Of a stretch of 64,000 nt of DNA, positions 1 to 64,000 are shown piece by piece (the first letter of the stretch is position 1; every line of letters begins with the position of its first letter). This stretch comes from Albula goreensis (Eukaryota; Chordata; Actinopteri; Albuliformes; Albulidae). The DNA lies in contig CM040741.1 in assembly GCA_022829145.1 (NCBI GenBank), positions 60,376,547 to 60,440,546 of the forward strand, read 5' to 3'. A program made the translations under genes and the position numbers. The notes below the pieces were generated by a model. It did no database searches. It saw only the letters and a program-made list of their open reading frames with translations, and was not told where the DNA came from.

Positions 1-178
1 ACTTTGTACAAACTGATTCCACTTACACAGCCACAGCATACCACACAACATCTATGAAATATCTGATTTAGTTATATTTAATAAGGATTTCAATTATTTT
101 ATCCAAAAATAAGTCATGATGCCCATGTCCAAAGAAAAGACAACTGATGGACGTAACAGATGGTGTGCAAATACAAAC

Positions 179-347
179 CTGCATTTCCAGTATTTCCCAG
201 CAGGAACTTTCTGGAAGGATGGGGCTGGGCTTTTGGGGAGGTTCTTTCTGCACCAGTCAATGAGGAACTGCTTGGGAGACTTGCCTGTCCAGCTGCGGGA
301 CGTGTAGTCAAAGTTTCGGATGTCCTTTGGTTCATTCTTCTTCACTG
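179..347 (-). CDS. dhx29: dhx29 exon 9 (start of dsRBD-like region)
   Basis: This exon encodes KNEPKDIRNFDYTSRSWTGK, SPKQFLIDWCRKNLPKSP and GKYWKCR, near-identical to human DHX29 in the region that begins the dsRBD-like domain. The acceptor is a tandem cag-cag (350-345), so the exon starts at 347 or 344; both keep frame. The donor is gtttgt at 178-173, and the exon leaves phase 2. Confidence 0.93.
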
Positions 348-3300
348 CTGTTTGAACACAGTATATGCATCCTCAGTTTAAATGATCAACACACACCCAA
401 CCTCCAAATGCAAAGCTCTGAGGAAACAGGCTGTGGTCGGCCTCAGGGTTCTGTCTTACTCTTTTCCACTGGGGGTGTTTCTGCTTTCTCAAACAGGTTG
501 AAGTTCAGATCTTCCTTTTCGTCCAGCAGAGGGACTGGCTTTTTCTCCTCTCTGGGAGCTTCCGTTACTTTTATGGCAGGGTTAAACACAGGATGTGATT
601 CCAGAGGCTTCATTTCTGAAACAGCAGTAAATGACACATCAGTGACAGTGACACTCTTTCACTTTCACACAGTGAGTGTGAAATGAGCAGATATGGATCA
701 ATCAGTCTCCAGATCCTTGTGTGAAAGCTACTTGAGAAAACTTGAGCAACTCAAAACTAGGTCTGCAGACTGGCATGATGTCACATTGCACTTATTTAAC
801 TATTATCTACATTTACTTTATGCATTTAATTTGGTTTTCTAAGCATATAATCAGTGTTTTGCTGTTGTGCAAAATGTAAATGGGATGCAACTGCTCCTTT
901 CTGGGTAGAAGTTTGTCAGGTGAAAATGACCTCATAAACATGAGTCAGTGGACTGAGTATCTCTGAGTCGTTGCATGTCTCTGTCTCGGACAGACCTTGC
1001 TGGATGACTTTGATGCGGTCCTGTGCAGTCCTTTGGCCAGCCTTGTCCTTCTTTGCTTTTGCTGATGCGGCCATTTCCCTAGCATCATACAGCTGAGCTG
1101 TGAGCGTTAGGTACCTGTCGTTCTGCACAAGACGACAAAGAAGCCTTGACTTGTCCACAGTACTGGTAATGCTAGCTGCGATCGCAGCATAGAGAATTAT
1201 ATATAAACATTATATATGTAATATAAACTTTTATGTTAAATAAACCATATGAAACATACATTAGACATCCTGACAGCATCACATTTCTGGCCAAATAATA
1301 CATGACCTTACCGCATATAATTTTACCCTCATTTCTGTTACAGATGTGAAGGGCACACATTGGGGTACCCTAGCAGTATTGCTGCCATAACAATAATTAC
1401 AATACACTGGATAACTGACCTTGGTCAAACAAGTATTTCAAGTAAGTTTACTTTTCTAAAACTAGAATTTCCAACACATACTGTACAATTAAAAAGTCCT
1501 CTTTTGTTCAGTTTTCACCAATACAGTATTTTGTACAAAATCTTTGTTAATACGAAAACACATTCTTCATTAACTCATTGTGTTCAAGGGCTGTTTTGAG
1601 AGGAGTGTGGGAGAGTTATAGATGCTAACTTACAGGATCAAACTTCTCATCTAGCTCCGGATTCCGTGGCTTCCCTTGTTCCTCCTCTTCCTCACTCTCT
1701 TCTTCACTGGACTGTTCTGCATATCTCAGAATCCAGTCCTTCATGCTCGCAGCTTCATCTTTCACAGGGGCTTTCTGTTGGAGAGGGCCAACAAAACACT
1801 TAAAGCAGATGGATGAACACTTGTGCAGCACATGTTTATTAGGAGTTCGTGGTGCTTTTTCATCCTGTATGATTGACAGAGTCCCCTGAATTTCAGATAC
1901 TCTTCCATATAAAGGCTATAATTTGTTTCTTCTGCAGTTGAATGCACAAGAACTCAATGTAAAATATGTTAATCATTCTTGTCACACCAACAGTAAAGAA
2001 GAATTATGCAGGCATTGTACAATTACTGAAATCTTGCACAGAGATCTTCAAAAGACACCAGATCACCTGTTAATATTTAATAATGACAATCTATCGTGTT
2101 TTAATACGCATTAATATTTTGACTGGGAAAGGGCAAAATATCTTTGAGAAACTCTAAAATGCAGGAAATCTGAGTTTCAATTAAGTTCAATTAAGCAATA
2201 TCTGGGAAAAAAACCCCAAAAGATATTTCTCACCGATAAACTAAGTTCTTAAAAATGAAACTCAACCTCAATTTTTCAGTGGAGATTTGCACTGAAGTTT
2301 TCTTTTAATCTAGGACTAGGCTTAATCCATGCTGGGGAAACTAGCCCTAAGTGGAAATGACTGCAGTTTTAGGTAGCTGGTAACTGACTACCATTGGCAT
2401 TGATAGTTAAAGTGACATACCTTTGCCTCTTGTCTGTCTGGCTCTTTGGGCACCTCTACTTTAGGCTGTTGTTGCTTCCTCTCTGCTGGATTCTGAAATT
2501 TTGGCTTGGTCTTATGGTTCTCCTCATGCATCTTCTGACTGAAACCCTCAGGGAGCTCGCCTATTCAAATAAAGGTATAGAGAATGTGTTAGCATCCATA
2601 CCAAAACACAAGGCAATGTTTCAACCAGTGCACCATACCAGCAGTATTCAAAGTGTTTTATAAGACTGTGACAAAAAGAATCAAGAAAAAGAGACAATAT
2701 GGTAGAGAATGGTACAAGTTTCATTGTTCAAGATTTGCTATTTTAAAATAATGCTCTCAGACAGCAGTTATCATAAACAAATATATGATCATTTGTTGCT
2801 ATATTAATGTCCTCATTGGTATCTGTACAAACAAGTAGGTCCTAAACACAGAGTCTGTGCATTGCAATGAAAGAATGAAATTACCATCCTGGAGGTTCAG
2901 GCAAAGCCAGTCGAGGGCAGAGTGCAGATCCCCTCCGTACAGTACACTACTTTTCATGGCCTCCTCGATGTGCTCTGTCTTGAAGTGGAGTTTCTGCAGA
3001 GCTGTGTATAGGTCCTGCGGTGGCAAAATACCATTGATAACAATCCATCAGTGCTAAGGGAGTTTGCTGTGATACAGACGAGACTGTTCTCAAAAGCAAA
3101 GCAATATTGGTGGTAACGATGTACAATGTTTGAAAAAGAATGTTAAGTAGTAATAGCAGATCCATATTAAAAAGGAAAAATATTCCTCCCAGCCAAACAA
3201 ACGTTCCACCTACCAAAAGCTTTTTGGTTGTGAGCCTTCCTGATACAGGGCCTTTATCCCCATTTTCTTGTCTGTATTCATTGATCAGCTTGATTATTTT

Positions 3301-4075
3301 TTTCTCCAAGTCTGCTTGGATGGCCACCTTTAAGACAGAGAAGGCAGTGGTACTGTGAGCAATCGAAGTAAACGTGAAGATTTCTTGCCGAAATGCAAGT
3401 TGAGAAAGGCTTGACGCATGATCTGTTCCATGATGGGGGGAGCTTGAATGAGCTGTCAAATACTTTGTAAATTTGATTAATTTACAAAGACAAAAACACA
3501 ATTTAGGTCAAGTCAGTGTGTCACTAATAGCTTTGGTAGCTTTGTTTGATAGTAGCTTTGTTGGCTCATCGCACTATTAAGGAATTATCAACTTACTTTG
3601 AGAATAGACTTATCATGAGTTGGATTCCCTCCTGTATCAACTTGTGGAGTGCTGGTAAAGCTGTAGGTTTTCGGGGCTTGTTGAATAAAAATGAGAACGT
3701 TGGTAGATAAGAACAATAAGGTTCAAACATCTGTAACATCTTAGTTAAAACGTTAACCTTTCTGAGGTAACGTGAGGTCACTAACCAGACAAGTTTGAAA
3801 TTACAAATTAGCTAGCTAAAAATCCCACCAAAACAATTACATTGGCAATACTGAAAAGTGATAGTGAACAGGAGGGTATAAAGTTACATAAACAAAATGT
3901 TACACATACCTTTCGATTTGTTGTCCTTTGCGGCTGTTTTAACAGAATGTTTCTGCTGTTGCTTCTTTCCAGCAGTAGTGGAGTCTGGAATGTCATTTCC
4001 AACGGGAGCATTAACGTTGCATGCTGCAGCCGGTGGTGCCGAGGGAGTATTGGACTTTTTCTTTTTGCCACCCAT
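179..4075 (-). CDS. dhx29: dhx29, first nine coding exons (5' part of gene)
   Basis: This is the N-terminal part of DHX29, a cytoplasmic DEAH-box helicase that binds the 40S subunit and promotes 43S scanning through structured 5' untranslated regions. Nine exons join in consistent phase (166, 80, 114, 130, 140, 141, 127, 156 and 169 nt), giving about 407 residues. They carry the basic MGGKKKK start, the UBA-like segment (LYGGDLHSALDWLCLNL), an acidic stretch, and the SWTGKSPKQFLIDW segment that leads into the dsRBD-like region. The RecA domains, DEAH box and C-terminus are not in the window and should lie to the left of base 1. No stop or frameshift interrupts the joined frame, so the gene appears functional as far as visible. 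In human the gene is divergent from MTREX, and the relics to the right fit that order. Identification is by recalled similarity to human DHX29. Confidence 0.93.
460..615 (-). CDS. dhx29: dhx29 exon 8
   Basis: This 156-nt exon encodes SHPVFNPAIKV and LNFNLFEKAE, matching human DHPVFNPAMKI and LNFNLFEKSA. The acceptor is tttcag. The gtaaga donor lies just inside a longer open frame, so simple ORF reading overshoots the exon into intron. It enters and leaves in phase 1. Confidence 0.9.
996..1122 (-). CDS. dhx29: dhx29 exon 7
   Basis: This 127-nt exon encodes NDRYLTLTAQLYDAREMA and a Lys/Gln-rich helix ending RIKVIQQ, equivalent to human NERYLHLAAKLLDAKEQA. The acceptor is tgtgcag and the donor gtctgt, which is weak. 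It leaves phase 1. Confidence 0.9.
1634..1774 (-). CDS. dhx29: dhx29 exon 6 (acidic segment)
   Basis: This 141-nt exon encodes MKDWILRYAEQ followed by a Glu/Ser run and then LDEKFDP. Human DHX29 has MKEWILRYAEQ, an acidic run and EEKFDP at the same place. The acceptor is caacag and the donor gtaagt. Both phases are 0. Confidence 0.93.
2421..2560 (-). CDS. dhx29: dhx29 exon 5
   Basis: This 140-nt exon begins with ELPEGFSQ, equivalent to the human ALPEGFSQ, and continues into a Lys/Gln/Glu-rich linker (KPKFQNPAERKQQQPK) similar to human KSRPKFQSP. The acceptor is atag and the gtatgt donor lies at 2420-2415. It enters in phase 1 and leaves in phase 0. Confidence 0.9.
2885..3014 (-). CDS. dhx29: dhx29 exon 4 (UBA-like segment)
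   Basis: This 130-nt exon encodes DLYTALQKLHFKTEHIEEAM followed by LYGGDLHSALDWLCLNL, the best conserved part of the N-terminal region and the core of the UBA-like fold. The acceptor is ccgcag and the donor gtaatt. The exon leaves phase 1. Confidence 0.94.
3214..3327 (-). CDS. dhx29: dhx29 exon 3
   Basis: This 114-nt exon of 38 codons encodes a charged helical segment (EKKIIKLINEYRQENGDKG, then SGRLTTKKL) that follows human DHX29 residue by residue (VINEHKKQNNDKG ... SGRLTAKKL). The acceptor is aaag and the donor gtaggt. Both phases are 0. Confidence 0.92.
3597..3676 (-). CDS. dhx29: dhx29 exon 2
   Basis: This 80-nt exon encodes KTYSFTSTPQ ... THDKSILK, matching the human KIYSFNST ... LDKSILK segment. 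The acceptor is an AAG, and the gtaagt donor lies at 3596-3591. The frame is entered from exon 1 in phase 1 and leaves in phase 0. Confidence 0.88.
3910..4075 (-). CDS. dhx29: dhx29 exon 1 (start codon)
   Basis: The ATG is at 4075-4073 and opens a lysine-rich, low-complexity N-terminus (MGGKKKKSNTPSAPP and onward) like the MGGKNKKHK start of human DHX29. The exon ends at 3910 before a gtatgt donor and leaves phase 1 (55 codons plus one base). The segment is probably disordered and is rich in Ala, Lys and Gln. The start is chosen because it is the first ATG that gives the conserved MGGK opening. Confidence 0.92.
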
Positions 4076-4800
4076 CGCGATTCAGTGATTATATGACCAT
4101 AAAACAGTGTTAGACACTCCAATCGTACATCTGCCTGGTACTATGTAGCAAGATTGTTCAGCAAGCCGGCTACCTGACAGTTTGGCACGTTGGCATCAAA
4201 CGGCCTAGTATCAACTATGCTAGCTAGCTAGCCAGTAGCAGCATTTCACATTCAACTTGAATGATCATAATTTTGCAGTTATTACACACATGAAGACATA
4301 TACGCGCTCCAGTTATGGCTCTGTTTTTAAAACGAATACTAATCGTCTATTGTTATATTTTAATTTTTGATTCATGTCAAGCTGCAGGCACTCCTGTTCC
4401 TGACATTTAGGAAACTAGGAGCCTTTTGTAAGCTTGCTCTCACATCTGAATTGTCCTCTCTCGTTTGCCGTAGCGGAAATAAGTTTGTAGCTGAAAAGTG
4501 CATTATGGGTGTTGTGTGCCATTTTTCTGCAACAGGTTAGATACTCTCTTCACAAATCATTTCTGCAAAAGTAGAACCCTTAACCCTATGTGTATTATGT
4601 GAAAATAATTAATAATACATCTGCTTATAATGCTAGTATATCTTATTTTCTTTGTTTTGTGAAGTGAATGGTATGAAGCGCCACTGCAAACGCAACGCTA
4701 CATTATCCAGCAGATGGCGGTGTACGTCACCTTCTGGTTCATAAATCGCGATAGTCTACTTTCCCTGCATTATTTAGTCAGTTGCTTGTCTAAAGAGAAG
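4076..4800. promoter_or_regulatory. dhx29 5' leader and probable promoter
   Basis: The start codon of dhx29 is at 4075, so its leader and promoter lie here. In human the DHX29 and MTREX starts face each other across a short shared promoter. The sequence has an ETS-like core (agcggaaat, about 4472), a tgcattatgggt element (about 4499) and two copies of the palindrome ATCGCGAT, one over the start codon and one about 4745. There is no TATA box in a convincing place and no MTREX exon 1 that I can recognise. The transcription start is not determined. Confidence 0.4.
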
Positions 4801-7800
4801 AAGCAATAGCCATTCTTAAAAAGCGAACAAAGAAAAATTCTTGAAACTGTGTTTCAAGCCTGAAGTACAGGACTCATTTGTCACTATATACTGCATATGA
4901 AAAATTATACTTTATTTTTTCACTTTGAATTGAATTCTTTGTTTTTCAATGGTTGGGTGGTAGTTCTTCAGCATGCCTGCATATATGCCTGCATACAACA
5001 TATGGTGTATTGCAAGTTGCGACACAATTTAAATACAAGGACATAAAAACAACTAGGTATGTTTTAAAATGCAAAGACCATAATTATTTAAACATATTTG
5101 GTAAAAAAAAATATACCCTAGATTTAAAGACAAAAGTGAGAGAATGGTTAGTCCACTTGAATATTTAGTATTACACATTTATGTACATATTTTCCTTTGC
5201 TAAAAGCCAGACTCACCTTTGGCAGTACCTGTACCTTCTGTTTATCATGTGGAATTAATAAGTTTCATGTGTCAGCAAAGGTCACTAAAAGGACATATGT
5301 GACACATTAACCATGCTTGGCACCTGCTAGTGTACACCTGGGATACATTTTAATTTCTTTGCAAGCATACGGAAGACCAGACATATTACACTGCAGCTAG
5401 ACCCATGTCTTCTCTTTCCTTTCATAATTCAGAGGGATTCCTTGACTTTCAGGGTCTTTCAAAGCTGTACCCCCCAGGTGAGAAAAGAATCCATCAGCAC
5501 TCAGAGTGGATACATTACACAGCCAATTACATTAGGTGTGCAGTGGGTGTGATGTAGAACACAGTTCACCGTTTGACTCTGTGTGCTGGCAGTGGTGGGG
5601 TGATTACTCTTGATTGTCTTAGAATAGGCTGTCTGCAAACTTGCACTGATTATACATGCATTCCCAATGTGCTAACTAACGTCTGGAGTCAGCAGATCTG
5701 CTATTGAGTTTAAGTCGGCCAATGACACCTGCAGGGGCAGTGCATCACTCATGTGCGGGGGATATTTTCCAGTAAGACTGGGGATTGGGAGGCTGTAAAG
5801 GGACCCCCTTTGCCCCCTCCACAACCCCCCTCACCTAGCCCCCTTTGTCCTGGTTCTCATAGCCAGAGAGCGAAAGTACTTGCATTTCTCCTTGAATAAC
5901 ATGTTACATCTGCCTTTCATCTCCATTATAAATCATGATTTTTTTTTAGGTCTGGATTTTTACATTGTGACTCACCGGATTGAAAAAAAAAAATCAAGCC
6001 GGCTCATCAATTTGCTAACACGTTCACCACATCTTCACTTAATATAGTTGTAAGGCACAAAGATTTATTTGATTTACACACAGGCTTGTTTGAGTTGGTC
6101 GACAGTTTTAAAGTTGTGCAGAATTTTCAGTGCTGGATAGTATGACACATGGGGTCACACATAAATTTGAGTCATAAAGAGTACATTGAATATCTTTCTT
6201 TTAGCTTCTACATATTTGATATATTGAACAGAGGGAATCATTAAATGTAGCTCAGTGAGCTCTGCTAGAATTCTCAGGCTCACTCTTTTCTTCATGAGGA
6301 AGAGTAAAGGAAGTGCATTATAACCACAATGCAAGTGCTGAGAAATTGTACTGAATCTGCAGGTGGCAGTGCCAGGAGAGATGCTAGAGCACAGAAAAGT
6401 ATAAAAGACATCCACATATTGCTTGCTTGCTTAAGTGCACTACTTAATTTGACACCACAGACAATAAGCACAGCATCAAAAACAGATACAGTTCCTAAAA
6501 AGATGCCTTTGATTCCAGTTAATCCAATTAAGATTTAGTCCTAGATGGTGTAACTTCTCCTTTTGACATCTCGTCTCACCTGCGCATTGCAAGATTTTAG
6601 CTTTTTTTTCACTGCAGACAGGAGCTGGCACATAACACTCCATTATTATATATAATTCCATTGAATTAATTGAAGAATTGCCGTAAAGTTCTGGTAAAAG
6701 GTGTGGTCTTATGCTCGTGTACGGTAGATGTTAAACAGAGGTTCTGACTCACTATGACCTTTCTGCATAAAGTTGGGGTCACCCTGAGGTCAGTGCAGAA
6801 TTCTAATCTGGCCCAGTTAACCTGACCACCTAGTCATCTCCCAGTTTAATGGGGTCAGTCTGCGGTGTGGTGAGATCTCTAAAAAAATGCTGTCCTTCCA
6901 CGCATTGGTGGTGGCTGAAATGAGATGTTCCCTTTGCTGTGAAACAGTTTGAGACCACAACATGATATGTGCTATGTAAATTACATTTGTTACTGTATTG
7001 GTATTTAGATGATGACAGAGAGGAGCTTCCAGTCTCTGCACCATAACACCCTCTGTATTTGTTTTCCATTATGATTTAGTTAAACCAAACAAATCAGTCA
7101 AGCAATTGGTTGATCAGTTGAGCAGGAAAATCACATGACATCCATATATGGCGTGATGTTTTTAGGGCAAGATAATGATCATATCATGATTATGGAATGT
7201 AAAAAATACCCATCTCCCGTTTTGCTTGTGTGAAATTGAATGAAATGCCAGCACACTTCTGTGGAATGAAAGTGCACATAAACAGCCATGGGCCTGGCAC
7301 AATATTTTGGGGATTGCTCATGGAAGATGTGGTTGCTTACAAAATTGAAGCCATCCGGATGGTGAACCTCTCAGGGAAAAGGAGTGGCCCCATTTCCTAA
7401 TGTTTGATTCACAGGCTGACCGGAGGTTGACAGTGCATTGTGTCACTATATATAGAGTTTAAAAAAAAACAATAGACAATGTTTAAAAATATGCATCCTG
7501 GAGAAATTCTTGTACTTTTTTGCAATTTGCACGGAAGCAAAACAAAGGATCAGGCAGAAAATGCATTTTAAGCATTTAGCTGACGCTCTTTAATGGCGCA
7601 CCCTATATAGCTTCCATTTTTTGCATATTTATTCATACAGCTGGATATTTAATACGATAACCCAGGTGCCTTTCTCAAGGGTACAACGCCACCATACACC
7701 TAGGAATTGAACCTGCAATCTCTCATATGAGCCTAGTTTCAAAACCATTAAAACACACTGTTGTTGTAATTATGTGTTGAGAGGCAAATGCTTTAGATGG

Positions 7801-10800
7801 GTCTGCTTTCATATTTTTGTGCACATTGACTTTTTTCTTAATAAACAAAACCTATAACAAAAAAGACTGTGTAACAAATGACTATCTGTAATGTTCATGA
7901 GGAGCCTTAATAGAAAGACAGTCCTCCATTTATGTGCTATATTTTACAACCCAAAAATAAGATTTGAATAAGATTATATTTTTAAACAGTGAATCCGCAA
8001 TTTTCAATTTGTTCATCTGGTCTGCAGGACCATCTGAAATTTCCCTTCAGCTATAAGATAAACTGCACCCCACATTTAGTGTCATTGCATAATGCATCAA
8101 AGCAATGCTGTCCAGTCTCACAGGTGACCAATGCATACTGCTCTTGGAAAAATGTGTAACATGAGAAAACTCTCAGTGATGAAAAACAATATCAACCATA
8201 GCATTATTTTTCAGACTCTGTTCCAGAACATTGTCTATTTTATTTATTCTTACATTAACAGACACTGTCACAAAGACAGGAGGCTGTCCGGCTGCAGTAT
8301 AGTACAGCTTGCAATTGCTCCAAACCAGCTTCAGGATGAGTTTTCCTGTCATGAAAAAGCTAGTAATGGACAGGTGCCATTCTCTGACTGGTGGGAAGTT
8401 GCATGGTCACTGCCTCTCAGCTGCCCATTCATGATTCTGGTCTCCAACAATAATCACTGGAGCATCAAAGGATCATTGTTATAATTTTACACCTTTCATT
8501 CCATTTGTAGGAATCCTTTTAGTTTATCAAGATAGTGAGTCATGAGTGATGAATGTTTTAGGGTTGTGAACAAGAGCAATTGAGTAAGAGAAACAAAGTA
8601 CAGCTTACTCTTTCTCTTGCAAGCTGTTTGTTTTGTTTTATGCATTTCACAGATTTGTTAGGATTCCGTTTTATAGTTTTGAAGTAAGTTTTACGGATAA
8701 TTAATGCTGTTCTGTGATTAAAGGGATTGACTTGATATTTTTAGAAATTGCAGAATGCAAGCTTGTTTTTTCTGCTTAGATCCCTCCATTCCATAATTCT
8801 AATACTCTGCCTTCCCCTTCACGTCCTGCAGCCAAATGGAGTGAACTTGAATGCCACGTGCAGCCTTTCTCTAATGCACTGCTGTTGGCCCTTTGGAAAA
8901 GTTTCCCTTATGACACATTGTTTCTAGGCACTCTTTCTGGAGCAATAAAACCTGGCTTCTCAGCAGTTTGATTGCGATTAGTCTGGCTGCACAGAGCAGT
9001 CTTGGTGTGTTTGACGTCCTGTCACCGGTGTTTGTTGAAACAGTCACTTGGAGTTCCTGCACAACCTACAGTGGTGGGGACTTGGGACAAACGGCCTCCC
9101 CTCCACTTCTCCCTTTAATCCTGTGGAGCCTCTTCGGTGTGGGGGGGGGGGGGCTGGCATGCAGTCTCACATCGAGGAGCCCTGGTCCCACAGTGCTAGC
9201 AGAGCGGCACTTTGGAGGGAAGATGTCGGGTTCTAGCCAGATAGTGCTTGTGGAATGATGTGGCGTGCCAGAGCTGAAGTGCACGTCGGCTCCATTGTCA
9301 GGCTGCTTTCTTTTACTGGGCTTTTGTGATTTTCTCAAACTGGAATAATGAGGAGAGGAATTTTCAGGGCCAATTGACCATGCAAAGGGCCGGGTTCACA
9401 TTCCATTCAAGCAGAACCCAGATTATTAGCTCCTCTGCTAAAAATGCAAAAAATAAGTAGATAAAAATAAAAAAAAAGAAAAGGCCTGATGACAATAGAG
9501 TTCTGGAGCAGATTTTGATTTATGTCTCCTGGAGTCTTGTTGGGGTCGAAAATGCATCGCCACGTTCATATTCCCTTTCCTCATTTGATCATTGAAACCG
9601 CTTTCGAAACGTGGAGGCCGGTCCAAGGCCGACAGAGCTAGGCGTGCTGCGTGCTAATTGATCCCAGCGCTTCCCGGATCTTGCAGAAGCTCCGCTGGCG
9701 ATTGTGTCATGGCTCCCTGTTCCAGCAATCGCTCAGAATGGTGCCGGGCCCAGCGCTTGTGGACTTCTGCCCCGAGTAAGGGGGGTAAGGGACAGGGCCC
9801 AGTGCGGTGCGCTCATGTGGATTGGGGGTGGGGGTTCATTTTGAAGCACAGCCAGGAGAGACGGGTCCTGAGGATTGGCTGGAAAAACAGCGAGCACAGA
9901 AGTGCGCGGAGCACCAGGGCCAGCCAGAAAAAGGGCTCTGCTTTTAAATCTCAGGGCTTTGCAGCTTCGTGGAATGCGCAGAGTGTGGGGCCTCTCACAG
10001 GAGAAGGCCGCTGTGTCGTATTAAATCAGCAGCAAGTTCATATGCGTACTTTTTGTAAAAAAAGAAAGTCTAACAGAGTTGCTGGAACACAACATGCGTA
10101 CCATTCAGATGATGGGCACAGGATGTTTGTCAGTTTATTTTTGAATCACAGTGTTTTTGTTTTTTGAACATATTCACAGCCACATGTGCTGCACCAAATT
10201 CGAACTTGCAGGGATTTTCAGTGGACAGTTTTCACTCATTGCTCAACTATGAGCAATTGCTTTTCAGTGCCAAACAGTGTGAATATTTGATATCTTGATA
10301 TTCTAAATCAAAACACAGTTAAAATAAAATAAATCTTTGCAAACTTTTTTTAAAATTATACACTAATGGAAAAATGGAAGAGTTCCATTTTTAAACAAAT
10401 TTACAATGTTTATACACACAGCACAGATGTATTGAGATAAAATGATATTGCATGAGTGTAATACTGAAGTCTGTGATTGGCCACTTCCGGCCTGATGTTG
10501 TGACATTAAATACTTCCCAGCTAACACAGAATGCTCCCTAAACTGTTCCCAGATTTAGTTCAGTTTCTTAATGAGATGTGACTGAATGTTATAGTGACAA
10601 CATTCCAAGCAAGTTCTATCAAAGTCACAGGAAAGGAAGATAACATTCAAAGACATCAGGAGAACTGGACAAATTTACCTCCTGGGAATGTTTAGCATAA
10701 TCTTGTAGGGACCAAAGATTCTCAGCAGGGTTGTTAGTGGTGTGTGGTAAACCATAGCATTGTCTAAACTTCATGTGAAAACACAGAAGTAGTAATAACT

Positions 10801-10898
10801 GACCTCTGGTGTGGACAATATTGGTTTGGCTACAGGATATGAGGCCCGAAGCCATGTCAGGTACATCAACATGTGACATTGCCGTTGTTTACTTTCAG
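4801..10898. other. Non-coding interval, 5' half of the decayed mtrex locus
   Basis: In the expected gene order this would hold the 5' exons of MTREX, including the ATP-binding motifs. I looked for the Walker A segment (AHTSAGKT) and the DEIH segment on the plus strand and saw neither. Apart from one short dispersed repeat (7571-7762) and a 13-base G run near 9140, nothing is recognised. Confidence 0.6.
7571..7762. repeat. Short dispersed repeat, copy 1
   Basis: The sequence runs from gcatttagctgacgctctt through cagctggatattta, tttctcaagggtacaacg and gaattgaacctgcaatctc. This is the layout of a short interspersed repeat very common in teleost genomes (GCATTTAGCAGACGCT ... GCTCAAGGGTACAACGGCAG ... 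GGGAATCGAACC). The gaattgaacc box resembles a tRNA-type B box. The copy is diverged. The family name is not asserted. Confidence 0.65.
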
Positions 10899-11006
10899 AA
10901 TTGCTCCTGGTGGAAATGGTCCAACAGTCTATTGTTCGGCCCCCCTTCACTTCCATGGATTTCCTGTTCAACTCAGCTCTGCCTCACTACGAGAAAATAT
11001 TGCCAG
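10899..11006 (+). pseudogene. Exon-like block, possible mtrex relic
   Basis: The block of 108 nt is flanked by a good acceptor (tttactttcag) and a GT donor and is open in more than one frame. In one frame it begins IAPGGNGP, which resembles the MTREX segment FPAGGDGL, and nucleotides near 10960 (ttcaactcagctctgc) resemble the codons for FNTAM that follow; this reading fits the expected order. In another frame it is open throughout, symmetric phase 1-1, and begins ELLLVEMV, close to ELLLTEMM of the MTREX C-terminal half, which would be out of order. It could also be an exon of an unrelated gene or a chance open block. Confidence 0.35.
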
Positions 11007-13288
11007 GTCCCTACTTGAATAAAAAAGATTTCAACAGAATTTTTTTTTTTTTTTGCTTTTTTGGTCTCAACATTTTTTTTTCTTTTTTGCTTTATCCAAA
11101 TCTTTTGCTGATGCCTAAGGCTTTATTACTCAATGTTGAATGTTGCTCATTACCTCTGAATAAATTCACTGTGCTTTTGCTTTTCTGATTAAAGTAGGCC
11201 TGTGACAGTAACTGAGAGTGTGCTCCCAGGCGGGCCTGGGACATTTTCTCAACTAAAGAGCATTTAAGGATTCTTGATATTTTTCTCATTTTTTCATTTA
11301 TGGTCTTTGAAATACAAATCACAAGCCAATATTTTACTGTAAGAATAACATGAGAAACATCAAGGCTCTTTTCCTTAAGGACTCACTTAGTGTTGAATCT
11401 GGTTATGAGATCTACCTTTGAGTTCTTTAAGCTGTTTCCTGTTGTCACGGCTGAACGCACAGTGAAATGGCACACTTTGAAGAGCTACATCAAAGACCAC
11501 CAGGGCGAGCATTATGTGACAGTCCAGCCAGTGTGCCCAGCAGGCATTTAGCAGTGTGTAAATGATACTGTCAGTGTTTTCTAGCAGCACAGGGACTGAT
11601 AAAAGTCATTTAGCTTGCATACATGCCATTAGCTTTCACTGATGCAATATTAAAAAAGGCTCATCTCCAGTCATTATTGGCCAAAATAATAGCAGTTAAA
11701 TTCAATTTCACCCACATTCAGTTCTGATTAATGGGACTTTTCATATCTAAGGCTTAGAGGGGTATTTTAAAGGCACAGCACTGTTAGAATATTTTATAAG
11801 ATACCAAATGTCAGAGGCCAACTTGTAATCAGATTACACATAACTATAACTGTTATTTTGTTTTTTTTCTAATCTCTGAGTCAGTCAAGCACTTCCACTT
11901 TGTTGCAAAGTCCAGCATAGCACAGTTTGATTGCCTGCACTCACACAGATCATTGTACACTCACAATGCTGTCTTCTGGTTTCAAGTGGTATCTTTGGTC
12001 AAATCAGAGATTTTTAATTATATTCCTTTTTGTGGAACCATATCTCATCTTTTCAGCGCTCATGGGGGATGAGAACCCATTATTTATGAATTGAACAATA
12101 GATATTGGGGTGAAATGAAGGTAATGACACTAGTACACATTTTGTCAATAACTCACACATTTGGGACGATGGTATATTGAAGAATACAGTAATGTATTTT
12201 AGTGTGAATGAGGTCAAACCAGTATTAAGTGGTTTCTGTTATTAATTTTGCATATGAAGGGGAAAAAAAACATTTGTGAAGGAAGTTTTCAACAGCGTTT
12301 CTGATTGGCTGTCAGATGAAAACAAGAACCCTACACAGGCGAGATATTTTACAATGTCATATGTTATTATGGGGGCATGTAACAGGGTGCGGATTTCCTC
12401 ATAAGTTGTTCTCAGGGTGTCACTTTGTTTTCCACACTCTCTCTGTTTTGATTGTCCCTGCTGGCGCCGTGTAAATTGTTTACAACTTGCCCAGCTTCCT
12501 CACATGGCCGTTTTTTATGAAGTCAGCCCTCATTATGGTAAGACTCAAAAGATCATGACACACAATATTAATTTGATTCCCTGTGTCATTGCAAGTGGAT
12601 AATGTGTCTTAAAAAAAATCTTGGTCTCCAGTTAATGGTTTTATTAAAATCTAACTTCTGTATGTTCAAGACCTCATATAAGTACACCATACAAGCCACA
12701 ACAAAGTTGTAAGTAAAAATATTTTCTTGTTGTGAACTGAAAGTTTGACTCTGAGGAAGTTTCAAGTGAACAGTTAGCCTCCCTGACTGCTGTTTGAACA
12801 GGGATGGTAATATTTTCCACACTCTGTTTGTGGCTCTCTCCCCGTGTGGCTTTGATTAACTTTTCTTTATTCATTATGTACCCAGTCTCTTTTACTCTTT
12901 GATATGTTGCTGCATGGTTTTGATTGCAGTGTTTCAGGCTCTGCTATTGGGTTGGATTTGTAAAACCTGCAGGAGAGATCTCCACATGAAAGCTTCACAT
13001 GTTTTAATGCTGCCTTAATTATGATGTTAAAAGCCTGTATAAATGGGACTGAAAGTCTGCAAGGGAATGAAGAAACTGAAGGGGTGCAAAAAGTAGGCTT
13101 GAGTATAGTATTTGGGACTGCTTGTCCAAAAGCATGCTGATATTTTGGCAACCACCATGCATATCCTGATTTTATTTGTGAGATACAACAGGGTACTTGC
13201 CATCATTGGCATGCCATCAATTTGTATATCACAACCGAGAATCATCAAAGGTTGTAGAATATATACTGATGTTTTCTGGCCCACCATG
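11007..13288. other. Non-coding interval
   Basis: The interval is AT-rich with a 14-base T run at about 11041. A plus-strand stretch at 11440-11550 is open in one frame, but has no splice borders that fit and matches nothing I recognise. Confidence 0.6.
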
Positions 13289-13444
13289 CAGGGGCATAGC
13301 ACCGGGGGGGAAAGGGTACTATGTAAACAGGGCTCAAGGGTTAAAAGTGGCCCATGAAAATCTGGGAATTGTTTTTTATAAAGAGTGGAGGGGCCCTCAG
13401 AGCCTGCCTGTGTACAGGGCCCAGAATTTCGAGCTACGCCCCTG
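13289..13444. mobile_element. Probable hAT-like MITE
   Basis: The block starts CAGGGGCATAGC and ends GCTACGCCCCTG, which are imperfect terminal inverted repeats of 12 bp. The flanks are ccaccatg on the left and ccaccact on the right, compatible with a decayed 8-bp target duplication. CAGGG-type ends and 8-bp duplications are typical of hAT elements. The 156-bp interior is non-coding, so this would be a non-autonomous copy. Confidence 0.65.
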
Positions 13445-13552
13445 CCACCACTTGTGGGAGATTCTGTTTTTCCCCATAATTATGCCACATGATCCCACAG
13501 AGGATTGTCAATGTGAAATGTACATCCCTATAATGAGCTGTGTCTGGGAATG

Positions 13553-13587
13553 GTGGGGTGGGGGGTTGGGGGTGGGGGGTTGGGCGG
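13553..13587 (+). repeat. G-rich tract with quadruplex potential
   Basis: This stretch holds successive G runs (GGGG, GGGGGG, GGGGG, GGGGGG, GGG) separated by one or two bases, a pattern that satisfies the usual G-quadruplex rule on the plus strand. It lies 40 bp before the mtrex relic exon at 13628. Confidence 0.7.
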
Positions 13588-13627
13588 TTCTGCAATGCCT
13601 CATGTAATGTCTGTATGTTTGTGAAAG

Positions 13628-13738
13628 GTGGAGCATGTCATAGCCCTGCTGAAGAGGGGTATCAGGATTCACCACAGAGGGGCCCTCCTCGCCCAGAAGG
13701 AAACCGTACTGATCCTGTTCTCCAAAGGCCGGGCCAAG
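13628..13738 (+). pseudogene. mtrex: mtrex relic exon (HHGG segment of the helicase)
   Basis: The plus strand reads VEHVIALLKRGIRIHH, then RGALLAQKETVLILFSKG. Human MTREX has VEHVLPLLKRGIGIHHGG followed by LLPILKETIEILFSEG, so about 24 of 37 positions agree without a gap. The block opens after an AG (gaaag) and closes at AAG followed by GT, as an exon would. The conserved Gly-His-His-Gly-Gly core is broken here (HHRG), and LLPIL is replaced, which is unlikely in a working helicase of this very conserved family. It has introns on both sides, so it is not a processed copy. No stop codon lies inside the block itself. Confidence 0.75.
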
Positions 13739-16700
13739 GTCGACAAGGGCTTTCATCTCCCCTCAGCAGGAAGTCTCCCAATGGCTCCTGAAAGCCTCTG
13801 CTAATGTTGAGTCTAATGTTGCTTTTTACTGTGGGTTCATGGATCAGGAAAAGCATAACTCTATTAATACAGGATAACTTAGGACTTCTCAACCTCTTTT
13901 TATCTCAGAAAATGCACAGACGTCTAATGTGAGACATTTTGTGTTCTTAATCTCACCTGTAGCATGGCTTACTGGCCTCTGTGCCTTCAGGGCCAGCAGA
14001 TCCCTTTTGGAAAGGAAGAGGTTTTTCAGACACCCGAACCAGCCGCCTGCTGCTTAGATGTTAGACGGTAATCTCCTGGCTGAAAGCAGTAAAACTATTC
14101 ACTCTCAGTTTGGGTAGATATGCCACAAAACAATAACTCAGTGTTGGCCTTTTTAAGGCTCATTTCCTTATTTTCCTGTGGTAGATGAAAAGGAAAAAAA
14201 AAACAGCATGACATGAATATGATTTCCTAAAAAAAGGAAAAAAAATCCCCACTTTCAAAAAAGCAACTGCAACTACCTGCCAAAAAATTACAGTGAAAGA
14301 TTTAAATTTTGTTTAGTTAGTGAATTAAACCAAATTTAAGGTTTTTGGTAGCTCTTGTTATTTCATGGCAGTGAATATTAACAATTAATTTTCAGCAAGT
14401 ATTTGTGAAAGCTACCTGCCTGCTAGCTCAAAAGGTAGTTGAGTATATAGGAACATGTACGCTACGTGACTCGCAACCTAATAAATTATGAGAATAAACC
14501 TATATTCATATGCCCCTGTTGCTTGTTGCTGATATTTTTACATCCTGTTGACTGTGCTCTGTAGCTTTAACTGGGGAGCACATTTATCAACAACCTGTCA
14601 ACACAACATTATCTTTTATGACTGTCAGTGCCTTCTCAGAGATTTAATTTGCTATTACCATAACAGCGTTGGTAAAATTTTAAAATAACTGTTGGCTCAT
14701 TGGGGTGAAAATCTTGCTCGCACACTGCTTCAGTATGTCAAGTCTTTTTGAGATCATGCCAGCCCTGAAATCCTGACATCTCTGCAGAATTTGGCCTCAC
14801 CACAAAACTATTAACAGCCATTGTTATGGGCCATACTAAGTCATTGTATGCATGTCCTGTCCATGCATCCTATATCCATCTTCCCTGCTTTGATTTTGGA
14901 AGTAGCTGTGACCCCGTCTTTGCTTCTTTTCCATCTACTCCCTACCCATACATCTTTGTTAAACCCGATCCCTTTGGAAAGCAGACCATACATCTTTGGG
15001 TCTAAAGAGCTGGGTCATAATACCGCTAATGATGTTTAATGTTAGAGTGTGTCTTTGTTTACACAATTAAATGGAGCACATTCCTTGCCAACCCAAGAAC
15101 AAGAGGAATTGTTATTTTTCACAAGATATGAAATGATTTGCTGCTTGTATTGCTATTTTTTGTAAATTCACCTCTAGCTTTTGTTTGCCTACATGAGCTT
15201 TACTATGAAGATAAACATTCCAGTCCACCACAAGGACCCACCAGGGATGTGTCTGAAGGCTTATTTCTAAAGCCAAGAGGCTGATGACAAAACGTAAAGA
15301 TGGAGTGTCAACATAGCCCAGTGATCAGGGATTCTGACGAGGGAGGTTCCAGGGTTAATGTTAACTGAGACAAATTGCTTGGACCTTTGAGCATAACAAA
15401 CATAACATGACTTGTGCTGTGTCAGTAAATAACCAGCTATATACATAAATGAATGGATGTAAATGGATACATTAAATATAATATAAGATGCACTAGATTA
15501 GGATGTGTTCTAAAAAACTGAATAACATTATTGGGCTGTTTTCTTTTCTCCTACAGGGGCTTGACTTTTGCTAATCAGGCGTTTTAGTTTTGTGTGCTCT
15601 AAATAACGTGCGTCATTTCACAAAATCAGGATCTGGACATTAAACAAACAGCCACGTATTGTTTATGTGAGTGAGGAGCCATGACTCAAGCTGTTATGAA
15701 TAAGGGCTTATTTTGAACCATTTTCTGCTGGCATTCAATGGAGTTTAGGAAAGGAAACTGGTGTCCAGAGTAGCTGTTTTCAACATCTGGTGATGATAAA
15801 TGTGCCAAAAGAACATGCATTCAAGGACTCAGGGTTTGTAACAAAGGAATAAAAGTGAGGGGCCTTGTTCCAGTGTGCGACTGTTCTTCTTGGGTAGCCC
15901 AGGCCATCATGAGTTCTTGAGGAGGCAGTGCCAGCCTCCTACCTACTGCAGAGCTTGAACTGGGACTACATCGAGTTGGATGAGGTGTAGGCAAATTAAA
16001 CGAAGTGAATACAAGAATAAGGTTGACAGGACACAGGTGTCAGAAGGTTGGTCGTGGTGGTTCGGTACATTAAACTGACTCCCAAGCGCAGAGCGCAGCA
16101 TCCTGCTGCAGCCAGCAGAGCATTAGTGCCAATGGGCAGTATGTGCTCTTCTGTCTGCTCCTCTGAATTTGATTCTCTCGGTGTCTTCAGTGCTTAGCAT
16201 TTTCATCAATCTCAGTTCATATACGCCTCAGATTAGTCTGGTAAATGCATTGGAGTGTCTGGGTGGATGAGGGAGGGAGTGGAATCTCCATGGTGGATGA
16301 GATGTATGCTACTCAGTTGTTGGAAAACAGACTCTTAAGAGACTCTGATTTAAAGCACTTCTTTCAAATAATGTAAGTACCTTAATCAGTAATTAATTCA
16401 AATAATTCCTTACAAGTAGTGCAAGGTCTGTAAAAGGTTCCTTTAATTCCCTATCAGCTGTCCTAATGTAATCATGGCTCAAATAGGGATACCAGCAAAG
16501 TACAACAGTCTGTACACTTCTGGAATCATTACAGGTCTCTGTTCTCAAAAAGAAGATACTGAGCTTTTCACATTTAATGCATTTTTTATATTAGCTAAAC
16601 AGTTTGCCTTAACAGTTATCTTAAAACGGAAAGCCTAGAAAAATACCAAATGTGATATGTTTTATGATGTGTATCAAGTACTTGCATGATTGGGCTTTCT

Positions 16701-17152
16701 GAAACACATCCTGAAAGCCTAGATCTTGGCAGTCCTTCAATTGATGACACATGCTTTACTACTTACTTGGCTTTGCAATTGGCTAAACTTTTCATTTGAG
16801 TGAAGGGAGTAATATAAAACCCTTGTGCATTGGTGAAAATGTAATTTTGTAGAAATTGAGTGAAACACTAGACACCTGAAAAACTAAATAAAAATGAGGA
16901 CTGCAAAAAGGCCCATTCAATGAATTCAAGGTTTTCTCATAGGTCTGGAAATGGGTGATACACCCAATAATAATACAAACATTGAGGATATACATTGGCA
17001 CAGTACTGATATCATATCAGTATATCATAAAACAAATTAGCCCTTATTTAATGAGATTCCCCTTTAACTATATTGTCTTAACTGTAGTATCACTGCTATA
17101 TCATATAGCTATACACTATCCTGCAATAACATTTTTCCAGCTGGGTTCATTT
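13739..17152. other. Non-coding interval of the mtrex relic
   Basis: No intact exon is seen. A block after an acceptor at about 13990 (ggccagcagatccctttt) weakly resembles the codons for MPARTVLFTNARKF, the next MTREX segment, but it is too diverged to annotate. The rest is AT-rich sequence without recognised repeats. Confidence 0.5.
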
Positions 17153-17200
17153 CAAGGGAAGTATCTGCCCCAGTTCCTCCAGCTGGCTGTTTTACCTGTG
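17153..17200 (+). pseudogene. Possible mtrex relic (KYCLPFLQ segment)
   Basis: The plus strand has aagtatctgccccag then ttcctccag, reading GKYLPQFLQ. MTREX has PKYCLPFLQPGR. The order fits between the relics at 13.6 and 34.2 kb, but only about seven residues match and no clean donor follows, so chance similarity is quite possible. Confidence 0.22.
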
Positions 17201-17519
17201 CTATTTGCCCTGATTACAGAATAATCTGGGGATTGTGTGTTTCTTTTTGCAGCGGGAAAGGAAAGGGAAAGTGCTGAGTTGTCTTTTGAGAGCTGTCTTC
17301 TCTCAGCAGCTAGAAAGATTTGAAAGGCCCGATGATGTACAGGCTTTACAGCGTCTGAGTCCTGAGCTGCTAAACCAACACCAGCCTCTTGAGTGGACAG
17401 GGGTGAAGCTATGCTCCTGGCTGGATGGGGAGACAGATATAGGCCCAATGTGGGCTCGTGTGGAAGTATTCTTTCATTTATTTTTTGATCATGATACTCT
17501 AAGAACACTCTGGAACATT

Positions 17520-17685
17520 CCTGGCTCAAGGGCAATTCTTTGAGTAAAGGTTCCACTTATATTCCTCTTATATGTTGTATGTCAGTTGACTTTTCTTCAA
17601 AAAGTAGATTCATGCTAACTGTTACTTGAATATTTTGTCATGTCCTTTTTCGTCCTAGTCACAGATTATCTTTTTTCGTGGGTAC
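17520..17685 (+). repeat. Diverged local repeat, copy A
   Basis: This block shares long matched stretches with 17980-18145, in the same order: caattctttgag, ttcttcaaaaagtaga, acttgaatattttgt and agtcacagatt. Spacing between copies is about 459 bp. It matches no transposon family that I recognise. Confidence 0.75.
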
Positions 17686-17979
17686 ACTGAAGGGAAGGAC
17701 TGTACTGTAACAGGAAATTTCCATTAAGTGTGCAGTTTACTTGGTTTGTACGACACAAGTTTTGGAGAAACTAATTTCATTAACTGCAGATGAAATGTGG
17801 TACACAAGACAGAACAGCTCTGGCTTTGCATTAGATACACTGAAAACATACAGATTAGAGAATGATTGTTATGCTCCGTGGACTGTTAATCCAGATGTCA
17901 AAGGCTTTTCTTCCGGTAAGGATATTCTTGGCTGATTTGCACATAAAGAGCCATATTTGTGTTTGTAATCTCACCCTTC

Positions 17980-18145
17980 ACTGTACAAGGACAATTCTTT
18001 GAGCACAGATTCCATGTGTATTCCTCCAGCTCAATATGCCAGTTGAGCTTTCTTCAAAAAGTAGATCCATGCCAACTTTTACTTGAATATTTTGTAATGT
18101 CCTCTTTTGCCCCAGTCACAGATTGTTCATGTACTGGGGGGTGAA
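17980..18145 (+). repeat. Diverged local repeat, copy B
   Basis: This is the second copy of the block at 17520-17685, in direct orientation, with about one base in five changed. The two could be remnants of a local duplication or ends of an old inserted element, the interior being 17686-17979. Confidence 0.75.
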
Positions 18146-20009
18146 GGTGGGGGGTCAAGTCATCTGTTGCTACACAAATGCGGTGTTAGTGCCAAAATTC
18201 AATACTGTTTTGGAGATATTTGTTAGATATGGGCAACATTATGGGTCATAACTGTCAGTGTACTCAAATTTGGATCCATTAAGTGTTACACAACAGTTTA
18301 TTTGAAGGGGTGGGAATAAAGTTAATCTTGGTTTATGATAATTAATCATTAATCTTGGCCCAATATCATCAAGTTTATTTGCATTATACATTGAAACTAA
18401 TTATCTGACAAAGCCTTCCTTTTTTGCAATGCATAATTAAAATCATGAAGCTTATGAAGTTGCAACTGCTATAAAGCCACAGAATGGTATTCTGCTTGCA
18501 AAATAAGTCTTGAAATGAGTTAAAATGATTTATTTTTTTGACCTATGCATTTTTGTTTGTTTTACTTTGTATCCATAGAGAAACATAATGAATACCCAAA
18601 CTCATTTAAGTTTTTGGAATGTAAAAATAGGCAGTGAATGCAGTTATTTTACCAGATCTGCACCTGGGCATGCCCAGTCTTAAAACCTGACTTTGAACAT
18701 TATCACATTAGGCCTCATGCTGCTTTTAAATGTGGTAATGTCATTTTTTCCAGCTGCTGTCACATTTTTAAAATGTATCCTCTGTTCCTGAAGTAAAACT
18801 CCATACGGAAATCAGATATACAAAGTTCTGTCAATGCACAGAACAAATTATGAGAAGCAAACTGCCTTGGGGTGTTCAAATCCAAGATTAATGCAATACA
18901 ACATACTCTTGACTGTAAATAAACAATGAGCCGGGTGGGGATGAATGGCCTGTTATTATCATCATACTGTATAGCCATATGTTCTGAACAGATTTTACTT
19001 TTACCCCATTTATGGCTGTGTGTCCTACACAGGCCAATTTTTCCTTTCAACGGGAAAATTATGTCAGACATAATGTCTGCATTAGGGACAGCGCTGTACA
19101 TTAGGTATACTTAAAGTGGCCTATTTTTGCATGGTCTTTGTGCACTGATAGCCTGCATAAACCAGCTGGGACTTCCTGAGCTGTCAGGAGTTTGGGACTC
19201 AAAAGGACTGTAATGTGTTGAGTTTGAACCCTTTGGGCTGTGAATCGATGCAGTGGACTTAAACAACCTTGTCGTGGTAGCTGGCTCATCTGTTACTGCT
19301 AAATTTTCACTCACATCTCTCTTGTGTTTTTTTTATTAAGAGGAATGGTACGATTTTCTCTTCAGGCAACAGTGCCATAAACTGGCTCCATGTCTCCCAC
19401 TGTCAAGCTTACAGTTCATATGATTGGTTTAAAAAAGCAAAAAAACAAGAATTAAAAAAGTTCTAAAGCCATAGTAATGTTAAAACATTCAACTGAGTTG
19501 CATTGGCTAAAAAACGTATCAAACTCTATCACAGTTATGATCATCTCCCTGATTTCTATTTACTCAGTTTACACAACCATAGTACAGTTGAGATGATCTT
19601 CTCAGCCAGGCCATCCACCTTTCCTACTTTGCTGGACCGAGTCTGCTAAATATTGAATGATAATGAGAGGGTGTGTGCAGGAGAAACCCTCTTCCGTATT
19701 ATATTACACTGCTGTTTCTGGAGTCATGGAGAATGAAACCGTACCTCATGCTATTAACTGATTGTCTGGTGCATGCAGGAATGGATGTGGGCTCAATGAT
19801 TAAGGAAGACCTTGAGTATCCTATTTTGGAAATTACAACGCACAGTTTTTATGGTGTCCCCTTTCTCCACCCTCCAACACTTCCCAGTGTTTATAACTGT
19901 TGATCTTTATGTGGTTCCAATTATCTGATGAAAGTATTTCAAATAAAAAATGAAAATCATGAAATATTCACGTTTCATTAAATTACATTACTTATTGCAT
20001 TGAGATGAA

Positions 20010-20105
20010 AGGGGTGTTTTATCCAGGGCCTCTGGTACATTTTACACTATTGTTTATACAGCCAGGTATTTATGAAGTACCTGGTTCAAGAGTAGTGTCA
20101 TGTTA
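20010..20105. repeat. Short dispersed repeat, truncated copy 2
   Basis: The tatccagggcc, tatacagccaggtatttatg and tacctggttcaagagtag stretches match the middle of the repeats at 7571 and 39922. Both ends are missing or too diverged to see. Confidence 0.5.
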
Positions 20106-23100
20106 AATGTAGGCATTGAATGGTCAAACTTAAGGAGAATATTTCTGCACCTAGAACCACAAATGTGCTGTGCCTTTCTGTTACTTTTGTAAAGGCTTTA
20201 GCTGGTTTTGTCTTGTGAAATTCAGTAGCATAAGGTTGTTGTATGGTAGCAACGTGAATTGGATAATGCATCTTTGTGAGGCTGTTTGTCTCATTGGATA
20301 TCCACCAGACTGCTTCTGAGGCAGTTTGATATGCAGGGCATTACTGTACAGTGTTTCACTGTTTCATATTTTCACGTGCAGGTATGAACAATGACACACT
20401 CTGTCTCTCCCCACATATACTTGATGAATGCTCCACTGTATCACCATAAATAGAAAACTCACCCAATTTCCTTATAGAGTTGAAAAAAACTAAAAGCACA
20501 GTACAACACCATAGAAATCGCTATTTAGCCGAGCGTTGTGATGTACTGCAAAATCCCTCAGCATAGTTCCAAAGTGGAAAAGGAGACCAGAGGACTTCAC
20601 CTACAGACTTAAATACTGTGACAGAATGAGGCTTCTAGGTACAGCCAGGAAAAAGTTGCCTGTGCTCCCTTATTTTCCATTTTTCTAAAATCTGATCCTG
20701 TTTTTTGTGCCCAGTTCTCCTGATTGAGACAAGCACATGCTGTCCTTTGAGGCACGTGCTGCAACTGCCACCTCTGCTTCTTTTAACTCATCAGTCCGCC
20801 ATGCTGAGCTCTGCACTGTGCAGGTCATTCACTGAGAGACCACCGGAAGTGAACGCTCCAGCTTCAGAAGGTAAAAGTGCTACCATGCATTTGCTCTACC
20901 CATGCACTGAACCAGCTGATTCCAATTACCGAAATCTCTACAGCCAACTAGGGAGAGCCAGTTAGTTAAATCAGCTGGTTTAGTACATGGCTGGAACAAT
21001 TACATGGCAGTATTTAAACTTCATAAGGCCTGGCTGTCCACCTCTGAAGAGTCTATGACATATCAGGTTTTTTCGCTTTTATAGACTGCAGATGCCTGAT
21101 CCATCAGAGGAGGTCTGTGAGCTGGATGAGCCTGCTGAAACACTTACTCCCTGGGCAATGTCGATTAGGCACTGCCCTGGAGGGCTGCAGGCATGGTCTG
21201 GATTTGATATCTGCCCAATGGGGTACATCCACACACTGGAACAGTAACAGCTAGGGGAGTCTCCTGGGACTCCATATTATTCCATTTTTAAAGTAATCGA
21301 CATATTCGAGGTTATAACTAAGAAAGGTGAAGCTGGGAGAACTAGTTCAGACAATTTGTAGTAAAAAATATATTGTTTGTTGTCACATAGATTTGGGTTC
21401 AATTTTCAATGCTTTTGTGCCTCAGTAAGTCATGCTGAACATTATTTTTAGACCTTGTGTATCTGCAGACATCTGGCTCAACGCTGATATTCCAACCAGT
21501 GGTTCTGGAGTTTTTCTCTCCCCCCGCCCTGTTTTAATTTCAGCTACGTTTGAAGTATGCAATCTGCCTAGAAAGATTGCTGGGCAAGACTTCAAAGCAG
21601 CATTTGAAATCTGACTGAATTTCAATCTTGTGTGTAATTCCCTGTTAATGTAATTAGCAGGCAACATTCATTCAGCATTCTACTTAATATAATATTCCCT
21701 CTTTATGTTAACATGCCATTTTGCTCTTTCTGCAGATCACAACAGGAATAATTAGGTGAATTAGCAGATTGAAAAAGGTTTTCCTGGGGGAGGAGTGGGA
21801 GGAAACTTATGTATGTTGAACCTTCTTTCCTCTTGTCAGTACCTTCATAAAGAAGAGGTGAACTTGACTTTTGAATTTCCCATTGTTCCACGTGGTAAAC
21901 TTCTTAATTGCTTAACAGGCCTATAGCTACAAATTTGTTATTTGATGCAAAGGGGGAATCAGGGCATAGAATAGCTCAGATTTTCAGATTTTCCCATAAA
22001 ACCACACAGAGACATTGCAATCAGTCCTGTCTTGAAACACTAGCTTGTATTGGTACAGTGTATTTTAGTGATTCAAATATTTAGGTAGTTCTTTTCAGAA
22101 AAGACATGAGTTAAACATGGCAGGCTTTCTCTTTTTAAGATTCATTACTCTCTGTTTGACTACACTGCAGATGTTTTTGGCTTTGAAAAATATAAGGGTT
22201 TTGACAAAGTCCATTTTATTTTATTGAAAGTAAGTATCCATATTTATTTTTTGTAATTCATTGCATAGCTTGCACTCACTGTTTTAATTTAAAAGAAAAA
22301 TATTACCTAATGTAAAAGTAATGAATGAGAATAGTGCTTTTATTTTTTGCCAACAATTTCCTTGTTTTGGTGATGTGGCAGCAACCTGTGGCTCCAGGTA
22401 TACCAGTGTGGTTCCAAAACAAATCAATCAGTGTGTTTATTTTGCCATTATGTCACTCATTTATCATTATTTCCATTTTACAATACATTTTATCTTGCCA
22501 ATCTTCCTGGAAACAATGGCTTCCTAATTGTGGCTGTTTCTGAGCCAGCATGTTTTTGCACTGAAGGGAAATCTCCACTGCCGACAGACATACACAAATG
22601 CTGGGATTATCTAATGAGCCATTGCTTTTTTATGCCTTTCTAAATGAGCTGGATCAAAGTAGATCTTGGCAGATAAATCTAATAACTGGGATTTATATAC
22701 ATCTATATATCTTTTTCTTTTCAGGATCTTGGCTGAAATGATTAGTTCTGTGTATTTGTGTTATTTACTACTGTAATGAAATGTTGTCCTGCAAGCAGTC
22801 ACAGGAGAGACACTGGAGTGGAGCTCAGCAACTGTGTGCGTGAAGAGCGACACGAAAGGGCTCCAGGCTGGCTGGATTCTCAGTGTAAGTGGAAGTAAAT
22901 GTCTGTATATGCTATTTCAATCACAGTCCTGGCATTCTGGCTCCAAACAAACGCCATGATAAAAGCAAAGCCTAATTAAGATAAAGGATCAAGTCTCATT
23001 AGCTCAAGTGGGAGGAAATTGGAAAAGCAAACCCGGTTAACCTCTCAGGCACTGCACGCTTTCAAGAAAAGCTTGTTTACTGATCACTGTCACTTGTGCA

Positions 23101-26100
23101 GTCACCCCTAAAACTTTGCCCTGCATGGCTTGGACAAACCTCAGCATAGATGTACAGTTTCTGCATCTGCAGTTGTTTTAAGAGTTGGATTTTTAATAAA
23201 ACTCAAAGGTTTAGCGAAGGTCTGAATAACTACTGTATTTTGGTATTCGGTATGAATAGTGTCATTGTTGAAATGGAAGTTCTTGTAAAAAGAATAATGG
23301 TATTGTATAATATTGAGTGGAAGGAAGATGGTCTTTCTCCTTATTGCATCCAGTTCAAACACAGTCTATTCCTGTGATATTCAACTGCGCTGCTCTTGGG
23401 AGAACATCACTGTTTACCCTGGCATATGGAGAGTTTTAGCAGCATTGAGCTTATTTTTGTGCTGCTCCTCCTGACTGTCCAAGCCAGCTACCTTGGCTGA
23501 ACTGCCTTCAAATACACATCTTATCATATTACCATTTTTAGAGGAAGAGGCCATTTCCTCTTTTACCTCCATCTAGCCTCCAGCATGCATGCAGCAGTTT
23601 AGTTTCAAAGGATATAAGTGCCTCCTTAAATTTAATGTCAAGGTTTGTAAAATTCTACAACAGTTCCCTCAAGTCCACTTTTTTGTACCACAATTGTACT
23701 CAGCTGAGTGTTTTGTCCTTGTAAGCTGAACCTTTTTTATAAGACTATTGTTTTGCTCCAATGACTTTAATCATTGCATCAATGTATGACCGCTGTATTC
23801 AATTTTCAAATTGCTGAAAGTTTTGCGGCTTCCGCACAATTATACCAAGATTTATAGCTAACAATGGAGAATGTAAGAGTAGCCAGCAATTACATCTTAC
23901 GCAATGTCTTGAGTCCTCTCCTGTTTCAAGAAGGCTGAACAAGGCTTGTACTACATGATAACATAGATAAATTGGAGCGGAATCATATGGAAACAGGCTG
24001 TCCCACCAAGACCACCCTTCTTAGTTGACAGAAAAGTCAGGCTTCCATTTAGGGAAATGGGGTAAGATTGATTATTGCTGGATTAAACTGGAGCATTGCT
24101 GTATCTGCTACTGCCATATGGCACGCCATAGAGGAAAGTGCTGCTTCAATATTGGAAGTACATTAGCTTTCAGAACTTATCTGCGTTGGATGCCATGGAA
24201 GTATAGCAACATCATTGTTGAAACAGTTCCGCAAAACTGGTGTGGTTTGATGGTGAGGGAAGCTTGGTACAAAATATGCATATAAAACCCATTCCCATAG
24301 GGACAGCTGACTGAAAATACTCCCTCCCTCAGCAATGCTGCTTCTTGCAGCCTACAGGCCATAGTAAGCTCTGGCATGATTCAACAACAAACTGCGGAGC
24401 TTGTCACTGTACTGAAAACCTGTGTTTTAGCTGGAAAAGCAACACAGCAGGCCATGATTATAGTTCTTAATGGCGTATGCTTTGCTTGAGTGTATGCTTG
24501 ATGATGGAACAGGCTATGTTTTATGTCTGGAGTTTCGTAAAATAACAGCAACATTGCAATAAAAAAATTTGGACCAAGTCCTACATAGCTGATTAAATAT
24601 GACCAATCACCCTGTTATATTTAATCAGACTTGTATTCTTACAAGGCATTAGTTATTTTCAACAGATATCTTGATTATAAGTCATCACTGAGCATTGACA
24701 TAAAGCAGATATTCAGGCTGGTTTCTGTTGTACAAAGTGCTACAGAGCCAGAATTTTAAAAGTGGTTGCTCAATCCACAAATTAATTTTCTAGACCCTTT
24801 CTTTGTTTTGTCATCAACCAAATACTGGATAGAAAATACAAACTGGTGTGCAACCACTGTGAGAATTTGCCCTACCTCACATCTAATCCCTTCCAATTCC
24901 CGCAAAGCTGTTTACTGAATTCAGCAAGAGCGTTCCTGCCTCTGAGCTCTCTTTGGGAAAGTGGAATGTGAGAAACCGCGAGAGCTTTCTCAATGCCTCC
25001 CCAGGACTCCTCTAAAGCGCGAGTGCTCTAATCTCTGTGGGTTTCTTCCTGGTAAAAACATTTTGGATATATCATTCTGCAGCCAGAAAGTAGATGACAT
25101 CTCCAAGTCTGTCCTTTTTTTTCTGCAATTTGGCAGTCTGCTGCCTCCTTTGGAAAGCAGGCCCTGCCACACACAGGCCTGCTGGGGGTATATGCCTCTC
25201 TGAAAGCAATCTTTCATTTAGTTCTCACTGTCCCTGCTCCAAATGGGGGGTGAGATGACTGAGGCCCACTGCCTCCTGCATTCAATAAAAATGAAAAAAG
25301 TCCAAAAGTGTAAAAGTGCACCTAGTTTTATTCCAGAAAATGAGTATGTTGTGCAAAACATGAAGATATGTGTCTAAAAGTCATTTAATGTTTAAAATAA
25401 AACCAGGGTTTTTGTTTGAGGTGAAAGACTGATTTGTGTGCCTGCACGGCTAATCCAGCCAGACACAGATACTCGTTTGGACAGTCTTCAAAATCACACT
25501 GAGGAAATGTGTTGGTTTCCTCTTCCAAGACAGACCAGCATTTTTTCATCTGCTTCCCTCAATGACAAAACCATTGCTTGTGGTGTAGATGGTGAGTGAT
25601 TGTGAGTGGCTATTGTTTCACATGAACAGGATTGTTCCAATTATGCTTCACAAGATACCCTGTTTCTCTCCCAGCTGAAAATCCAGTGGACTGCCATTTG
25701 ACAAAAGATAATGGACTGCATTCAACATTTGTACTTGAGTTTGACTTATAAACACTATAAAATAGCTTTTTGCAATGCAACAGTTCACTTCAATACCACA
25801 AAGTCGATTCTGGGAATCTCAAAACCTGATAAAATATGTCATGAGGGAGAACTGAAATACTGTAGTACTGTACTGTAATACTTTGTAGTGTAGTCAAATA
25901 TTGACATAATCTAAAGCAGTTTATGGAAAATCCATACACTGTGGAAATGCATAGGAATATATATTTAAAAAAATCCAAACTTGTCTCTTGCAGCAGTGAA
26001 ACATATCAAAACAGGTATGGGTTTTTTGGGTCCTCATATACTGTGTTTGAGTCAGTTGTGATCTGGGAAAACGATAATATCTTATCATCCATAGATTAAT

Positions 26101-29100
26101 TCCCTTGTCTGTTGTAGTTCATTTCAGGACGTTATGTAAACGTTTTCAGATTACATACAGATTACAACGTTTCCCTAGGATTGCGGCCTATAATAGAGGC
26201 TTTAGGAATGATATGGTCGTGACATGCACAGCTACAAAAATGTTTTAACGCACATCCTCAGATGCCCACTGTCCCAGACGCTTGTTGACTACGTGACGTC
26301 AACAACGCTGATTTGGAAAGCAAAAGGGCTGAATGAAGGCTCAGGAGGGTGGGGGCTCTCAGGCTCCGGATGTACCCCACCCGACGGAGCAGAGACGCCA
26401 GCCTGGGTCCTGCTGGCTCGCTGTGTGAACAAAGCACAGGTGGGGCCCGTGTCCCTGAGGACCCTCGGCATAATGTAGGAACGGACATGGGCAGAAAATG
26501 ACGTTGTTGACCTTTCCAGGCTTGGAAGTGACCTTCAAATTATATTATAATTAAAATGTGGATTGATTTCAAGCAGACAAAGAAAAATACAATTGTAACA
26601 AACAAGCATAATTTTATCTTTTTTATAGTTATTGATTACTTCTGGATTTTGGAGGATGCGATTAATTTATGATTAGATTTAAACCAGTTATTTAACTTGT
26701 GGAATTATCATAACAGTTTAATTTATAATAGGGGCTGTGGTTACACCAAAAAATAACAGTAAAATATAACAAGTAGGAAATGTAAATTAAATGAATTACA
26801 GTATGGTTAAAATGTATCCACAATGGATGATGGACAGACTGTTTGCCCTTTGGGATAAAGATCTATTGTCACTGTTCTCAGCAGTCGATGCACACAACAA
26901 ACAGAGCTTAATTATAGACTCTGGTGCATCCACTGCTAAATTAACAATTGAAGCAAACAGTTATTTTTCCCAATGGCAGGATTTTAGCAACATGTCAATG
27001 TTTAATTCTGTTTTCTCTGACAAAATTTATTATTTTACTTATTATAATTACTGTTTTAACATTTCAACATTTATAATGGTTAAAGGGCTTACCATAGAGG
27101 GCCTTTTATTAGCTTCCAGTCACAACGGTAGGGTTTTTCTACATTTTTTAGGTAATTTTGGTGTTTTTCACATGTACAAACAAAAGTAACATTTTCAGAA
27201 ATTAAAAGTGCTGCTGTACATTTTTCCACCTGCACACTAAAACAGGTGATTTAATTAAACATCTCATCTACCTGGCTCAAGAGTTGTTGTAATTACAACC
27301 AGCTGGCTTATTGCATGGATGGAATAAATATGTGGTTGTACTTTTACTTTCTGTTGCAATAGTTTTCCGCCTCTGAAATGGAATACCTGTAAAGTTTCAC
27401 AGAGGGTGAAAGCAATCCCAGTAAACCAGGTTACGCTCTCTGTAATTAGCCATGACATGGGATTCACACCTGCTCTTAAATCCTTAGTCATCTTTAATTG
27501 TGCTTTCTCTTAAACATGCATGACAATATCCAAGACCTCTCTAAATCCATAACTCACTTTATGTCCACATATATACTCTTCAATGGTGCTTTGAGAGTGA
27601 ATTTCGTATCTCAGCACCATTCACTGTGGAGTCCTTTTTATATGTGGAAGCAAATGGTATTTTGGTTTTCTGTGTTTCATGCAGCTCAGCAATGGAAGAG
27701 GCGCTGGCCTTTCCACAGCTATTTGACTATAAAATTTTAGTGCAGTCTTGAATATAAACTTGACAAGAAAATGACAAGATGCAGGCCTATGATTGAATGC
27801 TGACAGCTTTGGCCTAAACTATAATATGTTATTCACTGGTTTTCATGTGTGGGCATTTTTTTTATATTCTCATAAGTATTTTCTCATAAGTACTATTGTC
27901 ATTAGTATGTATACATTTTCATTATTGCTGATGAAAACACTAAAACAGCTCCTTCAGAAGTGACACTGCCACAAGGGGTCACAGTGTACTGAAGGTTCTG
28001 GCCATGTTTTCAGTCAGGTTTAGTGATCCTTTTGATGTTTGCATTCTGCTAAATGCCATTTGTTGGGCTGTGTAAAGGTCATGCCTTGCTTTGGTTTTGT
28101 AAGCTTTCGACAGGTTTTCTTAGATGTAACTGTGTGTTTCTCAGGTAGGAAGGGCCCCATGCCTGAGCTGAGCAGAGCCTGGGCTGCACTGTGGTGAATA
28201 AAACTGGAGTGCTGAAGCTTATGGTTTTTACCACTTCCTTTGATGTCATTTCATGCTTCTAAAATTTGGTTAGTCCTGCCTGGCCTTACCCTTTTGGGGA
28301 TTTGAATTCAGTCAGATTTGTCCTTACCTTTGACTAATAAATAATGAAGTGGACTTCATATCTTTACATCTTTTATCTCTATTAAAACTAAAATTAAGTT
28401 AGTTTTAATCAAGCTGCTAAACAATGTTAGTGAAGAGATGCAGGCTAGAGGTACAAGAACTTGATCTCGCTCATAATATTTTAGTATAAAAACGATGCTT
28501 CTGTAATTCAATGACTTAATACCACAGTCTTTTAAAGTTTACTTGTAAATGAGTACCTGTTTACGGTATTATTCCATGGCCAGTTGCTCTCTTTAACTCC
28601 TTCATGTTGTAAGGCTCCTACAGAAGGACTGATTTCAGAGTTGAAAATTATTATAGAGTTTATTATTCATTGTGAATAATAAAACATACTGGTAATAGGT
28701 ACAGTAAGAACTGTTTTTCCAATGTATTAATATGTAATAAATCAGTAAATAAATATATATAATGCATCAAATAAAAATATAGCACTAAATTTCAATAGTT
28801 AAATCACTATTTCATTAATTTGTAAATGTCTATCAGATTTTTTGGTAATGCGTTTTAATTTCCTACAATGCATAATCATTCAAATGCTTAGTCATAGCTG
28901 TCATAGGAAGACATGTTCTTGTGTTGAGTCAAGAGCTCAACAGCAACCAGAATGCAGCTGTGTTTTCCCCCTATGCTTAAGTATGAAATCAAGAAATATG
29001 CACATGACTCATATTTAAAAACTCATGCCGTGCAGTGAAGGATGGTGACTGAGTCTGAGATGTTAATTGATGTTTTATTTATGATAGATGTTTCCTACCA

Positions 29101-29871
29101 GCAACACCAGGGTGCTTACAAGTACTTAAGAACTGGAGCCAGAGTGACTCCAACAAGTCTATAAAGATCAAACAAAAGACTGGATTCCGAACATGTAAAA
29201 AAATTTGGATCAAAGAGAATGACTTGTACTGGATTCTCAACGTGTCACAGCAGCAGGTAGCAACACCAACTAATTCTGATCAAAAACAACGTGTTACTAA
29301 CTGTCTTTCAGGCTTGCCTGTTGAATAGCTTCCATGTATGATCAGATGATTTATAGTATTTTTACATACTTAAATTCACTGAATGTTTTGCGTTAAGTCT
29401 CTCATTTGCACTTTGTATCCGGGAGGGGGAAAGGTAAATGTTTGCAAATATTATACATGTTCATTGCCTGTTGTCTGTATCCTCCTCAATTCCTCAAGGA
29501 ATCATATAAGTAGAGATTTTAAGAATGAAAAACTACATTCCAGTAAGCAATTTGGCATTGCAGAAACATTAACTTTTTGTATGAATTGTTTAATAAAAAT
29601 ACATCTGGACAGAGGAAAAAAAATGAAAAAGGAAGGCTTATTCATGAAAAATGAGACTAATTATTTGGACAAACCAATTAATCTGAGTCTGTTTTTTGAT
29701 TGAAATAACAATTCAGTTTTGTTTTATTGCTTAAACAAGCTTTGCTTGTTTTGCCCCTGAAGTGCGCTGTTTGCCAGACTCTGGTGTATTTTCCAGAGAG
29801 ACTTTATCTTTGGTGGCAATGCTTGTTTTCCTGTGTGGATGCTCAGCCGCAGACAGGGATGCCATTCAGAC

Positions 29872-29872
<1 letters not shown>

Positions 29873-29902
<30 letters not shown>
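29873..29902. repeat. (TC)n microsatellite
   Basis: An uninterrupted run of 15 TC units. Confidence 0.95.
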
Positions 29903-29905
<3 letters not shown>

Positions 29906-32559
29906 CCCTGTCTCCTGAACAAGGGACGCTTCTGCTCAGCAGCCTTTTTGTTCCAGGAAAAAGGAAAGGCTTTCTCCCTTTCCTACTCACTTTCCAGCCC
30001 AACATAATGAGATAAAAATAGCCCCAATGTGAGCACACTGTAAAGAGATTTGTTTATCCTCGGTTTTTACATGGGATGTTTTGAATGGTTGAAAATGTAC
30101 CATGTCTAGTTTGTGGGATTTTTCAGTACAGTGTTCATTCTTCCTCTTTCTGTTTTATTTTTAGCTGCACAGATTGTCCCCCGAACACTATCCCAAAGTT
30201 GCCACTTCACAAACACTCTTCCCGTCAACACTGCCATTTCCAGCGTTCACGCAATCACATTCCCCTCTCATCAGGACAGTGCTGTCTCCAGGGGAAGGGT
30301 GGGGGTGAGAAGTGTTGGGTATATTTTTAAAGCACTCTCCATGGCTTCACATTCCTCCTAAATCTTTTCGGGCCATTTGGACAGGACAAGGCCTGTGCCC
30401 TATCTGTCTACGAAACCTTCCAGCAATTATGTCGTTTTCCTCGGTGGTTCCGACCTCAGTTCCTTAAGAATATTGTTTCTCAGTGCTTGTTTTGCTTAAT
30501 TCTAACTTTCTCACTCTTCTGCTGACTAATTACTTCTGCGTGCATAGTTGTTGGGCTCCACCTTCTAAATATAATGTATTGTGTGTTTCTTTTCACTGTA
30601 ATTATGCTCATTGAGTCAGGGTAAGATTCAGCCAGCACTCAGGTTAGTCTGCATTTAAGATTAGGCACTGTGATTGCTGTTTGATTTATGGAGGGCATTG
30701 GGCAAATGAATAGGTCTTGTTTTTCAGTCAAATGGGAAATGGTTACAAAACGCAGGTGAAATTTCATGAAGATCCGTGTACATCTTAGAAAGGCTTGTGG
30801 CACTGGTACATTAAATCAGCTTCAAATAATGCAATGGGTCTAACATTCATTTTTTTTGTATGGTAATTTCAGGATAATGAACTGATTTGTTTGCTCAGTA
30901 AATGAAAAGCATATTCTGAACTGGTGGGCATTCTGAGACCTTAAGTGGTCTTTCCCAGCCCAAAAATAAATAGAGTGAGTTCAGGCTCAGAAAGGCAGGA
31001 GAGCCAAAATGTAGCTTTTCCCTGCTGACCCAGGGGGGCAGATCAGCATCCTGGGAACGAGAGGGGGGGGGCTGTCTCCGGTTGGCCCAGAGTCAGAGAG
31101 GAACTGACTGACGCTCTGTGATTGCTGGCACTGTGGATGCTAGTGAAGAACATGTTTGTGCAGCTGGAGTGGACAGTAGGGCCAGAGAGTGTCCTGGGCA
31201 GTAGGGGTGAGCAGTGGTATAGAGTTACTGTCTAAGTCAGACTTTCTTTGGTATTGCTTCCCAGATACTATCTGTCTTAGGCTCCAAAGCATCAGTGTTA
31301 AACCTCACTTGACTCATTCTGTCATGTGGCAGATATATATCACATCTTGTGGTTTGAAAATTGTGTAGCACACTGATCCAAGTCTGGAATCTGATGTTTT
31401 AGTTAAACCAAAATCATTGTGGCTGTAAAAGTCCAAATTTCTGACTTCCTCCTAAAATGATTTCTCATAAGCTGTTAAGTACTTTCTTGCATATACTATA
31501 GCATTGACTATCTCATAATAAAGTTAGTGTGCAGATATGGGGGAATTGCTTTTCCAACTAGCCCAGTAAACTCCTACAACACAACTCTGTTTCTGTCTTA
31601 AAAGTATTTTAGAGTAATTTCAGGAAGGAAGTGAATAATGAGTGGATCCTTCAGGTACAGTTTACCATATCTGTTCTTATCGGTGCAGACAGGCTGCAGT
31701 TTTTGCCCTTCCCACTTACGGGGCACCACTTTACTTCTGCCAAGCCTGTTTCTTGTGCGAAACCCTTGCAGGGAGACATGGGTGGGCCTTGGGACATGCT
31801 GGTTACATGTGTTGTAGTCTGTCAGTGGGCTTGTCTGGACAAGGGCTGCTGCAGTTGGTGCTGGCACAGCTGCTTCATGGCTCAGCTGTCAATTTGGGGC
31901 TCAGCCCTAAAAACAGAGTATGCGGCTTATTAAATCACAACTCTCTAGCACTGAGCCGATGGGGTGCATCCATTTTAGCACGAAGAGCCATTTTGCCAGT
32001 TAACCATCAATCAGCAGATGGTGAATAGAGGGTGGAAATATTGATCACTGAAAATTAGATGGCCAGAGTAAACACTATTTATGAAAATAGGGGCATTTAT
32101 GACCAACGAAGCAGAGTATGGCACAATATCAATTCAATTTGGAAAATTTGTCAAGCACATCTTTGGCACATTTTCTGTAATGTTTCACTTTGGTTCAACC
32201 CCATAACATCCCTATACCCTCTTGAACCCAGTCACTGCTCTTTCCAAAACCAATTTGCCAAGTAACTGTGAAAAGCAGTGACCTTCATTTTTTCCCATGA
32301 GACCCCAATCTTTTAGAGTAATGGGAGAGGCGGCAGAGGCTATGCACGGAGGAGTGTTTACTTGACTGGGGCGGATTAGACTGATTGCTGTGATGTTAAT
32401 GGCAGGAAATGCTGTTTATGCTGGACAGAGATGGGGGGGGGGAGGTGGGTGGAGATGATGGATGGCCAGTGTCTCTTGGAGAAGCCGCTCAATGCAACGT
32501 CAGCCTTTTCTCTTGTACCTCCCTGCCAAATGGACCATGGGGGTGGTTTGGGGGAGGAG

Positions 32560-32760
32560 GGTGGGAGGGGGAATGCAGCGCAAATATTGACTCCACACTA
32601 GCGGCGGGGTCTCTGGGAGGCTCGAGCGCAGCACGGGCTAGAGCGATGGTGACGGTCGGCGGCCTGGATGTTGAAGAGGAACGCCAGCTGCAGCCAAACA
32701 AAAGGACCAGTGCTTGCACCGGGACCGCCCCCTCGCTTGTCTCGTTCGTCTTTGAGACTG
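32560..32760. other. CpG-rich patch
   Basis: CpG dinucleotides are dense here (for example gcggcggggtctc, ctcgagcgcagcacg, gatggtgacggtcggcgg) compared with AT-rich surroundings. It could be a small CpG island or an enhancer, or leftover coding sequence. A plus-strand open frame from 32409 runs through it, but its translation matches nothing I know. Confidence 0.35.
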
Positions 32761-33745
32761 TGCTGTTTTGTCTCTGCGTGAGTCTATTGCATGACATGAT
32801 GCTAAAACCGCTGGCCCCCACCCCCCCTTCCCCCTCAATAGCTTTTTTGTACCATTAGCCAGCTTGTTTGTTGATAAGGGCTACTTGACAGAGCACTCCT
32901 TTACAATGGAAGGTCTGTATCTGTCTTACTTGTCTCATAACGAGCGGCACCATTGCTTATTGCCAGTTTTTGTCCTCATCATTGTGTCAGCTCTGCCCTG
33001 CAGGAAGCACAAAATGTGATGCTTTGGTAAAGTATGGTGCTACAAGGGCAACAGGCACAACCCAATCAAACAAACTTTAAAGATATATGCTGTTCTATTA
33101 TAGAGTAAAAAGTATACTGGCCAAAATACATCTGGCTGTCTCCAATAATGAGCAAAGAAACATGGTCAGACTTATTGCTAATTAAAATCTGTTTTGATTA
33201 AATTGCATATTCACTAAAGGACACTAAGTGCATGTAATTGGGTTCCAGCCACAGTCTTTATTTCAACAAAAGAGGCAATCACCAGAAAGCTATTTGGCTG
33301 GGTGAAAAAGCAGGTATTGCACTGTGAAAGCTAGCTTGATAGATAATGATAGACGCATACTGTTGTTGCTGTATGCTCCTTTTTTTCTTTTATACTGACT
33401 TGTGGGTCATTATAATACCATCCATTTTTTCCCGATTACCAAGAAATATAGCAAAATTCTTCCAGCTAGCTCATTGCAGTTAATTAGCATTAATATATTA
33501 ACAAATCTATAGGTTCGTTGTCATTCTCAAAGTTGTGTTAGCCTGCAAGGTGGTACGGTTTCCATAAAAACATTAATTACATGAGTAGGCAAGCCCCCGG
33601 TAGCTACAGTGTATGGTTTCTATTAGCTGTTTTCAGGTAGCCCCTGTTTATCTTGATCATTTTTTTCCAACGGAAAGTTTGTGTCTTACTAACCCCACGC
33701 ACTGACCTTTTAGCAAAACAATTACGTTTGTTCTTCCCACTGCAG

Positions 33746-33896
33746 AACAAAGTTGAGGACAAAAGAGTACAATGTGCCCTGCCTTTCAATAATTTTCACC
33801 TAGATCAGCAAGAAATCAGGCAGAGGTCTGCGTGGGAAAAAATACAAAAACAGCATTATGTTTTAAGTCATATTCAAGGAAAGAGTGCAGTCCAAG
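33746..33896 (+). pseudogene. Exon-like open block, origin uncertain
   Basis: A strong acceptor (gttcttcccactgcag) and a donor (AAG then gtatca) bracket 151 nt with an uninterrupted frame. Its position would fit the MTREX exon carrying FNGLFNDLSAEQAT, and the block reads FNNFHLDQQEIRQ, but the similarity is too thin to assign. It may be a chance exon-like block. Confidence 0.25.
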
Positions 33897-34171
33897 GTAT
33901 CAGCATGTAAACCAAGTTCTGCAGTTGTATTTTATTGCTCCGTTACAAGCTCGGTTTGAAATTTGTCCCAATTGTTGGACTTGCCAATCCTTGTGGCAAG
34001 CAAACCTGCAGGTATTCTTTTTAATGTACGGCTCAAACATATTTTGGGAATAAAGTTCAACCTTGCTCATAAGTCCAGGCAGGTTTTTTAACATTAATTG
34101 GCCCCAGACGTGTATTGAAGAGCACTGACTTGATTTACTTCTCTCTCTCCCTCTTTCTTTAACCCTGGCAG

Positions 34172-34217
34172 GATGCCAAGCATGAACAGCTGGCTTCACC
34201 GCTGGCAGGACATGCAG
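34172..34217 (+). pseudogene. mtrex: mtrex relic exon (EQLAGPLRQMQ segment)
   Basis: After an acceptor (aaccctggcag) the plus strand reads gatgccaagcatgaacag, ctggcttcaccgctgg and caggacatgcag before a gtaaac donor. MTREX here encodes EMPKLTEQLAGPLRQMQ; the codons for EMPK, EQLA, PL and QMQ line up at nucleotide level, but small losses near position 34182 and after the CTG break the frame. Only the 3' part of the ancestral exon seems to remain. Confidence 0.6.
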
Positions 34218-34423
34218 GTAAACTGAACATGACAGGGACGTGTCAGCAGTCAGAAGTGATCTGTGTGCTACAACTAGTGTGTACACAAACAGACAAGTTC
34301 CCAGTGCCAAGTTAATTTTACACCCTGTATCCAAGCCCTAAAGATCACACCCATCTGTTTCTTTAGGTGTATCTCAGTAGGCTCGTCATTTGTTTTTGAA
34401 CTTTTGCTGCCTTTATTCATAGA

Positions 34424-34505
<82 letters not shown>

Positions 34506-37500
34506 ATGGCATAATGTATTTTTCATGTGGAGTTATGCAAGCTTCCAGTCCTGTTTTCTTGGTATCCTCAAAGTGTTTTTCCAATTAATGTTTGGTGAAA
34601 TGCCTAGATTCAAGAATGCACTGAAAGAGCTGCCAAGGTGTAGGCAGAGGCCAACCTAGAGGTAGGAGAAGAGACATATTTTAGTTCCCTCCCACCCCCA
34701 ACGTTTGTGGTCTACACTTGTTCCAACGTGTTCATGTTCTTGTCAAATAAGCAAGATGGCCAAGTTTTAAATGGTAAGGTTTTCTATTGTAACTGCATGC
34801 CAGTTTTTTAGGCACAGAGAAATCATATTCATTTATGGTATGGAATATTGCCATGGAGGACTTATGTAAATTTTTAACCTCCTAAAAGCGAAAGCGAACA
34901 CTAGCAGTGTTTTGTAACGATGTGGTTCTTTTAAAAGGAGCGCCGACCTTCACTCTCATGATGTTTCTAAATATATGAGTCAGGTTACGTGACCTCTTTT
35001 TGATGCATTAAGGGAAATCAATCCCTGCCGTATCATTCTTTTTTTTTTTAAGTGGATTCATCTATTGATTTACCCTTTCAGAAAATAATTTTGCTGTCAG
35101 AGCTTACTGCCAGCAAATGCTTTTCCTTCACCACCAGTCTCCACATGGTCTTTTCTGGCACTGACTGATCCTCCCATTTCTTGATGTTATTCTTTTATAA
35201 CTGTCCATAGTCAGGATTCATGGTGCCATGGATTTGACCGTCAAGGTTAGTTCTGCGGCTGATTCAATTAAAAGCACTCATTATCCAAAGCTAACGACGT
35301 CCTGACCCTCAGGGTCAATTGCTTTCTGTTGCTTTTTCAAAGATCATTATTTTTACAGTGAAATATTTTCACTAATTGAGAGGGGGAAAGGGTAACATTT
35401 CACAATGGGGTGAGAGAATGGGGGGTCCATATGGAGGTCCCTATCGACCTACATTGACCAAAAGTATGAAAGTGCCTTAAAAAGGGGTGAGATGGAATTA
35501 TGGCCATATTTTTGAATGTATACCACCTGTGTATTATCTTGGCTGTAAACAAAATGAATTAAAGCTAAAACACTGAGCATAGTGTGGGATAATTTAAGGT
35601 CACAGCAGGGGTCCATCCTGGGAGATATCCTTTACAATGTTTGAAAATAGGGTTTTCTATTCTTACAGTTGTTCTTCTTACAGTTGTTTCCTATTTGCAT
35701 TATTTAAATAATCTATAAGTAGAAATCTACAATTGCATGGTGCAATTTATGTACCTCCAGCTGAACTGAAATTCCAAATTAAACTTATATGTATCTGTAT
35801 ATATGTGGCCTTTTTTGAAAAGAAGCCTTATTTGAAAAGGGGTTAATCTACTCTACTCACAAGTTATGCTCTGTCTCACAAGTTATATATTTTGATTATG
35901 CAACAAACCAACACATGTTGTTTACTGTTTACAACAGTTGGCTGTGGCCGGTAGAGCAGTTTTCACTTGCTAGTTGGTGGTTGGAGATATTTTCTTACTC
36001 ACATAAATTATGTAGTTTAAGTGCTTAATGGAAACTGGGCACTTGATTTACATTTCCCCTCATAAGACTTTCAGTTCAGACTGAAGAGCTTAATTTATTG
36101 TGAAATACTGGTTTCTACAGAAAAGAGGTTATATTAGTACAAAAGAGATTATATTGGTCACTGAAGATTCTGTTCTTGAAAAAAAAAAAGAAAATATTGG
36201 TTATTCTAACCTAGAAACAATATCTGCTCTTTGTTGATGTTCTGATCTTGGTGTCTCTATAATGTCACAGAGCCTCTGGTCATTCTTACTGGCTAGAGAC
36301 CACACTGAAGCATGAGCAGACTTGAATTTCCAGCACCAGCACACATGTAATCTCTGGCAAAGCTAAAAGGTTGTTATCAAGGGCTTAGCCATCTTAGAGT
36401 TAGTTATTTTCTGCTGGCAGGTGTCTTGAACTTTAATCTAATATGGGGCCCTGTGTTTCACCCTACGCATGCATCATGAAGATTGATCATCTTGTTTAAA
36501 TGCAGCTGGGCACTGGCGCTGCTTTTGTAAAATATTACGAAGTCATTATTAAAAAAATGTTGAATTGAACCGATCCCTTGATATTAGCAATCCTGAAAGT
36601 CAAAAATGAGCTTGATTTGGCCAATTTCCTTTGCATTAGCACATGCAGCAAACTGTGTGTCTAAAATGTAATGAAGGGAAAAATCAGAGAAAAAGTGAAA
36701 TAATGTGTATTTAGCCTTATTGCTTTGGTTGCCAAGAAACATAGATGAGGTTAAGCAACAATATCAATCTTAATAGAGAGGTAAATTAAACTTTTGTCAA
36801 GAATGAAGTGGTTCTGGTTACTTTACATTGATCCAACCAGATCTAATATATGGACCGTTTCAACAGCTAGATTGAAAATCTTGCACATCTAGATTGCAAA
36901 ATGCCCCATTTGAAAAAACTTGAGATTCAAACTACCATATCTGTAGGAAGGAAGTTAGCAATTTCTTACGTCCTGTAAGGATAGGGCCAAAAGGTTGGCT
37001 AACTTTATTTCTGCTGCTGGAAAGTCGACCCATTCCTAACAAGAAGTGACATGGAGATATCAGATTCAGTGATGCACTTGGGTTACATACCACTGAGCTA
37101 GCTTCCCAGAACAGCATGATGTCAGAGAGCAGATTCACAAAATGTAGACCCTGTGGGAACAGATTTCTGGACATGGAAGAGATGGACCCCTCTATAAATC
37201 TATGCTACTACAGACCAGGGATATGGAGTATGAGACTGGTTTACCAGTTTAGCTGGAAAACTTTGGCCAATTTGCCAAAGTATAAGTATTTCAGAGGTGG
37301 TTTTATTTCATGGCCAGATATTCATTAACAGTTATCGTGTATTTCTAACATAATTAATTGATTAAAAGTTAGTTTGGTTTAATCTCTAAGATAAGAGCCT
37401 GTTTAAACTCTGTGATGCATATATTCACCAAATTAACTCAGATAATGTGTGAATCTGCTTTGTAGTACATCCTGTAGCGCTCTCAAAATAATTGTGACCT

Positions 37501-38233
37501 ACATAATGGTTCTTTTAGCAACAGAATTGGTTCAGTAAATGTCATTACCATGTAAAGGTGGCCTGGTTGGTCCATCATTGGATGTGGTAGGCGGTGGTCT
37601 CCAGTAGAGTCTAAATATAGTACATTGGTCGTAGTGGCATAATCTAGTTGTTCTCAGCTTTAGTCCTTATAAAGCTGTGTGCTTTTGTTACAGCCTCTCT
37701 CAATCAATTAAGGCTGTTGAACGCATGAGGTTATGTTCTTCTGTAAAAACTTTTCCCTCCTGTATGAACTCATCACAGATTTGGCTCTTAGCCATTTACA
37801 TTGTCTTTGAATACTTAGTTATCTGAGAACTGTTCTGTGTCAGTGACAAAGTGTCTATAGTTATAAACACTGTATATACTCATATATGAATGAATAACTT
37901 TACCTTCTAAAGGAACGCTTTCCTATGTAGTGCAATGAGAAGATGAAAGCATGAGTTGATCTGACAGATCAAAAGAACTGGAATATAAATATGGAATTAT
38001 TCTTCATTAATTCTACATGGCATAGATTAGTTAGAGTTAAAAAGTTAGAGTAAAAGAGTAAACACATGCAAGTCTTTGTAGACCACAGATGAGAGTTTTT
38101 AGCTTAAATAGCCCTAACCTGTGTAATGGACCGTTGGGTGCAAGGACCCTGGACATTTTGCCAGTCCATTGCAAGTGCAATATATATTATATATTAGCCC
38201 TAAACCTGAAGTCCATGTGAATACATTTTGCAG
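34218..38233. other. Non-coding interval of the mtrex relic
   Basis: It holds the long (TG)n tract at 34426-34503 and a small imperfect 22-bp tandem repeat near 36121-36162. No exon is recognised. Confidence 0.6.
34426..34503. repeat. (TG)n microsatellite
   Basis: An uninterrupted run of about 39 GT units, 78 bp long, the longest perfect microsatellite in the window. Confidence 0.97.
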
Positions 38234-38382
38234 TGTGACAATGGAAGTGGATTTCCAACTGGAGGATGAAGTGAACAGACAGATTTCCTTTCCCACCGCA
38301 GTTTCTGTCTGTCCACCTGTGAGAGACAAAGGGCCACCTTTCGCTCGTAAATCACAGAGCCTTCACATGTCTGTGAACCAAG
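38234..38382 (+). pseudogene. mtrex: mtrex relic, penultimate-region exon
   Basis: The block lies between an acceptor (acattttgcag) and a donor (CAAG then gtgtgc). Its start resembles the MTREX codons for VSAEAKLEIDEE (here VTMEVDFQLEDE), and near the end gggccaccttt-cgctc matches the codons for GATFAH, followed by a diverged CKMTDVFEG stretch. The expected exon length is about 138 nt; here it is 149, so the ancestral frame is shifted inside the block. The next relic follows after only about 93 bp, in the right order. Confidence 0.6.
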
Positions 38383-38475
38383 GTGTGCTGGTCGTCTTCA
38401 GCAGTATGACTGCCTGGCCCCTTCTGCTGTATTCAGTTCCCAGTGACTCATCTTCTCCCCTTGCTCTGTCTGCAG

Positions 38476-38575
38476 GAAGCATCATCCTCTGCCTAGAGAG
38501 TCTGGAGGGGCTTCTGGACAGACGCGTCTGCCAGCTGAGGAGAGCTGCAGACGGAGGAAAGGGATATGGCAAAAG
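38476..38575 (+). pseudogene. mtrex: mtrex relic exon (GSIIRCMRRLEELL segment)
   Basis: After a good acceptor (tctgtctgcag) the plus strand encodes GSIILCLESLEGLLDRRVCQ; MTREX has GSIIRCMRRLEELLRQMCQ near its C-terminus. The phase at the 5' border (glycine codon split after its first G) agrees with the MTREX exon. The 3' half, which should read AKAIGNTELENKFAEG, is scrambled. A GT donor follows. The last MTREX exon (KIKRDIVFAASLYL) was not found between here and plpp1. Confidence 0.68.
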
Positions 38576-38969
38576 GTGCATCCATCGCCGTGTCTGTGTA
38601 TACTGATGTATGATGAGTGGGCAGCAGAGTATGGGAACAGCTCACATTTTTTTCACTACTGTAGATGTTCTCATGCCTTGTGCTGTACAGCTGCACTTTA
38701 TGTTGGTGTTTCTTTTTATGCTGAAATCAGCAGCTGTTTTAGAACCAGGACGCCCAATGAGGTGAATCAACTGTGATATCAGTCGTTTTCATTCATCAGT
38801 TAAGTCCTTAGTAACAATGAAAACCCGCATACCCCAAGGCCCACTACAACTTTTTAAAAGAAAATCGGTAAAAACCGACAACAATGAGCCTTAATAACAG
38901 TGCATCCTGTGACACGCATCATTCCCACGCATATCGTCTAAGTATTCACCAAAAGACAAGACAGACACA

Positions 38970-39366
38970 GATGTTGATTTTTTTTTTTATTTGTGTTAAT
39001 AAGCATACTGGGTTTTTCATTTGTCAAAAAGCGCAAAACACAGAATTTTACATAAAATTTTTAAAACAATTTTAATATAAAAAATAATTTTGCATATTGT
39101 TTTGTATATACTGAACAGTAAAAAAAGTTAAAATGAGCTTGTGTGTGTGTGTGTTTTTTGCAAGCACATGTACATATTATGGGTGCTTCGTTGTGAGGGA
39201 TACACAGGGTGCTGTGGATGCAGCTGTAGCAGTCCAGCCAAGGCAATATTTGACATCATCACACATAGTCCATAATGAGTTCAGCCTCCAGGCTTTGTAC
39301 ATAAGGTCTGGAGTGTGAGAAGCAGGGTTACATTCACAGGTTTGTCCACTGGAGTCCTCCTAAGTC
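38970..39366 (-). other. plpp1 3' untranslated region (probable)
   Basis: The plpp1 stop codon is at 39369-39367. On the minus strand an AATAAA signal lies at 38991-38986, so the transcript likely ends near 38970. The stretch includes a short GT repeat. It leaves about 400 bp to the last mtrex relic, in keeping with the tail-to-tail arrangement in human. Confidence 0.5.
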
Positions 39367-39486
39367 TTAGTGGGTACTGCCATAATGGTTTCCATTAGTG
39401 GGTGTTTCCTGTAAACTGGTATGGGGTATTTCCTCCTCTTTCTGTGGCACCACTGGCTTCTTAAAGAAATCAGACACAAACACCAC
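39367..39486 (-). CDS. plpp1: plpp1 exon 6 (last coding exon)
   Basis: This is 40 codons including TAA. It starts [10 protein letters not shown], completing the last membrane segment, and continues into a cytoplasmic tail with an acidic patch (KEEE) and [18 protein letters not shown]. The acceptor is caatgcag. The tail is slightly shorter than in human PLPP1. Confidence 0.94.
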   Translation of the reverse strand: MVFVSDFFKKPVVPQKEEEIPHTSLQETPTNGNHYGSTH

Positions 39487-42400
39487 CTGCATTGAGGAAA
39501 GACCAGAGAAATGTTAGTAATCACAGTGTGACGTACTAGTTAAAAAACGGTTTAACAAACAAAACAAGGAAACCTTAACGTTTGCATGGCACCAAATAAT
39601 TCAGTTCTTTCTGCCGCAGGAGATATCTTGCTGTATGACAAACCTGTTTTGCCCTCTGTATTTGTGCCCTCGGGAGTCTATCATGACAATTACATGAGCA
39701 GATATCATATGACTGTTCCAGGGCACAGAGGTGCCAAATGAAAAGGATAAGTTGTATCCAAAAATGATTCTGACATTGCAATGAGCTCTGATCCCTGAGA
39801 CAGAATCATACCCAGTGACAGTGTTGCATGAACCAAGTTAATCACATTCATAAAAATATGGAGGCGAGGTTATTGCATTAACATAAATATAGAGCAAAGG
39901 TTATTAGAATTAGGGAGCTTAACATTTAGCAGATGGTCTTGTCCAGAGCAAGGTAGATTACACTTTTACAGCTGGATATTAACTGTTGGGCTGATACCGT
40001 GCCTTACCTGGGAATAAAACCCACGACATATGAGTCATGATCCCAGCTCCCTGCCCATTACACTACACTGCTGCCCAGGTGACGCCTGCGTTACTGGACA
40101 CACTCACCACCAGTATGGCCATCAGGGCTCCCTGGATCAGTCCGGTCAGCACGTCGCTCCAGTGGTGCTTGTAATCAGACACGCGGGAGAGGCCCACGTA
40201 CACAGAGGCAGCGATCAGGAAGAACTGCAGGGTGGGCCTAAGCAGCCGGGCCCACTCCATCTGGAGCCTGGCCTGGATGTAAAGCTGGAGGAGAGAGAAG
40301 AGGGAGATCAGTGATCTCAGTCATTTTTGTTTTTCCTTAACCTGAATGCTGTAATCCGGTGGCATGTAAACGGTCCCAGGGCCCCCCTGTCTGTCCTGGT
40401 TTTCATCAATATTGTAATTTCATCAGAAATGTATCAGGCTAATTTATAATGCTAATAATTGATCCTTCTAAATAATTAGAGCCATTTATAATGTGTATTG
40501 AGGGTCTCTTCAGGCCATAATTCCAAAGGAGAACAGAACCAGAAAGAGCCATGTATGCCATGAGCAATACATGTCCTATATTCACATCCCATGACTTGTG
40601 AATAATCAGATCAACAAAAGCCTTCCTGTTCTTCAATGTGACATACACCATTTTATTCATTTATGAACAGGTCAACGTTTGTAATGGGTTAAACAGACTG
40701 ACTGATGAAATCCATTGTGTCCTAATTGCTCGCACTATGGACACTAGGTTAGTAAACCTAAACCATTTGTGGAAAATGAAGTGTTCAAAGACAGAGCAAA
40801 TGGAAACCTGCACCGTGTTAAAGTAAGTTAAAGGGAAAATTTGGAAGAACTTCAACATATGTTTTCAACAACCTTAATTGATCAGTTTCGCTGTAACAAA
40901 AACCAGCAAACACAAGGGGGGCCCCAAGACAGAGTCTGCACACCACTGCTTTTTACTGCTGACTCCAGCAAGATTTTCTGGACTGTTCAGGTGGTGCTGC
41001 ATATACAAACATGAACATATCACAGGTCCTGCCGTTGATTTCAACTATTGCTAAATAGTGTCAACTCTGGTTTGCACAATGGGAGAAACATCTAAAATGA
41101 ATGTTGCATTTTTACTGAAGGAAGAAAATGTAACCATCAACAAAAATAATTCACATACAGTAAGCAAAAAAATCTATCTGTGTCGACAACTTTTTTAATA
41201 CTTGTTGAATATGGTTTTTAAGGATGGCTAGCTTCTCATTGTATCACCAATATAAGTATTCAACACTTTTACAGGCCAGTTTCAATTTCTACCTCTGTCT
41301 AGTCAGACCTAACATACAGCTGTGCACACTCAAACTGTGCATGGATTTGTTCTATGCCAACGTCTGCTTTCAGGTTTAACCTCGCATCAGGGAACCGTTT
41401 CTGGATATACTGTTTTATAGTCCTTGTTTTTTGGGCCACGTGCTGGAAAAGAAAACATTAAGTTTTAAGTTGTCTGCAGCATGTCTAATAGGTGTTACGT
41501 GCTGCATGTGTGCTCTTCCTTCGGTATTCCCAGCTGAGCGCCAGCTGCTGCTGAGCTCATTGCTATGTCCCAGATGCAAATAAAGGAGCCCCATTTGCCT
41601 TTTACATGTCATCCAGCAACAGAATTCAAACAACAGGGCGAGTCGCTCTGAAAAACCATAAACCAAGTCACGCCACTTGAACATTTTGTGACTGATTCCA
41701 CAGACTAAAGCCTTTCTCTCGTATGTGTAAGTCTCTGAGAGAGCTGGAAATATGCAGGCTCAAAGACGCAGTATGCCAAGAGCAGGCTGTGACTGGTCTT
41801 GCGTCTGTGAATTGTTGTTTTGCTAGGGGAGGTGATTAGGCTGAACAGAGGGACAGCGTGGTCTGTGTGCCTTGGAATTGTTTGTTCTATAGTTATATCC
41901 TGGGTGGGCCTCGGACTGCAGGGCTGTCCCAGGCCCTCTGTTTTCAATAAGGCCTCTCTGTGGCCGCGAAGGCGTGGGGCGGCGGAGCTCCGAGCTGCTC
42001 CTTTTCCTCTTAACCCCGGCCACAGTGGCAGGATCCCGCGCGTAGGCCACGGCCCTCTGATAATAAACAGCTTGTAGAGCTGGGCCCTTCCTGGCCACCA
42101 CAAACCCCATCCTGACCACAGGCTGCTGCAACTGCCAGCTGAGTGTCCCTCCACTGCCTACTGCCTTCAGCAAGACACACTTTTCTCTCTGTCAGTCAGT
42201 CCTGCTCACCAGCACAGGAAACAAAGCAACACCATTATTCTGTTACAGAAGCTGTCCTCTCTGGTATTTCTACTACTCACCAACGGAGTATGTGTGGGTA
42301 GCTGAAAATGTCACAGCCATGTTAAATATATACATATTTTTCCCTTCATAAACATTGTCTGGGTTTTTTCTTTCATAAACACTCTTACTTTGCTGCCTCA

Positions 42401-45400
42401 GTAATTCTTTTACAAATTATTGCTAATGTACATAATTGCATACATGTGAAAATGACAATGTTAAACAATTCCCTCTTGTGTTTGTTCCACACCCTAGTCC
42501 AAATGCATCGAGAAATGATCACTTAATTCTGTTTACTTTAATCCGCTCACTCTGTGTTTTACAAGAGTGGTGGGAAGAACAACAGGCAAAATATTTTACG
42601 AGGAAATGTGAGACGCAGCATGCGCTGTGTAACAGAGCGTATTTCCTAACACGACCTGACACCGTGTCAGTGCTATGACTTCACATGCCAGTGGGGGGAA
42701 TCTGAAGTAAGCCCGGTGTGTTTCATGTGCACATGGAACCTGGACTCAGTCCCAGCTGACTTCATTTGTGGACATGTGCCAACTGGTGCAACAGTTTACG
42801 AGGGATTCAGAGGGAGAAACTATCCTTCAGCGACTGCTTAATCAGGTCGCAGGGGCGCACCAGGGCCGCTCTGGAGCAGTGGTCCGCGGGGCTTGGTGTG
42901 CAGCCATTTGTGATTAGGTTTAGGAGATGGGTTCACATCACTCCTTTTTCAGTGTCAGTCAATATGCCTGACATCATTTCAACAATAAACAACAAAGGGC
43001 CGAAACACTCCGACATTAACTTTGTTGTGAAGAAAAACATACTGTCCGATCCTAATATCAGATTTCTTTTTGTTTCTGCTTTGAGTCCTCTGATAGATGT
43101 GAACATATTAATCTTCTAAGCTTCAATGTGGTGTCAACCCAAAACCCCTAGAGAAATGAAGACCTCTTTCAGAGAACTGGGATGGGTTACCTCTGAAAAT
43201 GTCTTAAGCATTGGTTTTGGGTGGTTGCAGATGACCTACAGCTGTGGTATCAGACAAGCCTTTCACTGAAAACTGACCATTTATTCTAGGTAAACAATGT
43301 CTTCCATGGACTATGACCTAACACACTTCATGCTACATGGTTGCATTTCAAAGACCTAATACCAAAAAGCAAGTTCAATAAGTGTGTGATGACATTATAC
43401 TGTACATCCTGGTGAAAGAACATTTGGCCTCCAGAGAATCTGGGGAAGTGTGTGTTGAAACACTGCAAGTGAATTTTTTTCTTCATAACACTGGCTGTCC
43501 TTGTGCCAACTGAAGAGACTGCTGATCTGTTATGTAACCAGCAACAGCAAAAATGTACCTTTTATTCACCGTGTAACACAATATGTTACAGAACAAAACA
43601 AAATTAAGTTGTGAAATATTAGGGAGGGACAGTGTTTCCTTGTGACATCAATACATTCAGCTGAGAATTATATAGCACTGTTTCACTACCATAAAACAAC
43701 CACATCTTCATAAACCACAAAACTGTCCACAACCCCCTTCAAAATCTGAAAAGTAAAATAAAAATTCACTACCTTCCTACCTAAATCATCAGCAGGGCAT
43801 GGACAACTGTGTCTGGATGTGTTGTAAAAAGTTAATTGTGTGCAAGGGTGAATGAAAACTAAACATCATTTATTTTCAGGCAGGGTTATTATTGCATAAC
43901 CCTGCCTTTATGAACATTGACACAGATGTCACTGGTTAACATTGTAAAGCTGGAAATGTGTTGGAGTTCACTTGATTGCTGGATTAATCACAGGTGGGTG
44001 AAGCCTTTTAATTCTATGTTTTCATCCAATCAGATTAAGTGTAATATATGAGGGGTGGCGTGATGTGTTACAGTGTTGTATGACTTATGTTTATAACCTT
44101 AAGAGTGCAGTTTTTATTCATGTCAGGCAATGCAGTTCCTGAATACGTTACTGGATACGAGCTGTTTCAGTGCATCTGTATGAATTGATGTTGTTTCATA
44201 GAAATGTGAATGATATAAACAGCCCCAGGTAACAGCCTCTGCTGAGTAAATAAATAAAGTACTGTGTTCAGTCCTGGGCTTACTGTGTGACATGGTGTGG
44301 ACTGTGGCATAAAGCAAAGACAGAGTATGGTCATCCCTCATAGATACTGCATTACCTGTATGTGAGATGGGCCACAGTAATGATATACAGGTCTATGAGG
44401 GATAACCATATGTCTAAATCAGGTCTGTCATGTTCAGATTATGGCTCTGATGGGCTGCAGGATGTGCAAATGTACATGTTATGCAGCATGTAATCAATTA
44501 ATTGTAGTTGTTGATTACAAATTTTAGACACCTCACCTTTTTTCTTGGATTTAAATTGGTTGGTGAGTCTAAGACAACTTCTGCGGCCCACTAGGACCAC
44601 GGTTCAGAAACCATAGATTAACTCATACCTGACAGCACTCCTGAAGAAATGCAATCTCGCTGTTTTAACACGTCTCCTTAAACAGTCAGCACACTGATGG
44701 TAATAGGGGACACAGACTACTTAGATCAGTACATTGATTAATCAATTAATGTAGTTTAAGTGCTGTATCTAAAGTTCTGCTGACGCTTCAGTCCCCTGTT
44801 ACCAGGCTTGAGTAACCACTATCTGAATCCACACTGGTGATGGAAGAATGAGGTATAATGACACCAGATTCATTTATCTCTCAATCACTGAATTGCCTGA
44901 ACCTGCTAAAAAGGTATTTTCTGTTCACAAAAAAAAAAAACAAAATCATTAGTTGAAATCACTGAATTAATCGCAACATACTGTTGCCCATTTTTGTGAT
45001 TATACCTCATTTCCTCAACAAAACGTAAGATCGACACTGTATTTGTTCACTAAATTATTCTCCGTGCATGAACTGAGCCTGATATGTAAGGTGCTTCCCC
45101 TCTATGGACTGCCTCCTCTGACATGTTCAGAAAATGCAGAGACTATCCAGAATGATCAAGATCAGAAATCCCTGGGAGTTACCTTCACCCTTCCCCCAGG
45201 CACATCACATTACGTAAAGGGCATTTTACAGCAGTGTTGACACAGACTTCAGCCTTAACAGGTGTGTTCATTCAATTTGCAAATGATAGGCGGACACCTT
45301 CCGCTAAAAATAGAAAGAGTTGTTTTACAATCCTGTAGCCTGAAATTATACGTCTCCTCATGTATCACCATGGTAGCATAATGAGTAACTGCCTCTCCAG

Positions 45401-48400
45401 GTAATTTTAAGGTGTATTACAGTGGTATGAGTCATTACAGTTGTGTTTTGAGTATAATTTTAACACAGGAACTTACATGCTAGATAAAACTCACTCTAGA
45501 AAGACTCTGCTATCATCATTATATCAAATATACAAAGACTATGTTTATTTCTGTTTGAGGAAAAGAATACTGCTCTGAGTGAAAAACTCAAATGGATTTT
45601 GAGTGCCTAGGTGATATTCATCTTGCTATGAACAGCCTGTATGGAAATAAACAAGGTACATTTTGGATATTGGAAATAGATACAAAGGAAAAACTTTATG
45701 ACAATGAGACAGAGATGAAAACAATGAAAAAGGGAGAACAAAACTTTTTGTGCGCATTGCTGTGAATGTGTGCAATGATTGTGGGGAGAGTTGTTTATAT
45801 GGGTTTACATATATCCATACATATAATGGTCCATATCCACACTTGTGTCTATTTTTACAGTGTCTTTTCCACAAATCCACCCAGTTTGATTTGCTCTCTG
45901 ACATCTTCAAGATTGAACCCAACCAGTCCCCAACACGTGGTGAAATGAGAAGAAAAACAATCGATTTAAAACCGAATGAAACACTTCATGAAAAGGTCAT
46001 ACTTACTGCAAGGAAAAGCATGCAGTACATGGAGAAGGAAGAGTGGCCAGAATAGAAGGAGAGCCTGAAAAACAAAAGACAAAATAAATATGGGAGTTTC
46101 TGCAGTCCCACTGAATTGTAAGACTGGTCAGAGAAACAACACCCTATAAACCATTATTGTTGATTGATATATTCCCCCCATTGTTCACCACAATAACACA
46201 CACGCACACCTTTTTCCTGGTGACCGAACCTTTCAAAATGTCACATTTATTGATGTTTGTAATCCAACGCTAACGGCAGGGGATGTTGAAACAGTACCAT
46301 AAAAACGAGACGGAATTATTAGTTGGATTTAGGGCCTTCCTGTTTACTTAAGCAGGGCACAGCAGAATCCGCCCATAGATGGTTCTGATAAGGAATTGCT
46401 GAATTAAAAACCTTGAGTCCACGTATGGTGAATGAGGGAGTCTGATGTGTGACTATATGACAGCTGTTGTTTTAGGCCTGGATTATTCTATCCAGGGTTA
46501 AAATCACCACTGCCTCCAGAACACATGGCACGCAATCATATAAAACAAGCAGCAGATCAGCATGCTTGCTACAGTAATGCATTAAACATCCTGCAATGCG
46601 AGCAAAGCCAAATGTACATTACCGTGAAATGAACCTCACACTCCAGCAATAGAAATATACGTAAAAGAAACATAACACCATGCAAAATACATTCATAAAA
46701 CTTCATTATAAGGATAGGAACGTTGCACTGGTTTGGTATACATTTTCGGTTCCAAGAGACTCTGGCAGTTTCAAACGACAACATGGCACCATAGCTGGGT
46801 TTCGGCTTCCAATGGGAAATTCCTGGATGGTCGTAAGATGATACCAGTTTATTCCGAGTGAAATCTCTCCACCATGCCGGATTTATTTGTTCCAATAATG
46901 ACTCTCACACTCATCAAAACAGTGGTGAACCTGAACCAGAGACGTTCAGGCATATTAGACACGGCAACCACACCTTCTGTAAATATAACCTTGTAGGGGA
47001 CCCTTGAACCCCATGCAGTCTGGTGCAAGCTGACATAATCATTTGAGAGAGTTCATTAGTCACTCCTCCCTGACAGACTGGTGTGTCAATCTTTTTTGGT
47101 GAGGAGCTTTTCCTTTAAGATCCAAATAAAGAAATGCAAAAACGGAAACTATTTTATGTGTCACTCAAAGTTTAAATCAATACCCTTGGTCTTGTTTTTT
47201 TCCTGTCTCACAGCACTGGGCATGTAATTTTAAAACTGATTAAAGTGAGTAAAATGACTGAATATTTTGCTAGTATTTTACTGAAGTTATAGCTGTTAAA
47301 GTCCAGTTGTATGAAATTGAATTTAGTCCTTTTGATTATTACACTAGAATTACTGTTCTGCAAGTATTTTCTGTATATTACTGGGTAAAACAGTTTGTAG
47401 AGTTTTGAGGGACTTGAGATCTTCATTTTGCAGAGTATGGGCATATATAAAGCATGACTTCTTCTTTACTCTTATGTGTAAATGAAGGTAAACAACTCTG
47501 TCAGAGATTATAATTCTGTTTAAGCAAGCATTCTGGGCCTCACATTGTAAAGAAAAAACAACATAAAGCTTGTCACACTGGTCAAAGAGCGTATCAGTAA
47601 TGAACAATAAATTTATGTCCTTCTATCTGCAGTTGATGCGTTGATGTGTGGATCTGTGACCACGTACAATTTCCCATTTCTAAAGGATTATGACAGATCT
47701 GCCCCAAATAAGTACGACGACAGAGGCAGACTGCTGATGGCAGTACTGATGGGTGTTCCATGCCGTTGCCAACGGCCCCAGTGGTTAACTATTTCCACTA
47801 CATCAGTTCCACTAATCAGAAACTCGGCCCACCACTTTTAGAGACCGCATGAAAATGACTTAAAAGTGATTTTATATCCACCCTGTCTCACCACATTTCT
47901 GTCTGCAGGGCCGAATCAGAAGGGCTTACATAGCAGATAGTTTTTTGTATGCTTTTGGTTCCTGTACTATCAGAAACATGACCAATACATTTATATACCA
48001 AACACATATAGGGGATGCATGCAACTACAGATTTTTCTCAGTACATTTCCTTTGTGTATACAGTATTTCATTTCAAGAGCTTAATGCTACTTACAACATC
48101 ATGGGAGATACATGAGGCAAACTACAGGAATAATGCATGGATCCACAAAATTGTGATTCCACCATAAACATGGTGGTGCAAGCTATGGCTGACCTGCCCT
48201 GTGCACACCATGCTGTTTGAAGACTAGAACACGGTAAGCAGCACTTAGTGTGTTTCTTCATCTCACTGCAGGAGTGGTCAAAAGACTAGACTAAGAGTGG
48301 ATCCAAAGAATCAGCTGTTTTAGTGTAGAAATGCCCACAGATACATGGCCACCAGAAGACAAGACCTACAAACACCACTTGCCAAGGGCTGCATTAGAAG

Positions 48401-51400
48401 AAATACACGGCACATCATGTGCACCAAGAAAGCAAAAAAAAAAAAAAAATCTTCACACGACTGGGTTCACAAACCAGTTTCATATAAGGGTACATGTTAC
48501 CTCATGTCTACAACAGATTATAGTGGCATATAAAATTGTGTGTTTGCAAATTACAATCCGGTTGTAACATTGTTTATGTTACTGTATGACACAGTCTGCT
48601 GTAGCCATAATAAAATAGAACAGTGCCAATGACAAAACTGGTGCTGAATGCAAAGTAGCGCTGACCTCTGCTTGTGCACAGCTTAGCAACAGGAAATCCT
48701 GCAATACGATCAGCCGTGCCACCTGTCCATCAGTCCCTCACAGACATACACAAAGATGGATTTCAGAGTGTAAGTCTCCCAGCATGTGCATGTTGTAATC
48801 ATTGAATCACAATTCACATGTTTTTTTCCTTGCGGAATTTATGTAAAGTCTACCCACCTCCCACTGTCATTGCTCACCTGCCCTCGTTGACCATAGTCTT
48901 GTCCCCGGCGCAGGTGAAGTTCTCCACATAGCCGCCAGTTTTGCAGAGTTGGTCGAGCATCACGGGCTTGCATACATCCAGGAAGTGTGGCCTCAGCCGA
49001 CCGATGGAGTACTTAGCGATGTCGGTCAATGACTGGCTCATAGCGGCACCGAACAAAAAGGTGCCCACTGCCTTATAAACGCACGCTAAGTAGTTATTGC
49101 CAAAAGACGATTTGGAATTGACACGCTTAAAATGCACTGACAGGCACTCCCCAAAGATCATCTGTAGAAATGAGATGAGTGGACAAGAGGATTAATGGTT
49201 CACATTTTGGGCAGGTTCATTCAGTTTTAATGCAGTAATCAAGCACAAAACTCACCACAAATGTGTTATCACTTACTGATTCATGACTGGCAACACTTTA
49301 CATGAATAGACCCAAATTATATATTTCTCTGCACAAACAAATACTTTATTATATAATAAAAACATTTTTATTGCAAATCTCAATACATACAATGCATCTA
49401 TGTTTTAACATCAGGGAAACAATGTAAAGTGTTGCCAACATTTGTCAAGCAAACAAATTACAAACAAAAGACAGTATGGAATGATTTGTAAAAATACAGA
49501 TCAAGACCTGACTGGATGTCCAATGAAAAAGGCTGGATCATATATTTGTAGGACAAAATCACAAAAATGCAAACCATATGGAGACCGAGAAAAGATGGCT
49601 GGTACTTGACAACACAGCTGTCACTGATTTCCATAAAATGTGATTATAGACACAGCTAGAGATTTTCACAGATAAATTTGTTTTTCATAACACGGATAGC
49701 ATTAACCTATAACTATTTGCTGAACTTCTAAAATATATTTGTCTTTTCATTCCTAAGTTTAGATAGCTCTATGTGAATTTGGCCACATTCAAATAATATT
49801 TTAGATCATCATGTGTATACAGAATATCCTCCGTGCTCTGGTAGATTCTATATTGATGCTACTAATAATACGCCCCAAAGTAACTTTCCCTTCATGGTCT
49901 TCTTTCACTCACTTTTTATTCAAACTGTATAATATTTAAAGATACAGGAATGAACTGTTCTCCTAGGAACAGGAAGTAACATTGAAGAACAACTTCCTCA
50001 TTCATTTATATGGTGCTGTATTGTTCCTTATCCTTAAAACAGTAAGTATGCATATTGAAAATTGGGAAAATCTATTTGAACTTCATGATCAACATAAATC
50101 TTATTACAATGTTCAGTGTTCAATGCTTTTGCCACCCTTCACTCTGTAAAATGTAGCTATTAGCATTTTACAATTCATTACATTATTATCACCAATTCTC
50201 CAAAAAAATATTATCAGAAATTGTTACTGATCACATAAACACATAATGAAACAGAAACAAATAGGTTATCTGTTGCAATGCATAGATTTATGTGCAGTTC
50301 AGACTCAACAGTTCAGACTCGCAGATGGAAATAGCAGGCATTCTCCATGTATAGGATCATAGGCAGAAAAATAGATTTGAAGGGGTGAATTTATTTAATT
50401 CATAACTCATGCATCACAGTGGAGAAGTGTCGTACAGTCATGACTGACCATGAAAAAGTGTGGAAATGGATTAAGATTTCCTCGCTAAGAAACCGGTTCC
50501 TTGCTTTTCAATATGCATACCAGCTAAACTTAAATTCAAGTTAATTTATAGCTCTGTATTTTGAATAAATTTTACCATGTTATTAATTATGACCCTTTAA
50601 AGGTTGTGAGGAATGAAAGTGGGACAGACTCACTTCTTTACGATTCCAGATGCTGAAAAAAATTAAACCGTGTAGAAACATTGGCAGATTCAAGAGAACT
50701 TATGGAACAAAAAATACCCGAAATATTCAGAGCAGTGTGTGCAGAGAATTAATTCACTGCATTAAATTCAGTTAAAGGCCAGGACTGAAACTCTGTAAGC
50801 ACAATGTGCTTCATCCTTCAGTCTGAGAGAAAAAGGTTCAGCTCTTGTTACTCTTGTCATCAGTTGCACCATTTTTCTGATAGCAGAATCTGTCTATGCA
50901 TAATATTGTCCAAGACAAGTAAAAACAGGAATTTGGCAATTAACTCAGGGCATAGAAATACAAAGATTATTTTATGGGTCTCGTGTAATCTGCCATTGTT
51001 TTGGTTTCTTTTGTTAAATACTTTGTCTTGGCGTAAGCATTCACACTGCAAATGTGCAGAAACTCTGGGTAGATATCAAATTTCTCATCCTTCCCTTCAT
51101 GAATTCCTTTCACCACAGACAAGAGATGAGCAACCCTCCAAAGAAAATGAATAAGCCACGTAGCATGAATGGATTTCAAGCAGAAGTTTATCCATGAAAA
51201 CTGATTTCCAATTACATTTACCTACAGTATTATCTATGTGTCAAGGAATCTCACAAATACTGGTGTTATATTCTACCCAATTCACATGTACAGAAAAAAA
51301 TATAAAAATATTCATTAATTTAATTACCTTAAATAGACCCCAATTATCATCATTTAAATGACATTATATTTGTCTTTGACTGTTTAAAATACATAATTAG

Positions 51401-54400
51401 TGGTTTCATGTAAAAGGTGGTATCAATCTTGCATCTACTTGATTTAGTCATTGACTACAAGTAATACATTTAAGAGAATGTTGCATTCATATGAGTTTTG
51501 GGGGTCACATAAATGAACAAATGATATTGTGCAAGACCGTCATACTTTCATAAATGTATTGTGTGAAGTTATGAATAAAATGATTCAACGTTGAATCACC
51601 CCTCTCTGTTTTTCCTGATGATACTGCTGTAAATGAATGTTTTATCAGTGAAGTGGACATATTCTTTATCATGCAATGGGGATTTTTCATTTTAAGAGGG
51701 ATACGCTTATATGCCTGTGTATAAATGGGTCTCGTTTATCATTCTTGCATCAGTCAAGTTACGTACCCAATGGAGAAAGGAATTTTAATCCTTGTGGTGA
51801 CACAGTTTCAGTAACTTAACCGTCCCAACAAATAACTCATGAGGACGTTTCACTTTCTTGAAAGGTCACAACCACCAGTATCTGTTCCATTTGCAGTGTC
51901 TCAACAGTTACAGTTATGGAAAAGCACAATGTTAGGTAAGCTAAGAACAACTGAATTTCACCACATGAGAAACAAAAGCTTAAAGCATCGATTATTATTA
52001 AGATGCTTCCAGAATGCATTGCTGCAATCCTCTGTCAGTATAACATCACCTTCTTAATTAGCCTTAATTATGAGCTGACTGCTTGCATATAATTAACCCC
52101 ATCAATTTGTTATGCATTTATTTTTCATGTGGAAGAAACTTGTAGTGGACAGAAACAGCAAGGGAATTGCAGGGATACTAGGCTACATTCCTGTTGTCGC
52201 TGTAGTATACCTCACCGCTGACAGCAGTGTTTACACAGCAGCAGACAAGCAGGAAGAGAGCAGAAAGGGCATGATTAGGAAGACGAAAACAAAAATGACT
52301 TACAACAAGCACTGTGAGGGGAATCATTATCCCACCTAACAACTGATAGGATATGGTGTCTTCTTTAAAGGGGAACTTGATCGAATCGTCATTACAGAAA
52401 AATCCTCGTTTGAATGGATTGTGTTGCAGTGTGAGTATTGCAAATGGGAGTCCAGCTAGCAAAAGCAATGGGAAAATAGAGAACAGTTAACAGGAGGTTT
52501 CACACCCACACACCACCAGACTCCTCATTGGAGGGAAATGAGTATATAAACAGAGAAGAAAGCAATGCAACATTGCCATTTTTTCATCTCCCTGTGGGTT
52601 AAAGAAAGTTCTCAGTGGTGGTTAAGCTTCAGCCATGTATTTGTGCCCAGCTTGCTTGAACAAACAAAATATGTTAACTGAATGAGATGAGTAAGTTAAG
52701 TGGTAATTATAGCAGGTAAGACAACATGAACAACTCAAATAATGGTTAAGCCTGAAAAGAAATGATTGCTGGTGGTTAACTTCAGTTTTAAATTTTCCCA
52801 CTTCTTTCAGTATTGAATTTGTCAACGTATGACTTCATTCTGAACAACTAATTTGAGGAAACAGTAAAAAAGCTGTACAGACATTTCAATATACTGTATA
52901 AATGACACGTCTTTATGTTCTGGAGGTCTGTAACACAACTTCTGAAGTTCTGATTTGTGAAAATTATTATAATTAGGTCTGGCCTCTGCTTTACTCATCA
53001 TATTCAAAAACCAATGTGAAAGAAGGATGTAGGCTGTGGGAAGTTTATTTTCCCATAGCAGTGCACTGTCCTTGCCAAGGCAGATCACGGCTAGGTTGTA
53101 AACTCTCTAGGGCTAAACGCTCCAGGCTTGACCTCAAATTTCAAACTAATCTACAAACGCGTGGGATCAGCCCACATATAATTTCTCTTTGCATCTACTG
53201 TGGTGCATGTCAAAATGTTTGGTTTGAAATAGGAAATAGCAGTGGCTGAACTCATATGCCAAGAGGCAGAGAGACTAAACTTCTCCTCGCAGTAGCAATG
53301 AAGATTGCTAATTCCAGGTCGAGCAGCAGCGAGCTCACAGGCCGGGGAGTTCTGAGTTATTAAGTGTCATGAGGGCTATGCCTGGCCACATAGCGCCTTC
53401 ACTTGCTGTTTGACTGGAGACATGCAGCGCTGTGGCAGCCTTTGAGCACCACACACTGTTCATGATTCTTAGTGATGTCATATAATCATGCTAATTTAAT
53501 AAATATAAGAGTAAGTGAGGAATGCCTTAAGTATGATGGAAATTCAGTAACATCACTAATATGTAACATTTGCCAAGGATTAAAACTCCTAATTTGGGGA
53601 TTTATTTGATTCCAGAGACCAGGAATATGAATGGATTGGATGATTTACACATGCATGTGTGTATGTGTGTGTATGTGTGTGTATGTGTGTGTGTTATGTA
53701 TGTATGCATAAGGTAAAAAGGGCATCGAGTAATCACCCTGTTGGATTTTATGTAACATGATCAAATGAGCATTAAAAAATTATATGTGCCCTAAAATAAA
53801 ATGAACTCAGGTTTGATTAGTTACATGTTTGTTTTATTTTCAGTGGGGTGGGATCCTACAGTTTGGATTATTAAAAATGTTGGGCATGCACCACCTGCCA
53901 GCTTGATTAAACATTAATGAAAGTTCTGTATTAAAAGTTTAATGGAGCTTCTGAGACTGGAATAGCACAAACAGTATGAGAGGACTCTCACAAAGGTCAT
54001 GCACAAACTGGCATTGGGGAAATACTGACCATTATTCTGCTAACTGACTTATCACTAGCGGAGCTCTTCAGACTTGTCAAGTGCGTACTTATGATAAGCA
54101 CTAAAAAAACTCAGGAAGTGACTGTTTTGGACCAAAAGCAACTTCGCAAAAACAACAGGTTCAGAGGGCCCCGTGAAACCCCTCGGGGTGATATTCTCAG
54201 TCACAGAAAAGCGAAAAACCACAGAGAACAATACAACTGGTGACATTTAATTGAAATAGGATGCACCACAGAAACAGTGTCTCCACAGCTAATGAGTAAC
54301 ACAGGCTGCTGTTCCTCCCTCATGTAACAGTAAATGGAATGAAAAAGGAGACAGCAAACACACTGACAGTTGTATATTCTCAACAGCGCTGTTTTATTTC

Positions 54401-57400
54401 AGGGCAAACAAATTTGTCAGCCTAAAGCAAGGAAGGCCCAGCCTTCATATAACCCAGTTCAGTATCATTATTTAAGTAACGGTCACATTCTGAGAACAGT
54501 ACATGCTGTAAATATTTACAATTGATTAAAAGTTTGCTGACAGTTGGAACGTCTAAGTGCTTAATGGAATTAGCTGTAGCTATTTCCATAATGTGACGCA
54601 TACAGTTTTAAATATGATTTGTCACTTTTTTCACACATGTACTTTAAAACTTTTACGGTGGATATCTGCACCTAGCCCTATTTAATTTGGCGTTTCCACC
54701 ATTTTCTCTAAAATTATTATAATAAAAAATTAACTACAAACGTAAAGTAACTATTCAACATATAATCAAAACGTAATCATTGCCATTGAGAAGGACTAAC
54801 ATATATGATTTAATAAAATGTTCAATCTGCTTAAACCCTGTAGATCTGAGGTATCCATAAAAGTCAGACTGTGAGTCTATAGAGGCCAGCAATAATAACC
54901 ACATATTGAAAACCCTTCTGGAAAAAACCCCACAAAAACCACAACATGTTTTAGACCGTATCTGTGGAACACCCCTAAAACAGAACACCAGCCTGCCCTA
55001 AACTTTTAAATATATAGCCTGAAAAAAATAAAATAATAATGAAAAAGAAAGTCAATTCAACGTTTTACAGCTCTTCCCTGTAGAGATCTTCCAGTGACAA
55101 ATTCAGTTGTTCTACATAAAAGCTGCATTGAAAATACCACTGACTTCTTCACCTTACTCCAACCACTCTGTCAAAACTATTTCAATATGGTTCAAAATAT
55201 GGCCCAGCAGGTATTTGTGACACTGGTCCCCATTTCCATTATTGCTTTAAAGGAATAGGTCCTTACTACTGAAAATACAACTGAAAAAATGGCTTTTCGT
55301 GTGGAGCTATTTTAGACTTTTATTAATGTGATTACAAGAGGAAGCAGAATCTTGTGGATGGGTACACCAGAAGTAGGAGGATCTGTCAGGAGATCTTACA
55401 TACAAAAAAAACTGAACTTTTGGCCATGAGCCCTAATAACAGAGAAAGCAGTGACAGGATTTGAGCAGTACAACAAATGGAAATAAAATCACATCCAGCC
55501 ACCTCTGCTTTTGCCACTTAATTTTTTACTGACCACATCCAATCAGCTCAGTCAGTAAATAAACATTTTATGAAAATATTTTATGTTTTTATGAGAATCT
55601 GCAGGGTAAAATGATACTGACTCTGTGTTCCAGAAGCACAATAAACATTCATATTCAAAGCAGACAGGGGCAGGACGAAGAAAATATCTGTGTGCTGGAA
55701 AATAGGTTAGTCAAGGCCAATCTGTTATTTATTTATTAAAAATTAGTTGCGCTCATCATGGCTAGTTGGGGTGCAAGCATAAACAAAGCAAGTTCAGCAT
55801 AACCTCACACTTGAGGTATGCCTTGTGGAATGTTTATTTATGTTTTCAGATATCTCGTTTCAACATGGTCTTCATCCAAAGAATTCAGACTGAAACCCAT
55901 CAGTATGCTTTTAAAATTCCTGCATCTGCCCTGAGTACGTTAAGTTATTCCTGATGCCCCACATTTAGGAATATCTTGAAGAACACATTAGAAAAATATA
56001 GACACCTTCACAGTATTGATCCAGATGAGATATAAGCTTTGGGTACAGTAATCCGCCCTGTCACCATGCCCACGCGTGTCCCAGTTTGAGAGACAAGATA
56101 GATTGTGCCATGTTGTCTAATTCCTGTAAGAGGGTTAACTAACACCTTGGATCCATTATCCCTCACACGTTAAGACACCAGAGGGCACACTGATTGCTGG
56201 GACTGAGTATTCCCTTCACCCTTCATGAACAGAATTACATTTAAGAAAGCTAATGTAATGTTTTTCATATTACAACTAAGGTGCTATTTTTTTAAATACA
56301 TGATGATATTTATTGTTGAGTATGCATTTAGTGAATGTGAAAAATATGTATTACACCCAAACTGCTATGTCTTGATCTATTTTGTTTAAATGTTTCATTT
56401 ACAGTATTTCTCAAAAAATAAATACTTAACATGATATGGTAATAATTATCAGCTGTGGTGTCTAACATTGACCATTCAAATTTGAGTCCAATGAAAGTCA
56501 TTTTGACAGTTATACCTGAGTTTTTTAATGATAATATAAACACCACCCATGCAGACTATCATGATATGATTCTACAGCTGCGGGATTTTTTAACTTGCAA
56601 AGCTAGAGAAGGGAAATTTTAGTCAAGATATTTAGAAAAACGCATGAGCAACTGATGGAAACCACAAATGCCCAAATTAAGTGACTTCTAAGTTCCCCAA
56701 AAGCCCTACAGACATCCGATCTCTCCAGTCTTTAACAGAGGACACCCAGCCCTGTAGATTGGTCTTAAAGTTGAAAGAGGCTAGCATGCCCAGGGGACCC
56801 ACTGAGGTCTGTAACTGCAGCATAACTGTCAGATGATGGGAGCTGGAACATTTTAAAAAACCCAATAACTAGTAACCACGTAATAGATCAAGGTCTATGA
56901 CAAGCCTTTGGTCCATCAAAGGATCAGTGTTCGCTGTAGATTGGAACATTATCCAAGTGGAGTGTCTGGTGAACTCCTACTTTTAATCATCTTAACTGGC
57001 AAATCTCTCAGTGACAAATGAAATAGAGTTGTCCCTTTTGCCAGTGCACTGGACTGTAGAAGCAACCAGCCCAGTGCCCCCCATCACCACAGTAGAGTCT
57101 CTGTGCACCTGATCACATCTGATGACCAGTAAGACCCATTATAGGTATCCATGATGTCACATGATCGTCTGTCTGATCGCACATGGTGATTAGACAGAGC
57201 CACTGTGACACAGCAGACGCTGGTAGTCAGATCCTCATGAGGCTTCCCGTGAGAATGACAGCCACGACTTTCCATGCTAGCCACCATGGAGGGGGCGTCG
57301 TGGCTGTCACTCGCCGGGGCCCTCCCGTGAGCATGCGTCACCCTGCCTCGCCTCGCCTCGCCGTAGGCCTGTCCCATCCCACAGACAGGGCGCGGTTACT

Positions 57401-57558
57401 TACAGAGCATATAGGCAGAGAGAAGCCCACTGTGTACAGCACAGTGGAGGTGACGGTACTGGGGTGGAATGGGTACTTGATGCTCTCATCGTTACAGAAA
57501 AAGCCCCTCTGATAGGGCTTTATTTTGCCCAGGTTAAATGCCGCCAGGGGCAGACCAG
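39367..57558 (-). CDS. plpp1: plpp1, phospholipid phosphatase 1, exons 2-6
   Basis: PLPP1 (PPAP2A, LPP1) is an integral membrane lipid phosphatase that removes phosphate from lysophosphatidate, phosphatidate, sphingosine-1-phosphate and ceramide-1-phosphate, largely outside the cell. The exons found carry all three PAP2 motifs: [17 protein letters not shown] and [12 protein letters not shown], with the catalytic histidines in the last two. The usual membrane segments and an NFT glycosylation site in the loop between motifs 1 and 2 are present. The C-terminus ([14 protein letters not shown]) is like human PLPP1 (HTTLHETPTTGNHY), which separates it from PLPP2 and PLPP3. Two alternative second exons exist. 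Exon 1, encoding about 20 residues, was not found and should lie beyond 64000. All phases agree, so the gene appears functional. Confidence 0.94.
39922..40076. repeat. Short dispersed repeat, copy 3
   Basis: It begins acatttagcagatggtctt and ends with catta-cactacactgctgccc, with tacagctggatatta and aataaaacccacgac between. It is the same family as 7571-7762, less diverged at its 3' end. It lies about 31 bp beyond the 5' splice site of plpp1 exon 5. Confidence 0.7.
40108..40284 (-). CDS. plpp1: plpp1 exon 5 (third catalytic motif)
   Basis: This 177-nt exon encodes [20 protein letters not shown], then [20 protein letters not shown] and [14 protein letters not shown]-(5)-H-(3)-D is the third PAP2 motif. 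Length and both phases (0) are those of the vertebrate PLPP exon. The acceptor is ctcctccag and the donor gtgagt. Confidence 0.96.
40285..46006. other. plpp1 intron 4
   Basis: The 5.7-kb intron has a GC-rich patch at about 41940-42060 and an inverted repeat at 44326-44410. No other gene or repeat is recognised. Confidence 0.75.
44326..44410. repeat. Imperfect inverted repeat
   Basis: Arms of about 26 bp (tatggtcatccctcataga ... cctgtat and atacaggtctatgagggat ... aaccata) face each other, the left arm with a 10-bp insertion. The loop is about 23 bp. Confidence 0.7.
46007..46064 (-). CDS. plpp1: plpp1 exon 4 (second catalytic motif)
   Basis: This 58-nt exon is too short for ordinary ORF detection. 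It encodes [19 protein letters not shown], containing the SGH motif with the catalytic histidine. It enters in phase 2 (arginine codon AG/G split with exon 3) and leaves in phase 0. The acceptor is ttttcag and the donor gtaagt. The length is the same as in human PLPP1. Confidence 0.95.
46065..48877. other. plpp1 intron 3
   Basis: The intron is AT-rich with a run of 16 A at about 48435. Nothing else is recognised. Confidence 0.75.
48878..49161 (-). CDS. plpp1: plpp1 exon 3 (first catalytic motif)
   Basis: This 284-nt exon encodes [34 protein letters not shown] and [25 protein letters not shown] is the first PAP2 motif. The following luminal or extracellular loop has cysteines and the glycosylation sequon NFT. 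It enters in phase 0 and ends in phase 2. The acceptor is tttctacag and the donor gtgagc. Confidence 0.96.
49162..52303. other. plpp1 intron between exons 2A and 3
   Basis: The 3.1-kb interval is AT-rich and has no feature that I recognise. Confidence 0.75.
52304..52455 (-). CDS. plpp1: plpp1 alternative exon 2A (152 nt)
   Basis: This exon encodes [20 protein letters not shown], then [20 protein letters not shown] and [10 protein letters not shown], matching human PLPP1 isoform 1 ([17 protein letters not shown] ... YKEDTIPYALLGGI). The acceptor is ttttgctag and the gtaagt donor lies at 52303-52298. It enters in phase 1 and leaves in phase 0. In transcription order it is the second of the two alternatives. 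It forms the end of the first membrane helix, the first loop and part of the second helix. Confidence 0.94.
53656..53694. repeat. (TGTGTGTGTA)n microsatellite
   Basis: GT runs interrupted every ten bases by TA, about four units. Confidence 0.9.
57256..57309. repeat. Perfect 13-bp inverted repeat near plpp1 exon 2B
   Basis: The arms tgacagccacgac (57256-57268) and gtcgtggctgtca (57297-57309) are perfect complements with a 28-bp loop. In plpp1 pre-mRNA they lie about 95 to 150 nt after the exon 2B donor. Confidence 0.85.
57404..57558 (-). CDS. plpp1: plpp1 alternative exon 2B (155 nt)
   Basis: This exon encodes [20 protein letters not shown], then [20 protein letters not shown] and a hydrophobic end ([11 protein letters not shown]), matching the second human PLPP1 isoform (NLGQIYPFQRGFF ... 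[11 protein letters not shown]). The acceptor is ccatccacag and the donor gtaagt. It enters in phase 1 and leaves in phase 0, like exon 2A, and is one codon longer. Using both exons together (307 nt) would shift the frame, as would skipping both, so exactly one is used per productive mRNA. Confidence 0.94.
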
Positions 57559-60500
57559 CTGTGGATGGAAAGAGGTTAAACACGTTAACAATTCTGGTGA
57601 TCTGCTCCTTACAAAGGGCAGGCAATGTGCAGTAGCCATTCAGGGACCAGAGGGGTCACTGCTGGGGCACGTTTTGACTCAGTGGCGTGCAGTGGACATA
57701 GAAATACATTTTACTTACTGTCGTTAAATATATTACACCGAAACATGGTGGCCAAAAGAGGTTTTATCACTACTAAGGTTACTATGAATGTTCATTACAT
57801 GTGTACATCGGTGGCATCATGTGTTACTGGACATGCCTGGAAGGCTCTTTCAGTGTGTCTTTTACAGTACAGAGAAAGCAATTTATCAACATAAAAATAC
57901 ACTGTATCCTGGACAACTACTGTGAGACCAGGAAAAGAGCTGTCGGTCATCACTACTCTTGACAGGAAAAGGAACAAAGGAACTTAACGGCAAAATCCTT
58001 GTAGATGTAGACGTGCAGATATGATGTATCAAATTTCAGAACAGATATCAATATCAAACTCAATACATGCTATATATGAACAACTTGTGAGCTAAACACT
58101 GAATATATTGCAACAAGAGACAAAGGAAACAGCTTTGTCTGACAGTGGTTAATGACTTATGATGTCCTCAATATTTCCACCACATTCAGGCTATTCATAA
58201 AACAAGTGTGGTTGTTAATACATTCTTTATGATGCATAATGGTCTTTTCAAACAGAGTTCTGGCATGTTACTGGCGCATAAAAAACATAGAGGCTAAATG
58301 CAAGATAAAGAACATACACACATGATATTGTGGTTGCTTTATACATTGTATATGTGCATATCTATATATATTTCCTAGAAACCACAACAGCACAACAGAA
58401 CACATTGGTATTTCATCAAGATTTCTTTCACAGAAAAATAAATTTATATTGCAAATTGTTTTTAATTTAGTTTATGCACAAGTTTCTTGCACGAGACCAC
58501 TTCCTCTGATATGACGATATGCACAGTATAGGTCTGTGATGATATCAATGAGTTTGTTTTTTTTAGACAAGTGAGTCATCATGTGGTTTTTCAGGAAGAT
58601 GAACGGACTTTTCTGATTCACTTACAGCTTTCTATAGCTCAGACCCAGACACTGCCTGCTTACATATTTTCACTACATCTTTTTTTTTTTTTTTTTGTGG
58701 GGGGTAGGCAGTTTGCAATTACATTTTCTAAATCTTTTAGTTAAAGAGAATGAATCCCTATTAAAAGCAACACAAAGCACCCGTCACACCAAGCTAACAC
58801 AAGGCTCAGTCACCACAACTGAGTGGTGTCTGAAATCTTCTGTTTCATTGAACCTTTATTTTATCAGGCAAGTCATTTAAGAACAAGTCCTTATTTGCTC
58901 TGTCTAGAAGTGTGGTGCTTCTATTTTGTCCGTTCCACTGATGGCTCAGATGGCTGGCTCACTCAACCAGAACAGGGGTCTCCTCTGTTTGCTAACTTTT
59001 ATTTTTAACCTGACATTTCAGCACATATCTATTACTGTCCATTGTCACCTGATAGCCAGTTTAACTGAATGAAAGTTAGCTGAACAGGCTTGGCATGACA
59101 GTTCTCAAGCATGCCTCCCACATTTCCCGCATTTCCCGGTTCCACTTCCAACAGCTAGACTAATCGACTTTGTACAGAAGCACATGGAGAAGACAGAAAG
59201 GCCTTTCTTCTGCATGGTAAAACGGGGGATGAATTACACCCTGTGTGTCACATGACAAGTAAAAGAATCCCATTTGTTGTTCTGGCCAAAGTGCCAAAAT
59301 ACTTTTAAAGAGGAGGCCTGCACTATAAACCAATTAGTTGTCACAGGCCTTAGATTAAGCACTGAAAACAGCCTGCGTATTGTGCCTTTAGGCAAATGGA
59401 ACGTGTTGCAGAGGACAATGTGCAAAGTACGGACAAGATATAGCAAGCTGATTCACTGAAAATTTCGCAGTGGTACTGACTCAGCAGTGCAATATTCCAC
59501 ACACTTTATAACATCATCACCATAGCACCATCAGATCAAAAGCACACGGCTGGTACACTGAAATACTATCCTGCAACTATTTATGATACTATGAGCAATG
59601 GAGAATCATGGTTAAGCAATTAATTGTGGACTACAGTATTATGTATCATCTATTTGAGCAATACTTTTAACAGGCAATGATGATAACAACAGTTAATGGA
59701 ATAACCAAATTGTAAAAATTGATCTGGTGAACTCATTTATAGAGAGTGAAGTACGCACATTTCAACGTCTAACTTCATTGACACTAAATACTGAAATACT
59801 GCATGAGCTATGAGCTACGTATACTGTGCTGGGTGCAGAGTGCATGCGTTATGACTTGATGTTAAGGACATTTAAATTCCATATTTGAATATATGTTTGA
59901 CTACATTTTAATATGAAATGGGTCACAGAAGGTTTATATTCAGTATCTGAGTGGGTCATGGACCTCAGAATGTTTGGGAACCACTGGTGTAACTCACACT
60001 ATGTGCCCTAAGGTTAAATGTGTCCGGTGGTCCGCACAGCTGTCAAAGCCAATCCTTGCCGCTAATAAAAAAAATGTGCCGTTCAGTTTTAAGGATTCCT
60101 TTCCATGAACTGGGTAGCAACACAGCCTGGTTAAGAATTTGGCACATGGCACTAGAGATTCTGTGAAACAGAGAGAGTCACTACCTTTGTGTTCTCTTGT
60201 CTTCTGTGCTGGATGACATGCAGATGTCAAGAATCTGGACACATTCCCAAAAGGATCGCTAGTCTACGGCCTCTGCTAACAGATGCGCAGATGAGCTTGC
60301 TTTCATAGGTCTAATCCTTCTTTCCTGACAGAGTTACAACACAGGCAAGACCAATTAAGAGAATTATAATTACAGATTAAATACATGTCACATCATTAGA
60401 ATGACCCAAAATAAAGAGGGCACGTTGTATTGTGAGATCTGAAATCTGTGTCCCTTTGGCTTCTGCTTCAGTGTGCACAGTAGTGCCCTGTGCCAAGACT

Positions 60501-60607
60501 GGAGTCTCTGCTATAAAGGAACAGCTAATCCCACCACCCACCCCGCGGAAACCTGAGCCGTGTCTTTTCAGCAGTGCGCACTGTGGAGCTGCCGCTGCCT
60601 CAGATGC

Positions 60608-60637
60608 ACGCCAACGCCAACGCCAACGCCTACGCCA
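60608..60637. repeat. (ACGCCA)n short tandem repeat
   Basis: Five units of a six-base repeat, one with a single change, in a locally CpG-rich patch (60540-60680). Confidence 0.85.
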
Positions 60638-61342
60638 AGCTATTAAACCACCCGGCGATCTCTTCATTCATGAAGTAACGCCGCAGCTAATCTCGCAGAC
60701 ACCTCTTTTTTTTTTTACACCTGGAACCTGGGAAAAGTACTGACAGCGAGGTTTCTATGCTTACAAAGATAGATACAAGCGAATGAAATGTCTCTGTAAT
60801 GCAAAGTGTGCAAAAAAATCCAAAACAAAATAAAAAAACTAAATCATGCTAGAGTAAGCATTTTCCCATTATTCAGTCTATTGCAGTGTATGGAATTTTA
60901 TTATGGGCCCTTGATATGTATTACATCTTGCCTCAAGTGCAGGACTGTATGTGTTATTTATATCTATTTTCATTTAAATACACATTAAATGAATTCATTT
61001 GTCAATTATACACAGCTATGCCAGTGCATTATTTCAAGGTAAAAATCATAAAAGAGCAACAAGACAATTACAAGAGACAGATCAGCCTGAATTATGCATG
61101 AATAATTGAATCCGTATGCTTATTTTACAGTTTTACAGTAGGAGTTTTACATCCATTGCTATGGCTGCTGTGCTATGGTAAAAGCCTGTACATTCCAAGT
61201 TCATCGCTATCAGTCATATCATTTGTCAGCTGTTTTGTCTGAAATAAAAATGTTCTTGTCTACTCTGCATAAACTGTTACTGGGTAAACTTCGGTCATTC
61301 CTGTTGAGAATCAACAGGACTCTGGTGACATGTGTTAGATTA

Positions 61343-61404
61343 AAAAAAACAGCATCATCATCAAAAATGGTCCAAAAAAACAGCATCATCATCAAAAATG
61401 GTCC
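61343..61404. repeat. 31-bp tandem duplication
   Basis: Two near-identical units containing cagcatcatcatcaaaaatg start 31 bp apart (61350 and 61381). Confidence 0.92.
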
Positions 61405-64000
61405 AAGCAAAATTGTGAGGGAGAATAACTTGTTTTTAAAGCCAATGATTATGAAATGTACAAGGGAGGGATTAAATATATCCATAATCAGTATAGTTAC
61501 ATTACATGGGGCAGCGACTGACATGAAGGGGCAGGTCAGAGTTGGCAGTGTATTAGATTTACATGTCAGTTATCTTACCCCTCAGGTATTCTGCATCTGG
61601 TTAACAGCAGTGAACAGGGCTGGGCACTCTTGTCTATAACTGCAGAGCCTTGGGTATCTGCTTGCTGATAAGATGTTCAGGAATACAAACTCAGATTTCA
61701 CGATAGCCTTTCAAACTATCCGGTCACTGAAAATGGTGGCCCAGGTCCAGTCCCCTGTGGCCAAATTTCAAACACATCTGTTGTCCTGTCGGCTGTTTAC
61801 ATGGACCTAGCTGTGATATCTTTAGGGACTTTGAGAAACTCTTGTCTTTGTTTTATCTCGTTCCTCCGATGTGAATTTCTTTCTTGCTCTGGTTTTATTG
61901 AATGCATATAGAAGACATACAACTAATTACTATGGTTTTGTACACTGACTGTATGATACCAATAATTTGTTTACCTAAAAAACACCATTTTTGTGAGATG
62001 TATAAATACATCAATTTTGGATGGAGGATATCATGGCCAAATTGGGCTACTAGGGCTACCATTCTAATGGTGACCATACTGCCACATTTGGTCAACATGG
62101 CCTACCATTGGGGCATGAATGCTTACAGCAGGACCTTTATATATAAATCAGACATATATGGTAGGAGAACAACAGGGAACTTTACCCTTCATCTATACAT
62201 ATTTTCTAGGCCCTTCTCGTTCTTCATCTCTGCAGTTTTCTAGACATATCTTAACACAGGTGAGTTAAGGTTACTCAGGCCGACCCATACTAATGAACAA
62301 AAATCAACACATTTGAATGCGCTGTGAAAGAACGAATGTTAAGAGTTTTGAATAGTTTGGTGTGGCATGCTATTACTACAAATGGTTCCACAGGGTTTAT
62401 AATCACTTTACATTTTCTTCTAATCATATGATACACATTTTTATGTTAGGCTCAAATCAAATAAAATCCAAGGAAACAATTACATTAATGGATATAACTT
62501 AGAAATCCTTTGAGGGGAAACCTTATTTAATTTGCCACAACCCATTTATTTAGGCCAAAAATGTCAAGGGATTCTTTCAAAAATTAACAAGGGGGACAGG
62601 AAAGTAGACTCAAACCATGACTTCTGTTGCAGAATCAACATTGACTACACTTACAACAGGGACCCTTAATTACCAACAGAAAAAGATGTTCACTTTTACT
62701 TACACAAACAGGCCTTTGCACTTGCAAAAATATTTATAAACAGGCAAATTCTTTCTTCTTTTAAACATAGTTGCATTTCCTTATAAAGCAGCATTTCTGA
62801 GACTCCTGTCCAATTCCAAACAGATTCTAAACAATAAAAGAATGTCCTGCTAGTTTTGTAATCAAATGAAATGACATTAAGCATTTTGTGCTGAAACAAA
62901 TACACAAATAAAAACCTTTGGTAGAGATAACTGAGATGCTGCACTGCCAGCTATCATGTAGATATGAGCGCTATACCTTTGCACAGCTCATATTTCCGAT
63001 GTTTCTGTTTAGGTCTTTTCCCATGCACTTTCTTCTGATTTTATCCTATGAATCATTAAACTTGATTTTATCAATGGCCTTTTGATTTACAGCTTTTCAC
63101 CATTCCATATCCCATCAACTTAAATTGATTTCACTGGTGATTTCACCAATTAAATATGTTCATTTTCCCCTGTCTGCTTAATGAAACGAGAATATGTAAT
63201 GGAGGGCTGAAAGGGAATTCATGTTTTGAAGACTTTCAGCTGTACTTGATGCAAACACAAGAATATCTGACTCCAAATCACACATATCCCTACACAGGCA
63301 TGCATGCAGTATTGAGTTTGCTCATACAATGCAGGGCAAGTAATGCATAAATGGCCCTTGGCAATATATGCAGTAACTTAAAACCAACCATATGGGTTTG
63401 GTTATGAGACTTACCCAGAGAACAGAGATTATATATATTTATTTTCTGTCCAACTTCACTGTCTGTTCATATATAAACAGGCCCAATTCACAGACACCTC
63501 TATTACTAATTAATTTAACTCTATTCTGTTAAACATCTACAAACAATAGGAGGGTGTTTGTGTGTGTGTGAGTGTGTGTGTCTGTAGAGGGGGGGGTGGT
63601 GGTGATATTGTTCTACATCCATCCAAATGCAAGCTATAAGCTTAGTGTTTGGCATGCCTTAATTTAAAATTAAGCCTCATCTGAAACACTTGGAAACATG
63701 GTCCATATATTTTATCTATTTCACAAACAAAAACAGTTGGGCTTGAATTAATAAACATAACATGTCCCTTCCCTCCAGCACTGACATAAATAATCTGTAT
63801 GCTAAGTGCAGAACCAGAGAAAGTAGGGTGATGATTTCTGTGGACACTGATGCCAGAGGCCCAATAACCAGCCATCAGATGTCTAAGGCATACACCAATG
63901 TTTTTCTTAGGCTTGACACGACAAGACGATGCAGACAACTAATTGAAGCTAAGACTGGTCTAATTAATTTGAGTGACAGCCACACATACTGAAACCATTT

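Follow-up and report, generated by a model that had tools for sequence, protein, structure and literature searches.

An mtrex pseudogene in place between dhx29 and plpp1 in Albula goreensis, and an intact mtrex on another contig

We analyzed a window of 64,000 nucleotides of Albula goreensis DNA (C1:60376547-60440546). At its left end lie the 5' coding exons of dhx29, a gene that runs on leftward beyond the window, and at its right end lies plpp1, whose exon 1 is to the right of the window (Table 1). Between the two, on the plus strand, is a pseudogene of mtrex (Mtr4/SKIV2L2) in which the exon order is kept. In the human genome, dhx29 and mtrex presumably form a head-to-head pair. A preceding sequence-only reading of this window had described both neighbours as seemingly intact. 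This holds for plpp1, the exons of which are open and under constraint, and it holds in part for dhx29, for which residue matching across the window and the adjoining segment L021 covered 1262 of 1369 residues. Rfam and tRNA scans of the window found nothing.

The query for mtrex was the human MTREX protein, matched to PDB 6d6q chain M. In tblastn against the window it gave two clear matches on the plus strand, one at 13625-13738 (E 8e-8) in the HHGG region, which here reads HHRG, and one at 34608-34790 (E 4e-7). Further collinear matches at 20484 (E 0.10), 12264 (E 0.23) and 38475 (E 0.51) were at background level, and a match at 2535 was out of order yet equally good (E 0.13). We also performed a frameshift-tolerant codon-model scan of the window, in which 120 hits were kept and then chained collinearly. 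The resulting chain comprised 18 of the 120 hits, including all ten that scored at least 30, and reached a score of 473.5. Under the same settings, control chains scored 137.5 on the reverse strand, 129.6 with the reversed protein and 141.8 with the DHX29 protein, and the same query scored 155.2 in positions 40000-64000. Among 60 Markov sequences, for which 60 hits each were kept versus 120 in the real scan, the chain score was at most 129.3 and the best single hit 34.4. When the protein of an intact mtrex on contig C4 (see below) was used as the query, the chain scored 475.6 versus 100.5 and 104.9 for controls. The claim that plus-strand blocks follow MTREX in exon order is thus confirmed.

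By the C4 protein scan and exon-wise DNA alignment, we placed 15 exons, namely exons 9-17 and 21-26. Single-hit noise reached 34.4 with the Markov sequences, 33.8 with DHX29 and once 36.0 with a reversed fish protein; therefore, hits below about 36 lean on order and position. Score alone suffices for eight exons (12, 13, 15, 16, 17, 21, 25 and 26), and order is partly needed for the other seven (9, 10, 11, 14, 22, 23 and 24). The exon list of the sequence-only reading was essentially right, but more exons are visible than it contained and the interval is wider. The block at 10899, with which that list began, is noise as mtrex (score 20.6, out of order), and the locus starts beside the dhx29 start codon. 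A clear tblastn match was obtained for its block at 13628, that at 38476 was recovered only at background level, and that at 34172 gave no match. The last of these nevertheless stands on other evidence: exon 24, although its codon-scan hit with the human query (34143-34220) scores only 24.6, which is noise level by itself, aligns with C4 exon 24, still has its donor and is separated from exon 25 downstream by about 0.4 kb, the same spacing as in C4. For exon 26, the human-query scan scored 42 at 38463-38577, and the DNA alignment to C4 exon 26 covers 38464-38540. A chain hit at 4077-4135 (residues 147-165) was taken as noise (20.7 with the human query, 16.7 with the C4 query), and exons 20 and 27 aligned so poorly that neither was counted. 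Exons 18 and 19 were not seen.

Table 1. Features of the window, and the intact mtrex gene on C4. Scores are from the scan with the C4 mtrex protein; DNA E values are from blastn of C1 against C4.
Feature	Position	Strand	Remarks
dhx29, 5' coding exons	178..4075	-	start codon 4075
mtrex relic interval	about 4.1-39 kb	+	
Candidate remnant of mtrex promoter/5' leader	4450..4478	+	suggestive only
Relic exon 9	4678..4752	+	score 30; DNA match to C4 exon 9 at 4693-4754, E 1.6e-4
Relic exon 10	6323..6400	+	score 33; order partly needed
Relic exon 11, weak	7006..7038	+	score 22.6; order only
Relic exon 12	12256..12341	+	score 52; DNA E 1.6e-7; donor GT lost
Relic exon 13	13628..13738	+	score 81; DNA E 7e-21; HHGG->HHRG; both splice sites kept
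Relic exon 14, weak	15181..15228	+	score 21; order only
Relic exon 15	16263..16342	+	score 43; two frameshifts
Relic exon 16	19595..19734	+	score 39.5; one frameshift
Relic exon 17	20484..20619	+	score 78; DNA E 8e-15; stop and frameshift
Relic exon 21	26317..26445	+	score 49; DNA E 1e-6; two frameshifts; donor kept
Relic exon 22, weak	28144..28250	+	score 29; order partly needed
Relic exon 23	29896..29968	+	score 34; order partly needed; donor lost
Relic exon 24, EQLAGPLRQMQ region	34143..34217	+	60/72 bases aligned to C4 exon 24; donor kept
Relic exon 25, GATFAH exon	34605..34761	+	score 98; DNA E 8e-18; stops and frameshift; acceptor lost, donor kept
Relic exon 26, GSIIRCM region	38463..38577	+	score 43; DNA E 3e-6; two frameshifts; acceptor and donor GT kept
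plpp1, exons 6 to 2	39367..57559	-	
plpp1, alternative exons 2	52301-52465 and 57401-57559	-	
Intact mtrex (C4)	about 10337820-10362325 of C4	-	27 exons, 1034 codons

The coding sequence is disabled: the nine strong relics carry 11 frameshifts and 3 stops in 342 codons. The relic resembles functional MTREX/Mtr4 (PDB 6d6q chain M) in gene order, sequence and exon borders, but it is without exons 1-8, its frame is broken and splice sites are lost. Judged from its sequence, such a relic cannot be expected to yield a helicase.

We searched the whole genome (931.9 Mb in 208 contigs) with the entire MTREX protein. The 40 matches, from 42 candidates, comprised the exons of one C4 gene, two C1 relics, a C3 gene of Ski2-like type and some weak hits to helicases in general; a third mtrex was not found among them. 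The C4 gene, modelled with GT-AG borders imposed, carries both motifs, Walker A and DEIH, in its reading frame, and 910 of the 1042 human MTREX residues were identical in a preliminary model with a wrong last exon. According to PMC13271354, MTR4 provides the helicase for the TRAMP-like, NEXT and PAXT cofactors of the nuclear exosome; therefore, the surviving C4 gene is expected to bear the full load. The argument that another copy must serve the genome is borne out by this gene, whose open frame suggests that it supplies the helicase. The comparison thereby indicates which copy of this RNA-decay helicase gene probably works here, and it warns annotators against placing a gene model at the window locus.

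The neighbouring genes show that a block was doubled. A second plpp1 adjoins the C4 mtrex, and further along C4 lies a third gene of the block, which we take to be csgalnact-like; this gene and the C4 plpp1 have partners on C1. A blastn comparison of 94 kb of C1 with 80 kb of C4 gave 22 rows, 11 of which lie in plpp1 and the csgalnact-like gene and seven of which match relic exons 9, 12, 13, 17, 21, 25 and 26, in order, to the C4 exons of the same number; four were off the diagonal, one of them a GT repeat. The proposal that a block was duplicated and that one of its copies lost the gene is therefore supported by the C4 copy, where an intact mtrex stands beside a copy of plpp1. A genome search for dhx29 (34 of 196 candidates scored) gave matches on C1 and none near the C4 mtrex. 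When 22.7 kb of DNA upstream of the C4 mtrex were scanned for a dhx29 relic, the best score was 30.1, versus 35.9 with the reversed protein and 27.1 on the other strand. Because neither dhx29 nor a relic of it was found there, the two regions look like copies of one block with reciprocal losses, in which C1 kept dhx29 and C4 kept mtrex.

The block was most likely doubled in the teleost-specific (3R) genome duplication. A homeodomain query of the genome (150 of 231 candidates scored) gave hits clustering on eight contigs, with Hox-like clusters on C3, C5, C6, C12, C14, C19, C20 and C22. These eight clusters point to 3R, as in a teleost that retains duplicate Hox clusters; the eel keeps such duplicates according to PMC3286462. 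The neighbours' 4dTv was 0.30 raw and 0.458 corrected, and the values given in PMC9730501 are 0.317 for tarpon and 0.386-0.402 for eels, a loose comparison in that the published values may be uncorrected. Instead, a later segmental duplication may have copied the block, with the pseudogene otherwise the same, as the span of about 100 kb of the shared block examined and the excess of the corrected 4dTv over the tarpon value would allow. We regard this as unlikely, given that the copies lie on different chromosome-size contigs with at least three genes in common, that the synonymous distance is high and that the genome holds duplicate Hox-like clusters.

Next, we compared codon positions in order to date the loss. 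At positions 1, 2 and 3, the relic differed from C4 by 0.275, 0.290 and 0.458 (389 codons, 11 relics), versus 0.143, 0.081 and 0.409 in two retained pairs (518 codons), and the ratio of position-2 to position-3 distance was 0.52 (0.40-0.68) in the relic versus 0.14 (0.10-0.20) in the retained pairs. This is the pattern of neutral decay, unlike that of the constrained neighbours. The fourfold distances of relic and neighbours, 0.78 (72 sites) and 0.82 (180 sites), are alike, and therefore a single duplication age suits both. We calculated the neutral fraction as the relic position-2 distance minus an assumed 0.02 for the constrained branch, divided by half of the neighbours' fourfold distance, using Jukes-Cantor distances and assuming equal rates. 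On these assumptions, neutral evolution of the relic takes up about 0.84 of the age of the duplication (bootstrap 95% 0.59-1.18); pooled fourfold sites gave 0.85 (0.62-1.16). Given that alignable pieces are biased to little change, the true fraction is probably not smaller. The sequence-only reading called the gene dying; we infer instead that this copy is long dead and died early after the duplication. With 3R dated to 286-267 Ma in PMC11259977, a fraction between 0.59 and 1 would place the death at roughly 160-286 Ma; for comparison, PMC9730501 puts the split between eel and tarpon at 196.1 Ma. A late loss, with both copies at work through most of the period after the duplication and this one dead only recently, would fit the still recognisable exons and the several kept splice sites, but it is quite improbable in view of the equal divergence of positions 1 and 2 and of a neutral distance that makes up so much of the per-lineage distance since duplication.

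Two other explanations can be considered refuted. An mtrex retrocopy inserted between dhx29 and plpp1, which the sequence-only reading had rightly ruled out and for which we found nothing in favour, is scarcely conceivable when the relics are separate exons spread over 34 kb, with splice remnants, at the gene's proper locus and ending at homologous junctions. That intergenic DNA resembles MTREX by chance is just as hard to credit: seven of the 15 exons, as well as the 10899 block, are individually no better than noise, but the chain far exceeds every control (129.6-155.2) and the Markov maximum, and seven exons match C4 in DNA and in order.

The absence of the Walker A and DEIH exons was reported correctly. 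Exons 1-8, which include both, gave nothing above noise in the window or in L021, which holds the rest of dhx29; for residues 1-289 the window gave at best 25.4 and L021 27.1, versus 36.0 for the reversed peptide. Relic exon 9 lies about 600 bp from the dhx29 ATG, and in the intact C4 gene 3.3 kb lie between the ATG and exon 9. In a decay simulation, in which exons were searched singly and thus more easily than in the real scan, the probability of missing all eight exons was 1e-8 when 0.35 substitutions per site were applied, and it rose to 9e-4 with 0.45. Recovery was 0 of 8 for exons 1-8 versus 11 of 19 (Fisher p 0.008). A 5' deletion is probably the best reading of this absence; it alone would suffice to kill the copy, and we infer that it was the killing event. 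In positions 4076-12250, the real chain for residues 300-413 was reached by none of 200 random sequences, but that for residues 1-413 was matched by 3 of 100; therefore, the placement of exons 9-11, and hence the deletion, is less sure than the rest. The stretch 4450-4478 resembles the DNA immediately upstream of the C4 mtrex ATG. This likeness was equalled by 4, 12 or 26 of 200 random sequences depending on the scoring scheme and, when a wider range was taken, by 28 to 93 of the 200, and in a separate scoring it was not above shuffles.

The relics and their order, the intact C4 gene, the shared flanks and the neutral codon pattern are observed. Alongside them, we consider it very probable that this is an in-place pseudogene of a block copy that lost its gene, likely after 3R, through 5' deletion, neutral decay and reciprocal sorting. 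A block of dhx29, mtrex, plpp1 and the csgalnact-like gene would have been doubled, most likely in 3R. A deletion that began close to the 5' end of mtrex and reached intron 8 or exon 9 would then have removed the start codon and the exons for Walker A and DEIH, but not dhx29, and the remainder would have decayed neutrally by substitutions, frameshifts, stops and loss of splice sites. The C4 block would have kept mtrex without dhx29, and therefore the neighbours would have been sorted reciprocally onto two chromosomes. There is an even chance, in our estimate, that death came early after the teleost duplication, perhaps at least 160 million years ago, with the divergent pair dhx29/mtrex split oppositely on the two block copies and with the relic still readable because this lineage evolves slowly.

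Events of this kind are well known; the legibility of the dead copy is the unusual part. PMC7161988 describes ohnolog loss, and reciprocal gene loss, following the duplication of the teleost genome; there, as here, one duplicate is lost and alternative copies are lost for neighbouring genes. Those losses, however, are inferred from an absent copy, whereas in the present case the lost copy has left remains that are open to reading and alignment. The slow, duplicate-rich early teleost genomes of eel and tarpon, as presented in PMC9730501 and PMC3286462, resemble the present genome in their duplicate Hox clusters and in the moderate synonymous divergence of their pairs. We recognised no published account of the same case in the literature on MTREX, ohnolog loss and pseudogene remnants, which does not prove its absence from print. 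If the early date is true, the timing and mechanism of post-duplication gene loss could be measured directly from relics, slow teleost genomes would hold many dead 3R copies, and remains, rather than absences, could tell in which order, by which mechanism and when genes were lost.

The window also shows one internal repeat pair. A sturgeon-, salmonid- or carp-type duplication, considered on account of this pair, was dropped, as the genome is 932 Mb.

Both alternative second exons of plpp1 are retained in the copy on C1, the contig that holds the window. In the copy on C4, the contig with intact mtrex, the 52 kb type was the only type detected across 12 kb (C4:10322000-10334000; score 158); for the other type as an exon of its own, the next best match in that interval scored 18.5. 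Because only the 52 kb type was found there, one plpp1 isoform seems to have been lost from the C4 copy. On both contigs a csgalnact-like gene adjoins plpp1.

Coordinates of the plpp1 second exons and the adjoining gene
Feature	Contig	Position	Remark
plpp1 alternative exon 2	C1	window 57401-57559	
plpp1 alternative exon 2	C1	window 52301-52465	52 kb type
csgalnact-like gene	C1	60449794-60453588	adjoins plpp1
csgalnact-like gene	C4	10314198-10317952	adjoins plpp1

Genome-wide, with 150 of 231 candidates scored, Hox-like homeodomain matches form eight clusters (contigs C3, C5, C6, C12, C14, C19, C20 and C22), which is a complete duplicate set for a teleost.

Window 4450-4478 resembles, with borderline significance, the DNA that precedes the ATG of C4 mtrex by 42-70 bp, and the match includes an 11-base identity. 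Within the window, blastn showed one internal DNA repeat pair (17527-17667 and 17986-18124; 81.6% identity over 141 columns) and no other. A perfect tandem repeat (31-bp unit, 2.1 copies) lies at 61343-61406.
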